Shown: piece by piece, positions 1-64,000 of the stretch
Layout: each line of letters starts with the position of its first letter
How positions within the stretch are numbered: the stretch's first letter is position 1
Assembly: GCF_001625215.2 (NCBI RefSeq)
Contig: NC_030385.2
Location: 4,085,135 to 4,149,134, forward strand
Reading direction: 5' to 3'
Source: Daucus carota subsp. sativus
Taxonomy: Eukaryota; Streptophyta; Magnoliopsida; Apiales; Apiaceae
DNA length: 64,000 nucleotides
The notes under the pieces: model-generated
Databases searched by the model: none
What the model was told of the DNA's origin: nothing
Seen by the model: only the letters and a program-made list of their open reading frames with translations
Program-made: the position numbers and the translations under genes

Positions 1-1094
1 GATTTATCAGTCTGACTTGAATTGTTGGAACTTTGAAACTTTTCATCTACTTCATCATCCAAAACCTATAATATAATTACAACTACCATTAACAATGCTA
101 CAACTCATAGCTGGAATCACAAAAATGAAATTGACAGTAATATGTAATACAGATAAAGGAGGAGTCCTCCGAAGTTCCAAGAAATGAACAAGCCACACAC
201 CTTAAAGGGAAGAGGATCTTCAAACGAGGTATAGCTCTCCTTGAGCCCTTCTTGCTGGTAAATTAACAGGAAAAACAATCAGCCAATTGCAAATACAAAT
301 GAACTTCTAACTAAATAGGTCATTCCGATAATCAAGTCTCCTATAAAACAGTAATTGGATAAAGTAAACACCTTAAGCAGCTGCAGCGTTTTAGGAATGA
401 CTCCAAACCCCTTCCAAGAATAACGATTCTTGGCCTTCTTCGTGAGAAGCTGCACAAAAGTAAAGAAATTCAAGACAAACACCCTAAACTTAGACGCATT
501 AAATTGAAGAAAAGTCGAGGAATGACAGATCTTACACCAATACTTTCAAGAACATTAACGATATCATAGATCCGCCGCCTCTCCACACCTGAAAACATCA
601 CCAATTATACACCAACACTTGAATTCATATAATTCACATGTTTACAAGAATTTAATAAAATGAAGACAATCCAACATACAAAACATAGCGAATTATAAGA
701 AAAATCAAAACTTTATTTTGAATATTATATATATTCAAGAATTCGAGAAATGAAATAAAAGGAAAGTGATGGGAGGAAAGACCTAGACGCGCAGCAGCAT
801 CGTCAAGTCCAATTGTGTCGATGCCGTCTCGATCATACAAGCTCAAGAAACTGGAAAAAAGATAAAATATATCGGAAAGATGAAATTATATAGATGCATA
901 AAGAAACTAAACACACACACAGATATATATAGAGAGAGAGAGAGAGGGAGAGGGAGAGGGAGAGGGAGAGGGAGAGAGGAGTACTTGGAGCATAAAAGGC
1001 CAAGAGATTTCTGTTTGCGGCAATAGTTGGAGTCTCTGGATCCAGAAGGAACGCAAGAAGATGAATCTTTGGAATTGGATGAAAGCAGCGCCAT
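1..1094 (-). CDS. Atypical E2F transcription factor (DEL/E2Fe type), N-terminal part, cut by window edge
   Basis: Six exons can be read on the minus strand: 1094-985, 850-783, 588-536, 449-372, 254-201 and 65-1, all with GT-AG borders and matching phase. The spliced product contains KSLGLLCSNFLSLYD, then GIDTIGLDDAAARLG, then VERRRIYDIVNVLESIG, then KAKNRYSWKGFGVIPKTLQ. This is the first E2F winged-helix DNA-binding domain (about residues 27-98), including the RRxYD motif. The KSLGLLC start of the domain is typical of the atypical plant E2Fs (DEL1-3), which have two DNA-binding domains, bind E2F sites without a DP partner, and repress cell-cycle and endoreduplication genes in the nucleus. The acidic stretch VLDDEVDEK follows, and the gene leaves the window before the second domain. 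The start is the first ATG after a GA-rich leader. Family assignment is firm. Which DEL paralogue it is cannot be told. Confidence 0.9.
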
Positions 1095-1117
1095 TTCTCT
1101 CTACAGATCTGAGAGAG

Positions 1118-1120
<3 letters not shown>

Positions 1121-1154
<34 letters not shown>
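1121..1154. repeat. (GA)n microsatellite in the E2F leader
   Basis: About 17 GA units lie just upstream of the E2F start codon, so on the transcribed strand this is a CT-rich 5' leader. A second purine-rich tract at about 932-980 (GAGA followed by GGGAGA units) lies in intron 1, next to the donor site at 984. Confidence 0.9.
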
Positions 1155-1157
<3 letters not shown>

Positions 1158-1160
1158 GGG

Positions 1161-2103
1161 TGGGGGTGGGTTTAAAAGAGAGAGAGATTAGGGGTTGTTG
1201 AGGTTGGCGGGGTGAAGGGAGAATGAGTTTGGGAGGGATAAATGCGAGGGTTTCCGCCTCTTTAAAATTTTGAATTTCTAATTCTGTACCGCCATTCCAT
1301 CCCCCAACCCCTCACGTGTCTTTATTTACCTGCCTTGTGTTTTTACTTTTACGGTTTTACCCCCCTTTCTATTCAAAATCTACAAGCTCCAACCCAACGT
1401 GTTTAAAATTACTACTACTACTAATCTACTCTAGTCTGTCGTGTTGATGCATGAGGCTGACTCTTCAGCACGTGCCATGATTCTACTCCTTTTAGGTTTC
1501 GTTTGGTTTCACGTAATACAAGTGACAGCCCATGTTTGGTTTCTTGTAATTAGTTAACTAACCCTGAATGTTTGGTTTTTCATAGAGTCATAGCTGAAGT
1601 AACACTAGATATTTGATGAATTGTTCTAATTTCATAGATGACGTAACAACAGATATTCGATAAGTTGTTCTATTTCAGGTTTGGCTTCTGATAATTCAGT
1701 TAAGTAAAAACTAATATGAGATAAGTTATTTTGTTTTATCATAAAACTATACAATCTCTGAAATTAGAAATTTACACTTGTCACGTGTTTAAAGTTATGT
1801 CAAAATATAACGTTAGTTATAATTTATACTTGTTACGTGTTTAGAATTACCCAAAACGTAACTCCAGTTATATAAATTTCAGGTGTTTAAAATTGCGGGA
1901 AACCCAACTCAGTTGCATAGTATATTCGTGTTTATCAGTTATATTAAATTTAACATGGAATAAGTTATTTAGATTATTTAACATGGAATAAGTTATTTAG
2001 ATTTTATTTCAGTTACATAGAGTTTGACATGAGATAGGTTATATTTGTTTATATCATTTTATACAATTCAATTATGTAGTAGGGTTGGACATTTATAATA
2101 TTT

Positions 2104-2137
<34 letters not shown>

Positions 2138-2595
2138 GATATAGGTTTTTACATTTTAAAATATATTTTATTATATATATATATGTATAATTAATTTCTA
2201 TCAGTTTAGTTATGTGTTACTTTTCTCTATATTTTGTTATAGAAAGCAAATTTTATTTTTTCTATAAAGTTTGATCCTAAAAATTGGTTTGTTGATTTGT
2301 TTTTCATTAGTTAGTTAATAAATAATTTAGAATTTGTTACTCAAAGTTAATATATAGTTTAACTAATATTTTTGAAATATTTATATCATATTTTTCTAAA
2401 ATGATTTCTAATATAACTATTTCAAACAATAATTATAAATATTTATATTTATAATTTATATATAATATTACAATATTTTTGAAATGGTTTTTAGTCAATA
2501 AATTTATTTTTCACTAAAAAAGATTTTAAATATATCTAAAAATTATAAATATATTTGTTTTTATTATTTATTTCATATATGTAATGATAATTGCT

Positions 2596-2626
<31 letters not shown>

Positions 2627-2972
2627 CAAGTGAGAATAATATATATATATATATATTAATTTGTTTATTTTTATATACTATAATTTTAATTAAAATAAAT
2701 ATAATATAATAATATAATATAATATTTTATTATATATTTTGACGCAATTACATTGTCTTAGCCGTATATATTTATTAGTTACATAAGGTTTAATATAGGA
2801 TAAGTTGTTTCCCTAGTTTAATATACGATAAGTTATATTATTTATTTATATGACTTTTATACTATTTGGAATGAGAATTTATTATTTCTATGTGAATTAT
2901 GAAAATGTCTATATATAGTAAAGATGTTGGAGACTTGGAGTTGCTGCAAAACATAAATTTAGTTATGAAAAT
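1161..2972. other. E2F promoter side, then AT-rich intergenic DNA
   Basis: I see no gene here. The first 150 bases upstream of the E2F leader are GC-richer. They contain TTTCCGCC at 1251-1258, which resembles but does not exactly match the E2F consensus. From about 1,500 the sequence is AT-rich, with (TA)n runs at about 2110-2137, 2599-2620 and 2639-2656. It also holds many diverged copies of a roughly 30-base motif, listed separately. Confidence 0.6.
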
Positions 2973-4161
2973 TTTGGGTGGCGTTTTTTTTTTTTTTGCC
3001 AAGAAGTAGATAGACTTTCATTACTTCAAATCATTCTCAAGTACATGGATAATTTCTGGAGAAACTTCGTTTGCTTTCCAGATGCGATCAGCTACAGAAT
3101 AACTACAGCTTGCAAAAGCATGGGCTAGGTTATTCGCTGAACGCTTTGGGTGGCGTTTAGTTACACATGATTTAACATGTAATAAGTTATTTCCGTATTT
3201 TTTCCACGTACATAGGTTTAGCATGAAATACTTTATTTCCACTTTTTTCCAGTTACTTAGGATTTAACGGCGGATAAGTTATGTTATTTATTTATATGAC
3301 TTTTATGTAACATGTTGGAATAAGAATTTAAAATTTCTACTTATGTCGGAGTTGCTGCAAATCACAAATTCTAGTTATGGAAACTCCAAGTGTTTAGAAT
3401 TTCATTAGTGTTTTGGTTATACAGGATTTAACATTGAATAATTTATTTTCATGTTTTTCCACTTATCTAGGGTTTTTCTACTTACACAGGGTTAGCATGA
3501 AATAATTTTTGTCGGCAATTTTTCCCGCAGCCATAGGGTTTAAGAATAGGAATTTATTCTTCCTATCTCATTTATGAAAATTATATTTTTACAGTTGCGC
3601 CAAAACACAACAATTTGCATAGGATTTAACATTTTCAATCTATTTTATTACATATATGTAATATAGGATTTCACATTTTAAATCTATTTTTACAAAATTT
3701 GATAGTGAAAATGGTTTGCTAATTTTGTTTTTAATTACTCTCTTGGTCCAATTATTTTGTAGAGATGTTTATTTGAATATTGAAGTTAAACTAAACTATT
3801 ATTTGTATTGCATGGAAAATATAAGCACCACATGTAATTAAAATTAATCTACTAAATAATATGAAAACAAGAAAAAATCATTTACGGGGACAACAATTAA
3901 ATTCTAAAAGAATTATTAAAATGAGACAGAGACAATAATTAGTTAATCAAGAATTTTCTAATCATAGTTAATATATGTTTTAGATGACATTTTTTTTCAA
4001 TATTTTATATCATAAATTTTTTTGGATTTATAATAATTCTATTTCAAACAATAACTATTATATTTACAATTTATTTATAATAACAATTTTACAATTTTTT
4101 TAATGGTTCTTGATCAATATGATTATTTTTCACTAAGAAAGATTTTAAATAATTAAAAAAA

Positions 4162-4205
<44 letters not shown>

Positions 4206-4400
4206 ATTTAATATATATAATGATGATTTATATGTATGTATGTATGTATGTATCAGATTCAAGTAAGAAAAAATTGAGTCCTTGTTATTTACAAGTAGTT
4301 ACAAGTTGTTTACTACTTTTTTAATGTAACATGAGATAAGTTATTTTATTAATAATATGAACTTTATATAATATATGAATAAATTATTCTTCCAATTATA
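1670..4400. repeat. Dispersed degenerate repeat with core TTTAACATGRRATAAGTTATTT
   Basis: A motif close to 'TTACATAGGATTTAAC' followed by 'ATGAAATAAGTTATTT' recurs at about 1690, 1950, 1977, 2010, 2775, 2815, 3160, 3205, 3245, 3415, 3480 and 4325. Spacing is irregular and the copies are diverged. Two copies at 1949-1998 are an almost exact tandem pair. Several are followed by a second shared block resembling TTATTTATATGACTTTTAT (about 2840, 3285, 4340). The array looks like an old minisatellite or the decayed inside of a transposon. I recognise no named family. Confidence 0.55.
2987..3144 (-). mobile_element. 5'-truncated LINE (non-LTR retrotransposon) 3' end with poly(A) and target duplication
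   Basis: On the minus strand the frame reads ANNLAHAFASCSYSVADRIW then ending in a P-E-I-I-x-V-L-x-x-D pattern. This resembles the C-terminal RNase H region carried by plant LINEs. A poly(A) tail, seen as a T run at 2984-2997 on the plus strand, follows after a short spacer. The insert is bounded by a 14-base direct repeat, TTTGGGTGGCGTTT, at 2973-2986 and 3145-3158. Poly(A), truncation at the 5' end and a target-site duplication together make retrotransposition by a LINE the best reading. The fragment is only about 158 bases and codes for nothing functional. Confidence 0.8.
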
Positions 4401-4539
4401 AAAATTATACTTTTCAAAAAATATCACTTAGCTAAATTTTTTTAATCTATTTTATTATATATATTTATATTTATATACACATATGAGATATATGTATAGA
4501 GTTTGTGTAAATGATTGCAGCAAACTATGCAAACTAAGT
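3159..4539. other. AT-rich intergenic DNA, no gene seen
   Basis: This stretch holds more copies of the degenerate motif array, a (TA)n run at about 4164-4192, and a short ATGT tetranucleotide run at about 4231-4252. I find no reading frame with codon structure or family similarity. Confidence 0.6.
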
Positions 4540-5340
4540 ACAAAACGGCAACTCCATTAATGAACCTCCATGCTTACATGATGAACTAGCAAGAGAAAGA
4601 GAGATCAGAGAAAGAAGTAGTGTTTGAGAAAATAACCGAATTTAATTGGTTTTTTTGACAAAACCGAATTTAATATTGTTTGTTACAAGGCTTGAGTTTA
4701 TATACTCAGCTAGTGAAAGTTTGACTAGAAGTAAATTTTCAAATGACTACTTCGCATAAGACTTTTGTCAGAATGTCTGCTAATTGCTGAGAACTGGGTA
4801 CACTATAAGTTGGATGAATCAACCTGGACTTGTTCCCTAACAAAATGACAATCAAGAGCAAAGTGTTTAGTCTCTTGGGATGATAGCTGCAATGTCTATA
4901 GCAGCTTGACTGTCATTGTAAACAACAGTAAGCAAGGATTGAGAAACATGCACTTCTGATAAAAGAAGATGCATCGAAGATAAATCACAAGAAGTATCAG
5001 CAATAGCACGTAAGTCATTTGCAATGGACTTAGAAATAACTTGTTGTTTCTTAGATAGCCAACTAACAAGAGAGGAGTCAAGAAGTAGACAAAAATCACT
5101 AATACTTCTACCAGTATCAAAACATGAACCTCAATCACTATCACTGTAAGCATGTAACTGCAAAGATGAGGAACTGGAAAAATAAGCCTTGATAAGGAGT
5201 TCCTTTTGAGTATCTCAACACCCTCTACACTGCAATGAGATGAGGAGCCTTTGGAGCCTCAATAAATTGACTGAGATGATTGACTATATAAGCAATATCA
5301 AGTATAGACACAGTCATATACAGAAGTTAGAAAAATTATG
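4540..5340 (-). mobile_element. Decayed Ty1/copia retrotransposon: end of reverse transcriptase, RNase H, probable 3' LTR start
   Basis: Read on the minus strand across several frames, about 5335-4740 gives pieces matching copia pol: ILDIAYIVNHLSQFIEAPKA, HLIAV*RVLRYSKGTPYQG, LHAYSDSD*G, CFDTGRSISDFCLLLDSSL, VSWLSKKQQVISKS and YNDSQAAIDIAA. These are the end of the reverse transcriptase and the RNase H domain. Stop codons and frameshifts show it is dead. Past the coding part, on the minus strand, comes GAGTATATAAACTC, a TATA-like block common in copia LTRs, so about 4745-4540 is probably the start of the 3' LTR. The 5' portion of the element is missing. Confidence 0.85.
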
Positions 5341-6949
5341 ATGGAAGATTGGTGTTGCGATGGGGGAGTGCATGCACCAAATCAGATTTCGACACATCAT
5401 TTAGATAAAAATAAATTTTTGAGGCAGCTAAAATTTTCCTTAATATTTTTGAATTTTTCAAAATAAAAATATAACTCAAAATCGTACCAGAGAGTATAGC
5501 TTTTCATAAGATTTCTCAAAATCGTTTGGACTTCAACATGCATAAAAAAGGTTTTTTTTAAAAAAAAATCCCACTAATTCCAACAATTTGATGTGCAAGA
5601 TTTTATTAATATATTTGAATATCTGCATATTACAAAATTTGAAGTATAAATTAAAATTTTAATTTGTAATTTAATTCTCTCATGTTTTAATGTATTACTT
5701 AAAATTCAAATCAAATACACAAATTAATTTATGTAGTTACCTCTCTTATATATTCTGATAAATTTGATTTCTGGTGTTTGTCCTGTGACTGTTGTCTTCC
5801 TTGTCAGTTAACCACTATGTTGATACTCCTATAGTCCTATGTACAATTCGCAATACAATTTCTATGGAATTAAAAATTATTGTTTTATTTTTACCCTTTG
5901 TTATTTTGCACAAATGGTCGCATTCATTACATAAGCAATAGCATACTCCCAGGTCCACATTTGCTTACTCCGCGGTGTTTTATTTTCAATTTTGAATTAG
6001 GTATGCTCTGAGATCCATATCAATATAACTTATACAGGGGTTAGATTTAGAGTTTAAACCATAATTCAAGTTCTGGTTCTGGCAACGGTTTATAGACCAC
6101 ATTACCGAAACTCGAAAAATAAGGTTAGCAATGAACAAGGTGATCTCATCCTCGCCAGAAGAACTGAGATAATTTGTCGCAATGTTAACTTGCGTAAACC
6201 TTTCAAGATCTCATTCAAGATATCAATTCAGTAAAGCCCTTGCCACCAAACTGGAATGCAAAAGCAAAAATTATCAACCAATATGTTCTTGCTTCTTAAA
6301 ACAATGGTAGTAATTACCATATTAGTGTTGAAAACATATCAATTATGTACGTAGTACTAATAGGCTAGATTAACTACCAAAGAAAAGCATATAAAACAGT
6401 CTCATAGGACTGTAAACAACTTTCTTCTTGCAAACGTTCTATACGTTGAAGGCTCAGAAGCATGCATCAGTTGTCAACTTTGAGACTCCCCAGCAGGCTC
6501 CTCCTACAAATTGACACATGTGGCCGTGGCCTTTTCTTGACAGTTCATTAAGGAAACTCAGTGTAAGCCTGAGGACTGAGGATCACCTTTTCATTTAACT
6601 GATACAACAAATTTATCAATATAATAATATTAGAGTTTATAAACCAAATACCTTATCGTTGACAAACAGATATAATGGGTGTTGCCATGTCAAACGAACA
6701 GATAATTAGAAATAAACTAAGAATTATGATATTGTGCTGTTCTTTACTTCTGGTGCTAATAGTCCCGTATTATTTTCACAACAATCTCAACATCTAATAC
6801 TACAATTATTCCACAGAAACATTACTATTTTATAAAGAAATCTCAAAAGATCTGCCTAGGAGGATATATAATGATATGATCACTTATTAACTTATGTTTG
6901 TTCTTTTCAACATTCCACTTGCATGCTATGTTACTCTGACCAAGGTACG
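5341..6949. other. Intergenic DNA, no gene seen
   Basis: The stretch is AT-rich with no long open frame, no recognisable protein fragment and no clear repeat. The sharp end of copia similarity near 5340 suggests a deletion junction there. Confidence 0.55.
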
Positions 6950-7333
6950 AAGTGTTGGACACAATATGTATCCAAGTGTCAAACTCGAAAAATCATAAAA
7001 CTGGGACACGGGGACACTATCCTATATTCGGGACACGGGTATGAGGACACGACATAATACATTAATAAACAAGTTTGGTAAGTAGATACCTTAACAAAAA
7101 GTAACTATCAAGTTCTTATCATACAAAATTTTGCAAGATTTTTGCAAATTAGGGATCTTCTCTACTTGTTTTTTACTCTAGCTTTTTTTTTTTTTTCCTT
7201 TTTTCTGGTTTGCATGGTATATTTGACTTATATGTGGTATCTTAGTCGGTCAAAATGTTCCCATTTCAGTAAAAGGATCCGACACGGAATAAGCGTCATG
7301 CCCGAGTGTCCAGATGTCGGACATGGGTACACT
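6950..7333. mobile_element. Possible small inverted-repeat element (GTACCC...GACAC-type ends)
   Basis: The left end reads GTACGAAGTGTTGGACAC. The reverse complement of the right end reads GTACCCATGTCCGACATC. Both are followed by further GGACAC/GTGTCC motifs. This looks like diverged terminal inverted repeats of about 35-40 bases around an AT-rich centre of roughly 300 bases. No convincing target duplication is visible, so the class is left open. Confidence 0.35.
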
Positions 7334-8362
7334 ACCTAGAAAGAAGAGTCGTAGTAACATAGCTTGCATGATTCACCTCTGGCATAGTTCTATACCTGAA
7401 TTAAAAACTCTCAGCCTGCTTTATTTTTTATTATAAAAAATAATTAAATCACTTCAACATCAGCAGTCCTAGTTATTTGCAAGTAGAAAACAGGTAGCAA
7501 AAAAGAAGTCTGAACAATTCCACAATGATGTGACTATTCTGTCTTTATTTCTATTTTAATGCCAGAAAGCATCAATCTTTAAACAATTCTATTGGAGTCT
7601 TGACTCTTGAGTCTCTTTACTCTTGATCCTGCCCATCCCTATCAGTAGCTTGCATCAAAAACTTGGGATACAAAATCCCTGACTTCAGATTATTGCCCAA
7701 ATAGACTTTAAAGTTCAACAAAAAGCAAGTTTCGGTTGTTGTTACTAACCTTTGTATGACAACCTACACTCCGACAAGCAATTAGTTATTGCGTTAGCTG
7801 TTTGAAGCTTGTGTTGTGTTCATAAAGCTCCAGACTTTGGGCGACATTTGAACAACCTGGAAGAAGTATCTCCCCCATAAAAGCCAAATCATATATTGCA
7901 AAATAGCTGCATAAAGAGTGCATGTGATGCATACATTGTGCACTGCAAATCTGTTTTTCATGAAATACATTATCATGTGGTCGAATAATTCTAAATAAAT
8001 AACTTTAGTGTGATTAGATGTCTCAAAGCTCCATATTGGAGCTTTAAAAGTTCAGAAAAACTTGGACACTCTAAATCTCATGGCAAACCCATCTGGGGGG
8101 GGGGGGGGGGGATTTTATTTCTTCTGCAGATCTGCTCTCAAATTAGCAATCCAAAGTCGATTAGGTTTCTGTATTATTCTGTCTGAGAGTTTTTACTCTC
8201 TTACTCTTACAAAATGTCACTGACAAGAGTAAAAAATTAGCGATCAATGAAAAGCAGGATAGTTCATAGTAATGGCATACCTTGTTCCTCAATTGACATA
8301 TAGCAAGAACAATCGATGCAAGCCAATTCACAAGGTCTGGGAGGCAAAACCAATGATAGGCT
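7334..8362. other. Intergenic DNA or 3' transcribed region of the OTP43-like gene
   Basis: I see no protein-coding region. The stretch lies directly downstream of the minus-strand PPR gene and so may hold its 3' untranslated region. It includes a homopolymer run of 17 G at 8095-8111. Confidence 0.5.
8095..8111. repeat. Poly(G) run of 17
   Basis: Seventeen consecutive G residues stand in otherwise AT-rich DNA. On the transcribed minus strand this is poly(C). Two shorter G runs occur in the two transposase fragments, at 21217-21230 and 52517-52527. Confidence 0.95.
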
Positions 8363-9832
8363 TCACAATCTGAAGTGCCGAGGCAGACAGCCCGATCTAC
8401 TATGCAATCTAAGAATCTCTTTTGCAAACTCTTGATGGCCTGTCAAGAGAAGGCCGTTCAACACCCTATTATATGTAAATTTTCGAGGCAAGAACCCTCT
8501 ATCAACCATTTCAATCAACAACTTCCCAGCAACCAATAAATCATCTGCCGTCTTCCTGACAAACATTGCACTTATTAATACGTTATAAGTATCCAAATTA
8601 GGCAAGCACTCGCCTGCACTCATTCTCTCAAACACTTCCAACGCCTTCTCAATTTCCCCATTATCACTATAATACCTAATAACAACATTATAAGTCTGTA
8701 CATTTGGTTCACACTCGTCATTCTTCATTCTATCCATATACTCCATCGCCCTATCCATCTTCCCTGCATGGCACCACCCTCTAATCAACACACCATAAGT
8801 CGTTGAATTCGGCAAATAACCTTTTTTCACCATCTCCTCAAACACCACATTTGCATTCTCAACACAATCTTTCTTACACAAAATCTGAATAAAAGCATTA
8901 TACGTTGCAACAGACGGGAGTACTCCCGCATCTATCATCTCATCAAAAACCTTCCGCGCTCTTTTCACCTCACCCGCCACTCCCAACCCATGAACTACCG
9001 TAGTATACGTAACAACATCAATCTCACATTTCCTCCTCTTCATCTCCAGAAAAAATTCCCATGCTTCCTTCACTTGCCCCGCCCTAAAAAACCCCTTAAG
9101 CATCGTATTGTACGTACAAAGACTCGGTTCCAAACCCCTCTCGACCATTTCCCTCATTATCTCCAACCCCCTTGGCGTCCGCTTGATCAAACAAAACCCA
9201 TTAACAAGCACATTATAAGTAATCGTATCCACCCGAAACCTCCCCTTAAAAGCCTTAAACAAATTATACGCCATCTCAGCTCGCCTCGACTTACACAAAA
9301 CATCAAGAAACATATTAAAACAATTCAAATCCTGTATAACACCATGATGATGCATTGACAAGAACACTTTAACAGCTCTATCAGGCTTACCAGCAGCCAC
9401 CAATCTCTCAATCACAATTGCAAAAGTCTTCGGGCTCGGGCCAAGCTGCCGGGTCTTCATCCGGGTCATCAGGGTCCACAAGGTCTTGTAGTCACGAAGC
9501 CTCGCAGCAATGTCAATGGCGTGGTCAAAGGCGGCGGCGGAGTGGGTGTAGGAGTGGTGGCGGTCCAAGAGGGTGAAGAATTGGAGGGCTTTTGGGCCGT
9601 GGTTCCAGAGGCGCTTGAGGGTTTTGTGGACCAGGTCTTGGGTCCAGTCTGTGGTGTGGGCTTGGAGGGTCTGGGGGAGGGCTTTTGGGTCGGTTTTGAG
9701 GATGAGATTGGCGAGGGTTATGTCTTGGGATGGTGATGTGGTGGTGGTGAAGTGATGGGACGGTGGCGCGTGAGGAGCGAGTGGGATGAAGAGTTTTGTT
9801 TGTCTGAGGAATCTGTGGTGTTGAGGTAACAT
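8363..9832 (-). CDS. OTP43: Mitochondrial P-type pentatricopeptide repeat protein, OTP43-like
   Basis: This is a single-exon frame of 489 residues. The first 45 or so residues are rich in H, P, T and S with few acidic residues, as in a mitochondrial targeting peptide. From about residue 130 onward there are around ten 35-residue PPR motifs, for example TYNTMLKGFFRAGQVKEAWE, VVTYTTVVHGLGVAGEVKRA and TYNAFIQILCKKDCVENANV. The C-terminus, FTYNRVLNGLLLTGHQEFAK then EILRLHSRSG, matches my memory of Arabidopsis OTP43 (At1g74900). That protein is needed for trans-splicing of nad1 intron 1 in mitochondria, and so for respiratory complex I. Length fits the family. The start is the first ATG of the frame. 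The Mutator-like element lies just upstream. PPR architecture is certain; the OTP43 identity rests on remembered similarity. Confidence 0.85.
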   Translation of the reverse strand: MLPQHHRFLRQTKLFIPLAPHAPPSHHFTTTTSPSQDITLANLILKTDPKALPQTLQAHTTDWTQDLVHKTLKRLWNHGPKALQFFTLLDRHHSYTHSAAAFDHAIDIAARLRDYKTLWTLMTRMKTRQLGPSPKTFAIVIERLVAAGKPDRAVKVFLSMHHHGVIQDLNCFNMFLDVLCKSRRAEMAYNLFKAFKGRFRVDTITYNVLVNGFCLIKRTPRGLEIMREMVERGLEPSLCTYNTMLKGFFRAGQVKEAWEFFLEMKRRKCEIDVVTYTTVVHGLGVAGEVKRARKVFDEMIDAGVLPSVATYNAFIQILCKKDCVENANVVFEEMVKKGYLPNSTTYGVLIRGWCHAGKMDRAMEYMDRMKNDECEPNVQTYNVVIRYYSDNGEIEKALEVFERMSAGECLPNLDTYNVLISAMFVRKTADDLLVAGKLLIEMVDRGFLPRKFTYNRVLNGLLLTGHQEFAKEILRLHSRSGCLPRHFRL

Positions 9833-10327
9833 GTCTTGACAATGAGAGTTTGTGTTTGACAGTTAAGGACCTTAGACTAAACTCGATGAACATGGATCAT
9901 AAATTTGATTGATTTTTAAACTAATTTAAATATTGGGTATGTGATTAACACTTAACAATAATTATCTAAATTTTGAAAATGTTCATAATAACTTTTACAT
10001 GATATAAATTTTATTTTTTGTTTCTTCTTAAACAAGAACACCAATTTACAACTCGTGTATCAGCATAAGAGTTTGTGTTCTTGTTTAAGAACACCATGAT
10101 ATCCTTCAATAGACTCTGTAATTATATTGCAGACAGTTTCGATTGTTAAAATAACCATAAGGGGTACTATTTTAAATTTTATTCACCACAGGAAGTCAAG
10201 AAATATGACTGATATCCACACCTCTTGGTTATTAATCAAAGGTTGCGAGATTCATCTTTGCAGAGATGATTCTTCTACGAGATCAGCCAGAACAACCAAC
10301 TGATTACTTGATTTTCATTGCGGGTGC
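9833..10327. other. Upstream region of the OTP43-like gene
   Basis: No gene is seen. This is the promoter side of the PPR gene, AT-rich, with a short inverted pair (about 10028-10045 and 10068-10093: TTCTTAAACAAGAACACC against GTTCTTGTTTAAGAACACC). It ends at the target duplication of the Mutator-like element. Confidence 0.5.
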
Positions 10328-10337
10328 ATTTACTTTT

Positions 10338-11412
10338 GGGTTAATGCTCTAATTGGTCACTGTACTGGACCAAAACTTTCAGTTGGCCTACCGAGCCAAA
10401 AAAGTTTTCATTTAAATAATAAAGCACGTAAAAACTTTCAATCACGAGATTAAGCAAAAAAAATATTTCAGCGCCGTTAAACATGTCTTTGACTTTAACG
10501 GAAAATGTTAACTTTAACGGAATTTAAGGGTTAATGCTCTATTTCGTCACTCTACTTGATCAAAACTTTCAGTTGACCTACCGAGTCAAAAAAGTTTTCA
10601 TTTAAATAATAAAGCACGTAAAAACTTTGAATACGCTACTTTGTTTGATACGTTGAATGGGAGTGGGGATTTTGACGGGATTCAGTCGATGTTTGATGAG
10701 TTGATTCTTGATTCGGAGAAGAGTGGGATATCTTCTACGTTTAGATGCTGCATCCAAGCTCTTTCAGGAGATGAAAGCGAAATGCATGCGTCCTGGATAC
10801 GTCAATGAAGGTGTACATGGAAATGCAAGGGTTTGGGTTCAGGCCATCTGCAACCATGTTTGTTTTTTTAATCGATTGATTTGTTGAATCACATGCAAAG
10901 TCTAAGAAGCTTGAGATAGCAACTTCGGTCTTTTCAGATATGGAGAAGGCCGGATTTCTTTCAACTCCATCTACCTATTCTTCTCTTGGAAATGCATGCT
11001 GCTACTGGCCAAATAGATTTTGCCATGAAGCTGTGTAATTCGATGTAGTATGTTGGTCTAAGATTGGGACCCAGTACTTATACTTTCTTGTTGACGCTGC
11101 TAGCTAAAAAAAAGCTTGTAGATTATACACCGATGATATGAACTACACTGCAGATGTTGGCGAGCTAATAAGAAAAAACATTTATTTCCAGATTACTTGT
11201 AAAGACGTCATGTACTTGATAGGGCAACTGAAACTTTTGATTGGGTACAGTGATGAAATAGAACATTAACCCATTAGAAACTTAACGGAGACTGACGGAG
11301 TGGCCTATTTGAAAATTTTTAATGGTACAATTAGTTGACTGAAAACTTTTTTGACTCGGTAGACCAACTGAAAGTTTTAGTCGAGTAGAGTGATGAAATA
11401 GAGCATTAACCC
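10338..11412. mobile_element. Pack-MULE: Mutator-like element with doubled terminal inverted repeats and a captured PPR fragment
   Basis: Both outer ends begin GGGTTAATGCTC when read inward (10338 onward; reverse complement from 11412). They stay similar for about 100 bases, including the shared block AAAACTTTCAGTTGG. The flanks form a near-perfect 10-base direct repeat, ATTTACTTTT (10328-10337) against ATTTACCTTT (11413-11422), as expected for Mutator-like transposons. A second copy of the terminal sequence lies inside each end, starting at 10528 on the left and ending at 11272 on the right. Each side therefore carries two termini. No transposase is present. Between the inner termini lies a piece of a cellular PPR gene. 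The element sits between two intact PPR genes, downstream of pTAC2 and upstream of OTP43. Confidence 0.8.
10640..11130 (+). pseudogene. Captured, rearranged fragment of a PPR gene (EMB2217/At1g79490-like)
   Basis: Plus-strand frames give LFDTLNGSGDFDGIQSMFDE, then KLFQEMKAKCMRPG, then SMKVYMEMQGFGFRPSATMF, then ESHAKSKKLEIATSVFSDME and KAGFLSTPSTYSSL. After a frameshift come LEMHAATGQIDFAMKLCNSM and STYTFLLTLLAKKKLVD. These blocks are in the order found in the Arabidopsis PPR protein I remember as EMB2217 (At1g79490), with material missing between the first and second blocks and with in-frame stops. It is therefore an internally deleted, non-functional copy. It differs from both neighbouring PPR genes, so it was carried in rather than duplicated locally. 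Confidence 0.8.
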
Positions 11413-11422
11413 ATTTACCTTT

Positions 11423-11909
11423 TGAGTATGTTGTTGAATTTCGAAATAAAGTCTCACAGTTTAGTTGGATCATTTATTTTTCATATTCAAATGGACACAG
11501 ATAACTATTGATGCGCCAATTTCAGCCCTAACTGCCTCTTATACGACTACAAAGCTTATACAGAACAAAGTACATTTATACACGACATTGTTCTTGTTGG
11601 ACTTCTCAAATAAATCTTCATCATCTCTGTATTCTTAACCAGAGATGAAGCCCGAGATCAAAATTGGCTTAAATCACCAGGTCACAACCCCAACTAGACT
11701 TCACCAGGCTAAAACTATGGAAGCTAGTGTAATTGTTTTTCCGCAACCTGGTTGTTCACATCCGGCTCTGACATATATCACTAGCTCATTCTGCGCTCAA
11801 CCAGTGACAGCAGAAAGTATCACAATTTGGCTACATTCAACTGACTGGGGTAGAACAATCCAGTACCGAACATAACTGCTGATTGCTAAATTGCCATCTG
11901 TTTGCTGAC
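11423..11909. other. Probable 3' untranslated region of the pTAC2 gene
   Basis: The stretch lies between the pTAC2 stop codon at 11910-11912 and the Mutator-like element. I see no coding similarity in it. Confidence 0.45.
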
Positions 11910-14900
11910 CTAAACTCCACTTGTCATAAGCTCTGGTTTGCTTCTCCTTTTTGTTCCCTTCTCTACGTTCCCATTTTGACTTCTGTTGCTGTTATCTATG
12001 GTTGCTCTTTTTTCCGGAGGAAAAGGGGAGTTGCTTAGAGGAATTATATCTTCGCCTTTTATGGCTCCTAAAGGTGAGTCCTTGCCAGATAAAATACGTT
12101 TAAGCTGAGGCCGCTGACAGATTATTCGCCCTTTGTTCCACCCAGGAAAAACAAAAGAAGATGAAACATTATCCTTCAGGAAAGAATAGGCAGTCTTCGC
12201 AATTGGAAAATCTCGTGTTATTGAACTTTTTTCCATCTGGCCTCGTCTGCATCACAATTAAAAGAAAACTATAATGTACAATAAACTGCCTTACCCAAGT
12301 CCAACAACAGCATTAAATCCACTTCCTAATATTGTAGCAAAAACGAGGAATTTACAAGTTCTCCACTACTTAAGTTAACCAAGCCAGGGGACATAACATA
12401 GGCAAATCGCCTAATCCCATCTTATTATGTACCTACTACAAATAGGTGAAGTACAATAGAACGTAAAAACTCCCACCTTAGAGTGGGGAATCTAGCTCAT
12501 GAATTATTAGAAACATTAAGAAAGGTATCTAGCAATAAAAAGAAGTAAGAAAGGTGAAAAAGAGAACTAGAGCGTTAAACCATAGCCGGACCGCCTCAAC
12601 CAACTGAAGCCTTGAACTACATTTAACAGTACAACCCCCACCCATTTATATATTATTAGAACTTCATGCAAAATAGTAAAATTAAGCAAAAATATTAGTA
12701 TCTTGCTTAAAAATTGCTCTTCTTTTTTAGAAGCAAAATCACTAGATGAGTTCTGTTAGCATCAAGCGGTTTAAAGCATTAAACCTGCCTTTATTTAATT
12801 TTTTGGCATATCTAATTCTGTATTTTTTACTCAATATGGGTCGGTAAGCTTCATAGCAGCGCAGGAGATGATGGGACCTGATGCCACTTACCTATCCAGC
12901 TGTTGCTGCATATATATAGAAAACTCCACACACAACAATAGTACTACGAATATCAAGGAAAAGTCTTTCTTTTTCATAAAGAAGAAAACACAAAAATGGA
13001 AAGAACACGCATGGAAATAAAGCATGAAATACAAAAAAATGTAGAACTTACACCACCACAGCGGTTGCCAATTGAGGAAGATCCTCACCCCTAGAAACTT
13101 TTTTGACCATGTCGTTCATCCAAACTGATATTGCTGTGCAAGCACCACCCGGTGACATCCTGCAATGGTCAAAACACTCTATGAGAGGCCATAGCCTGGT
13201 AATGCATACAGAGAAAAAAGTTCAACAAATATATCCAGCATTACCTATGTACATCCACAGACCATACAAGTTTGTTGCTACGAAAGAGTTCAGGATATAG
13301 CCCTCGCTTGGTTGCTTCAATTAACACTCTTGAAGCTCTTTCCTTCTGGCCTAGCCACCAAAGCGCTTCCAGAAGTGTGTTGTAAAACCTCAAACCTAAA
13401 CCGCACCCCTCAGTTTTGAGTTTGTCGAAGACATACTCTACCATTTGCCAGTTAGAATCATCATCATAATCTCCTTTAATCATCTGGCCAATCACTTGGT
13501 GGACATTGGATACCTTTTGTGTTACCATCTCATCCAACAACTCCGATACACTGTCCCACCTGAAAAACAAGGATTACCTGGTGAGTAAATTCAAAAATGG
13601 CACATAAATATCAATGATCTAATTTATTTTGTACAACAGTGACCGATAACCTGGTGAAAATATTCAAGACACATGGATAATGAGCTAACATTCTCTTTTA
13701 CAACAGTGATTCAACAAATCAAAATATAATTCTATTAGAGGCACTTAATCATTCATTACAATGACTTATTTTGACTTTACGCACCTTGTAAATTATTTTA
13801 GAGTTGTAAATCTAGGTTTGATTGCTGATAGAGATTGAACAACTTCTAGATCATCAGCAAGCCCAAATAAAGTAGATATAATACTCTTAATTAGATCTAC
13901 TAATGTAAAAGGGCATGCGTCAACAATTATGTCAACTTAACATTGTTGCAGTTAAAACTATGAAATATGAATTCTCTGATCTCTGGATTAAGACCTATAA
14001 TTTCATGAAAGTTAATAACGTGAGGTCGAGGAGAGCCAGTACTGAGAGGGCACTAGAGTGGTTTTCAGAGAGCAATTTGATGATTTACTTTCTTTACATC
14101 TAAAACGCAGGGTAGAAAGTTTCAGGAAGTATATTAGGTTAAATATCTTTACATCAAAATTCATATGTGCTTGTGCTAGTTGTACAGTTTTGAGCACTAT
14201 ATCTAAAACAAATATGATTTCCAATGTATTCCTGAAGAGCAAACACGAAAATGAATTTCCATGAAAACACACATATGCTTCAAAGTTGCAAAAAACAAAT
14301 TGAAGTTATTAAGCACACCAGTCAAACTTTAACCATTATCATTCTGGATATGAGCTTTGAACTACCTGTATACTAAGTATATTGTTTTCTGGTCATCTGG
14401 TCAGTGGTAATGAATCACGAAATTTTAATTTTTAGTTGCATTGTTGGAATTAATGCATAGAACTTTGGCTTTAAAATGGAATTCTCTGCATCTTTCAACC
14501 AAATTTGGACGACTTTGAACACTAAGAAGAAAATTTATCATTCTCCATTTCAGGAATCAACAGAATGCTACCAAACAGAGATGAGATGTCTTATGGTTTC
14601 CGAGATGAGCGTATCTGTAGTTTGCTAGTTAGAGTTTAAGGAGCTTATTTAAACAGGTATCTATGTTCAAATAGTAATCACAATTTTAATTTTATTTTTT
14701 TCCAATTAATAAAGAGATGGCTTTGTCTTTTAGAAGGAACTCTTTAAGATTCTCAAGGTTGTGATTTAGCAAGCCTCTGGCTGACGCCCTTGGAAAAAGA
14801 AGAGTTAAATCACTCTATAAATGTCCTAAAAAAATAAATTAAATTAACATTATTCATAACTGGAGTTAAAGTTAATGCCTAGAGCAAGTCTTAAGGTTAA

Positions 14901-17100
14901 TTAACAGCCCAACACGTTTAACATACAGACCAACTTTATTCTGCACTTAATCATATATTTTTTGTGGAAGCTTTATCTGTTACAAAGCTAAGGATTTCCA
15001 TGTTGGAGTTGTTACGAATTAATTTTGCGCTAAACATTTTCATATCATGGAGACTTGAAGACAACTCTATCATGAGAAACAAATTGAACTAAAGTTTTTC
15101 TGAAGAAACAGATGAAATATGTTATTGCTATTGCATGAAAATAATGTAAATAAGCGCAGTAGTACATAAACTGGCCAAAATTTGACATGTGTGGTTGACA
15201 ATATAAAAATTATCAAACACTTTTTCAAATAAACAATGGATAATCTCTAGCCATATGAAACTAACCTGTCATTCCTAGCGCAAATGGCTATCAACATGCA
15301 GTAGCACATAACAGGGGGCAATATGCCGGATTCTTTCATTTCCCGAAACTGCTCCTCACTCTCATCAACCAAACCTGCGAAACAGTAAACGCTTAAAACA
15401 GCCTCAAGGGTTCGTTCGTCAGGTTCACATCTTGCTTTTTCCATGTCAACATATGCTTTTATAGCCGCTTCATATTGGCCTCCTTGTCTAAATCCTTCAA
15501 TGACACCATTGAATGAATCAGTACTCCTTTTAACACCGTTATCAACCATCCTAGAGAAGATTGCTTCAGACTCTTTGTACAGTCCTCCCCTTGCAAACAC
15601 ATGAATCAGAGAATTGTAAGTCTCAATGGTAGCCTTTCCCCCTACTTCATTCATCGTATTAAAAGCAACTATAGTTTCCTCATACAGTGCGGCTTGCCCA
15701 TAAGCTTCAATAACCCCAGTATAAACCTTCGGGCTAGGGACCAATCCTTTCTCATTCATATCAAGCAATACCTTGTTGGCGTCTTCATAAAGCCCTCCTT
15801 TTCCACAAGCGAAGATCAAACTTTCATAAGTCTCCATGTTCGGCTCAACGTTCTCTTCTAACATATCATGGAACAAAGTAACCACTTCCTTGAAATACCC
15901 ACCTTCTCCAAATACCTGAATCAGTATATTGTAAGTTGTCGCATCCGGCTCCGTATTGCTCACTTTCATGTCAAGAAACAGCCCACGAACCTCATCATAC
16001 CTCCCATTCTTTCCATACAAATTCAACAGAATACTATAAGTCCCAGCATTAGGCATGCACCCAGCAGCCTGCATTTGCTTAAACACACCCATTGCTCCAT
16101 TAATTGAACCTAAATCTGCATACGCCTCTAGTAACACATTATAAGATGTTATATCAGGCAAGTTCCCGCTAGACTCCATATCTTTAAGTAGCTCAGAAAC
16201 CTTTTCAAGCTTACCCAATTTACCAAAAGTCTCCACTAAATAACTATAAGTAGTAATATCAGGCTCTACACCGCCATCATTCATAGTCCTAAACACCATT
16301 TCCGCCTCATCACCTAAACCCCTACTAGCACAAGCACTAAGCAAAGTATTATACGTGACAAGATCCGGTTGTATACCATCATGCCTCATTTCTGCAAACA
16401 AACCCAATAACCCTTCCCAATGATACCCCCCTCTAGCACAAGAATTAATCACTGTATTATAAGTCAAAATATTAGGCATCACTTTTTCTTTCTTCATCCT
16501 ATTCAATAGCTCTAAAGACACCTCATACTTCCCATTCCGCCCATACGCATTAATAATCGACGTGTACGAGAAAACGCTCCTCGACACACCTTGACCAGGC
16601 ATTTCATCAAACACGTCAGAGCATTTATCCAAAAGCCCCTCCCTCCCCAAAACCCCAATTATAATCGTATAAATATGCTCATTCGGCTTACACCAAATTT
16701 GCCTCTGCATATACTTAAACAACCTTAAAGACCTTTGCCAATCACCACGATGCGCAAATTCCTTAAAAACCTGAGCAAAATCATTAAGACTAAGCTTATT
16801 CTTAAACGCATCGAGACAACGAGCTATGCTACCGCGTGGAGGCAAACTAGACAACTTATCAATAAGCGTTTCGACATCATAAGTATACTTACCCTTTTCG
16901 ACAGTGACTGAAGGGGTTCCAAGAATGAGCTCCCCGCGGCCTTTAGCTCTCAGTGGAGCTGAGGAGATTAACAAAAGCCTTCGATTATCGGCGAAAGATG
17001 GTTTCTTGAAAGGAAAAAGAGGGGTTTTAATTAGGGTTTTAGCAGGGAAGAAGAAGAAGATAGGGGGGAGAGAGTGTTGAGTGAGGGTCATTTTGGTCAT
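11910..17100 (-). CDS. PTAC2: Plastid transcriptionally active chromosome protein 2 (PPR-SMR protein)
   Basis: Four coding exons read on the minus strand: 17100-15266, 13559-13245, 13159-13052 and 12246-11910. All borders are GT-AG, phases match, and they give about 864 residues (Arabidopsis pTAC2 is about 862). The product begins with a chloroplast-transit-like leader. It then has VEKGKYTYDVETLIDKLSSL, PPRGSIARCLDAFKNKLSLN, and about 14-15 PPR motifs such as TYNTLLSACASRGLGDEAEM. The C-terminal part has NKLVWSVDVHRMSPGGACTA, the SMR-like region split between exons 2 and 3, then PQLATAVVVRGQMEKSS and CQRPQLKRILSGKDS. pTAC2 is part of the plastid-encoded RNA polymerase complex and is required for plastid gene expression. 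Intron 1 is long (about 1.7 kb) and appears empty. An upstream in-frame ATG at 17250 would add a low-complexity HTHTHT stretch from a CA repeat. I prefer the ATG at 17100 (or 17091) on length. Confidence 0.95.
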
Positions 17101-17174
17101 ATGGGTCTGAACATGTGAAGAAAACAATTGGGTTTCTGGGTTTAATTCAAGGTTTTCAAAGGTGAAGAAGACAG

Positions 17175-17202
17175 GTGTGTGTGTGTGTGTGTGTGTGTGT
17201 GT
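17175..17202. repeat. (GT)n/(CA)n microsatellite in the pTAC2 leader
   Basis: About 14 GT units lie upstream of the chosen pTAC2 start. They read as CA on the transcribed strand. If the farther ATG at 17250 were used, the repeat would be translated as alternating His-Thr. Confidence 0.9.
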
Positions 17203-17250
17203 TGGAGAGGGAGGTGAATTTGAAGGTGAGATGTTGAAGATGGAAAGCAC

Positions 17251-18166
17251 AGGGCTTGAGGGTTGTGGATAACAAAATTAACTTTGGCGCTTCAAACTTT
17301 ACTTAACTAACTGTCTCAATTAACAAGTGATTGAGGGTTGAGGGAGAGATGTGTAAATGTGTAATATTATAGCAACGTTTAAACAATTTTTAGCAATGAA
17401 ATTGATTGATTTATTTATTACAGATTAAAATTTGGATTTTATTATTTTTAGAACTGAAAATAATATATTGAAATGGAGTTAGATTTGGCTTTTGATGATA
17501 TGATCTTTTGTTTAATGTTTAAAACGAGTTCAATTCTGTTAAAATTGGAATATGGTCTGACAGGAAAAAAAAAACGAGTTAAATGATAAAATGATTAACA
17601 TCTCATTAGTCATTCAGGTCATATTTCGGTTAGTTTTAATTTAAAAGTTAACGACATGATTTTGATACTTGTAAACAAGTTTAATCACCGGAGACCCCTG
17701 GAGATCAATGATGAAGTTAATATTTTTTGTCGATTTCATTGAAGTCTAACTTATCAATAGATTTGTTATACGAATAATTCGGATATCAATGTGTCAATAT
17801 CCGAATTTAAATTTGGGATCTGAATCTGTATCCGAATTTAAACTTGTTTTTAAAAAATATTCGAATTGGACGTATAATATCGGGATCCGTTTTAAATTAT
17901 CTAGTTTTTTAAATTTAATGAAAAAAACTTAAATAATTTATTTTATTCTTAAAATAAGAGTTAAAATATGAAATATTTTTTAATATAATATATAAATATA
18001 TGATATATATATATATATAATATTTTTTTAAAAGGTTTACGCTTAAATACGTCTTTGAAAAAATTTGTAAATAATTAACAAAATTATATACAATTAATTA
18101 TAATTATTATATATTATATATATATTTTTTTATTTCTTGATTCGAATGTTAGCGGATATGATATGT
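17251..18166. other. pTAC2 promoter side and AT-rich intergenic DNA
   Basis: I find no gene. The first few hundred bases are the upstream region of pTAC2. The rest is AT-rich with no recognised element up to the solo LTR. Confidence 0.5.
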
Positions 18167-18634
18167 TGTTAGGATAAAAATACGAGATTCAACTTCTAAT
18201 GCAAAACACACACAAAACAATATATTTGATGTGGAAAACCCACGTCCCAACTTATATTATTAATCAAAACCATTATCAATAATACAATCAACCAAACTTG
18301 GATACTCAAGCCTACTACTTAAGCATCCGCCCGCAAGCGATAATTAAGTCTACATCTTGAGCACACCTATCAAATACAATATGACTATGTATATATAGCC
18401 ATCTCAAACTTAGACAAATCAGAATCTAACTCTAACTTTGAAATACCTAACTGCAATTGAAATCCAGTTCTAAAATCTTCAACTCAAATCAGAATCCAAT
18501 TCCAACTGGGTCTTCTAACTTTGTGAACAAAACATACCTTTTATAATAATTGTCTAAACATACAATTATAATCGTTATATATTTTGGAACACCAAAGTCC
18601 ATATGCTATCATTGTAATGGGCTGATACCTAACA
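18167..18634. mobile_element. Probable solo LTR (copia-like)
   Basis: The stretch begins TGTTAGGAT and ends ATACCTAACA, the short terminal inverted repeat with TG...CA ends expected of an LTR. It carries GTGGAAAACCCACGTCCC near its start, a block often seen in copia LTRs. The flanks are TATGT (18162-18166) and TATGC (18635-18639), a five-base target duplication with one mismatch. No internal retrotransposon sequence is next to it, so unequal recombination between two LTRs is the likely origin. Confidence 0.55.
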
Positions 18635-19207
18635 TATGCTTGTATCCATACTGAAACTATGGAATATAGATACGGTTAATATTTTTTTTATTTTGAATAT
18701 GGAAGATATCCGCTATTTTTAGATAGAAATGCAGATATTTCGGACGGATATCAAATATTTTGTATTTTCTTGCAAGTAGGTCATTAAACTCAAAATACAT
18801 GTAGTCAAAATCATTAAACTATTTAAAACTTTCAATCAGGTTTATGTCGTTAAAAATTGAACAAAAAATTAACATGAAATACTAATATACTCTTTAACAT
18901 CTAAAACACCATTGAACTCAAACTCGACTAGGTCATCTAATTCGAAAATCTTACAATCAAGTCATTAAAATATATGATCATTTTATTTTTTTTATATCAA
19001 AATATACATATTTTGATTAAAATTTGGAAGAAGTTTTATATAGAATGATGTGTGACCTTATATATAAACAAACATATTACTAAATATATTGTATAAATTT
19101 TAGCTTGATTTCTCTACCAAAATTTTTAGAAACTATTAGCATAATAATAATGTATTTTATATAAATAATTAACATACAATTTTTTGACAAAATAATAAGC
19201 TACATAA
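18635..19207. other. AT-rich intergenic DNA
   Basis: No gene or clear repeat is seen between the solo LTR and the CACTA terminus. Confidence 0.5.
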
Positions 19208-19728
19208 CACTACTAGAAAATCTAGAATATACATTACACATTAGACATCAGTTGAAATTTTAGAGATGTCAAAAGGTCCTTTTAACATCATTTTCGCTTA
19301 ATCTAATGTGTTTAAGTACTTTAGATATGAGTTATTTATGCAACTGATGTGTAAGATGTATTTTTAAAAAAATACACCATTCCCACTCCATTTCCCCCTT
19401 ATCAAAAATTTCCCTCCTTTGGAAAATTTCAACTCCCTCCCTTATAAAATTACATCTCATCCCCCCCACCCAAAACAATTTCATCTCCCCCGATTCATTC
19501 ATAACATTAAAACATTAAAAATAAACCATTCAACAACAAACACGTATATAATCAAAATTAATAAAACAAATCATAACTTTAGAATAGTAACAATTAAAAT
19601 CATTAAAATTAAAGCTATTCAACAACTCACATAAAAATAAAATCATTCAACACATTAAAAACATAAAAGTGAAATTATATATCTAAAACAATATAAAATT
19701 AAGACATATATACTTATCAAAAAACATA

Positions 19729-20040
19729 CTCCCTCCGTCCCAGCCATTTGTATACAAATGGTTGGGACACGGGGATCAAGAAAAAGTGTAAAAATTGAGT
19801 AAAGTTAGATGAAGAGTGGATATAGTGGTGGGACCCATTTATATTTAATAATAGATTTGAGATAGTGGAGGAATGTAGTGTGTGTAATAGTGTTTATATT
19901 ATTATAGATAGGAGATAGTGGAAGAAAGTAGTTGGTGTAATAGTGTTTTATATTATTAAAAGTTATTATTTTTTGAATGTATACAATTGGTGGGACATCC
20001 CAAAAAGGAAACTGTATACAAATGAATGACAGGGAGGGAG
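19729..20040. mobile_element. Stowaway (Tc1/mariner) MITE
   Basis: The left end CTCCCTCCGTCCCAGCC and the reverse-complemented right end CTCCCTCCCTGTCATTC are the usual Stowaway terminal repeats. Both are followed by CATTTGTATAC inside. A TA dinucleotide stands on each side (19727-19728 and 20041-20042) as target duplication. The element is about 312 bases and has no coding capacity. Confidence 0.85.
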
Positions 20041-21031
20041 TAACCAAACATTCAGTATATGCACATTTTACTCAAAATCCGTCCTGATAGTATTAAGAGC
20101 TCAAGAATTCCTAAAATAGTCCCGACATCTAAATCCCACTTTCTCAGGCGCTCCAAATTTGTAAACCCTCGATTCTAACCCGCTTCAGTCCCATGATTCC
20201 TTCCCCTACATCTCGCTAGTCGCTGCCGCTCAGGTTCGAGGGCTCAAAGCTTCATCTTAATCAGTGGATTGAGAGCTTAATTATTAAGTTGGTAAGCTTT
20301 GATTGGTGTACACATGGTGTATTCTGATGATTTTAGGGGTCCTTGTTGTGCTATTGTATATATATGACGATTCTTGATTTTTGGGGTTCTTGTATATATA
20401 TATGAGGATATCTGAATCGTAGGGCTCTACTTGTGATTTGTATCTCTTATAATTTTCTAGGGTCCTTGTATATGTATATTCTTAATTTGTATCTCTTGTA
20501 TATAAGGTTCCTTGTTTTGGGCTATTGTTATTCTTTTGTATCTCTTGTGTTGTACTGATTTACATATTTGCTTAGAAGTTATTTGGGAACTGTGAATGTT
20601 AATATATGATTTAATGGTAAGAATATGATAATGGGAACTACTTGAATTTATCTGTTAATTTTGATAATGCTTGCTTTCTATTCATATGATAACTGAATTA
20701 GTAGCTTTATTTGTGTTTTTTTAATTATGTTTATTTATTGAGTTTGTTCCAATTATATTCATTATTTAGTTGTATTGAGGGGAATATATTTGTATGCTTT
20801 TAAGATTGTATGTTACTTGATTAGTCATAATTTGAAATGACAATTAGGTAGGTTGTAGCTATTCCAGAATATGGATAAAGAATGAATTTTGAATTTTAGG
20901 GATTTGTTGGATTATGAAATCGGTGTTGAATTATGCTGAATAAAATTGTAAGTATGCTAAGAAAGTACCTTACCCCTGCTCCAAATGCGTAAAATTTCAA
21001 GAAATTCTCGACAAAAATATTTAGGGGTCAT

Positions 21032-21690
21032 TTGTATGAAAACATTTTTAGTTTGGGGTATATTGATTGGATTTGGCATGGAGCTCAGACTGTAAGGTCA
21101 TTTATGGGTAACACACTACACCCTGATGAAGATGACCCGAATGCAGCTTCATTTGAAGCTGCATCAGAAGTAGCTGCTGCAGCTGCTGAGGTTGTGAAGC
21201 AGCATATCATAATCGCGGGGGGGGGGGGGGTGATGATTACGATAAAGACTCGAGGCAAGAGGTTTGTGGCTGATGCTCAACAACCTCTATTAGATTCGAT
21301 GTTAAAATTACATAATTGCAAAGCGATATTTGGTATTAGTGACAACTTCTTTAGTGATCTACTTTGTATTGTGGGCTCCATCCTTTCTCAAGATCATGCC
21401 TTTCCTGTTAATGTATACGAAGCAAAGAAAAATTTATCAAATTGAGGTATCGAGTATATAAAAATCCACACATGGGCGAATGAATGTATTCTATATTGGG
21501 GCGTAAATGAGAATACTTCAGAGTGTTCCAAGTGTCGTCTATCTCGGCTGAAGCTGGGGAAAGATGGTAAAGTAACGGTTAACATTCCAGCCAATGTTAT
21601 GTGGTACTTTCTACGATAGCTGAGTTATTATCTTGGCATTCCCATAAAAGAATTTACGATGGACAAATGTGTCATCCAGATGACTCACCT
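21032..21690 (+). pseudogene. TNP2-like CACTA transposase, N-terminal fragment, broken
   Basis: The frame opens with YIDWIWHGAQTVRSFMG, like the transposase-associated domain at the start of TNP2 proteins. It continues through an Ala-rich acidic stretch to LDSMLKLHNCKAIFGISDNF and VYEAKKNLSN. After an in-frame TGA comes IEYIKIHTWANECILYWGVN with a Cys-x12-Cys-x2-Cys pattern (ECILYW...SECSKC), the zinc-ribbon-like part of TNP2. A TAG follows within VMWYFLR*LSYY. A run of 14 G at 21217-21230 interrupts the coding region. It cannot make a working transposase. Confidence 0.75.
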
Positions 21691-21695
21691 TCTTG

Positions 21696-21895
21696 CACTA
21701 TGCCATAAATGGCTTTCTGCAACAATTTTCCCTAGCATTGCCGTAGATGCTGTTGCCGTAGCTCTCTATTTATCGAGCATGTTACAACGATTTTTAATTA
21801 TGTTAGCATTGGTATGAATAAACTGTTGCCAAAAAGCTGTATAAGCAAAAAAAATTATTTTTAAATACAAATTATTTGAAATCAGTATTTTTTAT
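21696..21895. mobile_element. Probable terminus of a second CACTA-like element
   Basis: Where the two TNP2 fragments of this window stop matching, this copy changes to CACTATGCCATAAATGGC. That begins with CACTA exactly at the breakpoint. Short GCAACA/TGTTGC-type motifs follow, as in CACTA subterminal regions. Its other end was not found, so it is truncated or unrelated. Confidence 0.4.
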
Positions 21896-21918
21896 ATATG
21901 CGGGTCCCACATGGGTGT

Positions 21919-22044
21919 CCCACTATTGCTCATGTGGCATATGAGTCACCCATATGAGACCCACTACTACTGATGTGGCGTATATGAGTCACCCATAGGG
22001 GACCCACTATTGCTGATGTGGCATATGAGTCACCCATAAGGGAC
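21919..22044. repeat. Three-copy 41-43 base tandem repeat
   Basis: The unit begins CCCACTATTGCTGATGTGG and continues ATATGAGTCACCCATA. Copies start at 21919, 21960 and 22003. A fourth partial copy follows at 22044. Confidence 0.9.
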
Positions 22045-22655
22045 CCAGAGTGAATGGTGCGAACCACTACACCACTGATGTGGTTGTTTATTTTTTCACA
22101 AAACTTACATATATTCATATATCGTATTTTTAGTTAAACAAAAGACAAGTTTTAACAATTTTCGTTTCTAACATGCCCGCGCTGTCTGAAAATTGTGGCT
22201 CCAAGTCAAAGTCGACCCCCATTTCTCAAAGTTGAGCTACCTTACTGACCCCCTTTTCTCAAAGTCGAGCTGAAAACTAGGGTTTGTAAGAGGTGAACTA
22301 CCGCGCTGTTCGAAGGCTACCACTACCATGCTGTTCGAAGGCTGCAAAGGGAAAGTTGAGAAAGGGAATCTTCAATTAGGGTTCTTCAATTAGGGTTGTT
22401 CAAACTCAAAGCGAAGGGAGGGTTAGAGCTAATTAGGGTTCTTCAATTAGGGCTGAATTGAATCTTCATCTTTGATTTAAGGTACATTCTTACTCGATTT
22501 TGTATCTTGTATGTGTATATGTATATGCCCGTGTATGTGTATATCTTGCTTTATTTGTTAATTTTGATTTGTTACTCTCTCTCTCTCTGCCTGTGTATGT
22601 ATATATCTTTCTAGATTTGTTAATTTTGTATGTATGCATCTCTTACTCTCTCTGT

Positions 22656-22739
<84 letters not shown>

Positions 22740-22807
22740 ATTTATATTTTTCTCTTAATACAATACAGTTCTCTTCTTCTTTCAAGCTTTTCTCAGTTTA
22801 TCAATGG
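22045..22807. other. Low-complexity spacer before the tandem array
   Basis: The spacer contains short repeats of CTTCAATTAGGG (about 22350-22460), repeated TTTCTCAAAGT motifs (about 22220-22270), and CT-rich microsatellites. I see no gene. Confidence 0.6.
22655..22733. repeat. (CT)n microsatellite
   Basis: An interrupted run of about 38 CT units, with a shorter one at 22574-22588. Confidence 0.9.
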
Positions 22808-23103
22808 CAATATTCAAGAAATGTATTGTCCTGTCCTCATACACAAACTTGATTCGGTCAAATTGAATTCACAATTTAATCTAGTGAACTAATAATATCA
22901 ATATAATTACTTGTTATTGTAATTAATTTGTTTCTTGGCCGGTGAATATTAATTTTGGTTAAACTCTGATCCAAAATAGTATGTTGTAGACATTATGATG
23001 GTAGGACGAGAACCACAATAACAATGGAAACTCAATCTAGTTGGACCAGAAGACTTAAAGAGAAGAAAGAAGAAAAACTAGATGTGTTCATCATAGAGGT
23101 GCA

Positions 23104-24575
23104 CCTTCAGATTTATGTAACTCACCCTGACATTGTGGACAACTATAACACCACCATTTCTGACCAGCTTCAATATTTGTAATCTTGACGAAACAAATAT
23201 ATTTGAGCTAAAATATCCCGATGCAACATTTGGTTTTAAGTATAGGAAAATCATTAAAGTCACTTGTGTAAATAAAATTATACCTTTTCTTTGACAATGC
23301 TGGTCTTCCCATAAAGCATTGACAATGTTATGTGATTTGAATTACAGGGGTTGGTGGAGAAGACAATGGTGCAGAACCAATCTATTCTACAACATCGGTT
23401 TAGCCCTCTTTCTTGAGTCTGAAATAAGGAAATAAAAATACAAAATTTGAAACCAATGCTCTAAAAATATTTATTTTTCAGGTTGGTGTATTCGGCTGTC
23501 ACAAACCTGTTCCTCATTGATCTAACAGCATCGTCATTCAAATTGAGGTATATTTTTGAAGACGGTAGAGTGTTAAGTTAGGCCGTATCTAAATTTTGTC
23601 TCTCAATATATTTCGGTTAGTTGACACATTATCTTTATAGGTTTTCATTTTGATAGAAGTCAAGATGACGATTATAGGAACGTCTGCCGAGACAGTAACC
23701 ACATGAGAGTACCTTGTAAAATTTGTTTTTTTAATATCAGAATGCATGGATGATGTTATTCAATTTCTTCAAATTTATAATAAATTATTAAATTAGAAAA
23801 TATTATAAGTCCAAATAATATATAACCTTCCATGAGTAATACGAAATTTTACAATATTCTGATCTCCATTCATAGTTTTGATATCCCTGTCCTTTTCAAA
23901 CTGTTCTATGGCACCGATGACATCTGTAATTAAAGAAAAAGATGGTAGAAAACATATAACATCTTAATAGAGGGCAAATGAGTATTCAATTTGATATTGT
24001 AAAATCTATCTATCTATTTATATACTAAATCCATATACTAAATCGCTCAACCTGTAGAGAAAGACTGTTTTTTCTCTTGCTCGTACTGGGTTGCAACGCG
24101 TATTATATAAATCACCGAGATCAACAAATTCAAACTTGTGATTTGCAATCATAAAGTCATCACCCAGAATCTTCTAGACCGTATAGTAGAGTTTTAAAAG
24201 TTAATTATTATTGTTGCACTTGTCCGCCTCATAGTACTAGTGGCTTCTTTGGTGTAGAAGTTGAATAGTAGGTAAATACCACCTTCTTTGATATCCTTTC
24301 CGATTGGTTTTCAGTTGTTGGGAAATACGAAAGCATGCACGTGAGAATTCTACATGATGAAAAAAATAAATTAATGAACAAATTTTCTACAATTCATCAA
24401 TAACAAATTTATGTCGTGATTCTGCAAATTAAAAAAACTTACATTCTCATAAAAAAGAATGAGGTTATAGCCTTTCAAATTCTGTCCAGGTTCACAAGTT
24501 GACTAGATGTTGAAGCCCACATGCGTGTAACACGAACCTTGATCCTCCATGTTGTCCGAGATGTATCTATAGAAG
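23104..24575 (-). pseudogene. RPA1-like (replication protein A 70 kDa subunit) pseudogene, array unit 1
   Basis: Minus-strand pieces in order read DTSRTTWRIKVRVTRMWAS, GYNLILFYEN, HVHAFVFPNN*KPIGKDIKE, GGIYLLFNFYTKEATSTMR, ILGDDFMIANHKFEFVDLGD, DVIGAIEQFEKDRDIKTMNG and DQNIVKFRITHGR, VSADVPIIVILTSIKMKTYK, NLNDDAVRSMRNRFVTAEY, and KWWCYSCPQCQGELHKSEG. They follow the OB-fold order of plant RPA1-like proteins, which bind single-stranded DNA in the nucleus. Intron-like AT-rich gaps with GT-AG borders separate them. A TGA stands where a Trp is expected before KPIGKDI, and a frameshift separates the first two pieces. The C-terminal zinc ribbon is cut after its first Cys pair, at about 23104. The gene is dead. 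Confidence 0.75.
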
Positions 24576-25367
24576 ACGGTTGATCAAATATTTGGTCAAG
24601 CTATCTACAATAATAAAATGATGCAGAGAAATAAAAAATGAACCCTTGTTTTGCCTCAGGTAGAAAATATTGCTTGGTTAAAATACTAACACTCATATGA
24701 ATATATATTACATGAAGAAACGATAATTAATGTTATTACATTTTGATCCCATTGACGTATTTCAAGGCATTATCAAAATTTATAGAAAATACTTCATATT
24801 ATCACTAAATACAGTATTTTGATCCCATTGACGTATTTCAAGGCATTATCACTATATACAATATAATTTGTCAGATGAATTTATATAGTAAGATAATAGC
24901 TAAAAATAATCTTGTATGAAAAAAATAAATAAATAATTGCTTATTTATACAATAAGTATAAAAATATATCGACTTTATTAAAAAAGTGTTAATATTTATT
25001 ATATTCATCATATATACAATGAATTAAAGAATATAAAATTTGATTCCTTCTTTAGCAATATATTTGGTTTGTATTTCTTTTTTATCTTTCTATTATAGTT
25101 ATAATTCACTTATAGAAAATAAGAATACAATGTATGTGATTGTATTTTTCTTTTTTATCAGTATTTTACTATTTAAGTTATGTCTCTTTTATAGAAAATA
25201 ATAGCATTCTTGCAATAATAAATTCTTTGTTAAGATGCTATTTCACACTATGGATAGTTTAAATAGGGATCAATAGAATACATCAAATCTCCTCAAAACC
25301 AATCTCACTTTTCTCTGTTCCCAAAATTTAAACCTAAAAAATCACAGACGTTTCTTCTTAATCGCAT
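24576..25367 (+). promoter_or_regulatory. Shared upstream region between RPA-like pseudogene and coiled-coil gene 1
   Basis: This AT-rich interval separates the two divergent genes. A 35-base block starting TTTTGATCCCATTGACGTAT is present twice, at 24741-24775 and 24817-24851. The second copy is deleted in unit 3. About 110 bases before the coiled-coil ATG is TTTAAATAGGG (25257 region), a possible TATA-like element. The function is inferred from position only. Confidence 0.4.
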
Positions 25368-27298
25368 ATGGACTCAGACCAGGTAATAAAAACTGGCAAC
25401 CCCAATACTAGAGCCTTGCCCTAATTTCGAAACTGTGTTACTACCAGAAGCACCATCTCCAAGAACTACCCCACCTGATTTGTTTTTGTGGTTTTTTTTT
25501 TTTTGTGTATTTTGTGATTCTTTAATATTAAAAAATCGACCTTTTTAATGGGTTTGATCTGATTTTCTATCTAGAAACTCCACTGTTGTTCAAATAATTG
25601 TATACGCCTGTTTGGTTGATATTTTGATGGTTTGATTTGTCTTTTTATTTTTTATTTTGCAGACACTTCTGGCCTTGCAAAACACTTATGCTGATGGGTT
25701 CTTGAATACATCTAACCAAGCAGCTGCGAAAGTACTGGCTGCAGAGAGAAAAGCTCAACAACTTGAGCAAGAACTGCAAGTTACAAAAGATAAATCGGCT
25801 CAAATGATGAGTAGGCTGAATAAAATGTTGGATGATAAGGTATTTTTCTTAATTTGGTTTTTACATATTGCTATATGTCTGTGCTTGAAAATGTTTTTTT
25901 TGGAGATATAACTTCTTGCTCAAATGTGTGTGCGTTTATTGATTGTTTTTTATTATGGAATTTTAGAACTTTTGTAATACAATCAAATTATTGTTTTGGT
26001 AGAAAGATACCGGTGTACAATCACCAGGTTTCTCGGTCTCTCTTTCACGGCACACAGGCACATTTTGTGATATATCGATTTATACATTATTATTTTGAAA
26101 TATTTGTTGGGTTTCGAACTTTCAATTTACATTGTAAGTTTTTTATGAGGCATTGGGGATAGCTACTATTTATGTGCGCCCCTCTAGGTTTCTCTTAAGA
26201 TTGTGATTGACTTTGAAACTAGGTTTTTTTGGGAGCTTCTTCTGTTAACAATGGGAACAATATGAGTAGGAATGTTGCATTAGTTATTCAAGATTCTTTT
26301 GCCTTTTGTGTTGGTGTTCACTTTCTATCTGTGGATATCCTATAGTTTTAATCACAGTGTATTGACACACGGTACCATATTTACAGATTAGTGAAGCCAA
26401 TATGGCATCTCGGAATCAACACGAGAGGATTGAAGAACTCGAAGCACAGGTTAGGGAAGCGGAGGATATAGTGAGGCAGCTCAGAGAAGAGCTGAGATGT
26501 GTGCGAGATCAGCATAAGAGGGTGAGTACGAAGGACCTGCAACACGCTGGCAAACAGCTGGATGATAAGGCTCCTCCAGAAGAAGCAATGGTGTATAATA
26601 GACAGTTGCAGTCTGTTCTGTGCAATCCCTTAGAATCAGCGACAGATTCTCTGGTAGGTTCTGACAAGGAAAATTTATATCCACATCACAGGACCCCATT
26701 CGGTAAGTGCACCAGCGAAGCAATTCAGATGTGGAGTTTGTATGGCCCCATGCCTGAATTACCTTCCATACTACAGAGAAGCAAGGAGCACAGATTATAC
26801 AAAAGTAGGTGCGCACACTGCATTGAAGCGAAGATGCCAACCAAGCATACACAAGCACTGTGCAAAGACGATTGTATTTGCTGTCTCTATGAAATTCATA
26901 CTACTGACTTGATACTAAAAGCTGCTAAAAGTGCTACCAACACCATGTACAAGAAGAAAAAACCCGCCTCAAGCAAGAAGATTCCCGAAAGATTGTTCCA
27001 AAAGGTACATGAGAGTCGTGGTGTACCTGATGAATCAGAGTCTGCTACTAAATCAGTAGGAAGAAGGGCTAAGCCTATTGAAGGTCCTATTTTACCAAAA
27101 GGTCCTTCTAGGGAATGTTCTAAGATTCAAGTATGCACACAAAACGTCATCAAGGTTAGCCAGCCTACTCCGCCACCTGATCTCAACAGTAATGGGACAA
27201 GTGCTCAAGCTTCTTCTCTGCAACATTTCAGATACACATACCAAAGGAAGCGGAAGAGAGAAACTCGAGACATAATTTCTGATGGAAATCTCTGCTGA
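25368..27298 (+). CDS. Plant coiled-coil protein of unknown function, copy 1
   Basis: Three exons are read: 25368-25382 (MDSDQ), 25663-25839 and 26387-27298. All have GT-AG borders in phase 0, giving 367 residues. Exon 2 and the start of exon 3 (about residues 15-112) form a heptad-like coiled coil, including AAERKAQQLEQELQVTKDKS and RIEELEAQVREAEDIVRQLR. The MASRNQHERIEELEAQ pattern matches my memory of an uncharacterised plant-specific family. Later features are a KEN triplet in SDKENLYPHH (158-160), a cysteine cluster (Cys 206, 209, 223, 227, 229, 230), and basic runs KKKKPASSKK (253-262) and RKRKRE (351-356) that could be nuclear signals. No catalytic motif is seen. Whether it is expressed cannot be judged. 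The conserved splice sites and open frames in six copies argue for a real gene. Confidence 0.75.
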
Positions 27299-27736
27299 GA
27301 AACCATACTCGGGAGAAATAAGGAAAAACAAAATATGAGCAGAGCAAGAGTGGTTTGGTAGCTCATCTCCAAATCTTAGGCTGGGAATAACACACAAAGA
27401 TATATAGACAATATTCAAGAAATGTATTGTCCTGTCCTCATACACAAACTTGATTCGGTCAAATTGAATTCACAATTTAATCCAGTGAACTAATAATATC
27501 CATATTACTTGTTATTGTAATTAATTTGTTTCTTGGCCGGTGAATATTAATTTTGGTTAAATTCTGATCCAAAATAGTATGTTGTAGACATTATGATGGT
27601 AGGACGAGAACCACAATAACAATGGAAACTCAATCTAGTTGGACCAGAAGACTTAAAGAAGAAAGAAGAAAAACTAGATGTGTTCATGATAGAGGTGCAC
27701 CTTCTTTTATTTTTGAATCTATTATCTGTTGTTCAT
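27299..27736. other. Downstream flank of coiled-coil gene 1, start of broken unit 2
   Basis: This matches the downstream flank of copy 5 (49743-50176), including private variants such as TCCATATTACTTG. As there, it leaves the array consensus after GAGGTGCACCTTC into TTTTATTTTTGAATC. It then stops at the LTR-element segment. The shared ending shows that the sequences after copies 1 and 5 are duplicates of one another. Confidence 0.75.
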
Positions 27737-27821
27737 CTCCTCTACGTGCGAATCTCCGTCGTGTGACATCTCTTCCTCTTAAGATGATGATCTTGAATAG
27801 CCCCTCCTTCTAGCGCCAATT

Positions 27822-29334
27822 TGTTGATAGAGGAATTTGGTAATCAACAAAGATGAGGTTCATGGCCGGAATCAAGATCCGTGACGGTGGTTTTGGTCGC
27901 CGGAGAGTGGTGGTTGTGTGTTTTGGGGGTGGCTGAGATCAAGGGAATATATTTCTGCTCTCGTTCTCACAACTCTCGATATATCCCCTTGATGTGCCTA
28001 CGTACCCCTTTATATAGGGGATCAAGCCGTACGTAGTTCTATAGAACCAAGACTCCTAGTTTGATCAGGACTAGGCCTCTTGGGGATAAGACCAACCGTG
28101 GGTCGGAGACTTATCACTTAGAGTTCTACTCCAGTTAGAAGTAAGCCTTGAGACAACTACCTTAGAATCCTAGTCCAAGTACATCACGGATACGGCATCA
28201 CCTCCACTACGAGAGGTGACACTAACCGCTACTCTTCGTAACATGGAGGAGACATCGGACAGAGTCGTGACCACTTCCATGAGGCGTAGGGACGCGTCCT
28301 TACCCCCTAGTGAAGGTTCTCACTAAGAGATAAGACAATTGAGGAGCCAAGTTACACGATCGTCCCAGTCCCCCAATGAGGACTAACTCACCAGAATACA
28401 GGACCCGGACATATGATCGGCCTTCGTGTTACCCCTGAGGGCCTTCTGCAACCATGATCACCCCAGGCCCCCGCACGAGGACAACCCGGCAGATAGCAGG
28501 ACTGGGGATTATAGATCATGCCCGGACGTAACCCGGGAACTACCAGATGAGCCTGATAACTACCAGATGAGCTCTGGCACTAGTCTTCATATCCCTCGGA
28601 AGGGTAGGTCTTCGTATCCCTCGGAAGGGTCGTCGTCGAGACTCACTCAACCTCACACATATTCATCACCTGTGGGCGCAACCACGGAGGGCGCGCCCTT
28701 GATCCTTGTTCCTCATTCTCTTCACACTTCAGACACGTGACATCGTGCTCTTGAGACAAAGGGCCGCGCCTCCCGGATTACCCGCGGAGGGCGCGCCCTC
28801 TCCCAATTCACGTGGCCAAATGTGGCCAAATATGGTCAAGCCTCTCATAGAGGTTACACCTCCAAAGGCTACGCCCTCTCATTGAGTTCAAGCCTCTCAT
28901 AGAGGTCACACCTCCCATAGAGGTTACACCTCCAAGGGGTACGCCCTCTCAAAGAGGTCACACCTCCGAGGGCCGCGCCCTATCACATAGGCCAAGCCTT
29001 CCGAGGGCTACGCCCTCTCATAGAGGTTACACCTCCAAGGGGTACGCCCTCTCATTCAATGCGTCCACATGTGGGCGCGACCCATGAGGGCGCGCCCTTC
29101 ATCTTCGATGTCTTGTCCCATGAGTCGTCTCAACAGGTCAGACATGTCTTCTAATATCCGAAGGCCGCGCCCACGGGATCACCCCGCCAAGAGCGCGCCC
29201 TTGGTCTTCTTCCCATGGCTATTCAAGATACTCCACTGACATGCTCCCCCCTGCCAGGAGGCCGCGCCCTCGGAATTACCTCCGAAAAGGGCGCGCCCTC
29301 TATAAGATTACCAGGGCCAAATCTGGCCATAACA
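27822..29334 (-). repeat. LTR, left copy (3' LTR in element orientation)
   Basis: On the minus strand it begins TGTTATGGCC and ends TATCAACA. CTATATAAAGGGG (about 28003-28016, minus strand) is a plausible TATA box, placing the transcription start about 190 bases before the LTR end. The U3 part is crowded with GGGCGCGCCC-type palindromes and repeated CCTCTCATAGAGGTTACACC blocks. Confidence 0.85.
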
Positions 29335-31694
29335 AGTACTCCCCAAATTTTCTTGATATTGGAGATATCAGGGAAATTTTTACCCCATACCACACATCCT
29401 CTTCCGAGAGCGCGTCCGCGCATAGAGGCGCGACATAAGCCACTATTATTCCTCGACATTCCAAGATGCAGGTTGTGCACAGACCTTGCAAGTATATAAT
29501 GTCGGTATCTTTGATTATTTTAGCAAAGTGGCTAGACATGAGGCTGGCGCATCTTTATGATGTGTTCATAAGTAATGAGCAATCTTTATAAAAGAAAACA
29601 GGGGACGCGACCTATCTGTCGTTGACAGTGGCGCAGCTTCGCTTATTCCCTCCAAAGAACACATTCAACCATAACATTCGCGCCAATGAACTTCAACAAA
29701 AGAAGGGCGCGCCTTCGCGGTGCGAAGGTTGGTGGCTGTTTTTCAGCCTTAGTGTGTCCATGGTACCTAGGAACAGTACATATAAGGCGCGACTTACAAA
29801 ACGGCGCCGCCTTGTTATAATATGACCCCTTTTTTATCTTTTTCTAAAGAATTGCCTAAGCAGAGGGCGCGGCTGATGGCGCTGCCTTGCAATATTTCTT
29901 TTCTTTCAAGGACTGTATAAGCAGAGGGCGCAGCCTACGGCGCAGCCTTACTTGTAACGTGGGCTCTTTTGATCTTTTCCAAGGATTAAGTAGAGGGCGC
30001 AGCCTTTGGCGCAGCCTTACTTTTTCACGCGTGAATCACTTGCTTAAGAAATTCAAAAGGACCACTCCCCAGTCCATACATCATCCCATATGGGGCATCA
30101 CGAATCTTATCATGGTTTATATAACTCCGGTGCATCGCACGGGTCCCAGAGCTCATAGCTCAATGGGGAATCAGTAGTATAAAGCGTTACCCAGAGAATA
30201 TCATGGATGGTTAAAATTCATAGCACCCAGAGCTGGTCATTGATAATTAGGCAACTTTTGAAAGGCCTTAAGTGTATCATGGTCAAAGACCTTGTAGGTA
30301 TCATGCTACGTTCATGATGAACGGAGGACGCGCTCTCATCAAGATGGACAGCTCCTTTAGCATGTCGGACTTGACCTGCACTCAATCATGTATACCACTT
30401 AATAATGGCGGTCAGTGTTACCTCATGACGTGCCCTGTTAGGGGGAAGGCGTGTCCTCCCGAATTATCAACCCTGGAAACATGACTTTGGAACTCGGGGT
30501 GCGTCCAACTAGAAGGAGGCGCGTCTTTGAAGCATCTCCCTTCTCAACCTTATTATCCTGGGGGCGCGCCCTCATGCGCTTCCTCAAGTGATGAGTACTT
30601 CCGAGAGGGCGCGCCCTAGGGAGGGACGTGACCTCTTCAAGACTAGTGAGCTCCTTCCTGAGTATGTTTGTCTTGTTGGAGGAAAATGCGACTACTCCTC
30701 ACGGCAAAGAGGTGTACTCCTCATAAAGGTAACACCGTATTACCCGGAGGTGCGCCTTCTTCGAAGGTGTTAGGGAATTCGTTCCTCACGGTGGTAATTG
30801 AGCACCACATCACTTGGAGGCGTACCCTGTCAGGGGGAGGTGTACCCTGTCCAGGGGAGGTGTACTCTATCCGGGGGAGGTGTTTAGGGCTTTTTCTTCC
30901 TTTAATTCATATTTAAGTGCCCTAAATTGACCGGGCCAGCAGCTAATCCAAACGGACCTAAAAAACGAAACTTTCCACAATCGGGGTAGCGCGGGCGCGC
31001 TACCAGGGCGCACCCAGGGCGCGGGCGCTCCCAGGGCGCGGGCGCGCCGCTCCAGGGCACAGGCGCGCCATAATGACAGACACGGGCGCTCCAAGGGCGC
31101 TCCCAGGGCGCGGGCGCGCCGCTCCAGGGCGCGGGCGCTCCCAGGGCGCACCCAGGGCGCGGGCGCGCCGTTCCAGGGCGCGGGCGCTCACAGGGCGCAC
31201 CCAGGGCGCGGGCGCGCCGCTCCAGGGCGCGGGCGCTCACAGGGCGCACCCAGGGCGCGGGCGCGCCGCTCCTGGGCGCGGGCGCTCGCTGGGCGCGGGC
31301 GCTCCCAGGGCGCAGGCGCGCCGCTCCAGGGCGCGGGCGCGCCACATGGGCGGACCCCGGGCGCTACCAGGGCGCTCTAGGGCGCTCGTGATTTTCTTTC
31401 TTTTCGCTTCATTTCTCGACTTCCAACCCACCGTATAAGCTTGGAAAAGTCCATACTCCCTCCACCTAGGCTCTTCTGTCCGGGGGAGGCGTACCCTGTT
31501 CGGGGGAGGTGTACCCTCTTCGTAGGTGTTAGGTCTCCGAAAATCGCATCCTTCACCGACTCCCCGGTCCAGAATACCTTGTTCGCATATTAGGTTACCT
31601 CCTAGAATTTCGTTGATGATCGTCCTCCTTCAAACTCCCGATGAAGGTCTCATCTTCTCTTGTGCTCTAGCCATCGCCCTGCCGGAAAACGATC
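29335..31694 (-). other. GC-rich noncoding interior of the LARD-like element
   Basis: No gag, protease, reverse transcriptase, RNase H or integrase motif is seen on either strand. The open frames here are low-complexity readings (Ala, Arg, Pro, Gly) of a GC-rich repeat. Repeated GAGGGCGC(G/A)GCC motifs occur at about 29865-30020, and GGGGGAGGTGTACCCT-like motifs at about 30815-30880 and 31470-31530. Confidence 0.7.
30985..31385. repeat. GC-rich minisatellite inside the LARD-like element
   Basis: Irregular tandem units are built from GGGCGCGGGCGCGCC, GCTCCAGGGCGCGGGCGCT and CCCAGGGCGCACCCAGG. They are repeated about ten times with small shifts. The stretch is far richer in G and C than the rest of the window. 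Confidence 0.9.
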
Positions 31695-31758
31695 CTCCTC
31701 TACGTGCGAATCTCCGTCGTGTGACATCTCTTCCTCTTAAGATGATGATCTTGAATAG

Positions 31759-31776
31759 CCCCTCCTTCTAGCGCCA
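31759..31776 (-). promoter_or_regulatory. Primer-binding site of the LARD-like element
   Basis: TGGCGCTAGAAGGAGGGG on the minus strand follows the end of the right LTR after three bases. It begins TGG, complementary to the CCA end of a tRNA. The tRNA identity is not assigned. A duplicate stands at 27801-27818, outside the left LTR. Confidence 0.65.
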
Positions 31777-31779
31777 ATT

Positions 31780-33292
31780 TGTTGATAGAGGAATTTGGTA
31801 ATCAACAAAGATGAGGTTCATGGCTGGAATCAAGATCCGTGACGGTGGTTTTGGTCGCCGGAGAGTGGTGGTTGTGTGTTTTGGGGGTGGCTGAGATCAA
31901 GGGAATATATTTCTGCTCTCGTTCTCACAACTCTCGATATATCCCCTTGATGTGCCTACGTACCCCTTTATATAGGGGATCAAGCCGTACGTAGTTCTAT
32001 AGAACCAAGACTCCTAGTTTGATCAGGACTAGGCCTCTTGGGGATAAGACCAACCGTGGGTCGGAGACTTATCACTTAGAGTTCTACTCCAGTTAGAAGT
32101 AAGCCTTGAGACAACTACCTTAGAATCCTAGTCCAAGTACATCACGGATACGGCATCACCTCCACTACGAGAGGTGACACTAACCGCTACTCTTCGTAAC
32201 ATGGAGGAGACATCGGACAGAGTCGTGACCACTTCCATGAGGCGTAGGGACGCGTCCTTACCCCCTAGTGAAGGTTCTCACTAAGAGATAAGACAATTGA
32301 GGAGCCAAGTTACACGATCGTCCCAGTCCCCCAATGAGGACTAACTCACCAGAATACAGGACCCGGACATATGATCGGCCTTCGTGTTACCCCTGAGGGC
32401 CTTCTGCAACCATGATCACCCCAGGCCCCCGCACGAGGACAACCCGGCAGATAGCAGGACTGGGGATTATAGATCATGCCCGGACGTAACCCGGGAACTA
32501 CCAGATGAGCCTGATAACTACCAGATGAGCTCTGGCACTAGTCTTCATATCCCTCGGAAGGGTAGGTCTTCGTATCCCTCGGAAGGGTCGTCGTCGAGAC
32601 TCACTCAACCTCACACATATTCATCACCTGTGGGCGCAACCACGGAGGGCGCACCCTTGATCCTTGTTCCTCATTCTCTTCACACTTCAGACACGTGACA
32701 TCGTGCTCTTGAGACAAAGGGCCGCGCCTCCCGGATTACCCGCGGAGGGCGCGCCCTCTCCCAATTCACGTGGCCAAATGTGGCCAAATATGGTCAAGCC
32801 TCTCATAGAGGTTACACCTCCAAAGGCTACGCCCTCTCATTGAGTTCAAGCCTCTCATAGAGGTCACACCTCCCATAGAGGTTACACCTCCAAGGGGTAC
32901 GCCCTCTCAAAGAGGTCACACCTCCGAGGGCCGCGCCCTATCACATAGGCCAAGCCTTCCGAGGGCTACGCCCTCTCATAGAGGTTACACCTCCAAGGGG
33001 TACGCCCTCTCATTCAATGCGTCCACATGTGGGCGCGACCCCTGAGGGCGCGCCCTTCATCTTCGATGTCTTGTCCCATGAGTCGTCTCAACAGGTCAGA
33101 CATGTCTTCTAATATCCGAAGGCCGCGCCCACGGGATCACCCCGCCAAGAGCGCGCCCTTGGTCTTCTTCCCATGGCTATTCAAGATACTCCACTGAAAT
33201 GCTCCCCCCTGCCAGGAGGCCGCGCCCTCGGAATTACCTCCGAAAAGGGCGCGCCCTCTATAAGATTACCAGGGCCAAATCTGGCCATAACA
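31780..33292 (-). repeat. LTR, right copy (5' LTR in element orientation)
   Basis: It has the same length as the left copy. Differences noted by eye are at about 31827, 32652, 33042 and 33199. The next base to the right is the RPA-like sequence of array unit 2. Confidence 0.85.
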
Positions 33293-33648
33293 CACTTGTC
33301 TGCCTCATGGTACTAGTGGCTTCTTTGGTGTAGAAGTTGAATATTAGGTAAATACCACCTTCTTTGATATCCTTTCCAATTGGTTTTCAGTTGTTGGGAA
33401 ATACGAAAGCATGCACGTGAGAATTCTACATGATGAAAAAAATAAATTAATGAACAAATTTTCTACAATTCATCAATAACAAATTTATGTCGTGATTCTG
33501 CAAATTAAAAAAACCTACATTCTCATAAAAAAGAAAGAGGTTATAGCCTTTCAAATTCTGTTCAGGTTCACAAGTTGACTAGATGTTGAAACCCACATGC
33601 GTGTAACACGAACCTTGATCCTCCATGTTGTCCGAGATGTATCTATAG
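33293..33648 (-). pseudogene. RPA1-like pseudogene remnant, array unit 2
   Basis: Only the N-terminal OB-fold part remains (DTSRTTWRIKVRVTRM to GGIYLILNFYTKEATSTM). The rest is replaced by the LTR element. The shared TGA before KPIGKDI is present. The sequence just upstream lacks about 58 bases compared with units 1, 3, 4 and 5. Confidence 0.7.
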
Positions 33649-34388
33649 AAGACCGTTGATCAAATATTTGGTCAAGCTATCTAGAAAATATTGCTTGGTT
33701 AAAATACTAACACTCATGTGAATATATATTACATGAAGAAACGATAATTAATGTTATTATATTTTGATCCCATTGACGTATTTCAAGGCATTATCAAAAT
33801 TTATAGAGGATACTTCATATTATCACTAAATACAGTATTTTGATCCCATTGACGTATTTCAAGGCATTATCACTATATACAGGATAATTTGTCAGATGAA
33901 TTTATATAGTAAGATAATAGCTAAAAATAATCTTCTATGAAAAAAATAAATAAATAATTGCTTATTTATACAATAAGTATAAAAATATATCGACTTTATT
34001 AAAAAAGTGTTAATATTTATTATATTCATCATATATACAATGAATTAGAGAATATAAAATTTGATTCCTTCTTTAGCAATATATTTGGTTTATATTTCTT
34101 TTTTATCTTTCTATTATAGTTATAATTCACTTATAGAAAATAAGAATACAATGTATGTGATTGTATTTTTCTTTTTTATCAGTATTTTACTATTTAAGTT
34201 ATGTCTCTTTTATAGAAAATAATAGCATTCTTGCAATAATAAATTCTTTGTTAATATGCTATTTCACACTATGGATAGTTTAAATAGGGATCAATAGAAT
34301 ACATCAAATCTCCTCAAAACCAATCTCACTTTTCCCTGTTCCCAAAATTTAAACCTAAAAAATCACAGACGTTTCTTCTTAATCGCAG

Positions 34389-36302
34389 ATGGACTCAGAC
34401 CAGGTAATGAAAACTGGCAACCCCAATACTAGAGCCTTGCCCTAATTTCGAAACTGTGTTACTACCAGAAGCACCATCTCCAAGAACTACCCCACCTGAT
34501 TTGTTTTTGTGGTTTTTGTGATTCTTTAATATTAAAAAATCGACCTTTTTAATGGGTTTGATCTGATTTTCTATCTAGAAACTCCACTGTTGTTCAAATA
34601 ATTGTATATGCCTGTTTGGTTGATATTTTGATGGTTTGATTTGTCTTTTTATTTTTTATTTTGCAGACACTTCTGGCCTTGCAAAACACTTATGCTGATG
34701 GGTTCTTGAATACATCTAACCAAGCAGCTGCGAAAGTACTGGCTGCAGAGAGAAAAGCTCAACAACTTGAGCAAGAACTGCAAGTTACAAAAGATAAATC
34801 GGCTCAAATGATGAGTAGGCTGAATAAAATGTTGGATGATAAGGTATTTTTCTTAATTTGGTTTTTACATATTGCTATATGTCTGTGCTTGAAAATGTTT
34901 TTTTTTGAGATATAACTTCTTGCTCAAATGTGTGTGCGTTTATTGATTGTTTTTTATTATGGAATTTTAGAACTTTTGTAATACAATCAAATTATTGTTT
35001 TGGTAGAAAGATACCGGTGTACAATCACCAGGTTTCTCGGTCTCTCTTTCACGGCACACAGGCACATTTTGTGATATATCGATTTATACATTATTATTTT
35101 GAAATATTTGTTGGGTTTCGAACTTTCAATTTACATTGTAAGTTTTTTATGAGGCATTGGGGATAGCTACTATTTATGTGCGCCCCTCTAGGTTTCTCTT
35201 AAGATTGTGATTGACTTTGAAACTAGGTTTTTTTGGGAGCTTCTTCTGTTAACAATGGGAACAATATGAGTAGGAATGTTGCATTAGTTATTCAAGATTC
35301 TTTTGCCTTTTGTGTTGGTGTTCACTTTCTATCTGTGGATATCCTATAGTTTTAATCACAGTGTATTGACACACGGTACCATATTTACAGATTAGTGAAG
35401 CCAATATGGCATCTCGGAATCAACACGAGAGGATTGAAGAACTCGAAGCACAGGTTAGGGAAGCGGAGGATATAGTGAGGCAGCTCAGAGAAGAGCTGAG
35501 ATGTGTGCGAGATCAGCATAAGAGGGTGAGTACGAAGGACCTGCAACACGCTGGCAAACAGCTGGATGATAAGGCTCCTCCAGAAGAAGCAATGGTGTAT
35601 AATAGACAGTTGCAGTCTGTTCTGTGCAATCCCTTAGAATCAGCGACAGATTCTCTGGTAGGTTCTGACAAGGAAAATTTATATCCACATCACAGGACCC
35701 CATTCGGTAAGTGCACCAGCGAAGCAATTCAGATGTGGAGTTTGTATGGCCCCATGCCTGAATTACCTTCCATACTACAGAGAAGCAAGGAGCACAGATT
35801 ATACAAAAGTAGGTGCGCACACTGCATTGAAGCGAAGATGCCAACCAAGCATACACAAGCACTGTGCAAAGACGATTGTATTTGCTGTCTCTATGAAATT
35901 CATACTACTGACTTGATACTAAAAGCTGCTAAAAGTGCTACCAACACCATGTACAAGAAGAAAAAACCCGCCTCAAGCAAGAAGATTCCCGAAAGATTGT
36001 TCCAAAAGGTACATGAGAGTCGTGGTGTACCTGATGAATCAGAGTCTGCTACTAAATCAGTAGGAAGAAGGGCTAAGCCTATTGAAGGTCCTATTTTACC
36101 AAAAGGTCCTTCTAGGGAATGTTCTAAGATTCAAGTATGCACACAAAACGTCATCAAGGTTAGCCAGCCTACTCCGCCACCTGATCTCAACAGTAATGGG
36201 ACAAGTGCTCAAGCTTCTTCTCTGCAACATTTCAGATACACATACCAAAGGAAGCGGAAGAGAGAAACTCGAGACATAATTTCTGATGGAAATCTCTGCT
36301 GA
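34389..36302 (+). CDS. Coiled-coil protein of unknown function, copy 2
   Basis: The exons are 34389-34403, 34667-34843 and 35391-36302. The 367-residue product is identical to copy 1. Intron 1 is shorter than in copy 1, lacking the T-rich insert after GTTTTTGTGG, and this form is shared with copies 3 and 4. The 261-base deletion downstream joins the gene's 3' flank directly to the next unit, so its transcript end may differ from the others. Confidence 0.75.
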
Positions 36303-36448
36303 GAAACCATACTCGGGAGAAATAAGGAAAAACAAAATATGATGGTAGGACGAGAACCACAATAACAATGGAAACTCAATCTAGTTGGACCAGAAGACTT
36401 AAAGAGAAGAAAGAAGAAAAACTAGATGTGTTCATCATAGAGGTGCAC

Positions 36449-37910
36449 CTTCAGATTTATGTAACTCACCCTGACATTGTGGACAACTATAACACCACCA
36501 TTTCTGATCGGCTTCAATATTTGTAATCTTGACGAAACAAATATATTTGAGCTAAAATATCCCGATGCAACATTTGGTTTTAAGTATAGGAAAATCATTA
36601 AAGTCACTTGTGTAAATAAAATTATACCTCTTCTTTGACAATGCTGGTCTTCCTATAAAGCATTGACAATGTTATGTGATTTGAATTACAGGGGTTGGTG
36701 GAGAAGACAATGGTGCAGAACCAATATATTCTACAACATCGGTTTAGCCCTCTTTCTTGAGTTTGAAATAAAGAAATAAAAATACAAAATTTGAAACCAA
36801 TGCTCTAAAAATATTTATTTTTCAGGTTGGTGTATTCGGCTGTCACAAACCTGTTCCTCATTAATCTAACAGCATCGTCATTCAAATTGAGGTATATTTT
36901 TGAAGCTGGTAGAGTGTTAAGTTAGGCCGTATCTAAATTTTGTCTCTCAATATATTTTTGTTAGTTGACACATTATCTTTATAGGTTTTCATTTTGATAG
37001 AAGTCAAGATGACGATTATAGGAAGTTCTGCCGAGACAGTAACCACATGAGAGTACCTTGTAAAATTTGTTTTTTAAATATCAGAATGCATGGATGATGT
37101 TATTTAATTTCTTCAAATTTATAATAAACTATTAAATTAGAAAATATTGTAAGTCCAAATAATATATAACCTTCCATGAGTAATACGAAATTTTACAATA
37201 TTCTGATCTCCGTACATAGTTTTGATATCCTAGTCATTTTCAAACTGTTCTATGGCACCGATGACATCTGTAATTAAAGAAAAAGATGGTAGAAAACATA
37301 TAACATCTTAATAGAGGGCAAATGATTATTCAATTTGATATTGTAAAATCTATCTATCTATTTATATACTAAATCCATATACAAAATCGCTCAACCTGTA
37401 GAGAAAGACTGTTTTTTCTCTTCCTCGTACTGGGTTGCAACGCGTATTATATAAATCACCGAGATCAACAAATTCAAACTTGTGATTTGCAATCATAAAG
37501 TCATCACCCAGAATCTTCTGGACCGTATAGTAGAGTTTTAAAAGTTAATTATTATTGTTGCACTTGTTTGCCTCATGGTACTAGTGGCTTCTTTGGTGTA
37601 GAAGTTGAATATTAGGTAAATACCACCTTCTCTGATATCCTTTCCGATTGGTTTTCAGTTGGTTGGAAACACGAAAGCATGCACGTGAGAATTCTACATG
37701 ATGAAAAAAATAAATTAATGAACAAATTTTCTACAATTCATCAATAACAAATTTATGTCGTGATTCTGCAAATTAAAAAAACTTACATTCTCATAAAAAA
37801 GAATGAGGTTATAGCCTTTCAAATTCTGTTCAGGTTCACAAGTTGACTAGATGTTGAAGCCCACATGCGTGTAACACGAACCTTGATCCTCATGTTGTCC
37901 GAGATGTATC
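36449..37910 (-). pseudogene. RPA1-like pseudogene, array unit 3
   Basis: It has the same pieces and the same in-frame TGA as unit 1. A one-base deletion near 37890 (TCCTCATG in place of TCCTCCATG on the plus strand) lies in the WRIKVRV piece and is private to this unit. The zinc ribbon is cut at the same point as in the other units. Confidence 0.72.
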
Positions 37911-38645
37911 TATAGAAGACCGTTGATCAAATATTTGGTCAAGCTATCTACAATAATAAAATGATGCAGAGAAATAAAAAATGAACCCTTGTTTTGCCTC
38001 AGGTAGAAAATATTGCTTGGTTAAAATACTAACACTCATATGAATATATATTACATGAAGAAACGATAATTAATGTTATTATATTTTGATCCCATTAACG
38101 TATTTCAAGGCATTATCAAAATTTATAGAGGATACTTCATATTATCACTAAATACAGTATTTTGATCCCATTGATAATTTGTCTGATGAATTTATATAGT
38201 AAATAAATAAATAATTGCTTATTTATACAATAAGTATAAAAATATATCGACTTTATTAAAAAAGTGTTAATATTTATTATATTTATCATATATACAATGA
38301 ATTAGAGAATATAAAATTTGATTCCTTCTTTAGCAATATATTTGGTTTATATTTCTTTTTTATCTTTCTATTATAGTTATAATTCACTTATAGAAAATAA
38401 GAATACAATGTATGTGATTGTATTTTTCTTTTTTATCAGTATTTTACTATTTAAGTTATGTCTCTTTTATAGAAAATAATAGCATTCTTGCAATAATAAA
38501 TTCTTTGTTAAGATGCTATTTCAAACTATGGATAGCTTAAATAGGGATCAATAGAATACATCAAATCTCCTCAAAACCAATCTCACTTTTCCCTGTTCCC
38601 AAAATTTAAACCTAAAAAATCACAGACGTTTCTTCTTAATCGCAG

Positions 38646-40559
38646 ATGGACTCAGACCAGGTAATGAAAACTGGCAACCCCAATACTAGAGCCTTGCCCT
38701 AATTTCGAAACTGTGTTACTACCAGAAGCACCATCTCCAAGAACTACCCCACCTGATTTGTTTTTGTGGTTTTTGTGATTCTTTAATATTAAAAAATCGA
38801 CCTTTTTAATGGGTTTGATCTGATTTTCTATCTAGAAACTCCACTGTTGTTCAAATAATTGTATATGCCTGTTTGGTTGATATTTTGATGGTTTGATTTG
38901 TCTTTTTATTTTTTATTTTGCAGACACTTCTGGCCTTGCAAAACACTTATGCTGATGGGTTCTTGAATACATCTAACCAAGCAGCTGCGAAAGTACTGGC
39001 TGCAGAGAGAAAAGCTCAACAACTTGAGCAAGAACTGCAAGTTACAAAAGATAAATCGGCTCAAATGATGAGTAGGCTGAATAAAATGTTGGATGATAAG
39101 GTATTTTTCTTAATTTGGTTTTTACATATTGCTATATGTCTGTGCTTGAAAATGTTTTTTTTGGAGATATAACTTCTTGCTCAAATGTGTGTGCGTTTAT
39201 TGATTGTTTTTTATTATGGAATTTTAGAACTTTTGTAATACAATCAAATTATTGTTTTGGTAGAAAGATACCGGTGTACAATCACCAGGTTTCTCGGTCT
39301 CTCTTTCACGGCACACAGGCACATTTTGTGATATATCGATTTATACATTATTATTTTGAAATATTTGTTGGGTTTCGAACTTTCAATTTACATTGTAAGT
39401 TTTTTATGAGGCATTGGGGATAGCTACTATTTATGTGCGCCCCTCTAGGTTTCTCTTAAGATTGTGATTGACTTTGAAACTAGGTTTTTTTGGGAGCTTC
39501 TTCTGTTAACAATGGGAACAATATGAGTAGGAATGTTGCATTAGTTATTCAAGATTCTTTTGCCTTTTGTGTTGGTGTTCACTTTCTATCTGTGGATATC
39601 CTATAGTTTTAATCACAGTGTATTGACACACGGTACCATATTTACAGATTAGTGAAGCCAATATGGCATCTCGGAATCAACACGAGAGGATTGAAGAACT
39701 CGAAGCACAGGTTAGGGAAGCGGAGGATATAGTGAGGCAGCTCAGAGAAGAGCTGAGATGTGTGCGAGATCAGCATAAGAGGGTGAGTACGAAGGACCTG
39801 CAACACGCTGGCAAACAGCTGGATGATAAGGCTCCTCCAGAAGAAGCAATGGTGTATAATAGACAGTTGCAGTCTGTTCTGTGCAATCCCTTAGAATCAG
39901 CGACAGATTCTCTGGTAGGTTCTGACAAGGAAAATTTATATCCACATCACAGGACCCCATTCGGTAAGTGCACCAGCGAAGCAATTCAGATGTGGAGTTT
40001 GTATGGCCCCATGCCTGAATTACCTTCCATACTACAGAGAAGCAAGGAGCACAGATTATACAAAAGTAGGTGCGCACACTGCATTGAAGCGAAGATGCCA
40101 ACCAAGCATACACAAGCACTGTGCAAAGACGATTGTATTTGCTGTCTCTATGAAATTCATACTACTGACTTGATACTAAAAGCTGCTAAAAGTGCTACCA
40201 ACACCATGTACAAGAAGAAAAAACCCGCCTCAAGCAAGAAGATTCCCGAAAGATTGTTCCAAAAGGTACATGAGAGTCGTGGTGTACCTGATGAATCAGA
40301 GTCTGCTACTAAATCAGTAGGAAGAAGGGCTAAGCCTATTGAAGGTCCTATTTTACCAAAAGGTCCTTCTAGGGAATGTTCTAAGATTCAAGTATGCACA
40401 CAAAACGTCATCAAGGTTAGCCAGCCTACTCCGCCACCTGATCTCAACAGTAATGGGACAAGTGCTCAAGCTTCTTCTCTGCAACATTTCAGATACACAT
40501 ACCAAAGGAAGCGGAAGAGAGAAACTCGAGACATAATTTCTGATGGAAATCTCTGCTGA
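38646..40559 (+). CDS. Coiled-coil protein of unknown function, copy 3
   Basis: The exons are 38646-38660, 38924-39100 and 39648-40559. The product is identical to copies 1 and 2. Its upstream region lacks one copy of the 35-base promoter-side repeat and adjoining bases (near 38165), so the distance to the RPA-like pseudogene is shorter. Confidence 0.75.
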
Positions 40560-40966
40560 GAAACCATACTCGGGAGAAATAAGGAAAAACAAAATATGAG
40601 CAGAGCAAGAGTGGTTTGGTAGCTCATCTCCGAATCTTAGGCTGGGAATAACACACAAAGATATATAGACAATATTCAAGAAATGTATTGTCCTGTCCTC
40701 ATACACAAACTTGATTCGGTCAAATTGAATTCACAATTTAATCTAGTGAACTAATAATATCCATATAATTACTTGTTATTGTAATTAATTTGTTTCTTGG
40801 CTGGTGAATATTAATTTTGGTTAAACTCTGATCCAAAATAGTATGTTGTAGACATTATGATGGTAGGACGAGAACCACAATAACAATGGAAACTCAATCT
40901 AGTTGGACCAGAAGACTTAAAGAGAAGAAAGAAGAAAAACTAGATGTGTTCATCATAGAGGTGCAC

Positions 40967-42430
40967 CTTCAGATTTATGTAACTCACCCTGACATTGTGG
41001 ACAACTATAACACCACCATTTCTGATCGGCTTCAATATTTGTAATCTTGACGAAACAAATATATTTGAGCTAAAATATCCCGATGCAACATTTGGTTTTA
41101 AGTATAGGAAAATCATTAAAGTCACTTGTGTAAATAAAATTATACCTCTTCTTTGACAATGCTGGTCTTCCTATAAAGCATTGACAATGTTATGTGATTT
41201 GAATTACAGGGGTTGGTGGAGAAGACAATGGTGCAGAACCAATCTATTCTACAACATCGGTTTAGCCCTCTTTCTTGAGTTTGAAATAAAGAAATAAAAA
41301 TACAAAATTTGAAACCAATGCTCTAAAAATATTTATTTTTCAGGTTGGTGTATTCGGCTGTCACAAACCTGTTCCTCATTAATCTAACAGCATCGTCATT
41401 CAAATTGAGGTATATTTTTGAAGCTGGTAGAGTGTTAAGTTAGGCCGTATCTAAATTTTGTCTCTCAATATATTTTTGTTAGTTGACACATTATCTTTAT
41501 AGGTTTTCATTTTGATAGAAGTCAAGATGACGATTATAGGAAGTTCTGCCGAGACAGTAACCACATGAGAGTACCTTGTAAAATTTGTTTTTTAAATATC
41601 AGAATGCATGGATGATGTTATTCAATTTCTTCAAATTTATAATAAACTATTAAATTAGAAAATATTGTAAGTCCAAATAATATATAACCTTCCATGAGTA
41701 ATACGAAATTTTACAATATTCTGATCTCCGTACATAGTTTTGATATCCCTGTCATTTTCAAACTGTTCTATGGCACCGATGACATCTGTAATTAAAGAAA
41801 AAGATGGTAGAAAACATATAACATCTTAATAGAGGGCAAATGATTATTCAATTTGATATTGTAAAATCTATCTATCTATTTATATACTAAATCCATATAC
41901 AAAATCGCTCAACCTGTAGAGAAAGACTGTTTTTTCTCTTCCTCGTACTGGGTTGCAACGCGTATTATATAAATCACCGAGATCAACAAATTCAAACTTG
42001 TGATTTGCAATCATAAAGTCATCACCCAGAATCTTCTGGACCGTATAGTAGAGTTTTAAAAGTTAATTATTATTGTTGCACTTGTCTGCCTCATGGTACT
42101 AGTGGCTTCTTTGGTGTAGAAGTTGAATATTAGGTAAATACCACCTTCTTTGATATCCTTTCCGATTGGTTTTCAGTTGTTGGGAAATACGAAAGCATGC
42201 ACGTGAGAATTCTACATGATGAAAAAAATAAATTAATGAACAAATTTTCTACAATTCATCAATAACAAATTTATGTCGTGATTCTGCAAATTAAAAAAAC
42301 TTACATTCTCATAAAAAAGAATGAGGTTATGGCCTTTCAAATTCTGTTCAGGTTCACAAGTTGACTAGATGTTGAAGCCCACATGCGTGTAACACGAACC
42401 TTGATCCTCCATGTTGTCCGAGATGTATCT
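40967..42430 (-). pseudogene. RPA1-like pseudogene, array unit 4
   Basis: A full-length unit copy, with all pieces seen in unit 1, the same TGA and the same frameshift. Its first zinc-ribbon Cys pair is preceded by ADQKWW rather than the AGQKWW of the outlying copies. Confidence 0.72.
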
Positions 42431-43229
42431 ATAGAAGACCGTTGATCAAATATTTGGTCAAGCTATCTACAATAATAAAATGATGCAGAGAAATAAAAAA
42501 TGAACCCTTGTTTTGCCTCAGTTAGAAAATATTGCTTGGTTAAAATACTAACACTCATATGAATATATATTACATGAAGAAACGATAATTAATGTTATTA
42601 TATTTTGATCCCATTGACGTATTTCAAGGCATTATCAAAATTTATAGAGGATACTTCATATTATCACTAAATACAGTATTTTGATCCCATTGACGTATTT
42701 CAAGGCATTATCACTATATACAGGATAATTTGTCAGATGAATTTATATAGTAAGATAATAGCTAAAAATAATCTTCTATTTAAAAAATAAATAAATAATT
42801 GCTTATTTATACAATAAGTATAAAAATATATCGACTTTATTAAAAAAGTGTTAATATTTATTATATTCATCATATATACAATGAATTAGAGAATATAAAA
42901 TTTGATTCCTTCTTTAGCAATATATTTGGTTTATATTTCTTTCTTATCTTTCTATTATAGTTATAATTCACTTATAGAAAATAAGAATACAATGTATGTG
43001 ATTGTATTTTTCTTTTTTATCAGTATTTTACTATTTAAGTTATGTCTCTTTTATAGAAAATAATAGCATTCTTGCAATAATAAATTCTTTGTTAAGATGC
43101 TATTTCACACTATGGATAGTTTAAATAGGGATCAATAGAATACATCAAATCTCCTCAAAACCAATCTCACTTTTCCCTGTTCCCAAAATTTAAACCTAAA
43201 AAATCACAGACGTTTCTTCTTAATCGCAG

Positions 43230-45143
43230 ATGGACTCAGACCAGGTAATGAAAACTGGCAACCCCAATACTAGAGCCTTGCCCTAATTTCGAAACTGTGT
43301 TACTACCAGAAGCACCATCTCCAAGAACTACCCCACCTGATTTGTTTTTGTGGTTTTTGTGATTCTTTAATATTAAAAAATCGACCTTTTTAATGGGTTT
43401 GATCTGATTTTCTATCTAGAAACTCCACTGTTGTTCAAATAATTGTATATGCCTGTTTGGTTGATATTTTGATGGTTTGATTTGTCTTTTTATTTTTTAT
43501 TTTGCAGACACTTCTGGCCTTGCAAAACACTTATGCTGATGGGTTCTTGAATACATCTAACCAAGCAGCTGCGAAAGTACTGGCTGCAGAGAGAAAAGCT
43601 CAACAACTTGAGCAAGAACTGCAAGTTACAAAAGATAAATCGGCTCAAATGATGAGTAGGCTGAATAAAATGTTGGATGATAAGGTATTTTTCTTAATTT
43701 GGTTTTTACATATTGCTATATGTCTGTGCTTGAAAATGTTTTTTTTGGAGATATAACTTCTTGCTCAAATGTGTGTGCGTTTATTGATTGTTTTTTATTA
43801 TGGAATTTTAGAACTTTTGTAATACAATCAAATTATTGTTTTGGTAGAAAGATACCGGTGTACAATCACCAGGTTTCTCGGTCTCTCTTTCACGGCACAC
43901 AGGCACATTTTGTGATATATCGATTTATACATTATTATTTTGAAATATTTGTTGGGTTTCGAACTTTCAATTTACATTGTAAGTTTTTTATGAGGCATTG
44001 GGGATAGCTACTATTTATGTGCGCCCCTCTAGGTTTCTCTTAAGATTGTGATTGACTTTGAAACTAGGTTTTTTTGGGAGCTTCTTCTGTTAACAATGGG
44101 AACAATATGAGTAGGAATGTTGCATTAGTTATTCAAGATTCTTTTGCCTTTTGTGTTGGTGTTCACTTTCTATCTGTGGATATCCTATAGTTTTAATCAC
44201 AGTGTATTGACACACGGTACCATATTTACAGATTAGTGAAGCCAATATGGCATCTCGGAATCAACACGAGAGGATTGAAGAACTCGAAGCACAGGTTAGG
44301 GAAGCGGAGGATATAGTGAGGCAGCTCAGAGAAGAGCTGAGATGTGTGCGAGATCAGCATAAGAGGGTGAGTACGAAGGACCTGCAACACGCTGGCAAAC
44401 AGCTGGATGATAAGGCTCCTCCAGAAGAAGCAATGGTGTATAATAGACAGTTGCAGTCTGTTCTGTGCAATCCCTTAGAATCAGCGACAGATTCTCTGGT
44501 AGGTTCTGACAAGGAAAATTTATATCCACATCACAGGACCCCATTCGGTAAGTGCACCAGCGAAGCAATTCAGATGTGGAGTTTGTATGGCCCCATGCCT
44601 GAATTACCTTCCATACTACAGAGAAGCAAGGAGCACAGATTATACAAAAGTAGGTGCGCACACTGCATTGAAGCGAAGATGCCAACCAAGCATACACAAG
44701 CACTGTGCAAAGACGATTGTATTTGCTGTTTCTATGAAATTCATACTACTGACTTGATACTAAAAGCTGCTAAAAGTGCTACCAACACCATGTACAAGAA
44801 GAAAAAACCCGCCTCAAGCAAGAAGATTCCCGAAAGATTGTTCCAAAAGGTACATGAGATTCGTGGTGTACCTGATGAATCAGAGTCTGCTACTAAATCA
44901 GTAGGAAGAAGGGCTAAGCCTATTGAAGGTCCTATTTTACCAAAAGGTCCTTCTAGGGAATGTTCTAAGATTCAAGTATGCACACAAAACGTCATCAAGG
45001 TTAGCCAGCCTACTCCGCCACCTGATCTCAACAGTAATGGGACAAGTGATCAAGCTTCTTCTCTGCAACATTTCAGATACACATACCAAAGGAAGCGGAA
45101 GAGAGAAACTCGAGACATAATTTCTGATGGAAATCTCTGCTGA
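43230..45143 (+). CDS. Coiled-coil protein of unknown function, copy 4
   Basis: The exons are 43230-43244, 43508-43684 and 44232-45143. The frame is open over 367 residues. Three replacements against copies 1-3 are seen: Leu231Phe just after the cysteine cluster, Ser274Ile and Ala337Asp. I noticed no silent change, which suggests that the few differences are not under strong constraint. The downstream flank has a two-base deletion (GAGCAGGCAAG) not seen elsewhere. Confidence 0.75.
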
Positions 45144-45549
45144 GAAACCATACTCGGGAGAAATAAGGAAAAACAAAATATGAGCAGGCAAGAGTGGTTT
45201 GGTAGCTCATCTCCGAATCTTAGGCTGGGAATAACACACAAAGATATATAGACAATATTCAAGAAATGTATTGTCCTGTCCTCATACACAAACTTGATTC
45301 GGTCAAATTGAATTCACAATTTAATCTAGTGAACTAATAATATCCATATAATTACTTGTTATTGTAATTAATTTGTTTCTTGGCCGGTGAATATTAATTT
45401 TGGTTAAACTCTGATCCAAAATAGTATGTTGTAGACATTATGATGGTAGGACGAGAACCACAATAACAATGGAAACTCAATCTAGTTGGACCAGAAGACT
45501 TAAAGAGAAGAAAGAAGAAAAACTAGATGTGTTCATCATAGAGGTGCAC

Positions 45550-47012
45550 CTTCAGATTTATGTAACTCACCCTGACATTGTGGACAACTATAACACCACC
45601 ATTTCTGATCGGCTTCAATATTTGTAATCTTGACGAAACAAATATATTTGAGCTAAAATATCCCGATGCAACATTTGGTTTTAAGTATAGGAAAATCATT
45701 AAAGTCACTTGTGTAAATAAAATGATACCTCTTCTTTGACAATGCTGGTCTTCCTATAAAGCATTGACAATGTTATGTGATTTGAATTACAGGGGTTGGT
45801 GGAGAAGACAATGGTGCAGAACCAATCTATTCTACAACATCGGTTTAGCCCTCTTTCTTGAGTTTGAAATAAAGAAATAAAAATACAAAATTTGAAACCA
45901 ATGCTCTAAAAATATTTATTTTTCAGGTTGGTGTATTCGGCTGTCACAAACCTGTTCCTCATTAATCTAACAGCATCGTCATTCAAATTGAGGTATATTT
46001 TTGAAGCTGGTAGAGTGTTAAGTTAGGCCGTATCTAAATTTTGTCTCTCAATATATTTTTGTTAGTTGACACATTATCTTTATAGGTTTTCATTTTGATA
46101 GAAGTCAAGATGACGATTATAGGAAGTTCTGCCGAGACAGTAACCACATGAGAGTACCTTGTAAAATTTGTTTTTTAAATATCAGAATGCATGGATGATG
46201 TTATTCAATTTCTTCAAATTTATAATAAACTATTAAATTAGAAAATATTGTAAGTCCAAATAATATATAACCTTCCATGAGTAATACGAAATTTTACAAT
46301 ATTCTGATCTCCGTACATAGTTTTGATATCCCTGTCATTTTCAAACTGTTCTATGGCACCGATGACATCTGTAATTAAAGAAAAAGATGGTAGAAAACAT
46401 ATAACATCTTAATAGAGGGCAAATGATTATTCAATTTGATATTGTAAAATCTATCTATCTATTTATATACTAAATCCATATACTAAATCGCTCAACCTGT
46501 AGAGAAAGACTGTTTTTTCTCTTGCTCGTACTGGGTTGCAACGCGTATTATATAAATCACCGAGATCAACAAATTCAAACTTGTGATTTGCAATCATAAA
46601 GTCATCACCCAGAATCTTCTGGACCGTATAGTAGAGTTTTAAAAGTTAATTATTATTGTTGCACTTGTCCGCCTCATAGTACTAGTGGCTTCTTTGGTGT
46701 AGAAGTTGAATATTAGGTAAATACCACCTTCTTTGATATCCTTTCCGATTGGTTTTCAGTTGTTGGGAAATACGAAAGAATGCACGTGAGAATTCTACAT
46801 GATGAAAAAAATAAATTAATGAACAAATTTTCTACAATTCATCAATAACAAATTTATGTCGTGATTCTGCAAATTAAAAAAACTTACATTCTCATAAAAA
46901 AGAATGAGGTTATAGCCTTTCAAATTCTGTCCAGGTTCACAAGTTGACTAGATGTTGAAGCCCACATGCGTGTAACACGAACCTTGATCCTCCATGTTGT
47001 CCGAGATGTATC
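45550..47012 (-). pseudogene. RPA1-like pseudogene, array unit 5
   Basis: A full-length unit copy with the common TGA. It shares variants with unit 1 that units 2-4 lack, such as CTTGTCCGCCTCATAG near 46663 and GAAGACGGTTG near 47017. The right part of this unit is therefore closest to unit 1. Confidence 0.72.
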
Positions 47013-47812
47013 TATAGAAGACGGTTGATCAAATATTTGGTCAAGCTATCTACAATAATAAAATGATGCAGAGAAATAAAAAATGAACCCTTGTTTTGCC
47101 TCAGGTAGAAAATATTGCTTGGTTAAAATACTAACACTCATATGAATATATATTACATGAAGAAACGATAATTAATGTTATTATATTTTGATCCCATTGA
47201 CGTATTTGAAGGCATTATCAAAATTTATAGAAAATACTTCATATTATCACTAAATACAGTATTTTGATCCCATTGACGTATTTCAAGGCATTATCACTAT
47301 ATACAGTATAATTTGTCAGATGAATTTATATAGTAAGATAATAGCTAAAAATAATCTTGTATGAAAAACATAAATAAATAATTGCTTATTTATACAATAA
47401 GATAAAAAATATATCGACTTTATTAAAAAAGTGTTAATATTTATTATATTCATCATATATACAATGAAGTAGAGAATATAAAATTTGATTCCTTCTTTAG
47501 CAATATATTTGGTTTATATTTCTTTTTTATCTTTCTATTATAGTTATAATTCACTTATAGAAAATAAGAATACAATGTATGTGATTGTATTTTTCTTTTT
47601 TATCAGTATTTTACTATTTAAGTTATGTCTCTTTTATAGAAAATAATAGCATTCTTGCAATAATAAATTCTTTGTTAAGATGCTATTTCACACTATGGAT
47701 AGTTTAAATAGGGATCAATAGAATACATCAAATCTCCTCAAAACCAATCTCACTTTTCCCTGTTCCCAAAATTTAAACCTAAAAAATCACAGACGTTTCT
47801 TCTTAATCGCAT

Positions 47813-49742
47813 ATGGACTCAGACCAGGTAATGAAAACTGGCAACCCCAATACTAGAGCCTTGCCCTAATTTCGAAACTGTGTTACTACCAGAAGCACCA
47901 TCTCCAAGAACTACCCCACCTGATTTGTTTTTGTGGTTTTTTTTTTTTGTGTATTTTGTGATTCTTTAATATTAAAAAATCGACCTTTTTAATGGGTTTG
48001 ATCTGATTTTCTATCTAGAAACTCCACTGTTGTTCAAATAATTGTATATGCCTGTTTGGTTGATATTTTGATGGTTTGATTTGTCTTTTTATTTTTTATT
48101 TTGCAGACACTTCTGGCCTTGCAAAACACTTATGCTGATGGGTTCTTGAATACATCTAACCAAGAAGCTGCGAAAGTACTGGCTGCAGAGAGAAAAGCTC
48201 AACAACTTGAGCAAGAACTGCAAGTTACAAAAGATAAATCGGCTCAAATGATGAGTAGGCTGAATAAAATGTTGGATGATAAGGTATTTTTCTTAATTTG
48301 GTTTTTACATATTGCTATATGTCTGTGCTTGAAAATGTTTTTTTTTGAGATATAACTTCTTGCTCAAATGTGTGTGCGTTTATTGATTGTTTTTTATTAT
48401 GGAATTTTAGAACTTTTGTAATACAATCAAATTATTGTTTTGGTAGAAAGATACCGGTGTACAATCACCAGGTTTCTCGGTCTCTCTTTCACGGCACACA
48501 GGCACATTTTGTGATATATCGATTTATACATTATTATTTTGAAATATTTGTTGGGTTTCGAACTTTCAATTTACATTGTAAGTTTTTTATGAGGCATTGG
48601 GGATAGCTACTATTTATGTGCGCCCCTCTAGGTTTCTCTTAAGATTGTGATTGACTTTGAAACTAGGTTTTTTTGGGAGCTTCTTCTGTTAACAATGGGA
48701 ACAATATGAGTAGGAATGTTGCATTAGTTATTCAAGATTCTTTTGCCTTTTGTGTTGGTGTTCACTTTCTATCTGTGGATATCCTATAGTTTTAATCACA
48801 GTGTATTGACACACGGTACCATATTTACAGATTAGTGAAGCCAATATGGCATCTCGGAATCAACACGAGAGGATTGAAGAACTCGAAGCACAGGTTAGGG
48901 AAGCGGAGGATATAGTGAGGCAGCTCAGAGAAGAGCTGAGATGTGTGCGAGATCAGCATAAGAGGGTGAGTACGAAGGACCTGCAACACGCTGGCAAACA
49001 GCTGGATGATAAGGCTCCTCCAGAAGAAGCAATGGTGTATAATAGACAGTTGCAGTCTGTTCTGTGCAATCCCTTAGAATCAGCGACAGATTCTCTGGTA
49101 GGTTCTGACAAGGAAAATTTATATCCACATCACAGGACCCCATTCGGTAAGTGCACCAGCGAAGCAATTCAGATGTGGAGTTTGTATGGCCCCATGCCTG
49201 AATTACCTTCCATACTACAGAGAAGCAAGGAGCACAGATTATACAAAAGTAGGTGCGCACACTGCATTGAAGCGAAGATGCCAACCAAGCATACACAAGC
49301 ACTGTGCAAAGACGATTGTATTTGCTGTCTCTATGAAATTCATACTACTGACTTGATACTAAAAGCTGCTAAAAGTGCTACCAACACCATGTACAAGAAG
49401 AAAAAACCCGCCTCAAGCAAGAAGATTCCCGAAAGATTGTTCCAAAAGGTACATGAGAGTCGTGGTGTACCTGATGAATCAGAGTCTGCTACTAAATCAG
49501 TAGGAGGAAGGGCTAAGCCTATTGAAGGTCCTATTTTACCAAAAGGTCCTTCTAGGGAATGTTCTAAGATTCAAGTATGCACACAAAACGTCATCAAGGT
49601 TAGCCAGCCTACTCCGCCACCTGATCTCAACAGTAATGGGACAAGTGCTCAAGCTTCTTCTCTGCAACATTTCAGATACACATACCAAAGGAAGCGGAAG
49701 AGAGAAACTCGAGACATAATTTCTGATGGAAATCTCTGCTGA
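47813..49742 (+). CDS. Coiled-coil protein of unknown function, copy 5
   Basis: The exons are 47813-47827, 48107-48283 and 48831-49742. The frame is open over 367 residues. Two replacements are noted: Ala to Glu in exon 2 (TSNQEAAKV, also present in copy 6) and Arg290Gly. Intron 1 carries the T-rich insert seen in copies 1 and 6, and the start context ATATGG is shared with copy 1. It is the last whole unit of the array. Confidence 0.75.
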
Positions 49743-50400
49743 GAAACCATACTCGGGAGAAATAAGGAAAAACAAAATATGAGCAGAGCAAGAGTGGTTT
49801 GGTAGCTCATCTCCAAATCTTAGGCTGGGAATAACACACAAAGATATATAGACAATATTCAAGAAATGTATTGTCCTGTCCTCATACACAAACTTGATTC
49901 GGTCAAATTGAATTCACAATTTAATCCAGTGAACTAATAATATCCATATTACTTGTTATTGTAATTAATTTGTTTCTTGGCCGGTGAATATTAATTTTGG
50001 TTAAATTCTGATCCAAAATAGTATGTTGTAGACATTATGATGGTAGGACGAGAACCACAATAACAATGGAAACTCAATCTAGTTGGACCAGAAGACTTAA
50101 AGAAGAAAGAAGAAAAACTAGATGTGTTCATGATAGAGGTGCACCTTCTTTTATTTTTGAATCTATTATCTGTTGTTCATCTCTTTATAAAAATTTGAGG
50201 TAATTAAAAAATTTGATTGCTTATGTAATTTAAAAAGTACAGTTTTATTATTACCAATCTATATTTATGTCTATAACTCTAATAGACATAAATTAAAGAA
50301 ATGGTTAGGGATGTATGTTAGATTACAAACCGCAGCATGATAATTGTAACTAATTATGTAACTGACCAATGAATAACATTCACATGAATTATGAATTATT
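49743..50400. other. Downstream flank of copy 5 and end of the array
   Basis: Unit-type sequence continues to GAGGTGCACCTTC at about 50145. A short piece shared only with 27702-27736 follows. From about 50180 the DNA is AT-rich and unrelated, with no gene. Confidence 0.6.
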
Positions 50401-50755
50401 TGTTGGAATTATATTCTATAATCTAAACTTGGAATAAATAAATTAGTATAATCACTAATTGTTTTATTAATAGAGGATAAGTTAGAGAAATTGTTGGAGA
50501 GTATTGGATTAGTAATGAGTGTTTTTAGGATCATGGAGCAGTAGAGTTTATCGAGGAGTTTAGTTTTTGGTGGACACTAGTTAGTTGCTATCATTTTGTT
50601 GGGTAGCCTTTATATATTATGTGTCATCTCTTTTAATATATCAGGAGAAATATAATGTAGTCTTTGGAGTCCATTTGCTCTTGTACATATATATATTCAT
50701 CTTATTTGTTATTTGAATTATTAGTTTAATCACAACATGGCATCAGAGCCAGGTT
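50401..50755 (+). mobile_element. Copia-type LTR with adjoining primer-binding site
   Basis: The sequence runs from TGTTGGAATTATATTC to TTTAATCACAACA (50401-50737), TG...CA. TGGCATCAGAGCC follows immediately, close to the initiator-Met tRNA primer-binding site TGGTATCAGAGC used by most Ty1/copia elements. Only the 5' LTR and a short leader remain. No gag-pol follows. Confidence 0.75.
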
Positions 50756-51144
50756 TTGTTATTCCGCAGCCAGGCGGTGGTGAAGCCGTCCCTGGTTGTG
50801 GAGGCGCAGAATAAGTGTGTGACAAGGTAGTTTCAGGTAGGCGTTGCAAAAGGATGGTGGCAAAGCTGCATGTTTAGTATGGGATGCATGTGTAGTAGGG
50901 GCTGCTGTGAAAGACGAGGCGATGCCGAAGAAGCTCGTTGAAGGCAGAAAATGAGATAGAGAGACAGGAAGCCATGTAGAACGAGATGGAACACTTTGTC
51001 GAAGCAGAGACACGAAAGGTGTTTGATGGAATGTCCGAGAGAGATATTTTTGGTTGGAATGCAATGATTTTTGAAGTCGAGAAAGTCACGGGGTAGTTGT
51101 GTTCTCTATTTTCTGGTGAAATCAAATGGAGGTGAACATGCGAG
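50756..51144 (+). other. Composite sequence after the copia leader, holding a PPR fragment
   Basis: No retrotransposon protein is seen. The DNA is GC-richer than its surroundings and contains the PPR motif described next. Its origin is unclear: a captured transcript or a separate insertion. Confidence 0.45.
50980..51072 (+). pseudogene. Single PPR motif fragment (PLS-type)
   Basis: The frame reads NEMEHFVEAETRKVFDGMSE then RDIFGWNAMIF. The R-K-V-F-D-x-M-x-E-R-D-x-x-x-W-N-A-M-I pattern is the standard PLS-class PPR repeat of plants. A stop codon precedes it and the similarity ends soon after. It is not related to the P-type PPR genes elsewhere in the window. Confidence 0.7.
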
Positions 51145-51415
51145 ACGGGCAAACACGAAAAGTTCTGGACGGGCAAATAAAAGTGCCATATGGGCAAGAA
51201 CAAAAGGGCCAGATGGGCGGGCAAATAAAACTGCCAGATGGGTAAGAAAAAAGGGCCAGATAGGCAAACAAGATGTGCCAGATAGGTAAATAAGAAGGGT
51301 CATACGGGCTAAGTTGAAAACCAAATGGGTTGAAAGCCATACGAGCTAAATTGAATAGCCATACGGGCTTAGGTTAAAAGGCCATAAGGCCTATAAAGAA
51401 AGTCAGATGGTCTTC
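51145..51415. repeat. Degenerate ~20 base minisatellite
   Basis: About twelve diverged copies of a unit like GCCAGATGGGCAAATAAAA, later drifting to GCCATACGGGCTAAGTTGAA. Long overlapping frames on both strands here are by-products of the repeat. Confidence 0.8.
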
Positions 51416-51429
51416 CCAGAAAGCATGAC

Positions 51430-52098
51430 AATGTTATGTGGTTTGAATTACAGGGGTTGGTGGAGAAGACAATGGTGCAAAATCAATCTATTGTGCAACA
51501 TGGGTATAGCCCTCTTTCTCGAGTCTGAAATAAAGAAATAAAATATAAAATCTGAAACCAATGCTCTAAAAATATTTATTTTTCAGGTTGGTGTATTCGG
51601 CTATCACAAACCTGTTCCTCATTGATCTAACAGCATCGTCATTTAAATTGAGGTATATTTTTGAAGCCGGTAGAGTGTAAAGCTAGGCCGTATCTAAATT
51701 TTGTCTCTCAATATATTTCGGTTAGTTGACACATTACCTTTATAGGTTTTCAATTTGATAGAAGTCAAGATGACAATTATAGAAAGTTCTCCCTAGACAG
51801 TAACCACATGAGAGTACCTTGTAAAATTTGTATTTAAATATCAGAATGCATGGATGAAGTTATTCAATTTCTTCAAATTTACAATAAACTATTAAATTAG
51901 CAAATATAGTAAGTCCAAATAATATATAACCTTCCATGAGTAATACGAAATTTTACAATCTTCTGATCTCCGTACATAGTTTTGATATCCCTGACATTGT
52001 CACACTATTCTATGGCACCGATGACATCTGTAATTAAAGAAAATGATGGTAGAAAACATATAACATCTTAATAGAGTGCAAATGAGTATTCAATTTGA
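51430..52098 (-). pseudogene. RPA1-like pseudogene fragment joined to a CACTA fragment
   Basis: The middle of the RPA-like gene is present, from the NLNDDAVRS piece to the DVIGAIE piece, with more differences from the array units than they have among themselves. At 52098/52099 it joins directly to sequence matching the inside of the CACTA copy at 20797. Confidence 0.65.
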
Positions 52099-53042
52099 TG
52101 CTTTTAAGATTGTATTTTACTTGATTAGTCATAATTTGAAATGAGAATTAGGTAGGTTGTAGCTATTCCTGAATATGGATAAAGAATGAATTTTGAATGA
52201 CAGGGATTTGTTGGATTATGAAATTGGTGTTGAATTATGCTGAATAAAATTGTAAAGTATCCTAAGAAAGTACCTTACCCCTGCTCCAAATGCGTAAATT
52301 TCATGAAATTCTCGACAAAAATAATTAGGGGTCATTTGTATGAAGACAGTTTTAGTTTGGGGTATATTGATTGGATTTACATGGAGCTCAGACTGTAAGG
52401 TCATTTATGGGTAACACACTACACCCGATGAAGATGACCCGAATGCAGCTTCATTTGAAGCTGCATCGGAAGCTGCTGCTGCTGAAGTTTGTGAAGCAAC
52501 ATATCATAACCGGGCCGGGGGGGGGGGTTGATGATTACGATAAAGACTCGCACGAGCCAAGAGGTTTGTGGATGATGCTCAACAACCTCTATTAGATTTA
52601 ATGTTAAAATTACATAATTGCAAAGCGATATTTGGTATTAGTGACAACTTCTTTAGTGATCTACTTTGTATTGTGGGCTCCATCCTTTCTTAAGATCATA
52701 TACGAAGCAAAGAAAAATTTATCAAATTGAGGCCTCGAGTATATAAAAATTCACACATGGGCGAATGAATGTATTCTATATAGGGGCGTAAATGAGAATA
52801 CTTCAGAGTGTCCCAAGTGTCGTCTATCTCGGCTGAAGCTGGGGAAGGATGATAAAGTAAGGGTTAACATTCGAGCCAATGTTATGTGGTACTTTCTACG
52901 ATAGATGAGTTATTGACTTGGCATTCCAATCAAAGAATTTACGTTGGACAAATGTGTCATCCGGATGACTCACCTTCTTGGTGGAATATCGATTACAGGT
53001 GGCCCACTTTCGGCAGTGAGCCTAGAGACCTTCAGCAGATGG
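52099..53042 (+). pseudogene. Second TNP2-like CACTA fragment
   Basis: It matches 20797-21694 closely but with several small deletions. It carries a run of 11 G at 52517-52527 and frame breaks in the WIxHGAQ start. Beyond the point where the left copy is interrupted, this one continues MCHPDDSPSWWNIDYRWPTF then GSEPRDLQQM, as in TNP2 proteins. It is not functional. No CACTA terminus is found near it. Confidence 0.72.
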
Positions 53043-54063
53043 TATAAATCCACATTATAATGGGCTAACCAATCGATAATGGACAAGGATATTCTTCGGA
53101 GTTTAAAGGCGGCTGATTTTCAGGGGAAGATCTGGATTAAACAAGGAAGATATACATTAAGAAGATTGGACAGCTGAGGTCTGCAGAAGATAATCTCTAA
53201 TTGATATATCTTAGGATAATGATTTATATTATATTCATTAATGAATATCATGTAGCCGTGTATCTAAGAGTTAATAAAAGCTGATTTGATTTGATTTATA
53301 ACACTTTTTCTAAGAGTTAATAAAAGCTGATTTGATTTGATTTATACTGTGTTCTTAGTCAAATCGTATGCAGTAAATTCAACCCCCTTATATAGTGGTT
53401 TGAGATGAGGTTTTAATTAAAAGTAGTCTCGACTACCGATTATCTATGAAATATCTATAAAGTAGCGTGGCTATTATTAAATCTCTATCTTATGTAATAT
53501 GTATCAATATTATTTCTAGATAAGGTTTATGAAAAAATACGCGGTAAATATGCAAGTTGTTTGACATCTTAGATATGGTTTATAAGTTATGCATTATATT
53601 TTTATAGTTGTTTATTTATTTCTATAATTTTATAATCTAATTCAAAATATAATTTAAATAAAATTATATTTATCGTTAGCAAACGATTATAATCACGTGT
53701 GTTTACTTTTCATATGAAGTACGATATAAGTATATAATTTTTGGGTAAGGAAATAATATATTCATTCAATTAAAAAGCTGAATCAACTCCAAATTTGATA
53801 AGCATAGTCACAAAAAACAAAATACGCAAACCATCCACAATTGTTTTCAAGTATCTAATTAGACAAAATCTAATCTTGCGTAAAATATCAACAAGATGAA
53901 TGTTCAAAACAAAAATTATTGTTTGGAAAAACAACACAATTTACAATACCATAATACGTCCCCATAAGTACTAATCAAACAAATAGATAAACATTAAAGA
54001 TTTTTTGACGTAAATTCCTTGCACGACAAAACATCAATCAATTTGCAAGACAGTAGAAGCATA
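53043..54063. other. AT-rich spacer, no gene seen
   Basis: It contains a two-copy 46-base tandem repeat at 53263-53346. I find no coding similarity. Confidence 0.55.
53263..53346. repeat. Two-copy 46 base tandem repeat
   Basis: TCTAAGAGTTAATAAAAGCT followed by GATTTGATTTGATTTATA starts at 53263 and again at 53309. Confidence 0.9.
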
Positions 54064-55300
54064 TCACATGGTTGAAAATTTATATAACAGTTTTGATGAG
54101 CAAACTATATAAATAAAATAGACCGTTTTTTGCTTCTTTGAAACTGATTTGGCTATAATTGGATTGTCTTCAACTTTAGACAATTCCACAACATTTGGGA
54201 AAATGTAAAAATACACTAATAGCTTAATTATGTGATACAACAGGTTGTGTGTAATATTTGTCTTCAATTTCAGCTGGTTAACTAACTGCATTGAGTTGGA
54301 AGCACTAAAACAAGTAAAAGTAGCTGCTGAACTTGTTCCGGCCATTTCATTGTCATAAGCATTACTAATTTTAAATATTTTGCTGTTGACCAATACATTA
54401 TCAGAACTTATCTCAACTTGAAACTTAAATTCACCACCAATCAGTTGCTTGATATTTTTGAGATATTCTCCTGATTCTTGAAGCTTCAAGGCACGTATGA
54501 ATAAGAGCAGTGTCTAGAATTAAGAAAAACAATGTATAAAAGTTATAGACAAATGTTAAGATGAACCTTAACATTGTCTGACAAAAGTTTGGACGCATTT
54601 TTTCCAATCATTCATTTTGCAGCTCTGTCTAGTAAAACAAAATCAAATGCTTTTGTCGAGTCCGCAGCAAGTACAAAAATTTGTACCTTCTTTCTGCAAT
54701 TGGGAAATTTTTTTGGCAACTAGTACAGCAGAATCGTCCTTCAGAATTATGTAACTCACCTTGACATTGTGGACAACTATAACACCACCATTTCTGGCCG
54801 GCTTCAATATATGTAATCTTGACGAAACAAATATATTTGAGCTAAAATATCCCGATGCAACATTTGGTTTTAAGTAAAGGAAAATCATTAAAGTCACTCG
54901 TGTAAATAAAATTATACATTTTCTTTGACAAAGCTGGTCTTCCCAGAAAGCATTGACGTACAGGGGTTGGTGGAGAAGACAATGGTGCAGAATCAATCTA
55001 TTCAGCAGCATGTGTATAGCCCTCTTTCTCGAGTCTGAAATAAAGAAATAAAATATAAAATCAGAAACCAATGCTCTAAAAATGTTTATTTTTGAGGTTG
55101 GTGTATTCGGCTGTCACAAACCTGTTCCTCATTGATCTAACAACATCGCCATTCAAATTGAAGTATATTTGAAGTATATTTTTGAAGCGGGTAGAGTGTT
55201 AAGCTAGGCCGTATCTAAATTTTGTCTCTCAATATATATTTCGGTTAGTTGAGACATTACTTTTATAGGTTTTCAATTTGATAGAAGTCAAGATGACGAT
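54064..55300 (-). pseudogene. RPA1-like pseudogene retaining the C-terminal zinc ribbon
   Basis: Unlike the array units, this copy continues through the zinc ribbon: QKWWCYSCPQCQGELHNSEG then RFCCTSCQKNFPIAERRYKF, with Cys-x2-Cys twice. This is the RPA1 DBD-C signature. Further exons read AFDFVLLDRAAK*MIGKNAS then KLLSDNVK, and LQESGEYLKNIKQLIGGEFK then FQVEISSDNVL, the end of an RPA1-like protein. One stop codon interrupts the first of these. Upstream, the N-terminal OB folds are missing and replaced by AT-rich DNA beyond about 55300. It shows what the intact gene's 3' end looked like. Confidence 0.78.
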
Positions 55301-56034
55301 TATCACAAATTACTCCCTCTCATCCCTTAGATAAGATGTTTGGAGAGTTTTTGTTTAGTTTATAATATAAGTCATTTTTCACGTGAAACAAGTATTTAAT
55401 GTGATTATCTATGTTTGTCTACGTTTGCTTTTACACATTCCAAATTAAAAAAAGTAATAAATTAACATATGAGAATAAACATTCATATACATATATTATT
55501 TTATAAAATTTAAACATTGTAAATTATATTCATTAAAAATCAAAAATATATTAATATAGTTTGTTATTAATATGCATATTTTATTAATTTGATGACTATG
55601 CAAAGTTCTTAAATTTATATTTTGTTCAAATTTATTTTTGATTCATTTTTAATCTCTTACATTTATTTTTATATGTTTCTAATTTAAAAATATTAAATTA
55701 GCTAATATACGAAAGTAAACAATCGTGTACATATATTATTTTATAACATTTTAAAGAATAAAAGAAAATTCACTGTAAAACAAAATTATATTAAAACAAT
55801 TTTCAATTAATATGCATATTTTATCCAAACGTCTTATAATATAGATATTAACTTGTATAAATTACAACTATAATTTACTTTATAAGAAATGTAAATTAAT
55901 GCCAACCATCACGAGTGTATGGACTTCAACATTTCAATTAAATATTAATTATTGAAAATTACACATAATATTTATGAGTTATTGCTAATATGTGAATACA
56001 CAATTTCTTTTCTTGATAGAAAATCACTATGTGG
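55301..56034. mobile_element. AT-rich insert with MITE-like ends and an internal duplication
   Basis: The left end reads TACTCCCTCTCATCCCTTAG then ATAAGATGTTTGG. Near 55825-55845 the reverse complement reads TATTATAAGACGTTTGG, so the inner parts of Stowaway-like ends may both be present. Inside, a block of about 140 bases ending ATTAATATGCATATTTTAT is duplicated (about 55442-55585 and 55683-55826). The insert replaces the N-terminal half of the RPA-like gene. Confidence 0.45.
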
Positions 56035-56527
56035 AGTATAATTGCTTATTTATACAATAAGTATAAAGATATATCGACTTTATTATAAAAGTGTTAATAT
56101 TTATTATCATCATCTAATACTAATAACTTCAAGATCAAGGATTTTGATAAAATTTATTATATTCATCATATATACAATGAATTAGAGAATATAAAATTTG
56201 GTTCCTTCTTAAGCAATATATGTGGTTTATATTTCTTTTTTATCTTTCTATTATAGTTATAATTCACTTATAGAAAATAAGAATACAATGTATCTTATTG
56301 TATTTTTCTTTTTTATCAGTATTTTACTATTTAAGTTATGTCTCTTTTATAGAAAATAATAGCATTCTTGCAATAAGAAATTCTTTGTTAAGATGCTATT
56401 TCACACTATGGATAGTTTAAATAGGGATCAATAGAATACATCAAATCTCCTCAAAACCAATCTCACTTTTCCCTGTTCCCAAAATTTAACCCTAAAAAAA
56501 GCAGAAGACCTTTCTTCGTAATCGCAG
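56035..56527 (+). promoter_or_regulatory. Upstream region of coiled-coil gene 6
   Basis: It matches the last 400 bases before the other five gene copies, including the ATAGTTTAAATAGGG block. It has a private insert of about 50 bases near 56108-56155. The 35-base repeat pair is absent. The far part of the promoter region is therefore missing in this copy. Confidence 0.4.
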
Positions 56528-58449
56528 ATGGACTCACACCAGGTAATGAAAACTGGCAACCCCAATACTAGAGCCTTGCCCTAATTTCCAAACTGTGTTA
56601 CTACCAGAAGCACCATCTCCAAGAACTACCCCACCTGATTTGTTTTTGTAGTTTTTTTTTTTTTTTTGTGGTATTTTGTGATTCTTTAATAAAAAATCGA
56701 CCTCTTTAATGGGTTTGATCTGATTTTCTATCTAGAAACAGCACTATTGTTCAAATAATTGTATATGCCTGTTTGGTTGATATTTTGATGGTTTGATTTG
56801 TTTTATTATTTTTTATTTTGCAGACACTTACTTATGCTGATGGGTTCTTGAATACATCTAACCAAGAAGCTGCGGAAGTACTGGCTGCAGAGAGAAAAGC
56901 TCAACAACTTGAGCAAGAACTGCAAGTTACAAAAGATAAGTCGGCTCAAATGATGATTAGGCTGAATAAAATGTTGGATGATAAGGTATAAACTTTTTTT
57001 AATTTGGTTTTTACATATTGCTATATGTCTGTGCTTGAAATTGTTTTTTTGGAGATATAACTTCTTGCTCAAATGTGTGTGCGTTTATTGATTGTTTTTT
57101 TATTATGGCTTTTAAAACTTTTATACTACAATCAAATTATTGTTTTGGGTAGAAAGATACCGGTGTACGATCACCAGGCTTCTCTGTCTCTCTTTCACGG
57201 CACACAGGCACATTTTGTGATATATCAATTTATACATTATTATTTTGAAATATTTGTTGGGTTTCGAACTTCAATTTACATTGTAAGTTTTTTATGAGGC
57301 ATTGGGGATAGCTACTATTTATGTGCGCCCCTCTAGGTTTCTCTTAAGATTGTGTGATTGACTTTGAAACTAGGGTTTTTTCGGAGATTCTTCTGTTAAC
57401 AATCGGAACAATATGAGTAGGAATGTTGCATTAGTTATTCAAGATTCTTTTGCCTTTTGTGTTGGTGTTCACTTTCTATCTATGGATATCCTGTAGTTTT
57501 AATCACAGTGTATTGACACACGGTACCATATTTACAGATTAGTGAAGCTAATATGGCATCTCGGAATCAACACGAGAGGATTGAAGAACTCGAAGCACAG
57601 GTTAGGGAAGCGGAGGATATAGTGAGGCAGCTCAGAGAAGAGCTGAGATGTGTGCAAGATGAGCATAAGAGGGTGAGTACGAAGGACCTGCAACACGCTG
57701 GCAAACAGTTGGATGATAAGGATCCTCCAGAAGAAGCAATGGTGTATAATAGACAGTTGCAGTCTGGTCTGTGCAATCCCTTAGAATCAGCGACAGATTC
57801 TCTGGTAGGTTCTGACAAGGAAAATTTATATCCACATCACAGGACCCCATTCGGTAAGTGCACCAGCGAAGCAATTCAGATGTGGAGTTTGTATGGCCCC
57901 ATGCCTGAATTACCTTCTATACTACAGAGAAGCAAGGAGCACAGATTATACAAAAGTAGGTGCGCACACTGCATTGAAGCGAAGATGCCAACCAAGCATA
58001 CACAAGCACTGTGCAAAGACGATTGTATTTGCTGTCTCTATGAAATTCATACTACTGACTTGATACTAAAAGCTGCTAAAAGTGCTACCAAGACCATGTA
58101 CAAGAAGAAAAAACCCGCCTCAAGCAAGAAGATTCCGGAAAGATTGTTCCAAAAGGTACATGAGAGTCGTGGTGTGCCTGATGAATCAGCGTCTGCTACT
58201 AAATCAGTAGGAAGAAGGGCTAAGCCTATTGAAGGTCCTATTTTACCAAAAGGTCCTTTTAGGGAATGTTCTAAGATTCAAGTATGCACACAAAACGTCA
58301 TCAAGGTTAGCCAGCCTACTCCGCCACCTGATCTCAACAGTAATGGGACAAGTGCTCAAGCTTCTTCTCTGCAACATTTCAGATACACATACCAAAGGAA
58401 GCGGAAGAGAGAAACTCGAGACATAATTTCTGATGGAAATCTCTGCTGA
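56528..58449 (+). CDS. Coiled-coil protein of unknown function, diverged copy 6
   Basis: The exons are 56528-56542 (MDSHQ), 56824-56985 and 57538-58449, giving 362 residues. Exon 2 lacks 15 bases in frame (residues LALQN), shortening the first helix. In exon 3, by eye, there are seven replacements against copy 1 (Arg to Gln and Gln to Glu in RCVQDEHKR, Ala to Asp, Val to Gly, Asn to Lys, Glu to Ala, Ser to Phe) and about five silent changes. The KEN triplet and all six cysteines of the cluster are kept. The frame and splice sites are intact. It is the oldest member of the family here and lies outside the regular array. Confidence 0.72.
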
Positions 58450-58855
58450 GAAACCACACTCGGGAGAAATAAGGAAAAACAAAATATGAGCAGAGCAAGA
58501 GTGGTTTGGTAGCTCATCTCCGAATCTTAGGCTGGGAATAACACACAAAGATATTAGACAATATTCAAGAAATGTATTGTCCTGTCCTCATACACAAACT
58601 TGATTCGGTCAAATTGAATTCACAATTTAATCTAGTGAACTAATAATATCCATATAATTACTTGTTATTGTAATTAATTTGTTTCTTGGCGGGTGAATAT
58701 TAATTTTGTTTAAACTCTGATCCAAAATAGTATGTTGTAGACATTATGATGGTAGGACCAGAACCACAATAACAATGGAAACTCAATCTAGTTGGACCAG
58801 AAGACTTAAAGAGAAGAAAGAAGGAAAACTAGATGTGTTCATGATAGAGGTGCAC

Positions 58856-60124
58856 CTTCAGATTTATGTAACTCACCCTGACATTGTGGACAACTATAAC
58901 ACCACCATTTCTGACCGGCTTCAATATTTGTAATCTTGATGAAACAAATACTCCCTCCATCCCATTTTAAGTGTCCACTTTGCCAAAAAAAAAAAATTCC
59001 CAAAATATGTGTCATACTCTTTAACCCATGCAATTTTTTACTAGTTCCAATAGAGTATTAAATACAACCAACTAGTTCCAATATGAAGAAAGGTCATATA
59101 CACACTAGGAGTGGTGCTATACGTAATTAATATTTATAAAAACCAAGGTGAATAGGTGTGTGAAGATAATGATAAAAACATTACATTAATTGTTTCTTAA
59201 GATGTGTGAATTTGCAAAGTGGACACTTAAAATGGGATGGAGGGAGTGTATTTGAGCTAAAATATCCCCATGCAACATTTGGTTTTAAGTATAGGAAAAT
59301 CATTAAAGTCACTTGTGTAAATAAAATTATACCTTTTCTTTGACAATGCTGGTCTTCGCATAAAGCATTGACAATGTTATTTGAATTACAAGGGTTGGTG
59401 GAGAAGACAATGGTGCAAAATCAATCTATTCTGCAGCATGGGTATAGCCCTCTTTCTCGAGTCTGAAATAAAGAAATAAAATATAAAATCTGAACGAATG
59501 CTCTAAAAATATTTATTTTTCAGGTTGGTGTATTCGGCTGGCACAAACCTATTCCTCATTGATCTAACAGCATCGTCATTCAAATTGAGGTATATTTTTG
59601 AAGCCGGTAGAGTGTTAAGCTAGGTCGTATCTAAATTTTGTCTCTCAATATATTTCGGTTCGTTGACACATTACCTTTATAGGTTTTCAATTTGATATAA
59701 GTCAAGATGACCATTATAGGAAGTTTTCCCTAGACAGTAACCACGAGTACCTTGTAAAATTTGTCTTTTAAATATCAGAATACATGGATGAAGTTATTCA
59801 ATTTCTTCAAATTTATAATAAACTACTAAATTAGAAAATAGTGTAAGTCCAAATAATATATAACCTTCCATGAGTAATACGAAATTTTACAATCTTCTGA
59901 TCTCCGTACATAGTTTTGATATCCCTGACATTGTCAAACTGTTCTATTTCACCGATGACATCTGTAATTAAAGAAAATGATGGTAGAAAACATATAACAT
60001 CTTAGTAGAGTGCAAATGAGTATTCAATTTGATATCGTAAGATCTATCTATCTATGTATATACTAAATCCATATACTAAATCGCTGAACCTGTAGAGAAA
60101 GACTATTTTTTCTCTTTCTCGTAG
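58856..60124 (-). pseudogene. RPA1-like pseudogene fragment, split by a MITE
   Basis: It follows coiled-coil gene 6 as in the array units. It contains the zinc-ribbon start (AGQKWWCYSCPQCQGELHKS), the middle OB-fold pieces, and ends inside the piece that reads RCNPVRAREKTVFLYR in whole units. Similarity stops at about 60124. A MITE at 58951-59246 interrupts it. Confidence 0.7.
58951..59246. mobile_element. MITE (Stowaway-like) inserted in the RPA-like fragment
   Basis: The ends are long perfect inverted repeats: CTCCCTCCATCCCATTTTAA then GTGTCCACTTTGC, against its complement at 59213-59246. The array units carry the uninterrupted site CAAATATATTTGAG (for example 23197-23210), which serves as the empty site. 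The right junction has extra TG before TATTTG, so the target duplication is not a clean TA pair. Confidence 0.85.
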
Positions 60125-60128
60125 TTGT

Positions 60129-60154
60129 TAGTGTGTACCCATGGGCACACACTA
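60129..60154. repeat. 26-base near-perfect palindrome at the array's right breakpoint
   Basis: TAGTGTGTACCC followed by ATGGGCACACACTA is self-complementary apart from one pair (positions 60137 and 60146). It stands four bases from the point where RPA-like similarity ends. Confidence 0.85.
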
Positions 60155-60690
60155 GAAAGATCCATATATAAAACACACACACACAGGGTCCTACTCCAAA
60201 AGAAAATACCAAAATAGAAACTAAATAGAAACCAATGCGATTAACTAGAATGATGCGGGTTTTCGGACTGAGGATGGACCCCGAGGTGGGCCTAAACGGG
60301 GTCTAAGTGGGGCCTAATAAGGCTAGGTCGGGGCCTAGTGGGATCGTGGTGGGGACAAGGTTTGGCTCTTTAAGACTGTCCGGAGCCTGTCTAGGGCATG
60401 TGAGGATCCTTGGCGAGGCCCCGATGGGCCCGCGGTGGATTGAATGAGGGTGAGGGTGGGCCTAGGTGGGTGATGACATATAGGGGTGGGTGTTGACATA
60501 TAGGGTTGGGTGAGGTCATTTAGGTATAGTTTCTTTTGGTTTCCATTTTAGTTTTTATTTTAGTGGGTTCTATTTGAGCAATTGTCTATATACATAGATA
60601 CATACATATATATATATAGGCTCATGATAAAATACAAACCAATCTTAAAATAAAAACTAAAAACCATTATTAACGCCATTACTTTACCCA
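60155..60690. other. Possible inverted-repeat element with a GC-rich core
   Basis: The left flank has GGGTCCTACTCCAAAAGAAA then ACCAAAATAGAAACTAAATA. The right flank (about 60520-60575), read as reverse complement, has GAACCCACTAAAATAAAAAC then TAAAATGGAAACC. These are loosely similar and might be diverged terminal repeats. The core at 60250-60500 is GC-rich, with repeated GTGGGGCCTA and GGGTGGGTG motifs. No gene is seen. Confidence 0.35.
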
Positions 60691-61466
60691 TATGTCTCTC
60701 ACCAACCCCATTTTTTCTCTCTCTTCTTTCAACTCCGCACATCCGCCGTCACTATCCACTGCCTCACTACTCCTGACTTCACCATCACCATTATTACCTC
60801 TGCCCAACCTCTCCCCACCATCAGCATCTTCATCCTTGCTTCGCTATCACCATCTTAGCCTTTCTCTGCCATCACCATCTTTTTCCTTTTCCCGTCATGA
60901 CTATCTCTCTCATCTATGTTCCCCTTCCTCTATCTTTTTCGAACAATCTTTCTCTCAAGAATGATTAGAGCTCAGTCATGGATTTTAACGTTGTTAAAAT
61001 TCTAATATAGCTGTTAATATATTTATAAAAATCGATGATTTCTTCCATACAAATTAGTGATATTCGCTTTACAAAATATTGATATACATTGTAAAAATTA
61101 GTGATATTTGGTTTGGAAAATAGTGATTTGTGTTACAAAAATTAGTGATTCCTTCTAATAAGTTAGAGAATTGTATCTAGTGTTACTGATGATTGGCGAT
61201 AGCTGGGATATATTAATAATCTAATTGTAATGTGAGATGAATGGAAAGTGACGATGTACAGGATGTCATCGTGAAGATGAAGAAGATGAACTACATTGCG
61301 TGTTTATTTGTTTTGTGTGTATAAGATGTGTATATTAGGGTGTAATTAGAAAAAGGTGGGCGGCTGTTCAAAAATTAGTGGGCTGGGTTGTAATTTGTTT
61401 GGGTTGGGCTGCATTTGTAGTTTGTAGAATAAGAAGGTTTGAAAAAGAATATATATATATATATAT

Positions 61467-61516
<50 letters not shown>

Positions 61517-62340
61517 TCTACATGAATATATATATGGGGATAGATATATGGATGGATTGATGGATTGCCCAAGTACAAACCAATATTAAAGTGAAAATTA
61601 CATATATAATGATCCCTGGAAGTCACCATCATGTCTTAAGAAATCACACATAATCCCCCGTGTTTCAAATTTGATCTATCCCTCAATCAGTGATTTTTTA
61701 TTTTTGAAATATGACTTTATTCTATTTTTTTCTTCTCCATATGATTTAGAATTTATTTTTTATTTAACTTTTAGTTTTTAATTTTATGAAGGTTTAATTA
61801 TAGTTAAGTATTACAAACACACACACACACACACACATATACTTTAATTTAATGAGTAATAGACTTTTTTTATGTAATGAACATTATGTATTAGTAATTA
61901 TTGAGAAACTTGTTATTATATTTTATAAGAACTTAATTTTTAAAATTAAATTTTTTGTAAATTGAATATATTATAATTTAAATGATAAGCTTTCTACAAT
62001 ATAATTTATTTGTATCTCAAAAATAGTAACATAATATTAGTAACCACAACTAACTTAACCTATAAGGTTATCTTTAATTTTTAAAAAATTAATTATTCAT
62101 CATGAACAATTTTTTTTTATTTTTCTCTATTTAATCAAAATTAATCTAGAAGTGTTTGTATACTTTGACACTTATATAAAATAGGTGGTTTATAAAGCAA
62201 AAAAATTGCTAGTTGTTTGCATCAACACTTTTCTAATTGGACATTATTCAGGGTTTTATTCCAAAAAGATATAACTATGAACAAACCTTTTTGCCACTAG
62301 GCCCAACCCATTATGTGAGGAACTTATATTAGTATCCGGT
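60691..62340. other. Low-complexity and AT-rich DNA, no gene seen
   Basis: A pyrimidine-rich stretch at 60692-60960 gives a Ser/Leu/Pro-rich frame without family similarity. Diverged copies of AAAATTAGTGATATT lie at about 61015-61155. A long (TA)n tract lies at 61448-61512 and a short (CA)n at 61814-61832. Confidence 0.55.
61448..61512. repeat. (TA)n microsatellite
   Basis: About 30 TA units, interrupted by ACACAC. The overlapping Tyr/Ile-rich frames on both strands are artefacts of it. Confidence 0.95.
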
Positions 62341-62431
62341 TTGTGCATAGTAAAACCCTAATCTAAGTAGCAGCCCGCCTCTCCACATCCCTTCTCATCA
62401 TCTTGGTTCCATCTCAACCTAATCTAGGTAT

Positions 62432-62520
62432 CACTTAGTCCTCTCCCGATCTCTTTGCTGAACCCTCTCTGGATCTCACTTAGTCCTCTCCGATCTCTTT
62501 GCTGAACCCTCTATGGATCT
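62432..62520. repeat. Two-copy 45 base tandem repeat
   Basis: CACTTAGTCCTCTCCGATCT followed by CTTTGCTGAACCCTCTATGG is present twice with minor differences. Shorter echoes of GATCTCTTTGGTGAGCCCTC follow to about 62590. Confidence 0.85.
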
Positions 62521-63584
62521 TTTCTGATCTCATTGGTTACTCCAGATCTCTTTGGTGAGCCCTCTGTGGATGTGGATCTCTTCTGATCTCATGGGTGGCA
62601 CGCTTGGTAAACATGTCTGTTAGTGGTTTTTCATTTCAGTAGCTAGATTTGACCTTTGGTGTATCTTTTGCTTAATGATTGTATATTTAGGCTATACATA
62701 TATGATGAATTTGTTGTGATCTCTATTCCTCATATATATCATATAAGACCTTCATTTAATTGAATTTTAATTTTAATATATTATATTCATAAATTGATGA
62801 ATTTATTATGAAATATTTGTTTGACTTTTATTTAAATGAAAAAAATAGTAAAAGAATATGAATAATGATTCTTTGCATCATTATACACTATCCAAAACTG
62901 CAAGAGTAGTGAAAACTTTTTATTTTTATGACCACTATGCAAGCAAAATAGATCACATAAGTGAATAAGGAGTCTATGAATGTGTTATATATATATATAT
63001 TGTATTTAATAATTTTTTACTTATTTTTATTGTGTTGAATCTTTGTGCTATTACATTTGAATATTGCACCTTCAACATTTTAATATACACGTGGCTAATT
63101 ATTTTTTTGCAGCAACTCTCCTCATATAGGTGATGATAAACAATAAAGAAAATGCTCCAGTATTCTCTAAATTAATTATATTCTCCAGGTAGTATAACAT
63201 AAACTTTTAGTTATAACATTACAACAGTAATATATTTTTTGTACCTTAATTAATAGTATTCATACTTTGCTGTGTAGATTTATTAAGATATTATAGTCAG
63301 GTACACCGTATATGTGGCTTGGAGAAGTTAACTAAACAGTAAATTCATAGGATTAAGATAACACAACTACTCAACTTTGAAGATATAAAAATTTAGTAAG
63401 GTTATGATTAAATGTGAATGAAACTATCTAATTAAGCAATGACAGGACTTGGAGATGATTAGAAAATATTTTACATAGGTAACTTAAAAGGTAATCTAAG
63501 TTCAACAGAAATTAAAATCTGAGCACTTGCAACAAAGGTAGACCGCTTAAACAGGTATTGTTGTCTTGTTTATGAAGGTGTTAG

Positions 63585-63893
63585 AGCGAGTCCAACAATG
63601 TCCTAAATTGATGTCCCAAGTTAAAATATAAGGCAATTGGATGAAATGTGAGCTCCAACAATGTTCTAGTGGTGCCTTAAACCACTAGGACATCCAACAA
63701 GTGCCTCATTTTTGGGGCACTTCTAAGCATGTCCTAAACTAATTTTCTCATTAAAATATTAACTTCCCACCATTTCAATGCATCTCTCTCCTCTTACTTT
63801 TTCACTTCCCTCCAATTCTAATTCAAATAAATTATTAGTTTAATAATAAGGGCACACATATAAGGCATGTTTGTTGGAGTTCATGTATCAAAA
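63585..63893. mobile_element. Possible MITE with GAGTCCAACA-type ends
   Basis: The left end contains GAGCGAGTCCAACAATGTCC. The right end, reverse complemented, contains GAACTCCAACAAACATGCC. Internal copies of CCAACAATGT and CCTAAA are repeated. Terminal repeats of this wording are common in plant MITEs, but the exact ends and target duplication are not clear. Confidence 0.35.
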
Positions 63894-64000
63894 AGATATT
63901 AATTAACTTCAGCCTACCTTATTTCTGGGTTGCATCAATGCATATACACCTGACCTTGTTGCCGTTTTTTGACTTCCACAAGCTTAGACTATTAATATTA

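Follow-up and report, generated by a model that had tools for sequence, protein, structure and literature searches.

The gene amplified at the carrot (Daucus carota subsp. sativus) locus described here encodes a member of an unnamed, uncharacterised family of flowering-plant proteins (the P0004 type), and its relatives are the closest systems available for comparison. Literature, identifier and topic searches found no paper on the array gene and no described role for the family, and a literature search by the names At1g74860 and At1g19010, one of which might, to judge from the neighbouring pTAC2 gene, be the Arabidopsis orthologue, also found no paper. Among 5.8 billion proteins searched, 110 relatives were recovered at E <= 0.001, the best match being D. 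carota LOC135152676 (92% identity, in a cluster of 17 members), and a search with the Nyssa relative matched at least 785 proteins, with 120 among the matches listed; the organisms represented are flowering plants, mostly eudicots, Aristolochia and Ananas included. Some family proteins are labelled golgin-like, myosin-like or kinase, labels that we take to be automatic. Across 41 aligned members there was no consistent Pfam family (no more than two of the 41 matched any one of the 11 families that reached E <= 0.01, the best at 1.1e-4), and the family profile had no PDB match at E <= 0.1.

Nyssa F0562_024976 and Cornus LOC132284262 have 510-511 residues and share with the carrot proteins the N-terminal coiled coil, a DLPSI motif and the YTFQR basic run, but end in a C-terminal SRDSRRLAQVARQLIS.SEKKWWQ motif absent from the carrot copies. 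Within the Apiaceae, a canonical paralogue (Apium LOC141684231, Heracleum POM88_044222 and Daucus ACET3Z_022536 / P0204, the latter 68% identical to 044222 in aligned columns) has the same N-terminal coiled coil and basic run; it differs from the array gene in forming a separate clade, in the location of the carrot gene on C6, in the identity of P0204 to copy 1 of the array (38%) and in its lower dN/dS. The array-clade relatives are Heracleum sosnowskyi POM88_051052 to 051055, all four of which have KEN and ELPSI and two of which have YTFQRKRKRE. Because their tags are consecutive and their contigs are of one size, these four are indicated to be neighbouring genes. In aligned columns they share 53-56% identity with copy 1 (53% for 051055, for which BLASTP gives 49%); they diverge more among themselves than the carrot copies do (61-81% identity in the four pairs compared), and include two short models of 242 and 236 residues.

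The window, the whole 64,000-nucleotide stretch analysed, corresponds to C5:4085135-4149134, on a C5 of 47,556,597 bases. The first-pass annotation had described six three-exon copies of 362-367 residues within 33 kb, and this description is borne out: six plus-strand, head-to-tail gene copies are present, each split into three exons by GT/AG introns at matching sites. Their frames, all open, encode 367 residues in copies 1-5 and 362 in copy 6, and their coding spans together run from 25368 to 58449. The copies are as follows.

25368..27298, plus strand, copy 1: exons 25368-25382, 25663-25839 and 26387-27298; 367 residues
34389..36302, plus strand, copy 2: exons 34389-34403, 34667-34843 and 35391-36302; CDS identical to copy 1
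38646..40559, plus strand, copy 3: exons 38646-38660, 38924-39100 and 39648-40559; CDS identical to copy 1
43230..45143, plus strand, copy 4: exons 43230-43244, 43508-43684 and 44232-45143; L231F, S274I and A337D relative to copy 1
47813..49742, plus strand, copy 5: exons 47813-47827, 48107-48283 and 48831-49742; A25E and R290G relative to copy 1
56528..58449, plus strand, copy 6: exons 56528-56542, 56824-56985 and 57538-58449; 362 residues

Copy 6 differs from copy 1 by 17 substitutions (11 nonsynonymous, 6 synonymous) and by a 15-nt in-frame deletion in exon 2 that accounts for its shorter protein; this is its one coding indel, and its exons and splice sites are open, as had been claimed. 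Over the 912 bases of exon 3, copies 2 and 3 do not differ from copy 1, and copies 5, 4 and 6 differ at 1, 3 and 12 positions, respectively. The near identity of the copies reported previously therefore holds, but the regular spacing of about 4.6 kb does not, because the ATG-to-ATG distances are 9021, 4257, 4584, 4583 and 8715 bp from copy 1 to copy 6 and only two of these five intervals are close to 4.58 kb. What does recur is a unit of about 4.58 kb in which the gene is followed by its 3' tail and preceded by a segment bearing a degraded minus-strand gene piece. The features that define or interrupt this unit are listed below.

22808..24085, no strand assigned: start of a repeat unit, where a gene tail of about 300 bp meets the degraded minus-strand gene piece near 23108
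27737..33292, no strand assigned: truncated LTR-type element of 5.56 kb, with 1598-bp direct repeats at 27737-29334 and 31695-33292 that show 4 differences
51408..52980, no strand assigned: diverged pieces in the gap between copies 5 and 6, with 51408-52099 resembling 23301-23995 (93%) and 52093-52980 resembling 20788-21695 (92%)
58559..60123, no strand assigned: partial unit after copy 6, consisting of tail and degraded piece and broken by a 298-bp MITE-like insert

The tail/remnant junction equivalent to 23108 lies before copies 1, 3 (in altered form), 4 and 5 and again after copy 6, and its recurrence marks a duplication breakpoint; in copies 1 and 5, the common tail extends 35 bp past it. 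In a self-alignment, the units of copies 1 and 5 align over 4932 bp at 99.1%, far beyond chance. The array is bordered on either side by incomplete units (22808 and 58559-60123), which suggests that it was formerly longer. Between copies 5 and 6, the interval at 50.2-56.1 kb is a mosaic that includes diverged parts of the unit. With seven relatives as tblastn queries, no gene remnant was detected there; the same search recovered just the six copies in the window, and a degraded seventh copy was rejected. The minus-strand piece resembles a zinc-ribbon, possibly RPA-like, sequence below threshold; we did not accept an RPA1-like identity, because the match to PF08646 (15.1 bits against a cut-off of 28.5) was not the best one, and we treat it as a lead only.

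Because the coding sequences of copies 1-3 are identical, we considered that the assembly might have duplicated a segment of which the plant holds fewer copies. The units, however, carry private marks: the LTR-type element between copies 1 and 2, a deletion of about 260 bp in the 3' flank of copy 2 starting about 40 bp past its stop codon, a rearranged spacer at copy 3, the substitutions of copies 4 and 5, and the MITE-like insert and exon 2 deletion of copy 6. The upstream sequence of copy 3 is not genuinely divergent as a whole, its difference being mostly a rearrangement limited to positions equivalent to 24815-24922. Furthermore, the assembly is in keeping with carrot DH1 v3, which is described as a doubled-haploid assembly of 440.7 Mb from PacBio and Nanopore reads (PMC10581907). 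An assembly artefact is thus very improbable.

The LTR-type element ends with CA at its right but lacks TG at its left, has no target-site duplication and has flanks that are non-contiguous in other units; the absent TG and the non-contiguous flanks fit a 5' truncation. In a Pfam search for gag and pol covering two ORFs of the element, neither ORF had a match. Substitution rates are about 1.3e-8 per site per year in rice and 0.7e-8 in Arabidopsis. With these rates, the element would roughly be 0.1-0.2 million years old and the units of copies 1 and 5 would be separated by roughly 0.3-0.6 million years.

To place the array in the genome, 298 residues of exon 3 were used as the query against 441,086,747 bases in 11 contigs, with counts taken as lower bounds. 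At least 10 matches were obtained, comprising the six copies, two stretches of one further C5 gene and two places on C6; among the matches listed, the only close copies are the six in the window, at 98-100% identity. The further C5 gene (C5:4196672-4198231) begins about 52 kb to the right of copy 6 and encodes P0005 exactly (555/555 residues). Of the related carrot genes it is the nearest (dS 0.65, with 41% identity across aligned columns) and has the same pattern of exons 2 and 3, but with at least 619 codons in these two exons it is longer, is without KEN, retains a variant RNGCTQR and is not amplified among the matches listed. One of the C6 places encodes P0204 (99.8%) and the other a shorter, rearranged relative. 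The copies, the structure of the unit and this search together uphold the earlier reading that an uncharacterised coiled-coil gene was recently amplified in place.

At the protein level, LOC135152676 (P0001) is residue for residue copy 5, except for an annotated 87-nt (29-residue) exon inside intron 2. A predicted model of P0001, this extra exon included, has helices at 3-70 and 77-150 at high confidence and a mean pLDDT of 61, with 203 of its 396 residues below 50 and a mostly disordered remainder. The EAEDIV block of the N-terminal coiled coil (at most one mismatch) occurs in 202 of 219 family matches, P0001 among them, and the carrot copies also have the basic run near the C terminus that characterises the family, in the form YTYQRKRKRE; the strict YTFQRKRK pattern (167/219) misses P0001 owing to the change of F to Y. 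The coiled coil and conserved RKRK run suggest that the parent family has a scaffold- or adaptor-like, probably nuclear, role. Two other family motifs, RNGCTQR (at most one mismatch, 168/219) and the C-terminal ARQLIS.SE motif (at most two mismatches, 131/219), are absent from P0001. The carrot frame stops after SDGNLC, while the similarity to Heracleum and Apium proteins goes on in frame past the stop. Because the C-terminal motif is also missing in five of the six canonical Apiaceae proteins (partial models included), the array is not alone in having lost it.

We next placed the array proteins in a tree of 23 proteins, from which P0209, a probable chimeric model, and copies 2 and 3, identical to copy 1, were omitted. 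All 15 Apiaceae-type rows cluster together (100/100). Within this cluster, the canonical clade (100/100) unites carrot, Heracleum and Apium proteins, and the other clade (94/93) holds P0005, Heracleum POM88_051052-051055 and the carrot copies, which are themselves grouped at 100/100. The carrot copies and the four Heracleum proteins form a joint group (99/97), in which 051055 is weakly attached (86/49) to the other three Heracleum proteins, whose own grouping is firm (100/99); 051053 and 051054 occupy less than half of the tree columns. The stem of the carrot array carries 0.64 changes per column compared with 0.16 for the carrot canonical gene, and because the end branches of the Heracleum array-clade proteins are ordinary (0.11-0.19), the acceleration is confined to carrot. 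Based on descent in this tree, the array proteins are filed as derived paralogues and not as full functional members of the family.

The first-pass annotation had left open whether six intact frames reflect selection for dosage or extreme youth, and the substitution data favour youth and leave dosage unsupported. Random substitutions in this CDS create a stop in 4.0-4.9% of cases, so that the probability of all frames being open is about 0.8 after the five substitutions of copies 1-5 and about 0.4-0.5 after the seventeen of copy 6 (indels not counted); with so few substitutions, open frames are expected by chance and are weak evidence of selection. The changes among copies 1-5 (five nonsynonymous, none synonymous) do not depart from neutral (p 0.20-0.29), and the synonymous share in copy 6 (6/17; pN 0.0128 and pS 0.0264 relative to copy 1) is no excess over neutral (p 0.16-0.31, depending on transition bias). 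Copy 6 does diverge less in its exons than in its introns (17/1089 versus 37/808, p = 0.0001), as selection on the protein would predict. However, its untranslated tail (6/410) is as conserved as the exons (p = 1.0) and differs from the introns (p = 0.005), and local exchange therefore explains the low exon divergence at least as well as constraint. The indels of copy 6 mildly favour constraint, three of the five in intron 2 being 1-bp changes and the sole coding one keeping the frame.

For a longer view, dN/dS was estimated for copy 1, the P0005 gene and the P0204 gene over 350 shared codons (Nei-Gojobori, three-point branches, 400 bootstraps). The branch values are 0.76 (0.48-1.22) for the array, 0.51 (0.31-0.98) for P0005 and 0.31 (0.20-0.47) for the canonical gene, all of which may be inflated by poorly alignable stretches; the array interval takes in both 0.5 and 1. 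In the N-terminal block alone (115 codons), the array median of 0.94 (0.30 to 15) is uninformative, and the canonical range is 0.04-0.21. The result that the first-pass annotation had named as adverse, a dN/dS indistinguishable from 1 across orthologues, is thus what we find on the array branch (0.76, 0.48-1.22), but between paralogues of one species and not orthologues. Selection for higher protein dosage as the force that drove and maintains the array would draw on the six open frames, the low exon divergence of copy 6 and the several neighbouring copies in Heracleum; given that open frames are expected at such divergence, that nonsynonymous-to-synonymous counts are indistinguishable from neutral, that the untranslated tail is as conserved as the exons, that the array-branch dN/dS is indistinguishable from 1 and that Heracleum has two short models (242 and 236 residues) among its four, we consider it improbable.

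A stronger form of the argument from youth, compatible with our preferred explanation, is that the extra copies are functionless and simply too young to be broken. All five changes among copies 1-5 are nonsynonymous, copy 2 is without most of its 3' flank, the array-branch dN/dS is 0.76 and similarity to Heracleum and Apium proteins extends past the in-frame stop that closes the CDS, all of which speaks for this view. Against this, copy 5 has an annotated gene model, with the extra exon, the frame has outlasted a long ancestral branch, and the early stop need not mean loss, because five of the six canonical Apiaceae proteins are also without the C-terminal motif. We therefore hold functionless copies to be possible but doubtful. 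At the array-branch dS of 0.38, more than ten stops would have accumulated in a 1.1-kb frame evolving neutrally, arguing that the lineage spent much of its history under constraint; the single-copy ancestor of the array was thus probably functional.

We conclude that the array is real and that it arose recently, by tandem amplification of an ordinary kind, from an Apiaceae paralogue. As to how it arose, we find it quite likely that a recent tandem array formed by unequal exchange and was homogenised, and that the gene is an Apiaceae paralogue that changes fast in carrot. Specifically, unequal exchange would have created the tandem copies, further exchange or gene conversion would have homogenised them, in line with the identical coding sequences but differing spacers of copies 1-3, and constraint would have been relaxed on the extra copies, each predicted to encode two long N-terminal helices forming a coiled coil and a mostly disordered tail with a basic run.

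The suggestion of a nuclear, regulated role, originally based on a KEN triplet, a cysteine cluster and basic runs, survives in part. The basic run YT[FY]QRKRKRE is conserved, whereas the cysteine cluster is unconserved even in Heracleum; a zinc-finger or zinc-binding reading of this carrot cluster was rejected because it is not conserved in the compared Heracleum or canonical proteins. A KEN before LPSI is shared by P0001 and the four Heracleum array-clade proteins; apart from the 14 proteins treated as Apiaceae, 95 could be scored, and none of them has it within 60 residues before LPSI. Anywhere in the sequence, KEN occurs in 22 of the 205 proteins other than those 14, compared with 43.9 in shuffles. 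KEN is also present in P0201 and P0217. The triplet before LPSI would at best be a clade-specific gain, and a cell-cycle role for the array protein, such as that of an APC/C substrate with a KEN box, is possible but unsupported. It is conceivable, though we think it very unlikely, that a second version of a conserved nuclear coiled-coil protein arose in the Apiaceae and was amplified repeatedly, acquiring a KEN degron and, together with its sister clade, largely losing the C-terminal motif; it would act as a cell-cycle-regulated partner or competitor of the parent, with fast turnover in carrot as in genetic conflict.

For the interpretation of such loci, the lesson is that open frames are poor evidence of function where copies are very young. 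The array also points to a widespread plant protein family for which the literature searched describes no role. With a clean young array, a nearby older relative, a slower canonical paralogue and a multi-gene set in Heracleum, the carrot locus could help to separate drift, gene conversion and selection.

The window that holds the array of six coiled-coil gene copies, and the surroundings of the gene's relatives, contain the following further features (window coordinates unless another stretch is named).

15247-17277, minus strand: gene for a pentatricopeptide protein, with a match to plastid pTAC2/PAP2.
20788-21695 and 52093-52980: two copies of a 0.9-kb block, 91.8% identical, outside the main array units.
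54067-55303 and 22994-24085, minus strand: degraded gene that includes a zinc-ribbon-like segment.
27737-33292: LTR-type element, truncated, whose interior is rich in GC.
58951-59248: 298-bp insert 3' of copy 6, with inverted ends CTCCCTCC...GGAGGGAG.
L012 (a stretch of contig C6) 1699-5149: another relative, in rearranged form, of the canonical gene, which is the array gene's slower-changing paralogue in carrot.

The degraded gene, of which the array units carry a truncated form, is possibly RPA1-like; its match to PF08646 scored 15.1 bits, under the cut-off. Between copies 1 and 2, the interior of the LTR-type element includes a 49-bp tandem repeat (31083-31364), and the insert beyond copy 6, with its inverted ends, looks like a Stowaway MITE.

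Three ORFs lying within or next to the left copy of the 0.9-kb block were tested, and one of them matched DUF6490 weakly (17.8 bits versus a cut-off of 23.7). A 2-kb segment (61535-63583) recurs past the right end of the window with 92% identity (1963-3988 in L009, a stretch on that side).

Left of the array, the pentatricopeptide gene scored 1043 bits against PDB 8w9z chain E (entry name At1g74850-like). A separate pentatricopeptide repeat ORF (8363-9862, minus strand) runs uninterrupted for 499 codons from stop to stop.

On contig C6, the rearranged relative lies ~46 kb from the gene for P0204, the carrot product of the canonical gene, and contains the start of exon 3 twice.
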